The notes under the pieces: generated by a model
Seen by the model: the letters and a program-made list of their open reading frames with translations, nothing else
Databases searched by the model: none
Told to the model about the DNA's origin: nothing
In this document: positions 1 through 44,279 of the stretch, one piece after another
Numbering within the stretch: the first letter of the stretch is position 1
Layout: every line of letters starts with the position of its first letter
Translations under genes and position numbers: made by a program
Assembly (NCBI RefSeq): GCF_004305975.1
Contig: NZ_BHZI01000011.1
Coordinates: 1-44,279 of the forward strand
Length of the DNA: 44,279 nucleotides
Direction of reading: 5' to 3'
Origin: Streptomyces otsuchiensis
GTDB taxonomy: Bacteria; Actinomycetota; Actinomycetes; Streptomycetales; Streptomycetaceae

Positions 1-39
1 GGGACGCCAGGACGGTCCCCGCAGTGCGCGGTGGGCCGG

Positions 40-1155
40 TCAGTACAGGCCCTCGGGGGCGGAGTTGGCGATCTGCAGCGGACGGACATCGGCGACGCCG
101 TCGCACGGCCACTCGGCGTCGAGGTGGCGTGCCGCCTGGTCGCGTTCGAGGATGTTGGGCAGGAAGAGGTCGTCGTGCAGGACGGTGAGGCGGACCTGGC
201 CGTTCGCGCCGGGCGCGACGACCGAGCGCCAGTCATCCTTGCGGACCACGGCCATGGTCACCTGCGGATAGTTCGGCATGTACGGGATCGGGCCGCCGCT
301 CTCCGGTACGCCGAGGCAGGCGGCGTTGCCGAAGGTGTTGCCGTAGCTGATGCCGCAGATCCCGCCGTCGAGGGCCGCGCGGAAGTCGCGGTGCATCGCG
401 GTGTTGATCTGAGTGCCGCTCAGGCGCGCTCCGGCGAGGGCCGAGACGCGCTCCGGTGAGCGTCTGCACAGCGCCGCGAAGAGTGCGGGGGTGGTGTTGA
501 GGTAGTCGATGTCGCCCTGGTCGAGGGTGTCGTCGATCTGTTCCAGGAGGTGGCCGGTGTAGCGCTCGACATCGGCCGGGCGCCCTTCGCGGATGAGCCG
601 CTTGACCCAGCGGGGATCCATGTCGATGGCGTACACCAGGCCGGCGTACAGGTCGGCGACCTCCCAGGCACCGTGCCCGATGAGATGCGGCCCGGTGGGT
701 GTCGCCTGGAGCCAGCCGCGCCCGGGCGCGAACCCCTCACGGACGAACGACCAGCGGCGCCAGACAGCCCGGTGGCGGAGCATGGCAGGGGTGTAGTAGA
801 CGCGGCAGGGCGTGCCGGTGGTGCCGCCGGTGTCCCACACCCGGCCGGTGAGCGGACGCCGCAGGGCGCGGGGCACGAGGTCCGCCGGATCCACGTCGCG
901 GAGGTCGGCGAGCGGGAACGGGCCGAAAGCCGTGAGTTCCTCGTGACGTGTGATGTCGTGGGGGTCGAAGTCGAGCCGCTCGCGGCGTCTCAGCCAATAG
1001 GGACTTCCTTCTTCGGGGTCGAAGGTGCGCCGCACGACGCGGCGGGTCCATTCGTCGATGTCGACGCCGAGCCACTTCTCGACGAGTACGTCGGGATCGG
1101 TCGCACCGTTCTCCTCCGGCTCTTCCGGCTCCGCCGCGTGCCCGGATCTCCACAT
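40..1155 (-). CDS. adenylate-forming enzyme, phenylacetate-CoA ligase/EhpF-like
   Basis: A 371-residue protein of the AMP-binding superfamily, closest by eye to PaaK and the phenazine-pathway EhpF group, which activate carboxylic acids as acyl-adenylates. The glycine/threonine-rich phosphate loop GGTTGTP is clear near residue 110, and ISYGNTFGN corresponds to the adenine-binding YGxTE motif. The protein ends soon after DGVADVRPL, about where the hinge should be. The C-terminal lid domain with the catalytic lysine of acyl-CoA ligases is therefore missing. I take the ATG at 1155, one base after the TGA of the upstream malonyltransferase gene and preceded by GGGACGG. A longer frame to 1260 would overlap that gene by about 100 nt. 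The pair is clearly co-translated. The substrate cannot be read from the sequence, and an adenylation-only role is an inference. Confidence 0.75.
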   Translation of the reverse strand: MWRSGHAAEPEEPEENGATDPDVLVEKWLGVDIDEWTRRVVRRTFDPEEGSPYWLRRRERLDFDPHDITRHEELTAFGPFPLADLRDVDPADLVPRALRRPLTGRVWDTGGTTGTPCRVYYTPAMLRHRAVWRRWSFVREGFAPGRGWLQATPTGPHLIGHGAWEVADLYAGLVYAIDMDPRWVKRLIREGRPADVERYTGHLLEQIDDTLDQGDIDYLNTTPALFAALCRRSPERVSALAGARLSGTQINTAMHRDFRAALDGGICGISYGNTFGNAACLGVPESGGPIPYMPNYPQVTMAVVRKDDWRSVVAPGANGQVRLTVLHDDLFLPNILERDQAARHLDAEWPCDGVADVRPLQIANSAPEGLY

Positions 1156-1156
1156 C

Positions 1157-2128
1157 TCAGCCGTCCCGTGTTCCGGAGTCGGTCTGGGCGAACTCGATTC
1201 CGAGATCGTAGGCGGTACTGACGGCGAGTTCGATGTGCTCGGGTCGCTCCACATGGACAACGGGGAACGGGAAGGCGAGGATTCCTTCGGGAATCGCGGG
1301 GCCCATGACGAGGCCGAGCCGCACGTCGTGACTCCGCATTCCTTCGTAGACGTCGACGAGGCTGATCGGATCGGTGGGGTTCCGCTCGAACATGTCCCGT
1401 ACTTCGTCCGCGGTTTTCAGCTCTCCGCGCTCGAGACAGGAAAGCAGGGGAATGCGGGGGGCGGTGAACGGAATGCTTGCCACATGGGGCGCGATGAAGT
1501 CGCGGAAGGGCTGGCGCAGCGGGGAGTGAACGGCGATGTCACGGCCGGGCAGCGGCACGATCGCGCCGGGAGGGGACACGGCGGCCAGGCCCTCGATCGC
1601 CGCGCGGTGACCGGCGAGCATGAGGATGCGGCGGGAGCCGTCCACAACGGGGCCGAAGTCCCCGGCGAGGTGGACGTCCGCGAGCCCCTGCCAGGGCGGC
1701 GGCGACTGCGCGTCCTCGGCTTGCACGAAGGCGAGGGCCATGCCCTCGTCGGCGTCAGCGGGCCCAGGGCCTGGGGCGTCGGCGGTCCGGGCCAGCATGG
1801 TGAACAGCGAGCGGCGGTCCAGGGCGCCGGCCAGAGTGCTGGCCGTCATCGAGCCCAGGCTCAGCCCGCCGACCACGTCCGGGCGCAGGCCCGCCTCCGC
1901 CAGAAGATCGTGCACGGCGACGGCGAGCGCCGCTTCGCGTATCGTGCCCGCGCTCTGCCGTCGTTCCCGTCCTGCGGGCAGTTCGCCACGCAGGATCCCT
2001 TCGGCGGTCAGGCCGGTCCAGCCGGATATCTCTTCGTAGAGCCGCCGTACGAGCGGTGACGCTTCATACAGTTCGATCCCGTGCGGTTCGGCCCCGACGC
2101 CACCGCCGAACAAGTACCCCAGGGGCAT
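1157..2128 (-). CDS. acyltransferase, ACP S-malonyltransferase (FabD)-like
   Basis: A 323-residue discrete malonyl/acyltransferase that would move an acyl group from CoA to an acyl carrier protein. The nucleophile motif is GLSLGS rather than the usual GHSLG. The conserved Arg (ARTAD) and the catalytic His (AVHSPLRQP) are both present. The ATG at 2128 has GGAG five bases upstream; the GTG at 2143 would put that site inside the gene. The gene is followed after one base by the adenylate-forming enzyme, so the two products probably act on the same carrier-bound or CoA-bound substrate. The housekeeping FabD normally sits with fabH, acpP and fabF, which are absent here. A trans-acting AT of a secondary-metabolite pathway is therefore more likely, as an inference. 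Confidence 0.82.
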   Translation of the reverse strand: MPLGYLFGGGVGAEPHGIELYEASPLVRRLYEEISGWTGLTAEGILRGELPAGRERRQSAGTIREAALAVAVHDLLAEAGLRPDVVGGLSLGSMTASTLAGALDRRSLFTMLARTADAPGPGPADADEGMALAFVQAEDAQSPPPWQGLADVHLAGDFGPVVDGSRRILMLAGHRAAIEGLAAVSPPGAIVPLPGRDIAVHSPLRQPFRDFIAPHVASIPFTAPRIPLLSCLERGELKTADEVRDMFERNPTDPISLVDVYEGMRSHDVRLGLVMGPAIPEGILAFPFPVVHVERPEHIELAVSTAYDLGIEFAQTDSGTRDG

Positions 2129-2933
2129 GCTTACTCCTGTCACGCTTCAGGAAGTCTTCTTCCCACGCTTCGATGAAAGAACTTCAAGACAACCAACACG
2201 ACAGCACGCGGAACTCGGCTCGTGAACATCGAGGAATGAACCCGTCGAGGCCGGGCCGGGCAGATGACGCCATCAGGAGATCGAGAGGTACGGGAGTGAG
2301 CCTCGGTGAGACTAACAGCGGGATCACACCGGAAGAACGGCGTCTTCCCGATTCGGCCATTACTCACGCGGAGCGGCTCCGCCTCACGCGAAAGACCTGA
2401 ACACGCCAGCAATCGAACGCTTCGTGTGTCTCGTACGCCGCGCACGCCCTGGGAATGAAACATTCCGCCCGCCACGGCACGCGCTTACCCTGCCCGGAAC
2501 GCCATCTTCCACATCACCCTCGCGGGCCGTCGGCCAGGGCCGGGAACACGCCTTTTTGCGAATCGCATACCTGTATGCCGCGAGCGCGGAACGACGCGAC
2601 CCCCTGCGGCAGTTCTCCGCGCCCGGCGCGCCAGGCGTGGCGCGAAGCCGCGGCCGACCGTTCGAAGGAAACCTCGTACAGAGCGCACGCCCGAGACCGC
2701 TTCCGGCCACCGGACCCGCCTCCGGAGTTGGCGCGTTCGCGGCCCGGGGTATTGCGGAAGGGCGTCCGGAGGCAGCTCGAAATCGCCTGCGACGAGACGA
2801 AGCCCGGGGAGCGGTGGTGGCCGCCGGGCACGCCCGGCTCCCCGCTGACCTGGGTCGATCACCACAGTGAGACGGTTGCCGCGCTCCCGCACCACACGAA
2901 GTCGGCTCTCCCGGAGGACGGTTGGTACGCGGC
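2129..2933. other. 800-nt intergenic region
   Basis: No convincing gene. Several open frames cross this stretch on both strands, but none shows a recognisable family, a good ribosome binding site and consistent third-position GC together. It must hold the leftward promoter of the malonyltransferase pair; no clear -35/-10 was found. One perfect inverted repeat lies at 2565-2578 (GCATAC-CT-GTATGC), a possible repressor site. The 2160-2220 segment is distinctly AT-richer than its surroundings. Confidence 0.5.
2565..2578. promoter_or_regulatory. 14-bp palindrome, possible operator
   Basis: GCATACCTGTATGC consists of two perfect 6-bp arms around CT. It lies in the long intergenic region upstream of the malonyltransferase pair, about 440 bp from its start codon. 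The size and symmetry suit a dimeric regulator, but no regulator gene is adjacent and the distance is large, so the function is speculative. Confidence 0.25.
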
Positions 2934-4208
2934 TCAGCGGGGCCCGTGCCCGAGGACCGTGGACAACCGCGCTTCGACTTCGGTGAGCCGGAAGTGACTG
3001 GGAGCGAGGGCCGCGTACCGCCACCGCCGGCCGTCGGCCGGGCGGTCGGTGAAGAACAGGACGCCCTCGGCGTCACCGGGCTGGAAGTCCAGTCCCGCTT
3101 CCGTCAGGTGCCGCACCGCCTCGTCGAAGGACAGCGGCGAGGCGGCGGTGACCGTTCCGGTGGACCACCTGGGTCTGCGAGGGCCCGGCCCGGTCAGCCG
3201 CCTCACCATGGCGTGGACCGTGGTCGTCGCGGTGCGCCGCACGTTGCACTCCAGGGCGTACAGGGTTCCGTCCCGTGTGCACACCAGGTCCAGGCTGTAG
3301 GGCCCGCGGTAGCCTTCGGCGGCCAGGTGGGCGCCCAGCGCCCGGGTCCAGTCGGCCAGTTCGGCGCGCGCCCGCTCGGGCGGGGCCTCCAGGGGCGAGC
3401 GGTAGCCGGCGAAGGAGCCGGCACACACGCGCATCTCGCCGTCGTAGCTCACCTCCACCCGAGTGGCGGTGGCGTGCCCCTGACCGCTCACGGCCCACCT
3501 GTGGTCCACGTGCTCCTCGACCACCCACCGGCTGTCCGGCGGCGGCGGTGACTGCCCAGGCTGGTCTCCGGGACCGACGAACACCAGGCCGTGGCCACCG
3601 GCGGACCGGTCGGGCTTGACGACGACCCGGCCGTGCGCGCCCAGCGACGCGCCGGTCACCTCGCCCAGCTCCGCGCCCGTGCACGCCCGGCCGTCGGGCA
3701 CGCGCAGACCGAGCGCGCGTGCGACGGCGCGGAAACCCGACTTCGTGTTCATCTCGGCGACCACCCGCAGTGTGCCGGGGTCCGGCGCGTTCGTTTCGTA
3801 GGGGACGACGGGGATGCGCAGGTCGGCGGCCAGCGCCACCGACGCCTCGTCCAGCGCGGTCGGGAGCAGACGTGCTGCCGGACGCTCACCGGCCAGGGCT
3901 CGCAGCGGGCGCAACATGCCGTGCGCGGCCAGCGCCTGAGCCATCGGCAGGTGCGGGGTGTCGGGCACGGTGACGACGGTCACGGAGTGTTCCGGTATGC
4001 CCAGCCGGTGGAAGACGTAACGCCGGAAGGGAGGGCTGAGGGGCACCGGGCTGACCAGCACGTCACCGGGCCGGGTGAGCCACAGCTTGCGTGGTGCCTG
4101 CTCCGCCCATTGGCGCAGGACTGACTCCTCACCCAGGTCCACCGCCAGCGGGGAGACGAAGTTGGCGAGGATGACCAGGGCGCCCGGGCCCTCGTGCTCG
4201 GTGATCAC
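2934..4208 (-). CDS. ATP-grasp domain protein
   Basis: About 424 residues. The N-terminal part (LVILANFVSPLAVDLG) looks like the Rossmann-like pre-ATP-grasp domain of carboxylate-amine ligases. The central part carries ATP-grasp features: the nucleotide-binding lysine in GRVVVKPDRSAGGHGLVFV, then WVVEEHVDH. In the C-terminal half, YSLDLVCTRDGTLYALECNVRRTATT matches the metal-binding D-x-E-x-N pattern. Such enzymes join a carboxylate to an amine with ATP via an acyl-phosphate. The substrate is unknown. The GTG at 4208 starts the first conserved segment; the open frame upstream of it is Arg/Trp-rich non-coding sequence. The ribosome binding site is weak. The gene lies 100 nt downstream of the haem-oxygenase-like gene on the same strand and may be the last gene of that operon. 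Confidence 0.72.
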   Translation of the reverse strand: MITEHEGPGALVILANFVSPLAVDLGEESVLRQWAEQAPRKLWLTRPGDVLVSPVPLSPPFRRYVFHRLGIPEHSVTVVTVPDTPHLPMAQALAAHGMLRPLRALAGERPAARLLPTALDEASVALAADLRIPVVPYETNAPDPGTLRVVAEMNTKSGFRAVARALGLRVPDGRACTGAELGEVTGASLGAHGRVVVKPDRSAGGHGLVFVGPGDQPGQSPPPPDSRWVVEEHVDHRWAVSGQGHATATRVEVSYDGEMRVCAGSFAGYRSPLEAPPERARAELADWTRALGAHLAAEGYRGPYSLDLVCTRDGTLYALECNVRRTATTTVHAMVRRLTGPGPRRPRWSTGTVTAASPLSFDEAVRHLTEAGLDFQPGDAEGVLFFTDRPADGRRWRYAALAPSHFRLTEVEARLSTVLGHGPR

Positions 4209-4308
4209 GGGAACGGCCTGCCGCGCCGACCGGCCGCCGCCTCGTGGTCCCCACCCAGCGGGGTGGGACGGCGCGCGGACGGGCGTATGACCCACCCCCT
4301 GGCGTCTC

Positions 4309-5367
4309 TCACGGGAGTTCCACCGGGCTGACCGGGTGTCGCGCGGACGCCGCCAGCGGGACGCGCAGAGCGGAACGCCCGTGCCGCCACGCCTCCAGCA
4401 GCAGCACGCCGAGCCGGTCTTCCAGCAGACCGGTGGCCTGGATACCGAACGCCACATCGGCGTCGAGGCGCGGCTCGGCCGCGAGGAGTGGGGCGATCAC
4501 CTCGTGCCGGACGACCTGTTCGTGCACGGCGTCGGCCTCGACGTGCTCGTCGTAGAAGCGTGCGGCGGCCGGCCCGGCATCGGCACGCCGCATCGCCTTC
4601 GCGAGTCGACGCGACCCGGGCGAGGACGTCACCTCCACCGCGGCGAAGTGCCCGACGAGAGCGCCGCGCAACGCGCGGTGCAGACCGAAGAGCGACATCA
4701 CGTTGACGGTGCACAGCAGCTGCGCCGGAGCCGCGTCGAGGTACAGGCCGTAGGTGTGGTCCAGGCCGAGGTCGTCCATCAGGTCCGCGAAGAGCCTGGC
4801 GTGCACGTCCTCGGCCCGCCCGGCGCCGAACTCGTCGTACTCCACTGCCACCATGGCCGCTTTCGCCCGGCCATGGAGCCGGGGGATCACCCAGGCGTGC
4901 GGATCGGCCTCCTTCAGGTGGTAGAGGGAACGGAGCGCCGCGTACTCCCGGAGCTGCCACAGACTGCCTTCGTTCTGCAGGTGAGTGCTCACGCCGGTGT
5001 CGTCGCCGACAGCCGGCTCGACCAGGACGGCGTCCAGAGCCTCTCCGGCGCTCGCCTTCCGCGGCACATCCGCCCGCAGCGCGTCGAGGAAGCGGAGTTC
5101 CAGAGCTCCGCGCAGCCGCAACAGCTCCGGATCCCACTCCCGGTCGTCACCGACACCGTCGAACCCCTGGTAGTGCAGTTCGTACAGCAGGTAGAGCGCG
5201 AGCTGGAGGTCGTCGCCGTACGGCTCGGCCTCCGCCACGAGCCGCGGAGCCACGAGGGGGGCGTGGCGGTTCCGCAGGGCGGACCGGACGGCGTGGGAGA
5301 GAGCGCCGCGCGCGGCCGGCAGCACGGGGCTGGTGTCGCGTGCTTCGGTGTAGGGCGCCGTGGTCAT
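4309..5367 (-). CDS. haem-oxygenase-like iron-containing redox enzyme (HDO superfamily)
   Basis: A 352-residue all-alpha protein of the iron-containing redox enzyme family (Haem_oxygenas_2 type). The C-terminal helix FYDEHVEADAVHE has the E-H-V-E-x-D-x-x-H pattern that supplies ligands in haem-oxygenase-like di-iron oxidases. VEYDEFGAGRAEDVHARLF in the middle supplies the earlier ligand helix. Family members oxidise diverse small molecules such as fatty acids or amino acids; this substrate is not evident. The ATG at 5367 overlaps the stop of the CDGSH gene by four bases, so an iron-sulfur protein and an iron oxidase are made together. The CDGSH product could plausibly supply electrons or iron. 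Confidence 0.83.
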   Translation of the reverse strand: MTTAPYTEARDTSPVLPAARGALSHAVRSALRNRHAPLVAPRLVAEAEPYGDDLQLALYLLYELHYQGFDGVGDDREWDPELLRLRGALELRFLDALRADVPRKASAGEALDAVLVEPAVGDDTGVSTHLQNEGSLWQLREYAALRSLYHLKEADPHAWVIPRLHGRAKAAMVAVEYDEFGAGRAEDVHARLFADLMDDLGLDHTYGLYLDAAPAQLLCTVNVMSLFGLHRALRGALVGHFAAVEVTSSPGSRRLAKAMRRADAGPAAARFYDEHVEADAVHEQVVRHEVIAPLLAAEPRLDADVAFGIQATGLLEDRLGVLLLEAWRHGRSALRVPLAASARHPVSPVELP

Positions 5368-5615
5368 GACGTCTCGTCCGGGTTCACGTCAGCGGACGCG
5401 TCGGGCGAGGTGTCGGTGCGGGAGGCCGCGCGGCGGCGGTGGCTGGTGTCGCACCACGGATAGGCGCGACTGCGACGGCAGGTGCAGACCGCCACCAGGA
5501 AGCGCTCGGAGGTCACGGCGACACCGTCGTCCCCGACGACAGTGACGGGGCCCTCCACCAGCAGCGGCCCGTTGCGGTCGAGGCGGATGCGGCGGGGGTC
5601 AGTTTCGTCGCGCAC
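5364..5615 (-). CDS. CDGSH iron-sulfur domain protein
   Basis: An 83-residue protein with one CDGSH-type 2Fe-2S motif. CTCRRSRAYPWCDTSH contains the three Cys and one His ligands in the C-x-C-x7-8-P-x-C-D-x-S-H arrangement. Such small proteins carry a redox-active cluster. This one has no membrane segment, so it should be cytosolic. It overlaps the methyltransferase gene upstream by 17 nt and the haem-oxygenase-like gene downstream by 4 nt, giving tight translational coupling. The last 25 residues (Ser/Asp/Thr-rich) are probably a disordered tail. The family is certain; the partner is inferred from context. Confidence 0.9.
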   Translation of the reverse strand: MRDETDPRRIRLDRNGPLLVEGPVTVVGDDGVAVTSERFLVAVCTCRRSRAYPWCDTSHRRRAASRTDTSPDASADVNPDETS

Positions 5616-6276
5616 GGACGACCACCAGTTCTTCCTTGTCGAGCCGCTCGTCGTCCACCAGCCCCTGCTCCCGGAGCCACGGCAGCCGGGAACGAAGCAC
5701 CGGCCCCACGGGAACGAGCTGGCGCTCGATCACCTGCGCGTCGAGTCCCAGCCCCGCGAGACCGTCGATCGTGGCGGGGACCCCACACAGCGCCGAGTGC
5801 ACCATGAGCAGCGTTCCACCGGGCCCGAGCACGGTCGCGGCGGTCGCACAGACCCGATCGACGACTGCCCGGCCGTCCGGGCCGCCGTCCCAGGCGCGGC
5901 CCTTCCCGCGCGAGGGCGGCAGGGCGCCGGGGGCCGGCACATAGGGCGGGTTGCTGATCACCATGTCGTACCCGCCGGGGTCGGCGGTGGACAGATCGCG
6001 ATACCGGACGGTGACGCGGCTGCCGTGGAAAGCGGCGTTCAGCCTGGCGCACAGCACCGCCCGGTGGGAGATGTCCACGGCCGTGACACGGGCGCCCAGC
6101 CGCGCGGCGTGCACCGCCAGGGCTCCGCTGCCCGTCCCCAGCTCCAGCACACGGGGCCCGGCGGCGATGTTCTCCCGGCCCACCACCCGCATGAGCAGGT
6201 GCGTGTCGTGCTGGGGAGCGTAGACGCCCGGCACCGTCAGCATGCGCCGTTGCCTGCTCCGGAGTGGTATCGCCAT
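5599..6276 (-). CDS. HemK2/MTQ2 family protein methyltransferase
   Basis: A 225-residue SAM-dependent methyltransferase. Motif I is LELGTGSGAL (about residues 44-53) and the NPPYVP motif near residue 109 marks N5-glutamine or related amide/lysine methylation. It lacks the N-terminal substrate-recognition domain of PrmC and is therefore not the release-factor enzyme of ordinary operons. It is the first gene of a three- or four-gene leftward operon. The ATG at 6276 follows AGGGAG closely; an ATG at 6243 (MLTVPGVYAPQ) is a reasonable alternative, since conserved sequence begins there. The target protein or small molecule is unknown. Confidence 0.83.
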   Translation of the reverse strand: MAIPLRSRQRRMLTVPGVYAPQHDTHLLMRVVGRENIAAGPRVLELGTGSGALAVHAARLGARVTAVDISHRAVLCARLNAAFHGSRVTVRYRDLSTADPGGYDMVISNPPYVPAPGALPPSRGKGRAWDGGPDGRAVVDRVCATAATVLGPGGTLLMVHSALCGVPATIDGLAGLGLDAQVIERQLVPVGPVLRSRLPWLREQGLVDDERLDKEELVVVRARRN

Positions 6277-6461
6277 GGCTCCCTCTCACCCTCGCGGTGG
6301 CGACGGCGGCCCGCCGCTCGTCCAGGATGTGCCGCTCCCCGCCGGACCGCCACTCCGGCCGTCACCAGGTCTGTCCGGGGCTTCTGCCGGCCTCGGTCTC
6401 CGCACCGGGGGCCGCCGGGACGACTCGGCACGGGGTGACGCAGACCGGCCACAGACAAGGC

Positions 6462-6642
6462 TCAAGCCGTCGAGCAGCTGTGACGCGGGCTCCGCGACGG
6501 CAGTCCGATGACCGAGGAGAAGTCGGGGTCACCCGGTCCCGCAGCCGAGTGCGGGGAGGGGGTGAACTCCTTTCAGGCCCGCGATGTCGGCGTAGCGGCC
6601 CATGAGTTCGATCAGTCCGATGCGGTCGGCGAGCGTGGTCAT
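6462..6642 (-). pseudogene. SnoaL-like (NTF2-fold) protein, frameshifted and truncated remnant
   Basis: From the ATG at 6642 the frame reads MTTLADRIGLIELMGRYADI, a typical start of the SnoaL-like/nuclear-transport-factor-2 family. It then runs into a stop after 37 codons. Shifting one base at an AAA near 6570 restores LKEFTP and, further on, DPDFSSVIGLP, which also fits the family. A stop follows at 6462-6464, and the remaining two thirds of a normal domain of about 130 residues is not recognisable. The ATG overlaps the TGA of the short-chain dehydrogenase (ATGA), so the intact ancestor was translationally coupled to it. Found by reading the minus strand by hand. Confidence 0.5.
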
Positions 6643-7529
6643 GAAGGACTCCCCGTGGACTGGGGCGTGGGCGTGGGCCCGGGGTTCGGGTTCCGGCCCC
6701 GGTGGCTCATCGCGAGGATGCCGTCCAGTAGCCGGGCAGGCAGGAAACGGGCGAGGGGGATGATGAAGGCGGCATCCCCGCCGAGGGTGTATCGGACGCG
6801 CGGGCGGGGCGTTGTCGCCACCTTGGCGATCTTGGCCCCCGCCTTCTCCGCCGATACGGCGCGTTTCAGGAAGGCTGCGTTCGACGACACCGTCGCGTTG
6901 ATGAGGCCGCCGTAGAGACGCTGATGCTCCGCTTTCATCCCGGCGGCTAGTTCGAGGGAGATGTCACCGCTGCGGGCGGCCATCTCCGTCCGGACGCCGC
7001 CGGGCTGGACCACGACGACCTGCACGCCGTGCGCCGAGACCTCCCGTCGCAGGGAGTCGCTGGCCGCTTCCAGGGCGAACTTGGTTCCCGCGTACGCCCC
7101 GAAGACGGGCAGCGCGGCCACCCCGCCGACGGAGCTGATGTTGACGATTCTTCCCCGGCTCCGCCGCAGGAAGGGCAGGAGACTCTGGATGACCGCGATG
7201 TGCCCGAAGAGGTTCACCTCGAACTGCTCGCGCCACGAGGTGAGAGGGAGCACCTCGACGGGGGCGTTGATCTCGATCCCGGCGTTGTTGACCAGGACAC
7301 GCAGGACGCGCCGTTCAGGGTCGTCGGCGATCCGCCGGGCCAGGGCCTCGATGTGTTCCGGGACGGTGATGTCCAGGGCGACCGGTTCGATGCCGTCGGC
7401 CCGGACGGCGTCCGCCTCGCTGTCGGTGCGTACCCCGGCGAGGACGTGGTAGCCCATTGCGGCGAGGGCCTGTGCCGTCGCGGCTCCGATACCCGACGAG
7501 GCACCGGAGACGACGACGAGTTCGCCCAT
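6639..7529 (-). CDS. SDR family oxidoreductase
   Basis: A 296-residue classical short-chain dehydrogenase using NAD(P)H. The nucleotide-binding motif GASSGIG is near residue 10, NNAGIEI is near residue 88, and the catalytic Ser and YAGTK (Y-x-x-x-K) are near residues 134 and 147. The ATG at 7529 puts the Rossmann strand at the very N-terminus, as usual. The open frame extends 42 codons further upstream without family similarity. The C-terminal RNPNPGPTPTPQ tail is an unusual proline-rich extension. The gene is coupled to the SnoaL-like remnant downstream. Its upstream neighbour is another SDR reading the same way 56 nt away, so they may share the TetR-controlled promoter. Confidence 0.85.
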   Translation of the reverse strand: MGELVVVSGASSGIGAATAQALAAMGYHVLAGVRTDSEADAVRADGIEPVALDITVPEHIEALARRIADDPERRVLRVLVNNAGIEINAPVEVLPLTSWREQFEVNLFGHIAVIQSLLPFLRRSRGRIVNISSVGGVAALPVFGAYAGTKFALEAASDSLRREVSAHGVQVVVVQPGGVRTEMAARSGDISLELAAGMKAEHQRLYGGLINATVSSNAAFLKRAVSAEKAGAKIAKVATTPRPRVRYTLGGDAAFIIPLARFLPARLLDGILAMSHRGRNPNPGPTPTPQSTGSPS

Positions 7530-7585
7530 CTTCCGTTGGTCTTTGCTCGCGTCTCTTCTTGGACGAATCACAGTGGCCGGTCCTT

Positions 7586-8491
7586 TCACGGGGCAGGGGG
7601 CGCGGGAGCGTCGAGGGGAAAGCGCGTGCCGGTCAGTTCCTCCGACACCTCCCACAGCCGCCGCGCCGCCGAGCCGTCACGTGCTCGGGCGGCCCGTCCG
7701 GCCGGCGCCGGCGCACCGCGCATGCCCCACAGTCGGCCGGGGCCGACGTAGCTGTCGCCGGGAAGGTCCGCGGTGGCGGCGTAGAGGGTGGGCAGGGCGC
7801 CCTCCTCCGCGCTGTGGGCGACGAGCCCGACGAGGAACTTCTCGACGCGGAAACCGAGGGAGGGCTTCTTCTCTGCTCGCATCAGGTCCGTCGAGGAGAT
7901 GCCGGGATGCCCGGCCGTCGAGATGACGTGTGATCCCGCGCGGGTGAGTCTGCGCTGGAGCTCGGAGGCGAACAGGAGGTTGGCCAGCTTGGACTGCGCA
8001 TAGGCGGCGTTCGGCCGGTACGGCCTGCGCTCCCATTGGAGGTCGGAGAAGTCCAGGGAGCCGATCCGATGCCCGAGCGAGGCCACCGTCACGACCCGCT
8101 CCCTGATGCGCGGAAGGAGCAGGTTCGTCAGGGCGAAGTGGCCCAGGTGGTTGGTCCCGAGCTGCGACTCGAATCCGTCCGCGGTCCGGGAGAGCGGCCC
8201 CAGGGAGATTCCGGCGTTGTTGACCAGCAGATCGACGGGGCCGGGGAGGTCGCGGACGAACGCCCGGACAGAGGAGAGGTCGGCGAGATCGAGGATGCGG
8301 ACCTGGACCGCGCCCGTCATGGTCGCCGCCGCCGCTTCCCCCTTCTCAGGATCGCGTACGGCAAGGACCACCTGCGCACCACGCTCGGCGAGAACACGGG
8401 CGGTGACGAGGCCGATACCACTGTTCGCGCCGGTGACGACGGCGGTGCGGCCACTCAGGTCGGCAATTTCGGCGGGGGAGAATCTGGACAT
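7586..8491 (-). CDS. SDR family oxidoreductase (retinol dehydrogenase/WWOX-like subgroup)
   Basis: A 301-residue short-chain dehydrogenase. It has TGANSGIG near residue 25, NNAGISLG near residue 95 and AYAQSKLANLLFASEL with the Y-x-x-x-K catalytic pair. HPGISSTDL, the substrate-loop motif, is typical of the protochlorophyllide-reductase/WWOX-like subgroup, which reduces carbonyls on lipophilic substrates. The ATG at 8491 sits seven bases after a promoter -10 box, so the mRNA is probably leaderless; the longer frame to 8680 would run through the operator. It is divergent from the TetR gene and very likely its target. Confidence 0.88.
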   Translation of the reverse strand: MSRFSPAEIADLSGRTAVVTGANSGIGLVTARVLAERGAQVVLAVRDPEKGEAAAATMTGAVQVRILDLADLSSVRAFVRDLPGPVDLLVNNAGISLGPLSRTADGFESQLGTNHLGHFALTNLLLPRIRERVVTVASLGHRIGSLDFSDLQWERRPYRPNAAYAQSKLANLLFASELQRRLTRAGSHVISTAGHPGISSTDLMRAEKKPSLGFRVEKFLVGLVAHSAEEGALPTLYAATADLPGDSYVGPGRLWGMRGAPAPAGRAARARDGSAARRLWEVSEELTGTRFPLDAPAPPAP

Positions 8492-8497
8492 GACCCG

Positions 8498-8526
8498 AGA
8501 GTAGACATTGACAACATTGTTGTCAA
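8498..8526 (-). promoter_or_regulatory. leftward promoter of the SDR gene, leaderless
   Basis: On the minus strand a consensus TTGACA (8526-8521) and TACTCT (8503-8498) are separated by 17 nt. The expected start point falls on or next to the A of the ATG at 8491, so the transcript should lack a leader; no ribosome binding site is seen. The -35 box lies inside the palindrome at 8506-8528. Confidence 0.65.
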
Positions 8527-8528
8527 TG
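8506..8528. promoter_or_regulatory. TetR operator palindrome between divergent genes
   Basis: This is a perfect 23-bp inverted repeat, with arms CATTGACAACA and its complement around a single T. An extra half-site-like AACATTGT follows at 8531-8538. It overlaps the -35 boxes of both divergent promoters, so one bound TetR dimer could shut both genes. The shape and position are typical for TetR autoregulation. Confidence 0.8.
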
Positions 8529-8550
8529 AAAACATTGTGCTGAGTAGGCT
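8520..8550 (+). promoter_or_regulatory. rightward promoter of the tetR gene, leaderless
   Basis: TAGGCT at 8545-8550 is a good Streptomyces -10 box, with its end six bases before the ATG at 8557, again predicting a leaderless mRNA. The -35 is less certain: TTGTCA at 8520-8525 with a long 19-nt spacer, inside the operator. Confidence 0.5.
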
Positions 8551-8556
8551 GACCCC

Positions 8557-9174
8557 ATGCCTGACACCACGGAGCAGCGGCCCTACCACCACGGGAATCT
8601 CCGCGTGGAGCTCCTCCACGCGGCGGAGCGCAGTCTGAGGGCGCACGGGGCCGAGCAGCTCTCCCTGCGGGACCTGGCACGGGAGATCGGCGTGAGTCAC
8701 GCGGCGCCCCGCCGGCACTTCGCGGACCGCCGCGCGCTGCTCGACGCCCTCGCCGAGTCGGGCTTCGTCCGCCTTGGCGCGAGGTTGCGAGCCGCGGTGG
8801 ACGAGATCGACGACGAGGAAGACCTGCCCGCTCGCCTGTACGCGTTCGCGTCGGCCTACGTCCGGTTCGCCACCGAGAATGTCGCGCTGACCGGGCTGAT
8901 GAACGCCAGCAAGCACCGTCCCGGGGCGACCGCGGTCGCCGAGGCCGCCGCAGCCGCGTTCGGGCAGATCAGCGATCTGATCGAAGAGGGCCAGGCACGG
9001 GGCGAGTTGGAGGAGGGTGACCCGGAGGGCATCGGACTCGTCATCTACGCCACCGTCCTGGGGATCACGTCCATGGTCAACAGCGGCATGATCGAGCCGG
9101 GACGGCTCGAAGGCCTCGTGGACACCGCGGTGACGCAGTTCCTGCGAGGCGCCCGCCCGACGGAGCCGCGCTGA
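8557..9174 (+). CDS. TetR/AcrR family transcriptional regulator
   Basis: A 205-residue repressor. The N-terminal helix-turn-helix spans about residues 10-55 (YHHGNLRVELLHAAERSL, then LSLRDLAREIGVSHAAPRRHF). The C-terminal ligand domain resembles the WHG/TetR_C_33 type common next to short-chain dehydrogenases. It is divergent from the SDR gene with a 23-bp perfect palindrome between them, so it probably represses both the SDR gene and itself until a hydrophobic ligand or SDR substrate binds. The start is supported by the -10 box just upstream and the lack of an alternative. Confidence 0.9.
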   Translation: MPDTTEQRPYHHGNLRVELLHAAERSLRAHGAEQLSLRDLAREIGVSHAAPRRHFADRRALLDALAESGFVRLGARLRAAVDEIDDEEDLPARLYAFASAYVRFATENVALTGLMNASKHRPGATAVAEAAAAAFGQISDLIEEGQARGELEEGDPEGIGLVIYATVLGITSMVNSGMIEPGRLEGLVDTAVTQFLRGARPTEPR

Positions 9175-9542
9175 CCGAACCGCGAGGCCGCGCCCTGCCT
9201 CCGCTCCCCCGGCCGGTGCGCGCTGCCGCGGGTGGGCGGGGCGGCGTCCAGCCGGGCGCCAGCGGTGGCATCGCCCTCCAGCTTCGGCGACAGCGGCTCA
9301 ACTCGCCCCGCGGCGGGGACAGCGCCGAGCCGCCAACCGCACACGGTCGCCAGGACCAGTCCACCGCCTTGTCACACGTGCTTTCGCGCAGGTACCGGCG
9401 TGGGGAGCACGCGCGAAGGCGATCAGCACCGTCGTGACGACTGCGAGTGCCCCGGGGCACGGCGGCACCCGGTCCAGGACGAGGGAACATTCGCGGTCCC
9501 AGGGGGAGACCGAGGAACGTCCGGGCATCGCGCCGCCGCGCG
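9175..9542. other. 368-nt region without a gene
   Basis: Nothing convincing. A minus-strand segment around 9410-9470 reads like a short hydrophobic helix (ALAVVTTVLIAFA) but has no start, family or coding context. It may be debris from the same decay that hit the neighbouring DUF2231 gene. Confidence 0.4.
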
Positions 9543-10038
9543 TCAGACTCCCTCCCACACAGACTGCGCACCCGAATCACCGATGCGATCGGTCTCCACG
9601 ACCGCACCGGTGCCCACGACAAGCGCCAGGACCACCGCGACGACCCTCATCAAGACCGCGGGGTGGGCCACTGCCCCGCGCCCGTCCGGCTGCTGCTCCG
9701 CGGAGCCCCGCTCCCACGGGCGCTGGTAGAACAACCACAGCAGCACCGACGCCACGAGGAGTGCGACCGCCCAGGGCAGGAGGTTGTCACCCATCTCCGT
9801 GTGGCGCTCCAAGGCCGCGGTCTCAGGAACGCGCTCCTACAGCCACTCGCCCGCGTGAGTGGCCATCGGAACGGTCACCAGCGCCACAAGAGCGAGAACG
9901 GGCAGGGACTCTGCGCCGCATGACCGACGGCCAGGCGGCACAGACCACCAGCAGCAGAGCCGCCAACGGGACGAGCACGATGACAGCGTCGACGACGAGC
10001 GGATGCGCCGGGATTCCGTTGACCGTCGTGGGATCCAT
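9543..10038 (-). pseudogene. DUF2231 family membrane protein, frameshift plus in-frame TAG
   Basis: The ATG at 10038 (GGAG upstream) opens MDPTTVNGIPAHPLVVDAV, a characteristic DUF2231 start (NGLPAHPLxVH), followed by a membrane helix. After VMRRR the reading changes frame near 9910-9920 and continues with SLPVLALVALVTVPMATHAG in a second frame. That frame meets TAG at 9837-9839 and then continues after the stop through LERHTEMGDNLLPWAVALL and two more helices to RIGDSGA, the family C-terminus. All domain parts are present in order, so one indel and one nonsense change inactivated a complete gene of about 165 codons. Intact homologues are small inner-membrane proteins of unknown role. It lies next to the stress-protein gene. 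Confidence 0.75.
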
Positions 10039-10203
10039 GAGAGCGACTCCTCGGACTCGGCTGGGGAGCGGGCGAGCCGTGATCGTCTGCCACAGCGCCA
10101 CCGGCCCACCACGCGCCACACACGGCTACGGGCCGGCCGACCCCAGCCGGAGTACACAGCGAGGCGCGGGGCCTGAGAGCGTGTTGGTGGTGGCGCCACT
10201 CGG

Positions 10204-11106
10204 TCAGCGCGTGTCGGGCACGACGACGACCGGGCACGGCGAATGGTGCAGGACCGCGTGATTGACGCGGCCCAGCTGGAGCCCGACGACCGTACCGCTG
10301 CGTCGCTGCGCACCGACCACCAGCAGGGCCGCTCCCTCGGCGGCCTGGACCAGCATCTGATGGGCGGGGCCCTCGACGGCGTCCCGCCGTGCCCGCACCG
10401 ACGGATAGTCCTCGCCGATCACTCTCAGCGTCCGGTCGAGGAACATGTCCGCCCGTTGGTGGGATGCCTTCGCGACCTCCACGGGGTCGTAGGAGAGCTC
10501 TCCGTGGCCGAAGACCACGTCCGGGGCGGGGGACCGCCAAGCGCGCACGGCCAGGAGCGGAACGCCCCGGCGCTGGGCCTGTTCATAGGCGAAACGTGCG
10601 GCGGCGTCGCTCGCCGCCGTTTCGCCGACTGCCAGCACGACCGGAGCGTCCGCTCCGGCATCAAGTGGTGCCGGGCCCCGGACGACCGCGACGGGGCAGC
10701 GGGCACGGGCCGCCACTGCGAGGCTGACGGAGCCCAGCAGCATGCCGGTGATCGGCCCCCGTCCACGCGACCCGACGACGAGCATCGACGCGCTGTCACC
10801 TTCGGAGAGGAGAACGCTCACCGGCTCGTCCGGCATCGACGCGGCCGCGACCTTCACCTCGGGTGCCAGGCGGTGAACCCGCGCCATCGCGACGGCGATG
10901 ACGCTGTCGGAGGTCACCGTTTCGGCCGGACGGTCGTCCGCGGCCGCCCGGGGCTCGTAGCTCTCGTAACGGCCCCACTCGGGGGCGTAGACGACCCGGA
11001 GCTCACGCGATGAGCGTTCCGCCTCCCTGGCCGCCCAGTCGAGCGCCTCAAGGCTGCCGTCCGATCCGTCCACTCCCACTACGACAGGAAGCTCCACGGT
11101 CTCCAC
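10204..11106 (-). CDS. universal stress protein, two Usp domains
   Basis: About 300 residues with two tandem Usp domains. The first starts VVVGVDGSDGSLEALDWAA and ends with the nucleotide-binding VVGSRGRGPITGMLLGSVS. The second starts at VVLAVGETAASDAAARFAY and ends VVGAQRRSGTVVGLQLGRVNHAVLHHSPCPVVVV. The G-2x-G-9x-G(S/T) ATP-binding pattern is clear in the first domain and weaker in the second. The GTG at 11106 has GGAGAGG just upstream; a GTG at 11097 is also possible. Such tandem proteins accumulate under hypoxia and stationary phase in actinobacteria and are typical DevR/DosR-type regulon members. It is divergent from the phosphoglucomutase-GH65 operon. Confidence 0.9.
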   Translation of the reverse strand: METVELPVVVGVDGSDGSLEALDWAAREAERSSRELRVVYAPEWGRYESYEPRAAADDRPAETVTSDSVIAVAMARVHRLAPEVKVAAASMPDEPVSVLLSEGDSASMLVVGSRGRGPITGMLLGSVSLAVAARARCPVAVVRGPAPLDAGADAPVVLAVGETAASDAAARFAYEQAQRRGVPLLAVRAWRSPAPDVVFGHGELSYDPVEVAKASHQRADMFLDRTLRVIGEDYPSVRARRDAVEGPAHQMLVQAAEGAALLVVGAQRRSGTVVGLQLGRVNHAVLHHSPCPVVVVPDTR

Positions 11107-11474
11107 CGCCCTCTCCGACGTGGTCCTGGTTCGTTGGCTGCCGGCCGTCGCGCAGCGTGCCCCGGCGCGCGGCGCGTGTGCCGTCACCCCACCGAGTCAA
11201 ACCGATGCGCCCCAACGCACGCAGGCCCGAAACCGGTCCGCCGGCCCCGGACTGTCGCCGCCGGAACCCGTGCGCGGAATCCCGCGAGTCTCCGCTCCTG
11301 TCCTGGTCTCCGCACTCCCCTGGTGCCCCTTCATCAGCATGCACCGTCCGGACGAATCGGTCGCGCGGAGCCGCCGTCCGGTCCGTCGCGGTGGCGAAGC
11401 GGCTCGTGCCCACGCACCGTGGAGAGGGGTACGAGCGTGTCGTCGGGTTGCTCCCGCCACGAGGAGGCAGGGAA
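11107..11474. other. divergent intergenic region, candidate control region
   Basis: 368 nt between the leftward stress-protein gene and the rightward HAD-GH65 operon, with no gene. It should hold both promoters. An imperfect palindrome GGCCCGAAACCGGTCC at 11224-11239 has the GGnCC...GGnCC symmetry of DevR/DosR-like response-regulator boxes. No -10/-35 pair stands out. Confidence 0.35.
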
Positions 11475-12299
11475 ATGGTCGGCCACTTGTCAGGGGGCGC
11501 GAACCCGGCGGCAGCGGCGGCCGGTGAGCGTGGCGGTCCAGCACCACGCGGTCCACGCAGATCGCTCGGCGTGCAGGCAGCGGTCTTCGACACCGACGGC
11601 GTCGTCACGGACTCCGCGCCGGCGCACGAAGCGGCCTGGAAGGGCGCGTTCGACGCCTGTCTCGCCGCGGCCGGCCGCGAACGGAGGTTCGCAACCGAGG
11701 ACTATCACCGCTGGGTGGACGGCCGGTCGCGGCTGGAGGGCGCCGAAGCCTTCCTGGCGGGCTGCGGGCTCTTCCTGCCGCCCGGCCGGCCGGGCGAGCC
11801 ACCCGGTACCGGCACGGTGGCGGCGGTGGCCGCCCGTAAGGAGGAACTGTTCAGCCTCTGGCTCGGCGGTCACCGTGTCGCTCCATGGCCCGGCACCGTG
11901 CGGCTGGTGCGTGCGCTCCGGCGCGAGAACGTCCCCTGCGCGGCGGTCTCCGCCTCCCGGCACGCCACACAGGCGTTGCGGTCCGCGGGCGTGCTGGCGC
12001 TCTTCAGCGCAGTCGTCGACGGACGCGAGGCGACACGTCTCCGGCTGCCGGGCAAACCCGACCCCGCGCTCTTCCTCGAGGCGGTCCGACGCCTGGGGGT
12101 GCCCGCGAGCGAGGCCGCTGTGATCGAGGACGCCACCGCCGGCGTCGAGGCGGGCCGTCGCGGCGGGTTCGCGCTCGTGGTGGGGGTCGACCGCGTCGGC
12201 GGGCCCGGAAACGCGCAGGCGCTGTTCCGGCACGGGGCCGACCGCGTGGTCGGTGACCCGGGTGAACTGCTCGATGAGCCGCCGTCCGAGGAGGAGTGA
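11475..12299 (+). CDS. HAD phosphatase, beta-phosphoglucomutase family
   Basis: A 274-residue HAD-superfamily protein. Motif I is FDTDGVVTDS (nucleophile and acid Asp), motif II the Ser in AAVSASRH, motif III the Lys in LPGKPDP and motif IV VIEDATAGVEA. The large cap insertion between motifs I and II matches beta-phosphoglucomutases, which convert beta-glucose-1-phosphate to glucose-6-phosphate. The coupled GH65 phosphorylase would release exactly that substrate. The ATG at 11475 follows GAGGAGGCAGGGAA. The stop overlaps the GH65 start (GTGA). The first 25 residues, Gly/Ala-rich, look disordered. Confidence 0.88.
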   Translation: MVGHLSGGANPAAAAAGERGGPAPRGPRRSLGVQAAVFDTDGVVTDSAPAHEAAWKGAFDACLAAAGRERRFATEDYHRWVDGRSRLEGAEAFLAGCGLFLPPGRPGEPPGTGTVAAVAARKEELFSLWLGGHRVAPWPGTVRLVRALRRENVPCAAVSASRHATQALRSAGVLALFSAVVDGREATRLRLPGKPDPALFLEAVRRLGVPASEAAVIEDATAGVEAGRRGGFALVVGVDRVGGPGNAQALFRHGADRVVGDPGELLDEPPSEEE

Positions 12300-14734
12300 C
12301 CGTGGAGCTCTGGCGTTGGAGCTACGAGGGGTACTCCCCCGAGACGGAGCGGCTGAGGGAGGCCCTGTGCACCTTGGGCAACGGCTATTTCGCCACCCGG
12401 GGCGCCGGCTCCGAGTCGGCCGCCGGCACTGTCCACTACCCGGGGACGTACGTGGCGGGGTGCTACGACCGGCTGGCCTCCACGGTGGCGGGGCGGCGCA
12501 CGGAACATGAGGACATGGTGAACCTCCCGAACTGGCTGCCTCTGCGCTTCAGGGCCGCGCCGGAAGGCGCCGGACGGAGCGCTTGGCTGTCGCCGGACTC
12601 CCCGCACCTGACAGCGCACCGGCAGGCACTGGACCTACGGGCCGCCACGTTGACCCGGCGCTCGGAGTACGCCGTCACCGCCGACGGCGGGCGCCTGGTG
12701 GTCGAGCAGACACGCCTGGTCCACATGCGCCACCACCATCTGGCCGCACAGCGCACCACGTTCACCCCGGTGGGCTGGACTGGCGTCATCGAGGTGGATT
12801 CGGGCATCGACGGTGAGGTCCGCAACGCGGGGGTGGAGCGCTACCGTGACCTGGCGGGCCGGCACCTCACCGGCTGGAGGACCGGCTCCGACGGCGAGGA
12901 CGTGGTGTGGCTGCGGTGCCGGACAGTGAACTCCGACGTGCGGGTGGCCATGGCCGCCCGCACCCGGCTGGTGGGGGCGCCGGAGCCGGCGAGGACGACG
13001 GACGTCGGGGAGCGGGCCGTCTCCCAGCGCCTGCGGATACCCGTTCACGACGGCTCGGCGGCGCACGTGGACAAGATCATCGCACTTCACACCTCACGGG
13101 ACACGGCGATCGGCAGTGCCGGACACGCCGCGTCAGCCGCGGTCCTGAACGCGGAGGGCTTCCCGGGGCTGCTCGCCTCCCACCGGCACGCCTGGGAACA
13201 CCTGTGGCGCCAAGCTCGGTTGCCGGTGCCGGGGGAGGCGGGCCGGATTCTGCACCTGCATCTCTTCCACGTGCTGCAGACCCTCTCCCCGCACACCGCT
13301 GACCTGGATGTCGGAGTCCCCGCACGAGGACTGCACGGTGAGGCATACCGGGGTCATGTCTTCTGGGACGAGCTGTTCGTCCTCCCGTGGTTGAACCTCC
13401 ACTTCCCCGATGTCTCACGCGCACTGCTCACCTACCGCCACCGACGGCTGCCCGCCGCGCGGCGTGCGGCGCGCGCTGTGGGCGCGGACGGCGCGATGTA
13501 CCCCTGGCAGAGCGGCAGCGACGGCCGGGAGGAGACGCCACAGCTGCATCTGAACCCCCGCTCCGGGCGGTGGCTGGCCGACCACTCACGGCTCCAGCAC
13601 CATGTCGGCTCGGCGGTCGCGTACAACGTCTGGCAGTACGGCCAGGCCACCGCGGACACGGACTTCATGCACGGCAAGGGAGCGGAGATGCTCCTGGAGG
13701 TCGCCCGGTTCTGGGCCGGCCGCGCGGAATGGGACAGATCACTGGAGCGCTACCGGATCCACGGGGTGGTCGGCCCGGACGAGTACCACGACCGCTACCC
13801 GCGTGCCCCGGAGCCCGGCGTGTCCGACAACGCGTACACCAACGTCACCGCTGCCTGGGTGCTCTCTCGCGCGCTCGATGTCTGCCGGGCTCTGCCCGCC
13901 GCGCGCCGGGACGAGCTGTACGGGCACCTGGGGCTCCTCCCCGGCGAGCCCGACCATTGGGAGGATGTGGCCCACCGGCTGCACGTGCCCTTCCACGACG
14001 GGGTGATCAGCCAGTTCGCCGGGTACGAGGAACTCGCCGAGCTGGACTGGGACAGCTACCGGCAGCGGTATCGGGACATACGGCGTCTGGACCGGCTACT
14101 GGAAGCGGAGGGCGACACCGTCAACCGCTACCGCGCCTCCAAACAGGCGGATGTCCTGATGCTGGGCTACCTGTTCTCCCCGCGGGAACTGCACGGACTC
14201 ATGAAACAACTGGACGTGCCGCTGGACGAGGGCACCTGGCGCTCCACGGTCGACTACTACCTCCGCCGTACCAGCCACGGATCGACGCTCAGCGCCCTGG
14301 TGCACGCGTGGGTCCTGGCGCGCGCCCGACCCGAACAGGCCTGGCGGTACGCACAAGAGGCGCTGACCGGGGACATCGCCGACGTCCAGGGCGGCACCAC
14401 CCCCGAGGGGATCCACCTGGGAGCGATGGCGGGCACCCTCGACTTCGTCCAGCGCGGCCTGACCGGGCTGGAGACCCGCCAGAACGCGCTGTGGCTCGAC
14501 CCCGCGCCCCTGCCCCAGCTCTCACGCTTCCGGCTGGGTATCCGGTTCCGCGGTCACTGGAACATCGAGGTGCGCTTCCGCCGGAGGGCGGTGATCATCG
14601 GAGTGCCGCCCTCCGAACAGGCACCGTTGCGGGTGCTGCTCTCGGGGCGTGAGGTGCTGATCCCACCCGGGAAGGTCGTGCGCCTGGAGATGCCGACGGC
14701 GGCACAGCCCGAAGACGAAGGGGACATGCCCTGA
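12296..14734 (+). CDS. glycoside hydrolase family 65 protein (trehalose/maltose/kojibiose phosphorylase type)
   Basis: 812 residues covering the whole GH65 architecture: an N-terminal super-sandwich domain (from ETERLREALCTLGNGYFATRG), an (alpha/alpha)6 barrel and a C-terminal beta-sheet. The general acid is the Glu in GVVGPDEYHDRYP (about residue 498). KQADVLML and SHGSTLSALVHAW are the later active-site blocks that bind glucose and phosphate. GH65 enzymes phosphorolyse alpha-glucosides to beta-glucose-1-phosphate. Together with the coupled phosphoglucomutase this makes a complete route from a disaccharide, plausibly trehalose, to glucose-6-phosphate. Which disaccharide is used cannot be decided here. 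The start is GTG overlapping the previous stop; a second GTG six bases on is equally possible. Confidence 0.9.
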   Translation: MTVELWRWSYEGYSPETERLREALCTLGNGYFATRGAGSESAAGTVHYPGTYVAGCYDRLASTVAGRRTEHEDMVNLPNWLPLRFRAAPEGAGRSAWLSPDSPHLTAHRQALDLRAATLTRRSEYAVTADGGRLVVEQTRLVHMRHHHLAAQRTTFTPVGWTGVIEVDSGIDGEVRNAGVERYRDLAGRHLTGWRTGSDGEDVVWLRCRTVNSDVRVAMAARTRLVGAPEPARTTDVGERAVSQRLRIPVHDGSAAHVDKIIALHTSRDTAIGSAGHAASAAVLNAEGFPGLLASHRHAWEHLWRQARLPVPGEAGRILHLHLFHVLQTLSPHTADLDVGVPARGLHGEAYRGHVFWDELFVLPWLNLHFPDVSRALLTYRHRRLPAARRAARAVGADGAMYPWQSGSDGREETPQLHLNPRSGRWLADHSRLQHHVGSAVAYNVWQYGQATADTDFMHGKGAEMLLEVARFWAGRAEWDRSLERYRIHGVVGPDEYHDRYPRAPEPGVSDNAYTNVTAAWVLSRALDVCRALPAARRDELYGHLGLLPGEPDHWEDVAHRLHVPFHDGVISQFAGYEELAELDWDSYRQRYRDIRRLDRLLEAEGDTVNRYRASKQADVLMLGYLFSPRELHGLMKQLDVPLDEGTWRSTVDYYLRRTSHGSTLSALVHAWVLARARPEQAWRYAQEALTGDIADVQGGTTPEGIHLGAMAGTLDFVQRGLTGLETRQNALWLDPAPLPQLSRFRLGIRFRGHWNIEVRFRRRAVIIGVPPSEQAPLRVLLSGREVLIPPGKVVRLEMPTAAQPEDEGDMP

Positions 14735-14857
14735 GGCGGAAGGCGCGTCAGGGCGGCGCGGCCGCGCCGTCGGCCCGGCCGGGACGCGGTTGTGCCACCC
14801 TGCCGGTGGCGGCTGGCCGTGGGCGCCGACGCCGATCTCCTCGGCGGTTGAGCGCCT
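14735..14857. terminator. bidirectional terminator region between convergent genes
   Basis: A 123-nt gap between two convergent genes. It contains a 16-bp GC palindrome at 14754-14769 (CGGCGCGGCCGCGCCG) able to form a hairpin, with no T tract. It probably ends transcription from both sides. Confidence 0.4.
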
Positions 14858-15526
14858 TCACACCGCGTCCTCGAACACCACATCGACGACGCCTTCGACC
14901 GAACGGGCGAGGCGCGCCGTGAGCGGCACGAGAGCGGAGTCGGCGAAGGACCCTCGCAGGGTCACGACACCGTCTGTCACCGTCACCGACAGCCCGGCGC
15001 CGGCGCGGGCCAGGGGACGCAGCACCTGGGCTCGCACCTCCCGTTCCAGCTCCTCGTCGGGACGGAGGAACACCGTCAACAGATCGGCGCGGCTGACCAC
15101 CCCTCTGACCGCGCCGGCGTCATCCACCACCGGCAGGCGCTTCACCCGGTTGAGCGCCATCAGACGGGCTGCCTGACGCAGTGTGTCCGTGCTGCGCGCG
15201 GTCACGACCGGGACCGACATCAGCTGCCGGGCGACCGCTCCACCCGCTCGTCCCCCGGTGTCCAACCCTGCCAGCGGCTCCGACATCGACTGGTCCCCCG
15301 CGCGGTACATCTCGGTCGGCAGCAGATCCGCCTCGGAGACGATCCCCACCACGCGCTGCCGCTCGTCGATCACCGGCAGCGCGCTGACGCGTTCACGGTG
15401 CATCGTCGCGACGAGTGCCTTGAACGGTGCCTCGGTCGATACGGTGACGCAGGGGGACGACATCACCTGTCCGACGAGGGTCGGGCTGTCCGCCCGATCG
15501 ATGGTGGTATTGCTGCGCGTGCTCAT
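14858..15526 (-). CDS. CBS domain pair with C-terminal BON domain
   Basis: 222 residues. Two CBS repeats (VGQVMSSPCVTVSTEAPFKAL...LPVIDERQRVVGIVSEADLL and LMSVPVVTARSTDTLRQAARLM...LPVVDDAGAVRGVVSRADLL) form an adenosine-nucleotide-sensing Bateman module. A BON domain (about residues 155-220, ending LARSVEGVVDVVFEDAV) follows. CBS-BON proteins recur in actinobacterial stress and dormancy regulons, where they are thought to sense energy charge; the partner is unknown. The ATG at 15526 has GGAGAG upstream; the open frame runs on to 15712 but that part is not conserved. It is divergent from the pyridoxamine-oxidase-like gene. Confidence 0.88.
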   Translation of the reverse strand: MSTRSNTTIDRADSPTLVGQVMSSPCVTVSTEAPFKALVATMHRERVSALPVIDERQRVVGIVSEADLLPTEMYRAGDQSMSEPLAGLDTGGRAGGAVARQLMSVPVVTARSTDTLRQAARLMALNRVKRLPVVDDAGAVRGVVSRADLLTVFLRPDEELEREVRAQVLRPLARAGAGLSVTVTDGVVTLRGSFADSALVPLTARLARSVEGVVDVVFEDAV

Positions 15527-15676
15527 GGCTCTCCGATGCTCCCGCGATAAGGCGCCCGATGTCAGGCTGACTCCGCACGCGCACCGCCGCCACCGCGGTG
15601 GGCGTGACCAGGGGCGTGCCACGGCGAATGCGACCCGGCGGGTGAAATCGCCCGCCCGGTCACCCGACACGCCCAC

Positions 15677-15715
15677 CTCATGGTGCGACACTCCCGCGGA
15701 GCACCGCACCATGAG
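15677..15715. repeat. 11-bp inverted repeat with 17-nt spacer
   Basis: CTCATGGTGCG (15677-15687) and its exact complement CGCACCATGAG (15705-15715) flank a 17-nt spacer. The repeat lies in the divergent region between the CBS-BON gene and the Xre/pyridoxamine-oxidase-like gene, 64 bp before the start of the latter. It could be an operator, possibly for the Xre-type protein itself, or a hairpin in the leader. Confidence 0.4.
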
Positions 15716-15778
15716 TGCGAGCCGCCGCGTCTCCTCCCACGTGCGCCCTGTCGTGCCGGGGCCAGGAAGGCGAGTGAC

Positions 15779-16462
15779 ATGTCAGAGCCCCATGAGTCGA
15801 TGCCCTCCGTGTCCGGCCGGACGCTGCCGGGGGACCTCGGCCGCCGCATCGCCGCGCGGCGCCTCGCGCTGGGGCTCAGCCGCGAGGAGGTCGCTGAGCG
15901 CGCCCACACGACGACCGGCTACATCTCGTACCTGGAGGAGAACCCTTCTCCGTCCCCTGGCCTCGGGGTGGTACTGCGTGTTGCTCACGCGCTGGAGACC
16001 ACCGCGGCCGCCCTGCACGGTGCCGCCGCAGGACCGCCTCCGGGCACGGGGCGGGCCGCCCCGCGCGCCCGGCTGGTCGTGATGGGCGACGACGAGTGCA
16101 GGATGCACCTGTCAGGGCACGGCATCGGCCGCGTCGCGGTGGAATCCCCCGAAGGGCTGTCGATCGTTCCCGTCAACTACACCGTGATCGCGGGAGACGT
16201 CGTCTTCCGCACAGCTCCCCGATCTGCCCTCTCGGCCGTCGCCGGAACCCGGGCGACGTTCGAGGTGGACCAGGTGGACGAGGCGATGAGCTCGGGGTGG
16301 ACCGTCCTCGTCCGCGGCCCGGCGCGGGTGGTGACGGACGACGACGAGATCGCCGCACTCGACCGCGAGGCGTTCAGCAAGCCCTGGGCGGGCGGGCAAC
16401 GGGATCTGTGGATCGCGCTCGCTCCCACCGTCATCTCGGGCCGACGCATCGCCACCGGCTGA
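15779..16462 (+). CDS. Xre helix-turn-helix plus pyridoxamine 5'-phosphate oxidase-like protein
   Basis: 227 residues with two parts. Residues 20-80 form a lambda-repressor-like helix-turn-helix (LGRRIAARRLALGLSREEVA, then ERAHTTTGYISYLEENP). Residues 100-225 form a flavin-binding split barrel of the PNPOx-like family (LSGHGIGRVAVESPEGLSIV, VVFRTAPRSALSAV, WTVLVRGPARVV). The fusion suggests a regulator that reads flavin redox state or a flavin-bound ligand. The ATG at 15779 follows AGGAAGGCGAG; an upstream in-frame ATG at 15680 lies inside the inverted repeat and is unlikely. It is convergent with the alcohol dehydrogenase gene, 63 nt apart. Confidence 0.87.
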   Translation: MSEPHESMPSVSGRTLPGDLGRRIAARRLALGLSREEVAERAHTTTGYISYLEENPSPSPGLGVVLRVAHALETTAAALHGAAAGPPPGTGRAAPRARLVVMGDDECRMHLSGHGIGRVAVESPEGLSIVPVNYTVIAGDVVFRTAPRSALSAVAGTRATFEVDQVDEAMSSGWTVLVRGPARVVTDDDEIAALDREAFSKPWAGGQRDLWIALAPTVISGRRIATG

Positions 16463-16525
16463 AGGGCCCGCCGCGCCGAGCGCCCTGTGCCCTGTGCCCG
16501 CCCGAACGACACGCACAGCAGGTCA

Positions 16526-17563
16526 CTATCGGGTGAGGACCACCTTCAAGGCCTCGGACTCGGCCGCGTCGCCGAAGGTCGCATAGGCCTCCTCCATCTC
16601 CTCCAGAGCGTAGCGATGGGTGATCAGCTCGGCTGTAGGCAGGCGTCCGGCGGTAAGCATCGACAGCAGGAGCGGCGTCGAGAAGGTGTCGACCAGTCCG
16701 GTCGTGATCGTGACATCACGGCTCCAGAGGTCTTGAAGTGCCAGGGTGGCAGGCCCACCGTGCACGCCGACGTTCGCCAGTCGCCCGCCCGGGCGGAGTG
16801 CGGTGGCACAGAGCTCGAATGTCTCCGGCAGACCGACCGCTTCCACGGCGACATCCGCTCCGAGCCCGTCGGTGAGATCGGCGACGAGCCGGCCGGGGTC
16901 CTCCTGTGCGCGCACCGTGGCGTCCGCGCCGACAGCGTGTGCCACGCGCAGCCGCGCGTCGTCCCGGTCCGTCACGATCACGCGCAGAGGCGAGAAGAGC
17001 CGAACCGCGGCGACCGCGGCCAGCCCGACCGGACCGGCCCCGACCACCAGAACGGTGTCCCCCGGCCCCACGCGCCCGTTGAGCGCGCCGACCTCGTACG
17101 CGGTGGGAAAGATGTCGGACAGCAGCACGAGATCCTCACCCGCCGCAGCGTCCGGGACATGGTGCAGAGAGAAGTCCGCGTTCGGAACGCGCGTGAACTC
17201 CGCCTGGGTCCCGTCGACGGTGTGTCCCAGCACCCAGCCGCCGCCACCCACGCATTGACCGTACCCGCCCTGGCGGCAGAAGCGGCACCGCCCGCAGCCG
17301 GAAATGCACGAGACCAGGACCCGATCACCGGGCCGGAAGTCGGCGACGGCCTCGCCGGTGTCCACGACCTCCCCGACCGCTTCGTGACCGAGTATCCTCC
17401 CCGGTTCCACCTCCGGGACGTCCCCGGCCAGGATGTGCAGGTCGGTGCCGCAGATGGTGGTGGTGTCTATTCGCACGACGGCGTCCGTCGCACTACTCAG
17501 CTGCGGATCTGGCCGCGTTTCCCAGGCCGGCTTGCCGGATCCCTGGAATACAAGCGCCTTCAT
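16526..17563 (-). CDS. zinc-dependent alcohol dehydrogenase (MDR family)
   Basis: A 345-residue medium-chain dehydrogenase/reductase. Catalytic zinc ligands are Cys in TTICGTDLH and His in LGHEAVGE. The structural zinc is held by the four Cys of SGCGRCRFCRQGGYGQC. The NAD-binding VVGAGPVGLAAV is near residue 170, and ITTGLVDTFSTP is typical of the alcohol/formaldehyde dehydrogenase subgroup. The ATG at 17563 has a strong GGAGG. Genes of this type are regular members of the stress-protein/CBS gene neighbourhoods seen here, where they may dispose of reducing power when respiration slows; that role is inferred. No convincing promoter was seen upstream. Confidence 0.9.
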   Translation of the reverse strand: MKALVFQGSGKPAWETRPDPQLSSATDAVVRIDTTTICGTDLHILAGDVPEVEPGRILGHEAVGEVVDTGEAVADFRPGDRVLVSCISGCGRCRFCRQGGYGQCVGGGGWVLGHTVDGTQAEFTRVPNADFSLHHVPDAAAGEDLVLLSDIFPTAYEVGALNGRVGPGDTVLVVGAGPVGLAAVAAVRLFSPLRVIVTDRDDARLRVAHAVGADATVRAQEDPGRLVADLTDGLGADVAVEAVGLPETFELCATALRPGGRLANVGVHGGPATLALQDLWSRDVTITTGLVDTFSTPLLLSMLTAGRLPTAELITHRYALEEMEEAYATFGDAAESEALKVVLTR

Positions 17564-17741
17564 GATGACCACCTCCGTGATCTGTTCCTTTTCGGGACAC
17601 GCCCGCGCTCTGCGCACACCGCCGGGCCCCCTTGCCACGTCCGGCGGCAGGCGGACTTCAGGATTCGGGATAAGTTCGCTGACCACCTTTCGGTGGAAGT
17701 GACACGACGACGGCCCGCGCGCCTGAATTCCCTGGACGAGA
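17564..17741. other. upstream region of the alcohol dehydrogenase
   Basis: 178 nt between the dehydrogenase start and the MITE-like element. It holds the GGAGG site of the dehydrogenase and presumably its promoter. No gene is seen. Confidence 0.4.
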
Positions 17742-17901
17742 GCGTGTTTGAGACCCCGCGTCGGATCAGCTCGCGGCGTCAGATGCGGTCAGAAGCAAGG
17801 CCGAGGGGCGCCCTCATACCGGGTTGCATTCGGGCGTTCCTGACAACGCGGCAGATGGCCGTAGCTGGCCTCGCGGGCCCGGCGCGGGGCCTCAAACACG
17901 C
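17742..17901. mobile_element. 160-bp MITE-like element with terminal inverted repeats
   Basis: GCGTGTTTGAGACCCCGCG at 17742-17760 is repeated inverted at 17883-17901 with one mismatch in 19 bases. The 122-bp interior encodes nothing. Ends of the form GCGTGTTTGAG resemble those of insertion sequences common in Streptomyces, so this looks like a non-autonomous derivative. No clear target-site duplication is visible. Its right end abuts the stop codon of the beta-propeller gene. Confidence 0.65.
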
Positions 17902-17902
17902 C

Positions 17903-18805
17903 CTAAGCGATCCGCACCACTCCCGGGCTGGCCGAAAGGTTCCCTTGAATCTTCACTTGGTCCTTGAACCACTCGGTGCCGTTATAGCGGCTCAGCCACA
18001 GGTCTCGATTTCCACCTCGCCCGCGATGCAGGCAGTACAGCGTCTCAGGGTCTCCTGACGAGACCGTCAGCGCCGGGCTGTCGGCCATGCCGACATCAGC
18101 AACCGGGGTGTCCTTCCCCCACTTCACACCATCGAAGAATCCAGACCACAGCCAGCCGCGATCTCCGTACTCCTGGTGCAGGATCCACAGATAGCCGCGG
18201 TACTCGATCAGTGCGGGACTCGCCGACATGCCGTAGTTCTCAATCAGCGTGCCGCCCGTCCAGGACTTTCCGTCGAACGACGCGTAGTAGATCCACCCCG
18301 ACCCACCGCTCTGCTGGTACGCGCAGTAGATCTTTTCCCTGAAGACGGCGAGCGAGGGGTTGGCAGTCAGTTTGATCTCCGGCGTCACCTTCGTCGGCTC
18401 GCTCCACGTCGTGCCGTCGAAGGACACGCAGTAGAGCATGTCCTCGCTGCCTCGGTACACGCAGTACACCAAGCCCTCGTACACGGCGACCGCCGGGCTC
18501 CCTGAAACGCTCACCTCGGGAGACAGCTGGGCGTCGAACAGCCACTTCAGGCGGGGGGCGTCCCAGGTGAACTCGCCGTACCACAGTTTCCCATCGCCCG
18601 CCCCCTGATGAACGCAGTAGTTGCGGCCGTAGTAGTTCACCAGAGCCGGGCTCCCCGTTATCCCGACATCTTGGCGCTGAAGCTCACCCCAGTAGTTGTT
18701 CGAATCGAAGGTCGCCGCCGACAGGACGCCGTCCTGATTGACGGCGACACAGAAATTCTGAGCAGTCGTGTCCGGCACGGTGGCAGATTTCGCTTCGGTA
18801 GCCAT
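17903..18805 (-). CDS. six-bladed beta-propeller protein, lectin-like
   Basis: 300 residues built from about six repeats of 45-50 residues. The recurring signature is S-P-A-L-x-x-Y-x-G-x-x-Y-C-V-H-x-G followed by L-W-Y-x-x-F-D-G-x-x-W, for example SPALVNYYGRNYCVHQG, SPAVAVYEGLVYCVYRG and SPALIEYRGYLWILHQ. The N-terminal NFCVAVNQDG and C-terminal SASPGVVRIA appear to close one shared blade. Repeats of this kind occur in fucose- or sugar-binding propeller lectins and in secreted propellers, but there is no signal peptide, membrane segment or catalytic motif. Lower GC and less biased codons than the neighbours suggest transfer. The ATG at 18805 has GGGAG upstream. The stop codon borders the MITE-like element. 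Confidence 0.75.
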   Translation of the reverse strand: MATEAKSATVPDTTAQNFCVAVNQDGVLSAATFDSNNYWGELQRQDVGITGSPALVNYYGRNYCVHQGAGDGKLWYGEFTWDAPRLKWLFDAQLSPEVSVSGSPAVAVYEGLVYCVYRGSEDMLYCVSFDGTTWSEPTKVTPEIKLTANPSLAVFREKIYCAYQQSGGSGWIYYASFDGKSWTGGTLIENYGMSASPALIEYRGYLWILHQEYGDRGWLWSGFFDGVKWGKDTPVADVGMADSPALTVSSGDPETLYCLHRGRGGNRDLWLSRYNGTEWFKDQVKIQGNLSASPGVVRIA

Positions 18806-19224
18806 GATCACATTCTCCCGCTTGCTCGATGTCCCTGAATTCTCATGGCAACACGGAAGCATCCACTTCGCCTCTGCCGGGTCCCTGATCCCCGAAGGCG
18901 TCGAGCACCCCAGTCAAAGCAATATCCTCCGATCGCGCACAAGCGGCCTTCAGCTCAATGATTCTCATCCAACCCGCCAATATGATCCGGCGGTGCGCGT
19001 CTTGCTTCCTCGTGGCCCGCCTCCGTGACCGTCGAGTAGGGGCGTGTCGAGTGCGGGCCGTGGCCCAATGCGGGGCCGGTCCCGGGGCGGGGTGCCGACG
19101 GGCCGAGATCGAGGCCAGGCCCTCGGTCGGGCGCGGAGGCCGAAGGTGTCGCGGAGCGGCGGCGGGTTCTTCCCAGGGGTGGCGGCGTAACCCTCCAGGG
19201 GGCCGGTGAGAGCATGGGCGAACC
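18806..19224. other. divergent intergenic region
   Basis: 419 nt between the leftward propeller gene and the rightward membrane-protein gene, with no gene seen. The left half (to about 19000) shares the lower GC of the propeller gene and probably arrived with it. GTAACC at 19188-19193, 31 bp before the membrane-protein start, is vaguely like an ECF -35 element but has no matching -10. Confidence 0.4.
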
Positions 19225-19977
19225 ATGCGAGTGACCGGAGTGGTGCGGGCGATCAGGGCGACGGTGTTCGCCGGCGTCTGCGTCGTACTCGCGCTGGTCG
19301 GGCACGTCCACATGTCCGGCTCCGCGGTGCCGCCGCTCGTGGCGCTCGGTGCGTTCGCCGGCGTGGCGGTGGCCACGTGGGCCTGTGCCGGAGTGGGGCG
19401 CGGGCCGATGACGGTCGCGCTCGCCGCGATCGCGGTACAGGGCGGGCTGCACCTGGCGTTCTCACTCGGCCAGTCGGCCGTCTCGCCCCGGCCCGGGGCA
19501 GCGGTCACCTCACCGGTGCAGGATCTCGCGCTCTCCCTGATGTGCGGTGGCAGGCTGGGGCAGCCGCCCTCCCACGCCGAAGCGGTCGAAGTGGTCACGG
19601 CGGCGGGCCTCGCTGTGCCGGGGCACGGTGGGCACGGTCACGGCGCGGTGGGGCATCACGCCGCCGACGCCGGAGCGCACGCCGCGGCCGGCGCGGCGCA
19701 CCTTCACTCCGGCGGCATGCTCGCTGCCCACCTCGGTGCGGCGGTGCTGTCGGGCCTGTGGCTGGCCTGGGGCGAACGGGTCACCTGCGATCTGCTGTTC
19801 CTCCTCGGCGTGTGGCTGGCGGCGCCGATGCGCCTGATCCGGCTGTGGTCGGCACCGGTACCGCGTCTCCCCGGGCCGGTCTGCCTGCCGGCCACCGAGG
19901 TTCCGGCCCTGCGGGCACGCCTGCTGCTCCACACGTTGATCTCGCGGGGCCCACCGCGTCACTGGGCTGTCGGCTGA
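19225..19977 (+). CDS. His-rich multi-pass membrane protein, paralogue of the 31457-32170 product
   Basis: 250 residues. Hydrophobic segments lie near residues 10-28 (ATVFAGVCVVLALVGHVHM), 35-55, 62-82, 168-187 (MLAAHLGAAVLSGLWLAWGE) and 190-205. Between the third and fourth is a histidine-rich loop (HGGHGHGAVGHHAADAGAHA) well suited to binding metal. The protein ends with ISRGPPRHWAVG. The protein at 31457-32170 shares VFA-VCV-LA-VGH-H-SG, the LSGLWLA-GER block and the ISRGPP end, so the two are paralogues. Each is followed by an ECF sigma gene, and I infer a membrane metal sensor or anti-sigma-like partner. The family is not one I recognise. The start is the ATG at 19225; a GTG two codons on is possible. 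Confidence 0.78.
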   Translation: MRVTGVVRAIRATVFAGVCVVLALVGHVHMSGSAVPPLVALGAFAGVAVATWACAGVGRGPMTVALAAIAVQGGLHLAFSLGQSAVSPRPGAAVTSPVQDLALSLMCGGRLGQPPSHAEAVEVVTAAGLAVPGHGGHGHGAVGHHAADAGAHAAAGAAHLHSGGMLAAHLGAAVLSGLWLAWGERVTCDLLFLLGVWLAAPMRLIRLWSAPVPRLPGPVCLPATEVPALRARLLLHTLISRGPPRHWAVG

Positions 19978-20018
19978 CGACAGCGGGCACGACGCGGCGC
20001 CTTCGGGGCGTCGTGGAA

Positions 20019-20037
20019 CCGGGCCGCAGCGGCCCGG
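20019..20037 (+). other. hairpin between membrane protein and sigma factor genes
   Basis: CCGGGCCG-CAG-CGGCCCGG is a perfect 8-bp stem with a 3-nt loop, 41 nt after the membrane-protein stop and 55 nt before the sigma-factor start. It could attenuate read-through or stabilise the upstream message. There is no T tract. Confidence 0.45.
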
Positions 20038-20091
20038 CTGTACCCGGGCGACCGCGGTCGCCTCCTTCCTCTCATGTGACGAGGTCATCTG

Positions 20092-20799
20092 ATGATCACC
20101 CTTGCCCTGCCGGCGCCTGCCCGGAAACCGGGTCCCGCAGGTCGCGCACCCCTGCCGGCGGCGCCGCTCCGGACCCGGCACGCCGGCGGGTCGCCCGCCG
20201 TACCGGGCACGACGCCCACCGAGGATGTGCCCACCGAGCTGGCCCTGCGCGCCGCGCGCACCGGGGCGCCGGACGACGTCGCCAGGTTCGTGACCGCCGT
20301 CGAACGCGATGTGCTGCGGTACATCGCGTTCCTGCGGCCCGACACCGACGGCGTCGAGGATCTGGCGCAGGAGACGATGCTGCGGGCCATCCTGGCCCTG
20401 CCCCGCTACGAGGGGCGGGCCTCGGCACGCACATGGCTGCTGTCCATCGCCCGCCGCACCGTGGTGGACAGCGTCCGGCGGGCCGCCGTCCGGCCACGCC
20501 TGTCGCTCTCCGAGAGCTGGGAGCGCGAGGCCGAGGGACGTCCGGCCCACGCTCTGCCGGGGTTCGAGGAGGGCGTGGCGCTCCGGGACCTGCTGAACGC
20601 GCTCCCCGACGAACGCCGTGAGGCGTTCGTCGCGACGCAGATGTGGGGCGTCTCCTACGAGCGGTGTGCCGCGCTGTGCGGATGCCCGGTGGGCACGATC
20701 CGGTCCCGGGTGTCCCGCGCGCGTGCCGAACTGGCGCGGATGCTGGAAGCCGCCGAGGGGCCGGAGAGCCACCGCGTGGCCGTCTCCTCCTCGCTCTGA
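20092..20799 (+). CDS. ECF-type sigma-70 family RNA polymerase sigma factor
   Basis: 235 residues. Sigma region 2 runs from about residue 60 to 120 (DVLRYIAFLRPDTDGVEDLAQ, with the core-binding and -10-recognition part ALPRYEGRASARTWLLSIAR). Region 4 runs from about 160 to 215 (LLNALPDERREAFVATQMWG, GCPVGTIRSRVSRARAELARML). There is no region 1.1 or 3, as in ECF factors. The first 45 residues are a Pro/Ala-rich extension. It follows the His-rich membrane protein by 114 nt on the same strand. The paralogous sigma factor at 32303-32962 shares RASARTW, LSIARRTVVDS and the PGF-EG-AL block. It probably directs expression of the convergent copper operon. Confidence 0.9.
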   Translation: MITLALPAPARKPGPAGRAPLPAAPLRTRHAGGSPAVPGTTPTEDVPTELALRAARTGAPDDVARFVTAVERDVLRYIAFLRPDTDGVEDLAQETMLRAILALPRYEGRASARTWLLSIARRTVVDSVRRAAVRPRLSLSESWEREAEGRPAHALPGFEEGVALRDLLNALPDERREAFVATQMWGVSYERCAALCGCPVGTIRSRVSRARAELARMLEAAEGPESHRVAVSSSL

Positions 20800-20807
20800 C
20801 GGTGAGG

Positions 20808-20837
20808 GCCGTGGGCCGGCTCAGGCCGGCCCACGGC
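20808..20837. terminator. bidirectional terminator hairpin
   Basis: A perfect 13-bp GC stem (20808-20820 with 20825-20837) around the loop TCAG, nine bases after the sigma-factor stop and between convergent genes. There is no T tract, which is usual in Streptomyces. Confidence 0.7.
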
Positions 20838-20908
20838 TCCGCGCACACTCAGCCGGCCCACGGCTCCGCGCACACTCAGCCGGGCCCACCGCCCCGCGCA
20901 CGCTCAAC
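20827..20908. repeat. 27-bp tandem repeat, about three copies
   Basis: Units at 20827-20853 and 20854-20880 are identical (CGGCCCACGGCTCCGCGCAC then ACTCAGC). A third degenerate unit follows at 20881-20908. The array starts inside the terminator stem and ends over the PCu(A)C stop codon. Confidence 0.8.
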
Positions 20909-21446
20909 TGCTCGGCGGCACCACCACGGCGGTCGCGGGGACCTCACCCGCCTGCCGGAAGGTCAGCACGAAATCGACGCGCTCACCGTTCGTCAGAGGA
21001 CGGTCCACCGACAGCATCACGTTGGGCGTGAAGGGACTCATCTCCAATGTGGTCCCGGCCGCCACGGTGATCCGCGGAATCATGATCATTCTGCCCGCGC
21101 CCGTGGTCAGTTCCCGGTCCGCGAACATGGCTTCCCCGCGCTCGGTCCGGACGGCGAGCAGTTCGTCGTCCGAGCCACCGGTGTTGCCGATGTCGAAGAA
21201 GACGCCGGTGGTGGGCTGGGTGTCGAGGACGGGCAGGAAGACCGTCCCCTGGCCGACCGTCACCTCGGCGGGGCTGCCGGCCTGACCGGCCGCCGCCCAG
21301 GCGGTCAGGCACGCCAGGGTCAGCAGTCCGGCGGCGAGCGGCGGCAGCCCGGCTCGGGCTGCCGACCGCCATGGCGGAGGTGCGGCCGCTGCCGCCTCGG
21401 CGGACGGGCGGGCGCCGGTCTCGGGCGCGGGTTCGGCGACGCTCAT
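20904..21446 (-). CDS. copper chaperone PCu(A)C family protein, ligands degenerate
   Basis: 180 residues. One N-terminal membrane anchor (LPPLAAGLLTLACLTAWAAAG, about residues 34-54) exports a cupredoxin-like PCu(A)C domain that normally holds Cu(I) outside the membrane with an H-M...H-x-M set. Here GRMIMIPRITVAAGTTLEMSPF keeps the methionine segment. The place of the second His is PNVMLSV, with Asn, and the first His is not found, so copper affinity is probably altered. The start overlaps the stop of the copper ATPase gene (ATGA), so both are made together. It is convergent with the ECF sigma gene. Confidence 0.78.
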   Translation of the reverse strand: MSVAEPAPETGARPSAEAAAAAPPPWRSAARAGLPPLAAGLLTLACLTAWAAAGQAGSPAEVTVGQGTVFLPVLDTQPTTGVFFDIGNTGGSDDELLAVRTERGEAMFADRELTTGAGRMIMIPRITVAAGTTLEMSPFTPNVMLSVDRPLTNGERVDFVLTFRQAGEVPATAVVVPPSS

Positions 21447-23701
21447 CCGGCGCTCCTCGGGTCGGGACGGCGCCCACGCCGGGGGGAGGGGCTCCAGGTG
21501 CGCAGCCGCAGGCTGTTCAGGACCACCAGCAGTGAGCTGACGGACATCGCCGCTGCGGCGACCATGGGGTTCAGCCAGCCCGTCACCGCCAGCGGCAGCA
21601 TCAGGGCGTTGTAGGCGAACGCCCAGAGGAGGTTGGCGCGGATGGTGGACAGCGTCCGGCGCGCCAGTGCGGCGGCGTCGGCCAGAGCGGCGAGTTCCCC
21701 CCGGATCAGGGTGATGTCGGCTGCCCCGACGGCGGCGTCGGTACCGCTGCCCATGGCGATTCCCAGATCCGCGGACGCCAGTGCGACGGTGTCGTTCACT
21801 CCGTCTCCGACGACCGCGACCCGCCGTCCCTCCTGGCGTAGCCGAGCTACCAGGCGCGCCTTCTCCTGTGGGCTGTGGCGAGTGTGGATCTCGTCGATCC
21901 GAAGCTCGGCGGCGACGGCACGCGCCGGCCCCTCGGAGTCGCCCGTCGCGAGAACGGGGCGTACGCCCATCCGCCGCAGGCGATCCACCGCCTGGTAGGC
22001 ACCACTTCGCACGACGTCGCCCAGACAGATCACCGCGGCCGGCTCACCGTCGAGGACGACCAGCACCGCGGTGAACGCGGCGGACTCGGCCTCCTCGGCC
22101 GCGTCGCGCAGGGTGTCCGGCAGGGTTCCGCGGTCGCCCGGCGCTCGGACTTCGACCTGGCGCTCACCGACCCGGGCGCGCACACCGCGGCCGGGTACGG
22201 CCACGAACTCGTCCGCCTCCGGGACCTCCGCCCCCGTACGCACGGCGTGGGCCACCAGCGCGCGGCCCAGCGGATGCTCCGATGCCCGCTCCGCGGCGGC
22301 CGCGACGCCGAGGACTTCGGCTTCGTCGAGCCCACCGCTCACCACGCAGCGGACGACGGACATCCGGCCGGTCGTCAGCGTTCCCGTCTTGTCCAGCACG
22401 ACGGTGTCCACCTGCCGCAGTGCTTCGAGCGCCCTGGGCCCGGAGACCAGCACGCCCAGCTGCGCGCCGCGGCCGGTGGCGGCCATGAGCGCGGTGGGGG
22501 TGGCGAGTCCGAGAGCGCAGGGGCAGGCCACCACCAGCACGGCGACGGCGGCCGTCAACGCGGCCTGCGGGTCGGCTCCGGCACCGAGCCAGAAGCCGAG
22601 CACGGTGACCGCGATGGCGACGACAGCGGGCACGAACCCGCCGGCCACGCGGTCGGCCACCCGCTGCACACGTGCCTTGCCCGCCTGGGCGTCGGCGACC
22701 AGCCGGGCGATCCGGGCGATCTGCGTCTCGTTGCCCACCGCGGTCGCCCGCACCCGGAGCGCGCCACCGCTGTTCACCGCGCCGCCCAGCACCGCGGCTC
22801 CGGGAGCGACCTCGACGGGCTTGCTCTCCCCCGTCATCAGCGAGACGTCCACGGCGGACCGGCCGGCGACGACGACTCCGTCGCTGGCGATCTTCTCGCC
22901 CGGCCGGACCGTGAAGACCGCACCCACGGTGAGGGCCGAGGTGAGGACGGTGCGTTCCGTCCCGTCCGCGGCCCGGACCGTGACCTCACCGGGTACCAGA
23001 TCGGCCAGTGCCCGGAGCGCGGCACCGGTCCCGTCCTTGGCGCGGCTCTCCAGCACCCGGCCCAGCAGGACGAACAGCGGTACGGCGACGGCGGCTTCGA
23101 GGTAGATGTGCGCGATGCCGTCGGAGGCGGACGGCAGGAAGCTGAAGGGCATCCGCATGTCGGGCGCCCCCGCGCCGCCGAAGAAGAGCGCGTAGAGGGA
23201 CCAGCCGAAAGAGGCCGACACCCCGAGGGAGACCAGGGTGTCCATGGTGGCGGTCGAATGCCGCAGCCCGCGCAGCGCAGCGGAGTGGAAGGGGTGTGCG
23301 CCCCAGACCACGACCGGAGCCGAGAGCGCCAGGCACAGCCACTGCCAGTTGGAGAACTGCCAGGCCGGGACCATCGAGAGCACGATCACGGGCAGGGAGA
23401 GCGCCGCGGTCACCACCAGGCGGTGGATCTCCTCGTCGCGGCTCGGGCGCGCGTCGGGCGGGGCACTGTCATCGTTCGCCGGGGCGGCGCCGTACCCGGC
23501 GTTCTCGATCTGGCGGACGAGGTCCTCGGCGGTGGTGGCGCGCGGGTGCGTGACCCGGGCGATGCCGGTGGCCAGGTTGACGGTCGCCCGGACGCCGGGA
23601 AGTCTCGCCAGCCGCTTCTCGACCCGGTTCACGCACGCGGCGCAGGTCATACCGGTTACCGACAGGTCTGTCGTGAGCCCTTCGGCCACGGGGGCGGTCA
23701 C
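21443..23701 (-). CDS. copA: heavy-metal translocating P-type ATPase, Cu(I) type
   Basis: 752 residues of a P1B-type ATPase that exports Cu(I) at the cost of ATP. In order: one N-terminal metal-binding domain with MTCAAC (near residue 17); the actuator TGES; CPC in the sixth membrane helix (VVACPCALGLATPT); the phosphorylation site DKTGT; SEHPLG for the nucleotide; and GDGVND. YN and MSVSSLLVVLNS in the last two helices match the copper-specific set. The start at 23701 overlaps the upstream small gene by four bases and the stop overlaps the PCu(A)C gene, giving a three-gene operon. A GGAACC-N16-CGACCC element lies about 300 nt upstream of its start. Confidence 0.93.
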   Translation of the reverse strand: MTAPVAEGLTTDLSVTGMTCAACVNRVEKRLARLPGVRATVNLATGIARVTHPRATTAEDLVRQIENAGYGAAPANDDSAPPDARPSRDEEIHRLVVTAALSLPVIVLSMVPAWQFSNWQWLCLALSAPVVVWGAHPFHSAALRGLRHSTATMDTLVSLGVSASFGWSLYALFFGGAGAPDMRMPFSFLPSASDGIAHIYLEAAVAVPLFVLLGRVLESRAKDGTGAALRALADLVPGEVTVRAADGTERTVLTSALTVGAVFTVRPGEKIASDGVVVAGRSAVDVSLMTGESKPVEVAPGAAVLGGAVNSGGALRVRATAVGNETQIARIARLVADAQAGKARVQRVADRVAGGFVPAVVAIAVTVLGFWLGAGADPQAALTAAVAVLVVACPCALGLATPTALMAATGRGAQLGVLVSGPRALEALRQVDTVVLDKTGTLTTGRMSVVRCVVSGGLDEAEVLGVAAAAERASEHPLGRALVAHAVRTGAEVPEADEFVAVPGRGVRARVGERQVEVRAPGDRGTLPDTLRDAAEEAESAAFTAVLVVLDGEPAAVICLGDVVRSGAYQAVDRLRRMGVRPVLATGDSEGPARAVAAELRIDEIHTRHSPQEKARLVARLRQEGRRVAVVGDGVNDTVALASADLGIAMGSGTDAAVGAADITLIRGELAALADAAALARRTLSTIRANLLWAFAYNALMLPLAVTGWLNPMVAAAAMSVSSLLVVLNSLRLRTWSPSPRRGRRPDPRSAG

Positions 23702-23907
23702 CGTCCGGTCCCGTGGCCGTGGCCGCTGTCGCCACCGGTGGCCGGGGCTCCCGATCCCGGGTGCAGGGCGGGTGCCACCGGCCCCACGACGGAGCCGGTG
23801 GCGAAGGCGAGAGTGAAGAGGACGAGCAGCAGCGCGGTGAAGCCGGCGGCCGGGGCGCGCGGGACCGCCGCCGCAGAGGGCTGGCGACGGGTGGTTCGCA
23901 GGTTCAT
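23698..23907 (-). CDS. small membrane-anchored protein with Gly/His tail
   Basis: 69 residues: a basic N-terminus (MNLRTTRRQ), one hydrophobic segment (AAGFTALLLVLFTLAFATGSVVG, about residues 20-42) and a short tail ending GDSGHGHGTGR. It is predicted to be a single-pass protein with a His-containing end that may touch metal. It is the first gene of the copper-export operon and overlaps the ATPase start (ATGA), which supports it being real despite its size. No family was recognised. Confidence 0.65.
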   Translation of the reverse strand: MNLRTTRRQPSAAAVPRAPAAGFTALLLVLFTLAFATGSVVGPVAPALHPGSGAPATGGDSGHGHGTGR

Positions 23908-24210
23908 GGGGATCTCTCGGAGCGTGGTCAGGGCGGGCCGGGAATCGGCGGGGCGAAGCGCGTCATGGCGCTCACCCCGGCGTGATCAGCCCGACGTGAC
24001 GTGGGTCGGGCCGCGTCCCGATCCGGTTCCTGCGGATTCGAGCCGCGCCACGGTGACGGCCACCGAGTCCGGTAGGAGGGGAGGGGCGACCCACCGCAGG
24101 ACACTCCCGGCGGCCACAGGAGACATCGACCCTGTGTGCGCCGGCGTCCCGGCGCCTGCCGAGACGGGTGCCGGCCGCCGCTGACCGTGCGGCCGGTACC
24201 CGTCCGCTTC
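23908..24210. other. 303-nt intergenic region
   Basis: It lies upstream of the copper-export operon and downstream of the acyl-CoA ligase stop. Apart from the ECF-like promoter at 24003-24030 nothing is seen; no gene is supported. Confidence 0.45.
24003..24030 (-). promoter_or_regulatory. ECF-type promoter candidate of the copper-export operon
   Basis: On the minus strand GGAACC (24030-24025), 16 nt, then CGACCC (24008-24003), about 100 nt before the first gene of the operon. The same spacing and elements (GGAACT-N16-CGACCA) occur upstream of the metal ABC operon at 33047-33074. GGAAC is the usual -35 core of ECF promoters. Confidence 0.55.
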
Positions 24211-25857
24211 CTACCTCGCGTCGACCGGCGAACCCGCGACACGCGCGCGCAGGGCCGCACGGTCCGGCTTCCCGGCCGGGTTCAGAGGCATTTCTTCCAG
24301 CAGCAGGAGGTGTTCGGGGTGTTTGCGGCGTTCCACCCCGAGGTCGGCGAGATGCCGGCCCACGGAGTCGAGATCGACGGTTCGCCCCTCGCGGACCACG
24401 GCGCAGATGGCCAGGCGCTCGCCCATCAGGGCGTCGGGCACGCCCACGCAGACGGCGTCGCGGATGTCGGGATGAGAGGCGAGCCCTCGTTCGACCTCGG
24501 CCGGGCTGATGTTGACTCCTCCCCTGATCACGATGTCCTTGAGCCGACCCACGACGCGGAGGAGTCCGCCCTCGTCGAGGGTTCCGAGGTCGCCGGTGCG
24601 GACCCAGCCGTCGGGCGCCCGGTAGCGCGCGTCGAGTTCGGGCGCCCCGACGTAGCACATCGGGGACATCGGCCCCCGGGAGACGATCTCTCCCACTTCA
24701 CCGGCCGCCAGCGGCTCGTGCGTGGCCGGGTCGGTGATGCGTATCTCGGTGACCTTCGGGTCGGGGCGGCCCGCGACGACACCCGAGGCGTCGTTGGGTG
24801 GTACCGCTGTGGCCAGGCCGGTGTGGCAGTTGACCCCGTCGGCGGATCCGTAGAGGTTGACGACGGAACAGCCGAAGGCGCGGGCGGCGTCGCCGGCGGT
24901 CGTCTCGTCGAGCGAAGCGCCGCCCAGGACGACGGCCGTCGGTGCGGGCAGGGGCTCGTGATCGGAGCCGAGGCAGGAGAGCATCATCCGCACCATGGTG
25001 GGGACGCCGAAGACATGGGTCGGCTGATGGCTCCGGATGGCTTCCAGAGCGGCTTCGGGCGTGAAGTGATCCAGCAGGACCAGCGTTCCACCGTGTCTGG
25101 CCAGGGTGACCGCGGTGCCGTTGGAGCCGAACGCTGACGCGAGGGGCACGAGGAAGAGGCAGCGCGGCGGTGTTCCGTCGGGGATCAGGGAGGCGAGGAA
25201 GTTCCCGCGCCCGCCTGCCAGGGCGTTGTGTGAGTAGGCCACCATCTTGGGCTCCGCCTCCGATCCCGAGGAGACCAGGATGCGGGCCGGATCGTCGGCG
25301 CGAGGCCGGGCCGGCAGAAACGGTCCGGGGGCGGACCTGGAGAGGGTGCGCAGGGGAACAGCGCCGTCGGGGGCGTCGGCGCCCACGGCGATCACATGGC
25401 GGAGGTGGGGCAACGCCGGGCGCAGCCGGAGAAGGTCGGCGGCGTGCTGGTGGTCCCGGTGGCGGGTAGCGGCGATCACGGCGACCGCTTCCGAGCGTCG
25501 CAGCAGGCACTCGCTCTCCAGAGGACCTCGGCCGACGGGAAACGGAAGGGCCACCGCCCCCAGCGCGGCCAGAGCCAGGTCCGCTGTGACGGCGTCCCGG
25601 CTGTTGGGGAGTTGCACGCCGACCACATCGCCGGGGCCCACGCCGAGGCTCTGCAGGCCGGCGGCAAGACATCGCACTCGGCGGTCGAGTGCGGTGTAGC
25701 AGAGTGCCCCCTTGGCGTCGAGGACGGCGGTGCGGTGCGGATCGGCCACCAGCCGCGCCCGGAAGAGGCTGTACAGGTCCAGGTCGGGGCAGGTGCCGTC
25801 GACGGCCCAGCCCCGGCGGAGATCGGCCGGCAGGAGATCGTGGAGAACAACGGTCAT
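24211..25857 (-). CDS. acyl-CoA synthetase / AMP-dependent ligase
   Basis: A 548-residue class I adenylate-forming enzyme. The phosphate loop is VSSGSEAEPKMVAYS (less Thr/Gly-rich than usual), the aromatic/adenine motif NLYGSADGVN, then GWVRTGDLGTLDEGGLLRVVGR and the catalytic lysine in NPAGKPDR near the C-terminus. It makes acyl-CoA from a carboxylic acid, ATP and CoA. By eye it is nearest to FadD/cyclohexanecarboxylate-CoA ligases; the exact substrate is open. The start overlaps the CoA-transferase stop by four bases, so the two are coupled. Confidence 0.88.
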   Translation of the reverse strand: MTVVLHDLLPADLRRGWAVDGTCPDLDLYSLFRARLVADPHRTAVLDAKGALCYTALDRRVRCLAAGLQSLGVGPGDVVGVQLPNSRDAVTADLALAALGAVALPFPVGRGPLESECLLRRSEAVAVIAATRHRDHQHAADLLRLRPALPHLRHVIAVGADAPDGAVPLRTLSRSAPGPFLPARPRADDPARILVSSGSEAEPKMVAYSHNALAGGRGNFLASLIPDGTPPRCLFLVPLASAFGSNGTAVTLARHGGTLVLLDHFTPEAALEAIRSHQPTHVFGVPTMVRMMLSCLGSDHEPLPAPTAVVLGGASLDETTAGDAARAFGCSVVNLYGSADGVNCHTGLATAVPPNDASGVVAGRPDPKVTEIRITDPATHEPLAAGEVGEIVSRGPMSPMCYVGAPELDARYRAPDGWVRTGDLGTLDEGGLLRVVGRLKDIVIRGGVNISPAEVERGLASHPDIRDAVCVGVPDALMGERLAICAVVREGRTVDLDSVGRHLADLGVERRKHPEHLLLLEEMPLNPAGKPDRAALRARVAGSPVDAR

Positions 25858-27629
25858 GTCAGGCTCCAGGGGGTGGTGAGGGCGAGTGCGCCGTGGTCGT
25901 CGCTGCCGACCAGGCCCGCGAAGCGCGGGTCGTCAGCGATCCGCGCGAGAGCGGTGGTGACGGCGACGGCGGGTATCCCGCGGCCGGTCAGGCTCGCCAG
26001 CGCCTCCCCCGTCGGCAGCTCGCCGAGTCCCGCCGGAGGTTCGGCCGCCCGTTCGTCCGCGACCGCGACCCAGCCGTCGGCCGTCCGCAGAGGGCGACGG
26101 AACCCGGGGCGGCGCCGGGGCTCCCGCCCCTCGGCCAGCCGGCTCAGGGCCGGAGCGGTCAGCACGTCCGCGGCCCCGAGGAGCGAGGATTCCGCACGTA
26201 CGCCGCGTCCCGTCCGTTCCCGTAGGAGCAGAGCGGCGAGGACTGTCTCGGTGCCGAGCATTCCGCCCAGGACGTCCAGCAGCGTCATCAGCGAGGGTGC
26301 GGGCACCTCTCCCTCGGGACGGACCGCCTCGCCGACACCGGTACGGGCCTGGACCATGAAGTCGGTCCCCATGGGCGGTGTGCGCAGACGTCCCGCCCAC
26401 CCGCTGGTGTAGGCGTACACGAGGGACGGTCGAACCCGCGCGAGGTCCTCGGAGTCCAGGCCCAGCTCGGCGGCCTTGCCAGGCGCCCAGTTGTGCAGGA
26501 ACACATCGGCGTCGCTCACCAGGTCGAGCAGCTGTCGCCGGCCCGACTCCGCCTTGATGTCGATCTCGACGGCCCGCTTGCCACGGTTCAGGGCGAGCCA
26601 GCGAGCGGAGACACCGGAACAGGTCGGCGGCATCCCGCGCAGCGGGTCCCCGCCGGGTGGTTCGACGCGGATGACGTCCGCGCCCAGCAGGCCCAACATG
26701 TGCGCCGCGAGGGGGCCCTGGATGCGTCTGCCGGCCTCCAGCACCGTGAGCCCGGCGAGCGGCAGGGAGGCCGGAGGGGTGGCCGGGCTCGGGCGGTGGG
26801 ACATGGAGGGGCCGGGCCGGAGTGACCACGGTGGCGCTCCGGTGTCCTCGGCGGCTCGCTCCCGCAGGGTGCGCAGTCTGCACACCTGGGCACCGGAGCT
26901 GTCCGCCGCGGCTCGCAGGGCGGGCCAGCTCCGGCGGCCGGCCGTGCGGTGCAGCGCCTCCGGGATGGGGGCGCAGGCGGTGGCGTAGCGGAACTGGAAG
27001 GGACGCCAGCCCGCGCGAATCGCCTCGGCGGGGGCGCCCAGTTCCCGCCAGAACGCCGCCCACGCACCGGGATCGAGCGTCTCGAGTTCGAAGTGGACGT
27101 TGTCCGCCGAGGTGAACGGTGGCCCGCCGGGCGCCAGTTCGGTTGCCTCGCCGTCGTCCGCTCCTTCGGCGGCGAGGTACTGGGAGACCGTCAGCAGCGC
27201 CGCGTGGTCCGCGCGCGTCGTGACCCGCCGGGTGGTGCCGCCGCGGGCCTGGCCGAGGAGGGCGGCCAGCAGACCCTGGACCGTCAGCACCGCGGTGGCG
27301 GTCGAGACGAAGTCGGCGGCGATTCCCCGCGGGGCACCGTGCCGCCTGCCGTGCACCGCCATGATGCCGCCGGCTGCCTGGGCGGTGGCCTCGTCGACGG
27401 GGCCTCCCTGCCCCTCCGACCAGCGCACCGAGGCGTCGACGGGGACGAATCCCGCTCCCTCCAGCGAGAGATGGCCCGCGGCGGACGCCGCGGACATCGC
27501 TGTGTCCGTCCGGGCACCGAGCCGCCGCAGGTGGTCGGCTACGACGCCCATGATCGTCGGCGGTCCGGACGCTTCGAAGCTCAAGGTGTCCAGGGGCCGG
27601 TCCGTCTGGTTTCGTACGGGTGACGCCAT
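25854..27629 (-). CDS. CaiB/BaiF (family III) CoA-transferase, tandem arrangement
   Basis: 591 residues, against about 400 for a single family III enzyme. The second half (from about residue 290, LAGLTVLEAGRRIQGPLAAH) carries the whole N-terminal CoA-binding fold, NRGKRAVEIDIK and the likely catalytic Asp in MGTDFMVQARTG. The first half resembles the C-terminal part of a CaiB protein (QAAGGIMAVHGR...ADFVSTATAVLTVQGLLAAL), so this looks like a fused or duplicated pair. Such enzymes transfer CoA between carboxylic acids. The start at 27629 has GGAGAGGAGA upstream. It forms an operon with the acyl-CoA ligase and is divergent from an acyl-CoA dehydrogenase, which suggests one acid-activation and desaturation route. 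Confidence 0.85.
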   Translation of the reverse strand: MASPVRNQTDRPLDTLSFEASGPPTIMGVVADHLRRLGARTDTAMSAASAAGHLSLEGAGFVPVDASVRWSEGQGGPVDEATAQAAGGIMAVHGRRHGAPRGIAADFVSTATAVLTVQGLLAALLGQARGGTTRRVTTRADHAALLTVSQYLAAEGADDGEATELAPGGPPFTSADNVHFELETLDPGAWAAFWRELGAPAEAIRAGWRPFQFRYATACAPIPEALHRTAGRRSWPALRAAADSSGAQVCRLRTLRERAAEDTGAPPWSLRPGPSMSHRPSPATPPASLPLAGLTVLEAGRRIQGPLAAHMLGLLGADVIRVEPPGGDPLRGMPPTCSGVSARWLALNRGKRAVEIDIKAESGRRQLLDLVSDADVFLHNWAPGKAAELGLDSEDLARVRPSLVYAYTSGWAGRLRTPPMGTDFMVQARTGVGEAVRPEGEVPAPSLMTLLDVLGGMLGTETVLAALLLRERTGRGVRAESSLLGAADVLTAPALSRLAEGREPRRRPGFRRPLRTADGWVAVADERAAEPPAGLGELPTGEALASLTGRGIPAVAVTTALARIADDPRFAGLVGSDDHGALALTTPWSLT

Positions 27630-27631
27630 GT

Positions 27632-27771
27632 CTCTCCTCTCCCGGGACGGCGCTCCGCGCCGCACCGGACGGGCGGTGGCGGGAACCGGTGGGCGTGTGA
27701 ACCCGACCAGCTCCACGGACAGACAGTCGGGCAACCGTTCCCACGGGTTCCCGGAGACCGGGAGAGGAGAG
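27632..27771. repeat. 14-bp inverted repeat holding both ribosome binding sites
   Basis: CTCTCCTCTCCCGG at 27632-27645 and its exact complement at 27758-27771 flank the 112-nt centre of the divergent promoter region. Each arm contains the GGAGAGGAGA ribosome binding site of its gene. Confidence 0.6.
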
Positions 27772-27775
27772 GCCG

Positions 27776-28978
27776 GTGAACGACGCGGACACCTCGCGCG
27801 CGGACCCTCACGACGAGGAAGGGGTCGCGCTACGGGCTCGGGTGGACGAGTTCGTCCGTACCCGGGTCATGCCACGCGAGGGTGACCTCGACGAAGGCGG
27901 CGCGCATGCGGCCGCCGCACTCCGCGACCTGCGAGGGCAGGCTCGGCGCGAAGGGCTCTGGGCACTGCCGCTCCCCGCCGAACTCGGCGGCGGCGGCGCG
28001 GATTTCCGTTCCTACGCCACGTGGGCGGAGGTGGAGGGCGCGAGTGATCACGGCCCCGCCGCGCTGGGGTCGGCGTCTCTGCTCGATGTCACCATGCTGG
28101 CGCGGCACGCCGGGCCGCGGGTGCGGCGCGAGTGCCTGGTCCCTCTGGTCGCCGGGGAACTGCGTGCCTGCTACGCGATGACCGAACCGGATCTGCCCGG
28201 CACCGACCCGCTGCTGACCGCTACCCGGGCGGAGCACCGGCCGGACGGCGGCTGGCGCCTCACGGGACGCAAGTGGTTCACCTCCGGCGCGGCCGACGCG
28301 GACCTGGTGACGGTCCTCGCCCGCACCGACGGCGGCCCCGGGGACCGCACGGGCCTGTCCCTGCTCGTTGTCCCGACCGCCGCCCCGGGGTTCCGCGTGG
28401 TGCGCGAACTGCCGGTCTGCGGGGTCGGTGGCCAGTACGAGATAGAGCTCGACGGGGTGTCGGTGCCGGCTGACCATCTTGTCGGAGCACGAGGCGCGGC
28501 TCTGGCCGTGGCGGGTGAACGGCTGCGGATCGGGCGCACGCTTCGCTGTCTTCGCTGGCTGGGCCAGGCGCAGCGAGCCTTCGACCTGTTGTGCGAGCGC
28601 GCCGCGACCCGCGCGGGTTCACGCGGTCCCCTCGCCGGCCACCAGTTGATCCAGCAACACGTCTTCGACGCCCTGCTCGCGCTGCGCGGCGCGCGTGCTC
28701 TGGTCCACCAGGCGGTGGAGCGGATCGCCTCGGGCGCGGACGCGCGGGGCGAGGTCGGGCTCGCGAAGGTCGCCACCGCCAGGATGCTCCAGCAGGTCGC
28801 GGACTCGGCGATCCAGGTGCACGGCGCGGCCGGGCTCGGTCCGGACACACCGCTGCCGGCGCTCTTCCGCACCGGCCGCGCCGCCCGCCTCCTCGACGGC
28901 CCGGACGAGTTGCACATCACCACCGTCGCCCGCGCCGTCCTGCGCGGGTACCCCGGCGGGGATGCTACGTCCGGGTGA
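27776..28978 (+). CDS. acyl-CoA dehydrogenase family protein
   Basis: A 400-residue FAD-dependent dehydrogenase. The N-terminal helical domain is followed by YAMTEPDLPGTDPL (FAD/substrate loop) and WRLTGRKWFTSGAADADLVTVLAR in the beta domain. The C-terminal helices contain VHGAAGLGPDTPLPALFR and end with LLDGPDELHITTVARAVL. In place of the Y-E-G-T motif with the catalytic Glu it has LDGPDELH, as in the ACAD11-like branch, so the base may sit elsewhere. It oxidises an acyl-CoA to the enoyl-CoA. The start is GTG at 27776 after GGAGAGGAGA. Its last 14 bases overlap the convergent GH88-like gene. Confidence 0.87.
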   Translation: MNDADTSRADPHDEEGVALRARVDEFVRTRVMPREGDLDEGGAHAAAALRDLRGQARREGLWALPLPAELGGGGADFRSYATWAEVEGASDHGPAALGSASLLDVTMLARHAGPRVRRECLVPLVAGELRACYAMTEPDLPGTDPLLTATRAEHRPDGGWRLTGRKWFTSGAADADLVTVLARTDGGPGDRTGLSLLVVPTAAPGFRVVRELPVCGVGGQYEIELDGVSVPADHLVGARGAALAVAGERLRIGRTLRCLRWLGQAQRAFDLLCERAATRAGSRGPLAGHQLIQQHVFDALLALRGARALVHQAVERIASGADARGEVGLAKVATARMLQQVADSAIQVHGAAGLGPDTPLPALFRTGRAARLLDGPDELHITTVARAVLRGYPGGDATSG

Positions 28979-30071
28979 GGTCGACGGCGCCCACGAGCGT
29001 GGCCAGGCCCAGGGCCAGGAAGTAGTCGCCCCAGATCACCTCGTGGCGCGCTGCCAGGCCGCGGTCGGCCTCGTAGCAGCCGTCCAGCAACATGCCCGAC
29101 GGACGACCGGTACCGCCGCCGGAGAGGTGCCGGTGCACCAGGCGGGCCAGGATTCTCGTGGCTCGCTCGGTGTACCGGCCCTCCGGGCGGCCGGGCGCCT
29201 GAGCGAGTTTCAGCAGCGCGACGGCGGTGATCGCGGCGGCCGAGGTGTCACGTGGTCCGTCGCGGCGTGCATGGTCGGCCGGGGGCACCAGCGGACCGGT
29301 GAGCAGCCCCTCCCCCACCAGCAGCCGGTCCACGGTGCCGTCCAAGGGCGTGGCGAGGTTCCGTAGCACCTCGGGCCGCAGCAGCGCGTCCGCGACCGCC
29401 AGAAGAAGCCAGGCGCGGCCGCGGCTCCAGCCCGGTGCGGGCGACGCGCACGCCTGCCAGCGTGCGGTCTCCTCATCGAAGCGCCAGGCGGGAAGCACCT
29501 CCTCACCGCCCAGGCACAGTGCGAGGTGGGCGTCGAGGTGAGCCGCCGCCGCGGCCGCGCCGTCCGGTCCCGCGGCGGCCAGGAGGGGCACCATGCCGGG
29601 GACGCCGTCCGCCCGGGCCAGAAGCCGCGGACCGCCCAGTGCCCCACCCCACGGCACGATGCCGAGGCGCGCGTCCACCGCGGCCAGGCAGGCGGTGGCG
29701 GCGCGGGCGCGGAGTTCAGCCGCGGCCCGCGCGTCAGGGCCCGCTCCGGGCAGGCGTCCCGCGGCGGTCCCGTACCAGAGGATCAGCCCCCGGGTCACGG
29801 TGTCGGCATCCGCCCAGGGGCCGAGTCGGCGCGTGCGGTCGGCCGCGGCCCGCTGGTGGGCGGGCTCCCCGGTTCTGCCGGCGCGCAGCCACAACAGCCC
29901 CGCCCAGAACCCTCCGGTCCAGGAGCCCCGGCGCGTGGACGTCCAGCGGCCGTCGGCGGGGTCGGCGTACAGCGGGAAGCGCTCTCCCACGTCGGCCTCG
30001 GTCGCCGCGACACGGGCGAGGACGCCGTCCAGCGCGTGGCCGGCCCACCGAGGGGCGCCGGGCGCCGTCAC
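28965..30071 (-). CDS. glycoside hydrolase family 88/105-like protein
   Basis: A 368-residue alpha/alpha-barrel protein of the unsaturated glucuronyl hydrolase type. WTGGFWAGLLWLRAG near residue 52, WSRGRAWLLLAVADALL near 215, DTSAAAITAVALLKLA near 285 and VIWGDYFLALGLATL near the end match the helical repeats of GH88. These enzymes hydrate unsaturated uronic acids released by polysaccharide lyases. No signal peptide is seen, so a cytoplasmic role fits. The start overlaps the stop of the MFS transporter gene (four bases), and the transporter may import its substrate. The catalytic Asp pair was not assigned with certainty. Confidence 0.75.
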   Translation of the reverse strand: MTAPGAPRWAGHALDGVLARVAATEADVGERFPLYADPADGRWTSTRRGSWTGGFWAGLLWLRAGRTGEPAHQRAAADRTRRLGPWADADTVTRGLILWYGTAAGRLPGAGPDARAAAELRARAATACLAAVDARLGIVPWGGALGGPRLLARADGVPGMVPLLAAAGPDGAAAAAAHLDAHLALCLGGEEVLPAWRFDEETARWQACASPAPGWSRGRAWLLLAVADALLRPEVLRNLATPLDGTVDRLLVGEGLLTGPLVPPADHARRDGPRDTSAAAITAVALLKLAQAPGRPEGRYTERATRILARLVHRHLSGGGTGRPSGMLLDGCYEADRGLAARHEVIWGDYFLALGLATLVGAVDLTRT

Positions 30072-31270
30072 CGCCCCGCCGTTCGTCGGTCACGGTGAGC
30101 CCACAGAAGGGCGACCGCCCCGGCCGCCGCGAGTTCGCACGCGACCAGCAGCCAGGCCGTGCCGTACCGCTCGGCCTGCGCCAGCAGCCCGAACGCCGGC
30201 GGTCCCAGGGCGAATCCCGCGAAGAAGCCGGCGGCGACGAGAGCCGAGTCGTGACCCGCGCGCCCCGGAAGAGCACGCTGCACCACGAGGACCATGGTCA
30301 CGGCGTTCGCCGACACCGCGAGGAGCCCGACGCCCGCCGCGCCCACCCACACCAGCGCCGGTACGGCCCGGGAGGCGATCAGCACCGCCACCGCGCCGAC
30401 GGCCCCCAGCGCGAGCAGGCCGGGCAGCCACTCCCCACGTCCGGGCCGCGCCACCCGGGACCACGCCACGCGGCCGACGACCCCCGCCACGCCCAGTACG
30501 GCCACGAGCACGCCGGCTTCCGTCGCTCCCATCGAGAGGCCGCGCACCCCGAAGAGCGTGAGATAGGTGTTGACCGAGGCGATCGCCGCACCGAGCAGCA
30601 GCGAGAAGACCGCGAGCCGGGCGACCATGCCGTGGAACGCGTACCCCGCACGGACGCCCGCCGTGGCCGGACGTGGGCTCTCCGGGGGCAGACCCCGCCA
30701 CGCCCACCACGCCAGCAGCAGTGCCCCACCCGCGGCGGCCCAGAAGGCGCTCCTCCACCCGAGCCCGCCGGCCAGGGCGGCCAGAGGCAGCCCCGCCACG
30801 AGGGCCCCGAGTTGAACCCCCGACTGCTTCGTTCCCAGCACCGCGCCTCTTCGCTCGGCCGGGACGACGGCGAGCACGGCGGTGTTGGTCGCCGGGTTGG
30901 CCAGCGCCTGCGGGACGCCTCCGAGAGCGACGGCGCACAGCAGCAGTCCCGGGCCCGGTGCCGCTCCGATGAGGGCGAGCGCACCGCCGGCCGCCAGGAG
31001 CAGAACCACCAGCGATCGCCGGGGCCCGACACGGTCCACGATGCGGCCGCCCAGCGGGGAGAGCAGAGCGGCCGTTCCGAACCCGACCGTGGTCGTCAGC
31101 CCCAACACAACTGGGGAGACGTCGAGTTCATCGACCAGCCGTGGGGCCAGCGCGCCCAGCAGGAACAGCTGGATCATCGAGAACGCCATGCACGCCGTCA
31201 GCAGGGACGCGAGCGGCCACTCACGCGCCGGGGCCCGCCCCGGCGCCGAGACCGCCAATCGGTCCGTCAT
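30068..31270 (-). CDS. MFS transporter
   Basis: About 400 residues with twelve predicted membrane helices. The motif GGRIVDRVGPRRSLVV between helices 2 and 3 is the MFS signature loop (G-x-x-x-D-R-x-G-R-R), and ERRGAVLGTKQSGVQLGAL marks helix 5. It is a proton-linked carrier of an unknown small molecule, probably the oligosaccharide or uronide handled by the coupled GH88-like gene. The ATG at 31270 has GGAG nine bases upstream; a GTG at 31285 is the alternative. No regulator gene is adjacent. Confidence 0.87.
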   Translation of the reverse strand: MTDRLAVSAPGRAPAREWPLASLLTACMAFSMIQLFLLGALAPRLVDELDVSPVVLGLTTTVGFGTAALLSPLGGRIVDRVGPRRSLVVLLLAAGGALALIGAAPGPGLLLCAVALGGVPQALANPATNTAVLAVVPAERRGAVLGTKQSGVQLGALVAGLPLAALAGGLGWRSAFWAAAGGALLLAWWAWRGLPPESPRPATAGVRAGYAFHGMVARLAVFSLLLGAAIASVNTYLTLFGVRGLSMGATEAGVLVAVLGVAGVVGRVAWSRVARPGRGEWLPGLLALGAVGAVAVLIASRAVPALVWVGAAGVGLLAVSANAVTMVLVVQRALPGRAGHDSALVAAGFFAGFALGPPAFGLLAQAERYGTAWLLVACELAAAGAVALLWAHRDRRTAGR

Positions 31271-31456
31271 GACATCCAGCTCCACTCGACTCGGACGGAA
31301 TCACCGCACACTCCAGTGAGTCGGCCCGACGGACGAGATCGTTCCCCGCGCCTGCCCACGAGGAATGCCGAGCCCTCAATGATGCGGCTGTGGCACAACG
31401 GCACCCACGTGGCGGAACCCGCGATTCCCCGGCGCCACTCGAACGACGGTGCGAGG

Positions 31457-32170
31457 ATGACGGCCGTGAGAAGTCCGGGTGACTGCTCAAGGGGCGCGCG
31501 GGCCGCGATGTTCGCGGCCGTCTGCGTGCTGCTCGCGGCGGTCGGCCACACTCACAGCTCCGGCACCGCGATCCCGTGGTGGGTGCTGGCCTCGGCGTTC
31601 GTAGTGACAACAGGTCTGGTCTGGACTCTCGCCGCCCGCGAGCGCGGACGCCTCGCGGTGACCTCGACGGCCCTCGCCACTCAAGCCCTCCTCCACTGCG
31701 CGTTCACCCTCGGCAGCCCTCCACCGCGTGCGCCGGTCCCTGCGGACGACGCCTCACCCGACCACGGGGAGCGAGCACCGGCGGAGCACGGGAGCGCGAT
31801 GCCGTCCGACTGCCCCCTGCACGACGCGGGGCACCAGCACACGCCCGAAGCGGCGGGCCTCGACATGGCCGCGGGAATGGGTGGCCACGACCCGTGGTCG
31901 ATGCCGGCGGGCATGCTGCTCGCGCACCTCGCGGCCGCGGCCCTCAGCGGTCTCTGGCTGGCGCACGGTGAACGGGCCGCGTTCCAGCTCCTGCGCGCGC
32001 TGGCCGGGCTGTTGCACACGCCGCTGAACCTCCTCCGTGCCTCACCGTCCATCAGGCCCCGGCCTACGCCACGCATCCGGGCACCCCGTCACGACCGGCC
32101 GACACGCCTGGTCCTTCTGGTCCATGTCATCAGCAGCCGAGGCCCCCCGGCGGCGACGGCTGTCCCCTGA
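31457..32170 (+). CDS. His-rich multi-pass membrane protein, paralogue of the 19225-19977 product
   Basis: 237 residues with the same plan as the 19225-19977 protein. TM1 is AAMFAAVCVLLAAVGHTHSSG, followed by TM2 and TM3 (ALATQALLHCAFTLG). The His/Met-rich loop includes DHGERAPAEHGSAMPSDCPLHDAGHQHTP in two stretches, and LLAHLAAAALSGLWLAHGER opens the fourth helix. The C-terminus is VHVISSRGPP. The loop adds Cys, Met and Asp to the His, unlike the Gly/His loop of the paralogue, which may mean different metal preference. The frame is open far upstream, but homology and the site GCGAGG place the start at 31457 (ATG) or 31466 (GTG, better spaced). An ECF sigma gene follows. Confidence 0.75.
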   Translation: MTAVRSPGDCSRGARAAMFAAVCVLLAAVGHTHSSGTAIPWWVLASAFVVTTGLVWTLAARERGRLAVTSTALATQALLHCAFTLGSPPPRAPVPADDASPDHGERAPAEHGSAMPSDCPLHDAGHQHTPEAAGLDMAAGMGGHDPWSMPAGMLLAHLAAAALSGLWLAHGERAAFQLLRALAGLLHTPLNLLRASPSIRPRPTPRIRAPRHDRPTRLVLLVHVISSRGPPAATAVP

Positions 32171-32302
32171 GGACAGCGGGATCCTCCCCGAGTGCCCGGC
32201 GTCCCGCGGGCACCCGGGTCCCGGTGCTGCCCCCATGGCAGGCCGTCGCACACGACCGGCGCGCCCCGCGCGTGCCGGCCCTCACCGTAAGGACCTGTGG
32301 CG

Positions 32303-32962
32303 ATGACCCGAGCCCAGACACCAGCCGTCGGCACCTCCGCCCGGCGCTCCCCCGCATCCGACGCGGCCGTCACCCAACTCGCCCTGGCCGCACGCGACGG
32401 TGACCCCGCACGGGTCGACCGCCTGGTGCGCGCCCTCCACCATGACGTACGCCGCTACGTCACCTACCTGAGCGCCGACCCGCAGCTCGCGGACGACCTG
32501 ACCCAGGAGGTCTTCCTCCGGGCACTGGGCGCGCTGCACCGTTTCGCCGGGCGGGCCTCCGCCCGGACCTGGATCCTGTCCATCGCGCGCCGAACCGTGG
32601 TGGACAGCCACCGCCGCGCGGCCGCCCGGCCCCGCATCGCGGACCGCCAGGACTGGCAGCGCGCGGCGGAGCAGACGCAGCGCCACGATCTTCCCGGCTT
32701 CGACGAGGGGATAGCGCTCACCGAGCTCCTGTCCGCCCTCTCCGTGGAACGCCGGGAAGCGTTCGTCCTCACGCAGATCATGGGACTGCCCTATGCCGAG
32801 GCGGCGGCCACCGTCGGCTGCCCCGTGGGAACCGTGCGGTCGCGGGTCGCGCGTGCACGGATCGACCTGATCGGGATCCTCTCCGCGGACGATCCCCGGG
32901 GCACTGATCGCGCGGCGCCGCCGTCGCGGGCGGGAGCACCCGAGCGGGTGTCCGTCCTGTAG
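32303..32962 (+). CDS. ECF-type sigma-70 family RNA polymerase sigma factor
   Basis: About 219 residues. Region 2 spans residues 45-110 (DVRRYVTYLSADPQLADDLTQ, FLRALGALHRFAGRASARTW). Region 4 spans about 140-200 (LLSALSVERREAFVLTQIMG, GCPVGTVRSRVARARIDLIGIL). It is the paralogue of the sigma factor at 20092-20799, with the same SIARRTVVDS and PGFDEGIAL blocks. AAGGA precedes the ATG at 32303 by nine bases; a GTG at 32297 is the alternative. It follows the His-rich membrane protein by 132 nt and precedes the metal ABC operon, its likely target. Confidence 0.9.
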   Translation: MTRAQTPAVGTSARRSPASDAAVTQLALAARDGDPARVDRLVRALHHDVRRYVTYLSADPQLADDLTQEVFLRALGALHRFAGRASARTWILSIARRTVVDSHRRAAARPRIADRQDWQRAAEQTQRHDLPGFDEGIALTELLSALSVERREAFVLTQIMGLPYAEAAATVGCPVGTVRSRVARARIDLIGILSADDPRGTDRAAPPSRAGAPERVSVL

Positions 32963-32991
32963 GAGGTACCAGGCGAGGGTGTTGAGCGCAC

Positions 32992-33045
32992 GGTGCGCGG
33001 TGGGCGGTGGGCGTTCACAGCGCTGTGAATTGCCCGCCGCGCACC
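32992..33045. promoter_or_regulatory. nested inverted repeats with a 16-bp perfect palindrome
   Basis: The outer arms GGTGCGCGGTGGGC (32992-33005) and GCCCGCCGCGCACC (33032-33045) pair with one mismatch. Inside lies the perfect palindrome TTCACAGCGCTGTGAA (33014-33029). The structure ends one base before the GGAACT element of the ABC operon promoter and starts 29 bases after the sigma-factor stop. It may be a regulator site, the sigma-gene terminator, or both. Confidence 0.55.
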
Positions 33046-33046
33046 G

Positions 33047-33074
33047 GGAACTCACCGTGCACACGGCCCGACCA
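33047..33074 (+). promoter_or_regulatory. ECF-type promoter candidate of the metal ABC operon
   Basis: GGAACT (33047-33052), 16 nt, CGACCA (33069-33074), about 68 nt before the ATPase start. It matches the element upstream of the copper-export operon in both boxes and spacing. Confidence 0.55.
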
Positions 33075-33142
33075 ACTGCTGAGGAGGAGGGTGGAACGCC
33101 CCCTCCCCGGACCGGTGACGCAGTTGGCTGGAGGGCTGTTTG

Positions 33143-33778
33143 ATGGGCGGGCTCGATGTCCGGATGCGCGATGTCCACTGCTGGCACGGAAGGACAGCGG
33201 CCGTCTCCGAGGTCGACCTGGAGATCGCCGCGGGCGAGCGGGTCGCGCTGACGGGAACGAACGGCTCCGGCAAGACCACACTGATGCGGGCCGTTCTCGG
33301 CCTCCACCGGCACTTCAGCGGCACTGTCCTGGTGGGCGGGCGCTCCGCCGGCACGGCCACCGAATGGGCGGAGCGCCGCCGTGCCTGCGCCTGGATACCC
33401 CAGAAGCCGGCGGCGGGCCGATTCCCCCTCCTCGGTTCCGAGTTGCTCGCCAGCAGCGGCGCGGCGGAGGAGGCCGCGGACGCCGCCGATCGCCTCGGGG
33501 TCGCCTCACTGGCGAGACACCCCCTGCACACCCTCTCCGGAGGTCAGCTCCAACGGATGTACCTCGCACGCGCCATCGGGTCCATAGCGGGCGGCGCCGA
33601 GGTGCTGATCGCCGACGAACCCACCGCGGCACTGGACTTCGACGGGCAGGACGAGGCCGCCGACATCCTCACCGAACTACCCGTCACGCTGATCGTGGTG
33701 ACGCACGACCGCGCCCTCGCGGGCCGCTGCGACCGGGTCCTGGAGATGGCCGCCGGCAGAGTGCGGGAGGTCTCGTGA
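33143..33778 (+). CDS. metal ABC transporter ATP-binding protein
   Basis: A 211-residue ABC ATPase. Walker A is GTNGSGKTT (near residue 39), the signature is LSGGQLQR and Walker B is EVLIADEPTAALD, with the H-loop His in VVTHDRALAG. It powers the importer formed with the next two genes. The ATG at 33143 has GGAGGG seven bases upstream. The stop overlaps the permease start (GTGA). It is small for the family but complete. Confidence 0.9.
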   Translation: MGGLDVRMRDVHCWHGRTAAVSEVDLEIAAGERVALTGTNGSGKTTLMRAVLGLHRHFSGTVLVGGRSAGTATEWAERRRACAWIPQKPAAGRFPLLGSELLASSGAAEEAADAADRLGVASLARHPLHTLSGGQLQRMYLARAIGSIAGGAEVLIADEPTAALDFDGQDEAADILTELPVTLIVVTHDRALAGRCDRVLEMAAGRVREVS

Positions 33779-34641
33779 ACATCGCCTCCCAGGACCTCGG
33801 CACCCTGCTCCAGCTGATGCCCGTGCAGAGGGCGGCCCTCGCCCTCCTGCTGGCGGCGGTCGGGCTGCCCGTGATCGGGGTGATCATCGTCGGCCTCGAC
33901 ATCATGCCGGTGCGCTTCGCGATGATGCACGTGGCGCTGCTCGGCATCGCGGTCGGACTGCTCACCGGGCTCGACCCGATGCTCTGCGCGCTGGTCGCCT
34001 GCGCCCTGGCCGGCGCCGGGGTGGCCCCCCTCGCCCGAACACCCGACGGCCTCTCCGGCGCGATGGGGCTGTTGATGAGCCTGGCCATCGCGGCCGCCCT
34101 TCTCGTCCTGGCCGTCTCCGGCGTCAACGCCTCCGGCGCCTTCGCCTTGCTCTGGGGTTCCATTCTCTCGGTCGGAACCGCGGACCTGGTGGTGCTCGGC
34201 GCGCTGGCCGTCGTGGTTCCCGGCCTGTTCTGGTGGCGACGGCGCGACATCGGCCTGCTGCTGTACGACAGGGAGCTCGCGCAGTGTTCGGGTGTCCCGG
34301 TCCGTGCTCTGACCCTGGCGTTGCTGGTGCTGGTCGCCGTCGCCGTAGCAGGGGCGATCAAACTCACCGGTGCGCTGCTCGTGGACGCCCTCACGCTGCT
34401 GCCCGCCCTGGCTGCCCGCAGGCTCGGCAACTCGCTGCGCTCGATCGTCCTCTGGGCGATCGGCATCGGTGTCCTGGTGAACCTGACCGGCTTCCTGCTG
34501 GCCCTATCCCTGGACTGGCCTCCCGGACCCGTCCTCGTGCTCACGGCGGGGGCTGTCGTCCTCGCCGTCCATCTCATACCCGAACGGAGACTCAGTTCAT
34601 GGCGCGCACCCGCCTCCCCCTCACTTCCCTCGTCGCACTGA
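33775..34641 (+). CDS. metal ABC transporter permease (ABC-3/ZnuB family)
   Basis: 288 residues with about eight membrane helices. FAMMHVALLGIAVGLLTGLDP near residue 45 and IKLTGALLVDALTLLPALAARRL near residue 200 are the conserved blocks of ZnuB/MntB permeases. The start is GTG at 33775, overlapping the ATPase stop. The 3' end overlaps the binding-protein gene by 43 nt. The ion is zinc or manganese in relatives and cannot be fixed from the permease. Confidence 0.88.
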   Translation: MNIASQDLGTLLQLMPVQRAALALLLAAVGLPVIGVIIVGLDIMPVRFAMMHVALLGIAVGLLTGLDPMLCALVACALAGAGVAPLARTPDGLSGAMGLLMSLAIAAALLVLAVSGVNASGAFALLWGSILSVGTADLVVLGALAVVVPGLFWWRRRDIGLLLYDRELAQCSGVPVRALTLALLVLVAVAVAGAIKLTGALLVDALTLLPALAARRLGNSLRSIVLWAIGIGVLVNLTGFLLALSLDWPPGPVLVLTAGAVVLAVHLIPERRLSSWRAPASPSLPSSH

Positions 34642-35438
34642 CCGTCGCGCTCACCTTCACCGCCGCTTGCGGCTCGGATACCGGTGCCTCGGCGGAGGAC
34701 GGCGCCGGCTCACCCTCGGCGGAGACTGCCGAGGACCGCGACGACGGCGACGGCGACCAGCCGGTGATCGTCGCGACCACCACCTGGCAGGGGGCCTTCG
34801 CCAGTGCCGCCGGAATCGACGAGGTCACGGTCATCGTTCCGCAGTCCGTGCACCACGCGCCGGACTACGACCCCAAGCCGTCCGACCTCGCGGCGATCGC
34901 GGAGGCGGACTTCGTCCTCTACGCACCGTTCGAGCCCTACGCGGAGCAGATCAGGGACGCCGCCGGCTCCGGCGCGGAACTCGTGGAGGTCGATCTCGAC
35001 AACGACCCCGATGTCGTGAGCGCCGAGGTCGCCCGGCTAGGTGCCCTGTTCGGTACCGAGTCGGCGGCGCAGGAGTGGAACGAGTCCTTCGAGAGCGAGT
35101 TGGGCGAGCTGAACTCCGCGATCGAGGACAGCTGGCCGGACGGCGAGAGCCCCCGGGTGGTCACGCAGGTCTACACCGGATGGGCGGCGAAACTGGCGGG
35201 AGCGACGACGGTGGGCACGTACGGACCGGAGGCGGTGACCCCGGCGCAGCTGGCCGAACTGTCGGCCGAGGAGCCGGATCTCGTCCTGGACAACGCGCAC
35301 ATGTCCACCGGTGAGGTGCTGCCGGGCTCGGGCGCCGTCCAGCTGGACGTCGTCAACTATCCCGGCGATGACCTCGACCTGCTCACGGTCTACCGCGACC
35401 TGGCGGAACAGCTCCAGCAGGCGCTGGCAGGGTCCTGA
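34599..35438 (+). CDS. metal ABC transporter substrate-binding lipoprotein
   Basis: 279 residues. A lipoprotein signal peptide (VALTVALTFTAAC) is followed by an acidic Ser/Asp/Glu linker and a cluster A-I (ZnuA/MntA-like) binding domain from IVATTTWQGAFASAAG onward. Possible ligands are HH in QSVHHAPDYDPKPSD and His in LDNAHMSTGE. The classical long His-rich loop of ZnuA is absent. The first ligand block differs from textbook ZnuA (x-H-x-Y-x-P), so the metal is uncertain. The ATG at 34599 lies inside the permease gene with GGAG upstream, which couples the two. Confidence 0.85.
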   Translation: MARTRLPLTSLVALTVALTFTAACGSDTGASAEDGAGSPSAETAEDRDDGDGDQPVIVATTTWQGAFASAAGIDEVTVIVPQSVHHAPDYDPKPSDLAAIAEADFVLYAPFEPYAEQIRDAAGSGAELVEVDLDNDPDVVSAEVARLGALFGTESAAQEWNESFESELGELNSAIEDSWPDGESPRVVTQVYTGWAAKLAGATTVGTYGPEAVTPAQLAELSAEEPDLVLDNAHMSTGEVLPGSGAVQLDVVNYPGDDLDLLTVYRDLAEQLQQALAGS

Positions 35439-35450
35439 CACCCGCCGAGC

Positions 35451-35485
35451 CGGTGCGGGGTGGCGCCCGCCGTCGTCCCGCACCG
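35451..35485. terminator. terminator hairpin after the metal ABC operon
   Basis: CGGTGCGGG (35451-35459) and CCCGCACCG (35477-35485) form a 9-bp stem with a 17-nt loop, 12 nt after the binding-protein stop. It lies between convergent genes. Confidence 0.5.
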
Positions 35486-35603
35486 TGCTTTCCACACGAT
35501 CCCGTTCAGATCCCGCCGGTCCTCCAGCCGCTTCCGCCCGCACAGGGACCCGGGCGGCAACGGCTGTGTCCGATGACCACCTGCGCGTATTCGGTGGGTG
35601 ACG

Positions 35604-36194
35604 TCAACGGGTGCGGTGGCATGCTTCCAGAACTGCGGCGACGCGCTCGGCGCGCTGTTGCGGCCCCAGCTCCGAGGAGTCGAGTACGAGGTCGAACTCC
35701 TCCGGATCGCAGACGTCGTAGTGGCCCCTGCTGAGGCCGCGGAACCTCTCTGGAAAGCGTTCCGCCTCCCGGCTCTCCAGTACTGCCACCGGAGCGCTCA
35801 CGCACACCCACAACACACGGTGCCCCACCAGCGCGGTGCGCCAGGCCGGTACGACCGTCCTGTCGATCGGCATCTCATCGACGATGACGTTGTTGCCTTC
35901 GCTCAGCAGCGAGGCGACGGCCCGGCGCATGCCGGCCAGCAGACGCGCGCCCACGGGCCCGTACCCGATCCGTAAACGGGTGCGGCCCTCGTGGTCGCTG
36001 TCCCGGATGTAGCAGAACCCCTCTGCGCTGCTCTCCCCCTCACTGGTCCAGCGGTGCGGGAGAGTTCCGAAGAAAGTGTCGAGGCCCAGAGCAAGGAATG
36101 GCTCCGGGAGGACCTTCTGGAGTTCCGTGGCTGTCGAGCTCTTGCCCGCGCCGGAGGTGCCCGTGAGCACGATCGCCCGGCCTGGTTTCCGCAT
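35604..36194 (-). CDS. chloramphenicol phosphotransferase-like kinase
   Basis: A 196-residue P-loop protein of the CPT family. Walker A is LTGTSGAGKSS (residues 8-18), GLDTFF holds the likely catalytic Asp near residue 43, and NNVIVDEMPID is near residue 100. SREAERFPERFRGLSRGHYD near the C-terminus matches the lid and substrate region of chloramphenicol phosphotransferase. Such enzymes phosphorylate a hydroxyl of an antibiotic or related small molecule, and the family is broad, so resistance is only a possibility. The ATG at 36194 begins directly before the P-loop strand, and no good ribosome binding site is seen, so the message may be nearly leaderless (TACGCT just upstream). Confidence 0.82.
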   Translation of the reverse strand: MRKPGRAIVLTGTSGAGKSSTATELQKVLPEPFLALGLDTFFGTLPHRWTSEGESSAEGFCYIRDSDHEGRTRLRIGYGPVGARLLAGMRRAVASLLSEGNNVIVDEMPIDRTVVPAWRTALVGHRVLWVCVSAPVAVLESREAERFPERFRGLSRGHYDVCDPEEFDLVLDSSELGPQQRAERVAAVLEACHRTR

Positions 36195-36823
36195 GGCACC
36201 GAGAAGCGTAGCGCCGAGCGACCAGTTCCCCAGCCCCGTGCGCCCCGTGCGGGTGCACTTTGACGTTTCTCGACAGGACCGTTCGGAACGGTCGGCACAC
36301 AACGGAAGCCCCACGAAGACTTGACCTCCGGGCGAACCGGCAGCCCAGACCTTCCCGGTGGTGTCCCGATCGACGCGAGAGTCGGCGGAAGCGCCCAGCA
36401 CAGTCGTGGCCACCCCGGATCACCCCAGGAAGCTGAGCCGCACCTGACGGTCCGGGTTGTCGACGTTGGTGTCCGACGGCCTCCGTCAGGACACCCGTCA
36501 AGGTCTCCGATCAGTGCTCGCAGGAGGGCGTGCGTGAGATCGACCGGACCCACGAGAGCAGCACTTCGGCAATCCGCAGGGACGGTCCGGACGAACAGGA
36601 CGGGGTGTGCGGTACCCGCCATCGGTGCTCTCTGCGTACCGGGCGACAGCCAGCACCGCCCGAACCAGAACCAGTCGGCACCGTCACGAACCCACCTTGC
36701 TTCGCTGGTTCAGGTTGCTGGCAGCCCGTTGCCGCTACTCCGCTCCCTGCCAGTGCCGCCGCGACGCCACCTGCCGACACGGACTCCAGCCGGGAACCCC
36801 GGCCAACTCCGCCCGCGTCGCGG
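36195..36823. other. 629-nt intergenic region with gene debris
   Basis: No intact gene. It contains copy 1 of the 40-bp direct repeat (36436-36475). On the minus strand THALLRALIGDLDG (around 36490-36540) followed in another frame by DTNVDNPDRQVRLSFLG and a stop looks like the 3' end of a decayed gene. Nothing is recognised in 36540-36823. Confidence 0.4.
36436..36475. repeat. 40-bp direct repeat, copy 1
   Basis: Matches 37848-37887 with a single mismatch. On the minus strand it encodes DTNVDNPDRQVRL, extended by the flank to SFLG and a stop, in both copies. The flanks diverge. CCTGACGG...CCGTCAGG in this copy can form an 8-bp stem that is broken in copy 2. Confidence 0.85.
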
Positions 36824-37444
36824 TCACATACCCCGCTCCGGCCCGTACCAGACGGTGGGCGTGTCCTCGTGGAACATCGGCAGACTTCTCAGCTTGACCG
36901 GTCCGGGATAGAAGGCCGCGCTGTTCGGGCCGAAGAGATCCTCACCGAGGAGATAGCGGTAAAGCCACTCGGAGAGCGACATGTCATGCCGGTAGAACTC
37001 ATCGTCGTCCCAGAGACAGAACACCTGCCCTGCCCCGTCGACGACCTGAGGAGCGAAGAAGACCATCTCCCCCCGGTCCGTGCCGAGGACCGGGACCAGA
37101 CCTCCTGGCGCACCGAAAGTCAGCTCAGAAGCACCGAGAGCCGGGCGAGGGTCCCCCGCCATGAACTCCCAATCCCATTCCACCTCCCCGAACGCCTCGG
37201 CCATCCCGCTGATCCACTCGGCGAGGTTCCACCTCCGCGTCGCAGGGTGATGCAAACTCATGTGCCCGTTGATCTCGACCGGGGCATGCAGCTCGCTCAC
37301 CCGCTTGAAGTCAGCAGGCAACTCGCACCCCAGCCCGGACTCCAACCTCGCCCACGCCGCAGCATCCTCACCATGCCCCCGCGGCTCCCCGAGCATCGCC
37401 AGCAAATCCGCAAGGCAGTGATAGCGGCTTGCACCTTGGGACAT
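36824..37444 (-). CDS. SUKH (SMI1/KNR4) family immunity protein
   Basis: 206 residues. The N-terminal half contains LESGLGCELPADFKRVSELH, the diagnostic SUKH segment (G-x-x-L-P-x-D-F-K). The rest follows SUKH order with WNLAEWISGM, WEFMAGDPRPALG and VFFAPQVV, then YRYLLGED. SUKH proteins bind and block toxins of contact-dependent and polymorphic systems. It is not directly after a toxin gene here but lies 400 bp upstream of, and opposite to, the RHS toxin, flanked by the 40-bp repeats, so it may protect against a different toxin. The ATG at 37444 has GGAG six bases upstream; an ATG at 37456 is the alternative. Confidence 0.8.
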   Translation of the reverse strand: MSQGASRYHCLADLLAMLGEPRGHGEDAAAWARLESGLGCELPADFKRVSELHAPVEINGHMSLHHPATRRWNLAEWISGMAEAFGEVEWDWEFMAGDPRPALGASELTFGAPGGLVPVLGTDRGEMVFFAPQVVDGAGQVFCLWDDDEFYRHDMSLSEWLYRYLLGEDLFGPNSAAFYPGPVKLRSLPMFHEDTPTVWYGPERGM

Positions 37445-37842
37445 GTTGAACTCCATTCCTGATGGCGTCGATACCCGCACACCAACGCGGTCTGCGAACA
37501 GGCTCCCCGTAGGTGTCTCCTCGCCGGCGCCGACTATCGGCCGGCAGATGACCGGCCGCCGGGGCACGAGAGACTCAGCGGCGACACCCGGGGCTGCGTA
37601 GCCAACGAGAGGCGAGGGGGCCCTGCGCGAGCGCACGCGAATACTCCCGTCATCTCCAACCTCTACCCCGCTCGGCGAGAGCGGGAAGTCAACGCGGACT
37701 CACGCGCGCTCGCCGGCACAGGCCAGCTTCCACACCAGCAGCGCCAGCTGCTCGTTGTGACGACAGAGCGCCAGCTGCGCCTCAGCACACCCCGCCCGGA
37801 GATCACTCCTACCGTCAGGGATGGCACGGGCCTATCCGAGGA
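37445..37842. other. 398-nt divergent region with gene debris
   Basis: It lies between the SUKH gene and the RHS gene. On the minus strand 37804-37700 reads DLRAGCAEAQLALCRHNEQL followed by ALLVWKLACAGERA and a stop. This has strong coding character but no start codon; it lies in the same frame after the stop of repeat copy 2, so it is probably a gene remnant. The upstream promoter of the SUKH gene should also be here; none is clear. Confidence 0.4.
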
Positions 37843-40800
37843 ATGACAGCCGCACCTGACGGTCCGGGTTGTCAACGTTGGTGTCCGCCAAACTCCGTTA
37901 AGGCAACCCCGAGGATAGCTGCCGCCCTTGACCGAACCCTCACCGATATCACCGCAGACCTGACCTCCGTCGACGGTGGGTCGCTGTCACGCCGGCCGCG
38001 GGACGACGGCCGCACCACGACCTCCACCTACACGCCCGCGAGCGGGGTACCGACCACGATCCGCACGGACTCGCCCCCGGCACGGTCCGGCCAGCAGGCC
38101 ACCTCGCAGCGCGAGACGACCACCCTCGACCCCTTGCGCGGACTGCCGACCCGTGTGGTGGACGCCAACAACCATCCGACGACGGTCCGGTACGACGCGC
38201 TCGGCCGCACCGACCGGGTCTGGTACGCGGACCGCCTGACGAGCCTCTCCCCCAGCCTCCAGTTCTCCTATCGCGTCGTCGAAGGCCAGCCCGTCGCCGT
38301 CGGCACGACGCGCCTCGGCAACAACAACGGCAACCTCCGGGACACCGGCTACACGCTCTACGACGGACTGCTGCGCCCACGGCAGACACAGGAACCCGGG
38401 CCGGACGGGGGCCGCCTGCTCACCGACACCTTCCACGACGAACGCGGTCTCGTCTCCCGAACGTTCGGCACCTACTACACGACCGGGGCTCCGAGCAGCA
38501 CGCTGTTCCTCCCGGACGACGCCGACAGCGTGGAGACCCAGACGCGCCACACCTACGACGGCGTGGGTCGCGACATCCGGACCCAGGTCCTGGGTGGGAA
38601 CAGCGACGGCGCGAAGGTCCTCGCCACCACGGAGACGACGCACTTCGGCGACCGTGTCACGGTGGTCCCCCCTGACGGCGCGACCGTCACGACGTCGCTC
38701 AGCGACGCGCGGGGCCGCCTGACCGAGCTCCGCCAGCACCACGGTCGCAACGCCGCCAGCGAGTACGACACGACGAGCTACACCTACACCCCGACTGACC
38801 AGATCGCCGGGGTCACCACCCCGTCGGGCGCGACGTGGGAGTACCGGTACGACCAGCAGGGACAGCGGACCGCCTCGATAGACCCGGACACCGGAACCAC
38901 CACCAGCACGTACTCCGACCGCGGCGAGCTGGTGACCACCACCAACGCCCGCGGCATCACCCTCCACCGGTCCTACGACGGCCTGGGGCGGCAGACCGAA
39001 CTGCGCGAGGAGAACGCCGAAGGACGGCTGCGCGCGCAGTGGGAGTACGACACCGCCCAGAGAGGCAAGGGGCAGCTCAGCAGAGCGACTCGCTGGGAGG
39101 ACGGCGAGGCGTACGTCAACGAGGTCGTCGCCTACGACCCCCGATACCGGGCCGTGCGCAGCAGGACCATCATCCCGGGAGCTGAAGGGGCGCTCGCCGG
39201 TACCTACGAGACGCGGCAGGACTACTCGCCTGCCGGCCTTGTCCGCGGCGTGTCGTACCCAGCTGCAGGCGGCCTGCCGGCCCACGGGGTCTCCTACACG
39301 TACGAGAACGGCACACTGCGGCCGATCAGAGCGTTCGAGCAGGGAGGGCTCACCGCGACCACGGCCTACAGCCACACCGGTAAGCCGTTGCAGTTCGCGA
39401 TGCACCGCGACGCAGCGGACACCGTGTGGGCCACCAACACCTACGAGTGGGGCACCCAGCGGCTTCAGACCACCCGAGTCGACCGCCGCGACCAACCCGG
39501 GGTCGACCGGCGCGAGACCTACTCGTACGACGGCGCCGGCAACGTCCTCTCCATTGCGGACACGTCCCGCACCGGCGCCGACGTGCAGTGCTTCACCTAC
39601 GACCACCTGCGCCGGCTGACCGGGGCATGGGCGCAGTCGCGCACCGGCTGCGCGACGGACGGCGGTGCGGCTGACATCGGTGGGCCGTCCCCCTACCACC
39701 ACGCCTACACCTACGACGAGGCCGGGAACCGCACGACGGAGACCCTGCACGAGCAGGACATCACCCGCACCTACAGCTACGACGAGGACCAGCCGCACAC
39801 CCTCACCGAGGTCGTCCAGGAGGCGCCGGGCGTCCGGTCGCTGGAGGAGTACGGCTACGACGAGTCCGGCAACACCGTCTCCCGGCAGGTCGGGGGCAAG
39901 ACCCAGACCCTGGAGTGGAACCCCGAGGGCCGCGTCGCTTCAGTGGAGGACGCGGACGGCACGACAGTCGAGTACCTCTACGACGCGGACGGCTCGCGGC
40001 TGATCGGCCGAACCGGCACGGAGACGACTCTCTACCTGGGCCACACCGAGGTCACCGTCGCCAACGGCGGCACCACGCCCACCGCCGAGCGCTACCTTCC
40101 GATGGGCGGCGGCCACACCGCGGTCATCGATTCCGACGGCACCACCAGCTTCGTCATGGCGGACCACCACGGCACGGGCAATCTCGCGATCGACGCGGAG
40201 AGCCTGGAGACGACTCATCGACGCACCCTCCCCTTCGGGGCGTACCGCGACGACGTGCCGGAGGAACAGTGGCCGGGCACTCGCACCTTCGTCGGAGGGA
40301 CCGACGACGTCTCCACGGGGCTCTACAACATCGGCGCCCGCGAGTACGACGCCGCCATCGGCCGCTTCATCTCCGCCGACCCCGTCATGGACCTGACCGA
40401 CCCCCAGCAGATCCACGGCTACGCCTACGCGAACAACAACCCGCTCGCCTACAGCGACCCCACAGGGCTCTTCCTCAACGGGGTGATCAACCGGGTGCAC
40501 CGCATCGTTCAGACCATCATCAAGAAGGTCATCAAACACGCCTCATCGGCCATGCGGACCGCGAAACACAAGGTCGCACCTCCCCGCCGCCCTGTCATCA
40601 GCCGCTTCTCATCAAAGCCCCGACCTATTCAGAGAAGTAGCACCCAGCAACGCACCGCAACAAGAGCTTCGTACAGTTCGGGCGGCGGCATCTCCCAGGC
40701 GTCCACTAACACATCCTGCCCAAATTCACGACTCTGCATGAGCTGGCTTGGCCCCGCCATCGAGGAAAGCACAAAGAGGACTCTCAACTGGATAGGGAAA

Positions 40801-41736
40801 GGCGGGAGAAAAGCAGAAGAGATCGCAGCGGCGGCGGCTGGAATTGACGACGCAATTACCTGCGCAAACGACCCGGGCCTTACTTCAGCATGCGGCTGGA
40901 CGCTAGCCGGAATTTTTCCCGCTGGACGAATACTTGACCTCATGGGTAGCGCAGTACCGGGCGTTGCCCGCCTCTCAAAAGCATGCAGCAGCTTCGTCCC
41001 TGGCACCCACGTCCTTATGGCTAATGGGACAACTAAGGCCATTGAGGATGTCAGGGTCGGCGACGAAGTGCTCGCCACCGACCCCGAAACCGGCGAAACC
41101 AGTGCCCGCACGGTCACCGCCGAGTTGACCAGCCACGGCGACAAGCTTCTCGTCACCGTGAGCGTCCTGGACGGCAACGGAAACCCTCAGCAGCTCATAG
41201 CCACCGACAACCACCCACTCTGGCTGCCGGCCATCCAGCAGTGGATCGACGCCGCCGAGCTCGAACCAGGCACCCAGCTCTACGCCAACGACGGCACCCT
41301 CGTCGACGTCACCGCCGTCACCACCAACACCACGGCCACGACCGTCCACAACCTCACCATCGAGGGCATCCACACGTACTATGTGCTAGTCGGCGAAATC
41401 CCCGTCCTCGTACACAACAGCACTTGCGGCCCCGACCTTTCCATCAACGAGGGTCAGTTCGGAAAGAAATGGGGTAAGCACGCCCAAGACTATAACCTGA
41501 ACCCCGGCGACGCATCTTCTCGAAAGTGGTTCCGCGACAGGATCGCTGAGGTTCGAACGTCACCTGACGAGGTCCGACAAGGCCCTTGGAATCCCACGAG
41601 AGGTGGCGGAGAAGGCTACTTCTTCTATCGCCAAGGAGACGATCTTCTCGTCACCAAGAGCGACGGCCAGTTCGTCACCATGTTCCCCATGGAGAGTCCG
41701 AATAAATGGTTCCAGCAAGCCACCCCCAATCCGTGA
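37843..41736 (+). CDS. RHS repeat protein with HINT domain and C-terminal toxin, N-terminally truncated
   Basis: 1297 residues. Residues 50-830 carry many YD repeats (YDALGR, YSYDGAGN, YTYDEAGNR). The RHS core ends with GAREYDAAIGRFISADP and DPTGL at 872-876. A linker of lower GC follows, then a HINT autoprocessing domain (about 1048-1192, CSSFVPGTHVLMANGTTKAI to VLVHNS) and a toxin of about 103 residues starting at Cys1195. The toxin (GKKWGKHAQDYNLNP, RKWFRDRIAEV, EGYFFYRQGDDLLVTKSDGQ, FVTMFPM) resembles the RelE/colicin D-type BECR nuclease fold; this is an inference. Full RHS proteins have another 1000 or more residues with secretion domains. The start ATG here lies just before repeat copy 2 and is preceded by unrelated sequence, so the gene has lost its 5' part and may be silent or an orphan cassette. 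Confidence 0.85.
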   Translation: MTAAPDGPGCQRWCPPNSVKATPRIAAALDRTLTDITADLTSVDGGSLSRRPRDDGRTTTSTYTPASGVPTTIRTDSPPARSGQQATSQRETTTLDPLRGLPTRVVDANNHPTTVRYDALGRTDRVWYADRLTSLSPSLQFSYRVVEGQPVAVGTTRLGNNNGNLRDTGYTLYDGLLRPRQTQEPGPDGGRLLTDTFHDERGLVSRTFGTYYTTGAPSSTLFLPDDADSVETQTRHTYDGVGRDIRTQVLGGNSDGAKVLATTETTHFGDRVTVVPPDGATVTTSLSDARGRLTELRQHHGRNAASEYDTTSYTYTPTDQIAGVTTPSGATWEYRYDQQGQRTASIDPDTGTTTSTYSDRGELVTTTNARGITLHRSYDGLGRQTELREENAEGRLRAQWEYDTAQRGKGQLSRATRWEDGEAYVNEVVAYDPRYRAVRSRTIIPGAEGALAGTYETRQDYSPAGLVRGVSYPAAGGLPAHGVSYTYENGTLRPIRAFEQGGLTATTAYSHTGKPLQFAMHRDAADTVWATNTYEWGTQRLQTTRVDRRDQPGVDRRETYSYDGAGNVLSIADTSRTGADVQCFTYDHLRRLTGAWAQSRTGCATDGGAADIGGPSPYHHAYTYDEAGNRTTETLHEQDITRTYSYDEDQPHTLTEVVQEAPGVRSLEEYGYDESGNTVSRQVGGKTQTLEWNPEGRVASVEDADGTTVEYLYDADGSRLIGRTGTETTLYLGHTEVTVANGGTTPTAERYLPMGGGHTAVIDSDGTTSFVMADHHGTGNLAIDAESLETTHRRTLPFGAYRDDVPEEQWPGTRTFVGGTDDVSTGLYNIGAREYDAAIGRFISADPVMDLTDPQQIHGYAYANNNPLAYSDPTGLFLNGVINRVHRIVQTIIKKVIKHASSAMRTAKHKVAPPRRPVISRFSSKPRPIQRSSTQQRTATRASYSSGGGISQASTNTSCPNSRLCMSWLGPAIEESTKRTLNWIGKGGRKAEEIAAAAAGIDDAITCANDPGLTSACGWTLAGIFPAGRILDLMGSAVPGVARLSKACSSFVPGTHVLMANGTTKAIEDVRVGDEVLATDPETGETSARTVTAELTSHGDKLLVTVSVLDGNGNPQQLIATDNHPLWLPAIQQWIDAAELEPGTQLYANDGTLVDVTAVTTNTTATTVHNLTIEGIHTYYVLVGEIPVLVHNSTCGPDLSINEGQFGKKWGKHAQDYNLNPGDASSRKWFRDRIAEVRTSPDEVRQGPWNPTRGGGEGYFFYRQGDDLLVTKSDGQFVTMFPMESPNKWFQQATPNP
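37848..37887. repeat. 40-bp direct repeat, copy 2
   Basis: Matches 36436-36475 with one mismatch (A for G at the centre). It overlaps the first codons of the truncated RHS frame, and on the minus strand it encodes the same DTNVDNPDRQVRL peptide as copy 1. The junction between repeat and RHS sequence lies near 37905. Confidence 0.85.
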
Positions 41737-41746
41737 GGCCCTGAAA

Positions 41747-42157
41747 ATGACCGAGCGCACCTCTGGGAATCTACTGACGGGGCATCGCATCCGAGCCGCG
41801 CTTGGCATTACATACGTTGCAGGCGAAACCGAGGATGCCACGTTTGAAGCTCTGGAGCTTCTACGCGACGCGGAATCCTCTGTCGTATTGTCTTGTGACA
41901 CGGACTGGACCCTCAAGGTGAACGAAGGCAACTGGCCAGAACTGCCTGCTTGGTGCTGGCCGGCCGAATCGTGGGCTTTCCGCAAGATCGAAGAAATCGG
42001 AAACCCTGGAATTGACGTCATCACCTCAACATCAAGTCTTCTTGACTCGACGGGTGAGAATTTCGGAATTCTACTGGAGTTCTCCACGGCATGGGTTACT
42101 GTCAGCTCGGGTGAATCTATCACCCTGGAGATCAAACACAAGAGCTCACATTACTGA
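41747..42157 (+). CDS. putative immunity protein of the RHS toxin
   Basis: A 136-residue acidic protein (MTERTSGNLLTGHRIRAALG, then YVAGETEDATFEALELLRDAE) beginning 10 nt after the toxin stop. GAGG lies nine bases before the ATG. It has no membrane segment and no family I recognise. Position directly behind a polymorphic toxin, small size, acidity and the same lowered GC as the toxin tip are the usual marks of the cognate immunity protein. The interaction is inferred from context only. Confidence 0.7.
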   Translation: MTERTSGNLLTGHRIRAALGITYVAGETEDATFEALELLRDAESSVVLSCDTDWTLKVNEGNWPELPAWCWPAESWAFRKIEEIGNPGIDVITSTSSLLDSTGENFGILLEFSTAWVTVSSGESITLEIKHKSSHY

Positions 42158-42274
42158 AGTTGAACTCCAGCAGCAGATGGACCCGGCAGACGACGTAAGA
42201 CCTCCTCCGCTGCACCACCCATTCCCAGCGCCTCACCATCACCGGCATCCCCATCATGTGCACGCAGGGACTGG

Positions 42275-42478
42275 ATGGTGATCTGCTACCGCGCCCAGGT
42301 CCGCATTCGCTGCCGCTGCACTCGCCAGTGGCACGAGCCCGAACTTGCCCGCCGCGACTTCGAAGCCATGATTGCCACTGGCGGCAGTGACTACCCCACC
42401 CTCGAAGCCGCCGCCCATGCCATCGGCTACGACGGCACCCTCGCTGGAACGTATCTGGAAACCCCCGGGGCCTCCTGA
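42275..42478 (+). CDS. small conserved-looking protein, possibly a gene remnant
   Basis: 67 residues: MVICYRAQVRIRCRCTRQWH, then FEAMIATGGSDYPTLEAAAH and GYDGTLAGTYLE. The composition is that of real Streptomyces protein, and the C-terminal part looks like a small DNA-associated accessory protein, but no function can be given. Just upstream, in another frame, 42202-42290 reads LLRCTTHSQRLTITGIPIMC, which also looks coding. A longer gene may have been frameshifted near 42270. Confidence 0.4.
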   Translation: MVICYRAQVRIRCRCTRQWHEPELARRDFEAMIATGGSDYPTLEAAAHAIGYDGTLAGTYLETPGAS

Positions 42479-42533
42479 GCGACGCGGCCCAGGAGAACGC
42501 GGAGCCGTTCGCGGAGATCCGGGAGCACGACTG

Positions 42534-42564
42534 CCGGGGGGCCGCCCATTGGGCGGCCCCCCGG
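42534..42564. terminator. strong terminator hairpin
   Basis: CCGGGGGGCCGCCC and its exact complement form a 14-bp stem with loop ATT, between convergent small genes. It probably works in both directions. Confidence 0.75.
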
Positions 42565-42578
42565 TCGGGCTGAGACGC

Positions 42579-42734
42579 TCAGCTGGCTGGGTGGTGGGAG
42601 AGGTCCAGCGCTGCGGTGGTGAGGCGCAGCGCCGAGTGCGGGCAGTGGGTTTCGTAGAGGGTGGGGTGAACGGTGGCCGTCCAGTCCCCGTGGAGCCCCG
42701 GCCATGTCGCGAGCTGTGGCTCGGTGGTGACCAT
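42579..42734 (-). CDS. 51-residue hypothetical protein
   Basis: MVTTEPQLATWPGLHGDWTA continues to LDLSHHPAS just before the terminator hairpin. The third codon positions are GC-rich and the composition balanced, unlike shadow frames. The open frame runs upstream of the ATG to about 42776 with plausible sequence (TDVPAHLG), so the start is uncertain. No family recognised. Confidence 0.35.
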   Translation of the reverse strand: MVTTEPQLATWPGLHGDWTATVHPTLYETHCPHSALRLTTAALDLSHHPAS

Positions 42735-42780
42735 CCCGAGGTGGGCGGGGACGTCAGTGCCGGTGTTCGCCGGTGATCAG

Positions 42781-42945
42781 TTAGGAGCAGCTGCCCCGGG
42801 GCGAGGCGATGCGAGGGGCCGGTCGGCACTCAGGAAGTGCGGAGGATTCCGCGAGCGGGCGTGCGGACGTCGCGGAGGAGGGCACGGCGCACTCCGGCGG
42901 GCATGGGGCCTGGGTCAGGGAGCGGAGGTCGGGTGAAGGGCTCAT
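42781..42945 (-). CDS. 54-residue hypothetical protein
   Basis: The ATG overlaps the TGA of the 75-residue gene upstream (ATGA). It encodes MSPSPDLRSLTQAPCPPECA and a Ser/Ala/Pro-rich remainder. The coupling is the only support; the sequence is low in complexity and could be chance. Confidence 0.25.
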   Translation of the reverse strand: MSPSPDLRSLTQAPCPPECAVPSSATSARPLAESSALPECRPAPRIASPRGSCS

Positions 42946-43169
42946 CCGTTGTCCCAGTCGAGCGCGGCCCGTACAGCCGGGGGGAGGATGTCGGTCTGGC
43001 CGTTCTCGGCGATGTAGGCGCCGGGTCCGGTCGGGCCGGTGCTATCGATGACACGGCCGATGGCGTGGGCGTACGGCCAGTCGGGGTTGATGGCGAGGTG
43101 GACCGGCAGGTCTGGGGAGAGGGTTTGGAGTTGGTGGATGAGCTGGCCCACGGTGAGGGTGCGGTGCAA
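42942..43169 (-). CDS. 75-residue hypothetical protein, TTG start
   Basis: TTG at 43169, with GGAG six bases upstream, opens MHRTLTVGQLIHQLQTLSPD, followed by HLAINPDWPYAHAIGRVIDS and ending PAVRAALDWDNG. It looks like a small soluble accessory protein of the kind found near DUF317 genes and mobile elements in Streptomyces. No function can be stated. The gene lies 35 nt after the DUF317 gene in the same direction and overlaps the next small frame. Confidence 0.55.
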   Translation of the reverse strand: MHRTLTVGQLIHQLQTLSPDLPVHLAINPDWPYAHAIGRVIDSTGPTGPGAYIAENGQTDILPPAVRAALDWDNG

Positions 43170-43204
43170 CGGGACTCCTGGTGGTCGGGGCGATGACGGG
43201 GACC

Positions 43205-43564
43205 TCAACCGCATGTGGTGCATGCGGAGAACGGGGCCGCGATGAGCGCGGCCACGAACCCGGCGACCGCGAGAGCGGGGGTTCCGGAGTGGAAGGTCTG
43301 GCTCCAACCGCCACCCTTGGTACCGCCGTCGACTTCGATGCGCCACAGCACGTCGTGAACGGCGGCATCGACGGTTTCGGGCAGAAAGCCGATACGAACC
43401 TTGCCGTCGGGGCTGGTGCAGAACACGTTGGCGAGCGAGTCGTCAACGATGCTCCACCCCTGGTCGGCAACGAGGCGGAGCACCGGGCCCGCACAGTGGC
43501 ACATGACGAGCCACTCACGCTCCGTGGTGGTGGGGCACGCGGCGGGGGCGGAAGCGTCGGACAT
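43205..43564 (-). CDS. DUF317 domain protein
   Basis: 119 residues. WSIVDDSLANVFCTSPDGKVRIGFLPE, then VLWRIEV, and GGGWSQTFHSGTPALAVAGFVAALIAAP match the DUF317 pattern (substrate-independent W-x-x-x-F-x-x-x-T-P-x-x-x-V-A-x-F). Normal members often have two copies, so this is a short form. The function is unknown; such genes are common in Streptomyces accessory regions and next to integrated plasmids. GGGAA lies upstream of the ATG at 43564. It is the first gene of a possible two- to three-gene leftward unit. Confidence 0.75.
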   Translation of the reverse strand: MSDASAPAACPTTTEREWLVMCHCAGPVLRLVADQGWSIVDDSLANVFCTSPDGKVRIGFLPETVDAAVHDVLWRIEVDGGTKGGGWSQTFHSGTPALAVAGFVAALIAAPFSACTTCG

Positions 43565-43947
43565 GGGCGTTCCCTTCGGTGGCCTGCGGTTCTCGATGTG
43601 TCCGTACGTTTGCTTGGAGTCGCAGCGTGGTTCCAGTCATTTGCCCGAGATCGTGTTCTGCCGCAGGCGAACTGCCGCGACTTCTCTCGCCGGGCGGTCG
43701 GTCAACGGCGCCGGCCAGCCGATGAACGCTCGGCGGAGTACAAGGAGGCCGCCGGCTGGGTGGTGGCGATGTTGGGCTGGCGGGGCAGGGGTGCGGCGGT
43801 CCGGGTGCGGGCGACGGCAACCCGCGCGGTGGTGTCCCCGGGTTGCGGGCGGCGCCGTGGAGGGCGGCGTTGACGGCGGCCTGCCGTACGTCGAGCGGAG
43901 TGGGCACGGCGGAGTCGGCTACGGGACGGCCTTGTGCCGGGGCGAGC
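43565..43947. other. 383-nt region between DUF317 gene and IS fragment
   Basis: No intact gene. On the minus strand 43928-43800 reads VADSAVPTPLDVRQAAVNAA followed by LHGAARNPG, then turns into Pro-rich sequence. It looks like a fragment fused to the broken end of the transposase gene. Confidence 0.4.
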
Positions 43948-44279
43948 CTCGGCGGTGAAGCGCCGGTTGACCAGGTCTGGCGGGCGCGGGGCGGTCGGCT
44001 CGGGGACCGTGGTGCGGCGGCGCTGTCCGCGGATGACGCCCTCGATGCCGAGCTCGCGCATCAGCCGCTCGACCGTGCAGCGGGCCACCGCGTGTCCGGC
44101 GCGGACGAGGGCGCGGGTGACGCGGCGGACGCCGTAGGTGCGGCCGGAGTCCTCCCACGCGGCTGTGACCATCGGGATCAGTTCTTCGTCGCGGAGCCGG
44201 CGGGCCGACTTCGGCCGCGTCCTGCGCGCGAAGTACGTCGACGGCGACAGCTCCAGCACCCGACAGACGGGATCGACCC
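43948..44279 (-). pseudogene. IS3-family transposase (OrfB) fragment, runs off the window
   Basis: From the right edge the frame reads VDPVCRVLELSPSTYFARR, RLRDEELIPMVTAAWEDSG, RTYGVRRVTRALVRAG, ARCTVERLMRELGIEGVIRG and RRFTAE. This is the N-terminal helical/HTH_21 part of an IS3-family OrfB. Similarity stops abruptly at 43948; the DDE integrase core that should follow (starting about N-Q-L-W-V-A-D) is replaced by unrelated sequence. The element is therefore broken, and its other end lies outside the window. Confidence 0.75.

What the first reader, a model, noticed from the sequence alone, without database searches (positions are those of the whole stretch)
19225..35438. Two paralogous His-rich membrane protein/ECF sigma modules, each beside a different metal transport operon
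The modules at 19225-20799 and 31457-32962 share both members, same order and same strand. The membrane proteins keep the helices, the LSGLWLA block and the ISRGPP end but differ in the metal-binding loop: Gly/His in one, His/Met/Cys/Asp in the other. The first pair faces CopA/PCu(A)C export; the second precedes a metal ABC importer. This suggests a duplicated sensor-sigma system that diverged to two metals. I know of no described ECF family with this membrane partner, so this is the best candidate in the window for an undescribed regulatory system.
Basis: partly seen in the sequence, partly recalled or inferred. Interest (0 to 1): 0.75.

Follow-up and report, generated by a model that had tools for sequence, protein, structure and literature searches.

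The report
SigC-like copper-acquisition switch in Streptomyces
Two copies of a gene pair, an unusual membrane protein and a sigma factor resembling the tuberculosis copper-starvation factor SigC, sit in one island whose operons share a promoter-like box, so this looks like one copper-supply regulon with a new kind of membrane partner and perhaps a new copper-scavenging pathway, rather than sensors for two metals.

Summary
Two paralogous pairs lie at 19225-20799 and 31457-32962: a four-helix membrane protein (MP), then an ECF sigma. MP has no credible Pfam, NCBIfam or PDB-sequence match. The pair is conserved: 29 of 30 sigma loci held from a search of relatives have MP upstream. The sigma resembles SigC, which in M. 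tuberculosis switches on copper acquisition and chalkophore genes.

The 'two metals' reading is not supported. A box GGAAC-N17-CGACY occurs five times in the window, each 33-96 bp before an island operon: CopA/PCu(A)C, CoA-transferase/ligase, acyl-CoA dehydrogenase, MFS/GH-like, and the metal ABC importer. It recurs before the same enzyme, MFS and importer operons in relatives, and before true ScoD/ScoE chalkophore operons headed by homologous MP-sigma pairs. Best reading: one SigC-type copper-supply regulon, with MP a candidate copper-sensing partner unrelated to the zinc-finger/DUF2275 partner seen elsewhere. The importer and enzymes may be a further copper-acquisition pathway. MP-sigma binding, sigma-box recognition, metal specificity and expression are untested. 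Novelty: new variant of a known kind.

The parts
19225..19977 (+). MP1: four-helix membrane protein with Gly/His-rich loop
   Evidence: no Pfam/NCBIfam family
20092..20799 (+). SIG1: SigC-like ECF sigma factor, divergent copy
   Evidence: long branch in tree
20904..21446 (-). PCu(A)C copper chaperone
   Evidence: Pfam PF04314 8.7e-16
21443..23701 (-). CopA-type P1B ATPase
   Evidence: TIGR01511 472.8 bits, over cut-off 397
23698..23907 (-). small ORF with one hydrophobic stretch and a His-containing tail, overlapping the CopA start; similar small ORFs precede CopA in some relatives
   Evidence: no Pfam family
24004..24030 (-). promoter-like box GGAAC-N17-CGACC, 96 bp before the small ORF/CopA operon
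24211..25857 (-). AMP-forming acyl ligase
   Evidence: Pfam PF00501 7e-61
25854..27629 (-). family III CoA-transferase-like protein (start as called by my script)
   Evidence: Pfam PF02515 9.3e-68
27725..27751 (-). box GGAAC-N17-CGACT, 95 bp before the CoA-transferase/ligase operon
27682..27708 (+). box GGAAC-N17-CGACC, 67 bp before the acyl-CoA dehydrogenase
27776..28978 (+). acyl-CoA dehydrogenase
   Evidence: Pfam PF00441 2.3e-31
28965..30071 (-). glycoside-hydrolase-like protein (named by eye; no family match)
30068..31285 (-). MFS transporter
   Evidence: Pfam PF07690 2e-36
31319..31345 (-). box GGAAC-N17-CGACT, 33 bp before the MFS gene
31457..32170 (+). MP2: four-helix membrane protein with His/Met/Cys/Asp loop
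   Evidence: model with four long helices, pLDDT 66
32297..32962 (+). SIG2: SigC-like ECF sigma factor, grouping with island sigmas of six relatives
33047..33073 (+). box GGAAC-N17-CGACC, 69 bp before the importer ATPase
   Evidence: same box in L242, L243, L246
33143..33778 (+). metal ABC importer ATPase (AztA-like)
33775..34641 (+). metal ABC importer permease (ABC-3/AztB-like)
34599..35438 (+). metal-binding protein of the importer, ZnuA/AztC fold; one His aligns with a His of AztC

Best explanation
The two pairs belong to one SigC-type copper-supply regulon. Proposed working: when extracytoplasmic copper is ample, MP (Met/His-bearing loop, probably outward; conserved Cys/His/Met in the helices; short cytoplasmic tail) keeps inactive the sigma encoded next to it; when copper is scarce the sigma is freed, RNA polymerase reads GGGAAC-N17-CGAC promoters, and the cell makes a copper-acquisition pathway (here ligase, CoA-transferase, dehydrogenase, MFS, metal ABC importer) and copper delivery to exported enzymes (CopA/PCu(A)C). 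Shown here: the conserved pair, its SigC-like sequence, the shared and conserved box, and the association with confirmed chalkophore genes. Inferred: that this sigma reads the box (about 0.85), that the metal is copper and the signal is scarcity (about 0.75), and that MP is the sensor and inhibitor rather than a copper carrier (about 0.45).
For: Pair: 29 of 30 sigma loci held (of 38 copies in 33 of 61 genomes) have MP upstream on the same strand. SigC-like. Box: GGAAC-N17-CGACY occurs five times in the window, all five before island operons. GGGAACN{16,18}CGACY has 55 hits in the 6.15 Mb genome (reversed-pattern control: 19), four of them in this 5.4 kb; P(at least 4) is 7e-4 for the whole window and 2e-5 for a 17.4 kb region chosen afterwards. 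The box stands at N=17 before MFS in 11 of 11, CoA-transferase in 10 of 10, dehydrogenase in 10 of 10 and importer in 4 of 4 loci examined that hold them, window included (several of these species are close kin). In 80 MP loci GGAAC-N16-18-CGACTAC has 44 hits against 0, 1, 0, 0, 0 in shuffles; GGAAC-N17-CGACY is 146 times outside and 13 times inside called ORFs although these cover 82%. Copper: the same box precedes operons with ScoE (525 bits, cut-off 400) and ScoD (303, cut-off 250) and their importer. CopA-like genes lie in 32 and PCu(A)C-like in 30 of the 80 loci. In M. tuberculosis, sigC induction raises the nrp operon and ctpB, and a sigC deletion grows poorly in copper-poor medium (PMC7924339, abstract and passages).
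Against: There are no expression, binding or metal data. GGAAC is a -35 element common to many ECF sigmas (recalled). Genome-wide the box is not exclusive: GGGAACYN{15,17}CGACTAC has 118 hits in 61 genomes against 46 for the reversed pattern, one conserved coding sequence giving many of them. Most MP-sigma operons do not carry the box themselves (one strict hit, three looser hits), so autoregulation is not seen. Orphan MPs without a sigma sit in copper-delivery-type operons and keep the RGPP tail, which favours a copper-handling role. MP has no zinc finger and no detectable homology to the zf-HC2/DUF2275 partners. The importer resembles zinc importers; the island has no isonitrile synthase and ScoE is absent from this genome. 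28 of the 80 loci have no such box outside ORFs.
Confidence: 0.62

Rival explanations
1. MP is not a regulator but a copper-binding or copper-transfer membrane protein; the sigma is controlled otherwise (transcription, the structured spacer, or conformation as proposed for M. tuberculosis SigC), and the two genes merely share a locus.
For: MP paralogues without a sigma lie in operons that look like copper delivery (YcnI, SCO1, PCu(A)C, CopCD; mostly named by eye) and keep the RGPP tail. The MP-sigma spacer is long (100-529 nt; called starts uncertain) and hairpin-rich (mean z -1.93 in 45 of 74 spacers). A conformational mechanism has been proposed for M. tuberculosis SigC (PMC8999054, passages).
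Against: Adjacency with the sigma in 29 of 30 loci held, and zinc-finger anti-sigma-like membrane proteins lie near many SigC-like sigmas of other actinobacteria.
Confidence: 0.3
2. One reading: two sensor-sigma systems that have diverged to copper (module 1) and to another metal such as zinc (module 2).
For: Different loops in MP1 and MP2; SIG1 is divergent; the importer binding protein has a ZnuA/AztC fold.
Against: The same box precedes the CopA operon, the importer operon and the operons between. In relatives a single pair, or a tandem of two pairs, lies in the same island with both CopA and the importer's binding-protein gene (L115, L143, L155, L156). The region-4 recognition-helix segments of SIG1 and SIG2 are nearly the same.
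Confidence: 0.1
3. The box belongs to another ECF sigma of the cell, and its presence beside MP-sigma pairs is clustering of metal genes.
For: Sigma-DNA recognition was not tested; the genome has at least a dozen other ECF-like matches.
Against: The box goes with MP-sigma pairs into three different kinds of gene cluster in Streptomyces.
Confidence: 0.1

Closest known systems
M. tuberculosis SigC (ECF36) copper-starvation regulon
   Same: Sigma sequence (the SigC profile is the best match of SIG2 and second-best of SIG1); copper genes and diisonitrile chalkophore genes as neighbours with a shared box (PMC7924339 passages)
   Different: M. tuberculosis sigC is described as monocistronic with no anti-SigC factor identified (PMC7924339); here an MP gene precedes the sigma and the window's biosynthetic genes are of another kind; scores are below the SigC equivalog cut-off
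ECF36 members with DUF2275 membrane anti-sigma, sometimes fused to the sigma
   Same: SigC-like sigma with a multi-helix membrane partner near copper genes (PMC8999054 passage)
   Different: MP lacks the zinc finger and is not homologous by profile comparison
Sco (SF2768-type) diisonitrile chalkophore clusters of Streptomyces
   Same: Carry the same box before biosynthesis and importer operons in L244 and L245, with MP-sigma at the head of the cluster
   Different: The window's genome has no ScoE match
AztABC/ZnuABC zinc importers
   Same: Importer architecture and binding-protein fold
   Different: Below the NCBIfam cut-offs; the GGAAC-N17-CGAC box lies upstream
CorE-type copper sigma factors (Myxococcus)
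   Same: ECF sigma used for copper
   Different: CorE responds to copper through its own C-terminal extension (PMC8999054 passages); no such domain was matched in SIG1 or SIG2

Membership tests
SigC equivalog (NCBIfam NF007231) | score above the curated cut-off of 219 bits | tested here: not met
   SIG2 171.6, SIG1 149.3-149.4 bits; so filed as SigC-like, not as SigC
SigC-like ECF sigma | SigC is the nearest named sigma profile and stands clear of other ECFs of the genome | tested here: met
   the best two profiles for both sigmas are NF007231 (SigC) and NF009187 (no specific name); next 99.5 (SIG2) and 81.2 (SIG1) bits; next genomic paralogue 65.2 bits
ECF36 group | membership by the ECF group models | not testable with these tools
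   group models not held; the paper asked for is not in the library
ECF36 partner anti-sigma (zf-HC2/DUF2275) | zinc finger and DUF2275 region in the membrane partner | tested here: not met
   no such Pfam match in MP; profile comparison probability 0.1%
SigC-type copper regulon | copper-acquisition genes under a shared ECF-type promoter box beside the sigma | tested here: met
   by sequence only:
SigC-type copper regulon | induction by copper limitation through the sigma | not testable with these tools
   needs expression measurements
Diisonitrile (Sco) chalkophore cluster | ScoD and ScoE enzymes | tested here: not met
   both met in L244; ScoE has no match in the window's genome
AztABC zinc importer | scores above AztA/AztB/AztC cut-offs | tested here: not met
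   109.4 of 220, 72.3 of 280 and 14 of 350 bits
Membrane anti-sigma factors | physical binding to the cognate sigma | not testable with these tools
   only adjacency was shown

The most novel reading that the evidence does not exclude
MP founds a new class of copper-sensing membrane anti-sigma factor with no zinc finger, which replaced the DUF2275 partner of SigC-type sigmas in Streptomyces; and the ligase/CoA-transferase/dehydrogenase/GH-like/MFS/ABC set makes and reimports a third, non-isonitrile copper-binding metabolite or frees copper for a copper-adapted member of the ZnuA-fold importers.
Probability: 0.22. Interest if true: 0.87.

Novelty: new variant of a known kind. Interest (0 to 1): 0.7.

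Why it matters
How M. tuberculosis senses copper deficiency is stated as open in PMC7924339, with no anti-SigC factor identified. A soil genus with a sigma-linked membrane protein and a clear promoter-like box makes the question testable for SigC-type sigmas. The box also serves as a sequence tag for copper-acquisition clusters: it goes with known diisonitrile chalkophore genes, with a cluster holding a PvcA-type isonitrile synthase, and with the window's cluster, whose product is unknown.

Tried and rejected
A SigC-type motif as I recalled it (a loose form of SSSAAT-N-CGTSSS) hit 3 of 43 regions upstream of MP-family genes. Another element, TTGAGT-N18/19-CGTACC, stands before many MP genes (49 hits before MP in the 80 loci; 13 in the first set). 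The strict form has 43 hits in 61 genomes; at least 7 lie at MP genes and the rest were not examined one by one, so it was not taken as the regulon box. Neither window module carries it. I first suspected that the genes between the modules were a diisonitrile cluster; this was not borne out. Homology of MP to the zf-HC2/DUF2275 proteins was tested and not found. The MP model is weak (pLDDT 66, pTM 0.38), so no fold search was made with it. The metal of the binding protein could not be settled: H86 aligns with a His of AztC, and H234/M235 are conserved in six near relatives. The own-genome PepSY gene has no box.

Own-genome box hits outside the window: of 51, 17 were looked at (15 of the 16 with N17, one N16, one N18). 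13 lie inside called ORFs and 4 outside; one of these stands 80 bp before a response-regulator-like gene. 34 were not looked at. Of the 118 hits, 30 loci were held: 21 outside and 9 inside ORFs.

No paper on this membrane protein or box was seen in the listings of the ten library searches. The library lacks most subscription papers, so this is weak evidence of absence.
Full report
WHAT IS THERE. The window lies in a 6.15 Mb draft genome. Three 'same genus' contigs have the same lengths as named Streptomyces records, so the genus is inferred to be Streptomyces. Between them lie, in order, PCu(A)C, CopA, a small His-tailed ORF, an AMP ligase, a CoA-transferase-like protein, an acyl-CoA dehydrogenase, a GH-like protein (named by eye) and an MFS transporter; after SIG2 comes an ABC importer with a ZnuA-fold binding protein.

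THE MEMBRANE PROTEIN. MP1 and MP2 have no Pfam or NCBIfam family; among the 12 members of A2 only scattered matches at E 0.02 or worse appear; no PDB chain matches by sequence. In 38 aligned members H31, H80, M153 and H157 are invariant and C23 nearly so (MP2 numbering), all in or next to predicted helices. The model has four long helices and a short one near the end, at low confidence. Basic residues follow helices 2 and 4, so by the positive-inside rule the loop would face outward and the tail inward (inference). The loop is rich in Met and His in many relatives.

THE PAIR IS CONSERVED. The MP profile hits 51 of 61 relatives (orphans included) but only 11 of 296 genomes sampled across the phylum. 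From the sigma side, with a profile built from MP-linked sigmas, 38 copies were found in 33 of 61 genomes; of the 30 loci held, 29 have MP upstream on the same strand. The exception, L293, is in genome G012, where an MP without a neighbouring sigma lies in the island instead (L066). In the phylum sample 44 of 296 genomes have a SigC-like match; of 30 loci held, 9 have MP and 21 do not. Around those 21, read by eye, copper genes (CopA, CopC, YcnI, SCO1, PCu(A)C) are frequent and a zf-HC2-like membrane protein is seen in about 12. Seven of these were scanned: zf-HC2 in 7 of 7, DUF2275 in 2 of 7. In two the partner is in one open frame with the sigma, a fusion type already described for ECF36 (PMC8999054, passage).

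WHAT THE SIGMA IS. The two best NCBIfam profiles for both sigmas are NF007231 (SigC) and NF009187 (no specific name), well ahead of the rest but below the cut-offs. In the tree of 111 sigmas SIG2 falls with the sigmas of six island-bearing relatives (L043, L046, L058, L143, L151, L156; 100/94). The tandem sigmas of L115 and L155 (and the second of L149) fall elsewhere, although those loci hold the island. SIG1 is a very long branch whose place is unsure. So a recent duplication inside this lineage is not shown, and the island and its sigma have not always travelled together.

ONE BOX. Reading the spacers after the sigma in relatives showed GGGAAC-N17-CGACTACTG before both a siderophore-type importer gene and a chalkophore gene. 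Across the 80 MP loci GGAAC-N16-18-CGACTAC has 44 hits in 1.26 Mb, against 0, 1, 0, 0 and 0 in five shuffles. The looser GGAAC-N17-CGACY is 146 times outside and 13 times inside called ORFs, though these cover 82%; 46 of the 146 have no called start within 250 bp, and 28 of the 80 loci have none. In the window it occurs five times, each before an island operon: CopA (24004-24030), CoA-transferase (27725-27751), dehydrogenase (27682-27708), MFS (31319-31345) and importer (33047-33073). The GGGAAC form has 55 hits in the whole genome (reversed-pattern control 19), four of them here. Of 17 of the other 51 looked at, 13 lie inside ORFs. The boxes recur at N=17 before the same enzyme, MFS and importer operons in relatives; before CopA operons they are seen in some relatives. 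Genus-wide, GGGAACYN{15,17}CGACTAC has 118 hits in 61 genomes against 46 for the reversed pattern, so it is only moderately specific. Of 30 loci held, 21 hits are outside ORFs: 7 before PepSY_TM-like genes (one confirmed by Pfam), 6 before siderophore-type binding proteins, one each before the window-type importer, a P450, a chalkophore gene and an alcohol-dehydrogenase-like gene, 2 before methyltransferase-like genes, and 2 before no called gene (names by eye or by likeness).

WHY COPPER. In L244 and L245 the box precedes the importer operon of a cluster headed by MP-sigma; in L244 it also precedes the biosynthetic genes, while in L245 the second box lies between the first gene and the MFS gene. 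ScoE scores above its cut-off in both genomes and ScoD in L244. Of the four genomes with ScoE that were also searched for the sigma, three have MP-sigma 4-5 kb upstream of one copy; in the fourth, boxes flank the cluster while the sigma is on another contig. G031 has a second ScoE copy with no such neighbour. A second cluster type beside MP-sigma encodes an AsnB-like enzyme, a P450 and a PvcA-type isonitrile synthase; fungal isocyanide clusters answer to copper (PMC5974471, abstract and passages). In M. tuberculosis sigC induction raises chalkophore and ctpB expression and a sigC deletion is hurt by copper shortage (PMC7924339, abstract and passages), and the chalkophore genes answer to copper rather than zinc limitation (PMC9600254, passages). 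A CopA-type pump under a starvation sigma is not a contradiction: ctpB is reported to aid growth in copper-limited niches (PMC9147137, title and start of abstract in a listing).

WHAT THIS MEANS FOR THE FINDING. The pair and its membrane partner stand; the two-metal story has no support here. The importer, the enzymes and CopA look like branches of one copper-supply programme. Whether MP is the sensor or a copper carrier cannot be told from sequence: linkage speaks for the first, orphan MPs in copper-delivery-type operons for the second. Whether the window's enzymes make a new copper-binding metabolite is open.

Noticed in passing
window 19978-20091 and 32171-32296: The MP-sigma spacers are long and hairpin-rich; in 45 of 74 spacers (relatives and window) that were folded, mean z was -1.93 (WIN1 -1.58, WIN2 -0.52). 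Possible attenuator; no covariation test was made.
   Followed up: partly
L041-L071 and L081-L160, upstream of MP: TTGAGT-N18/19-CGTACC element at a nearly fixed distance before many MP genes, often with a CRP-like TGTG-N-TCACA site just upstream (site seen by eye); not found at the window modules.
   Followed up: partly
L241:33-5010: AsnB-like enzyme, P450, PvcA-type isonitrile synthase and an ankyrin protein follow MP-sigma and a box-bearing importer: candidate isonitrile metallophore cluster.
   Followed up: partly
L211, L215, L217, L220, L224, L233, L238: PepSY_TM-like membrane protein genes carry the box in seven genomes; only L211 was checked by Pfam.
   Followed up: partly
L270 and L072 (own genome contigs C215, C337): Two further MP paralogues without a neighbouring sigma in the window's own genome, one followed by ycnI-like and sco-like genes.
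   Followed up: no
L066 and L293 (genome G012): MP and sigma are apart in this genome: MP lies in the island without a sigma, the sigma elsewhere without MP.
   Followed up: no
L313, L314: zf-HC2/DUF2275 protein in one open frame with a mycobacterial-type SigC, with cobK/cobM-like neighbours named by eye.
   Followed up: partly
L115, L149, L155: Two MP-sigma pairs in tandem between the MFS gene and CopA, a compact version of the window's arrangement.
   Followed up: no
window 37843-44259: Large repeat-type ORF and an IS-like transposase fragment near the right end, judged by eye.
   Followed up: no
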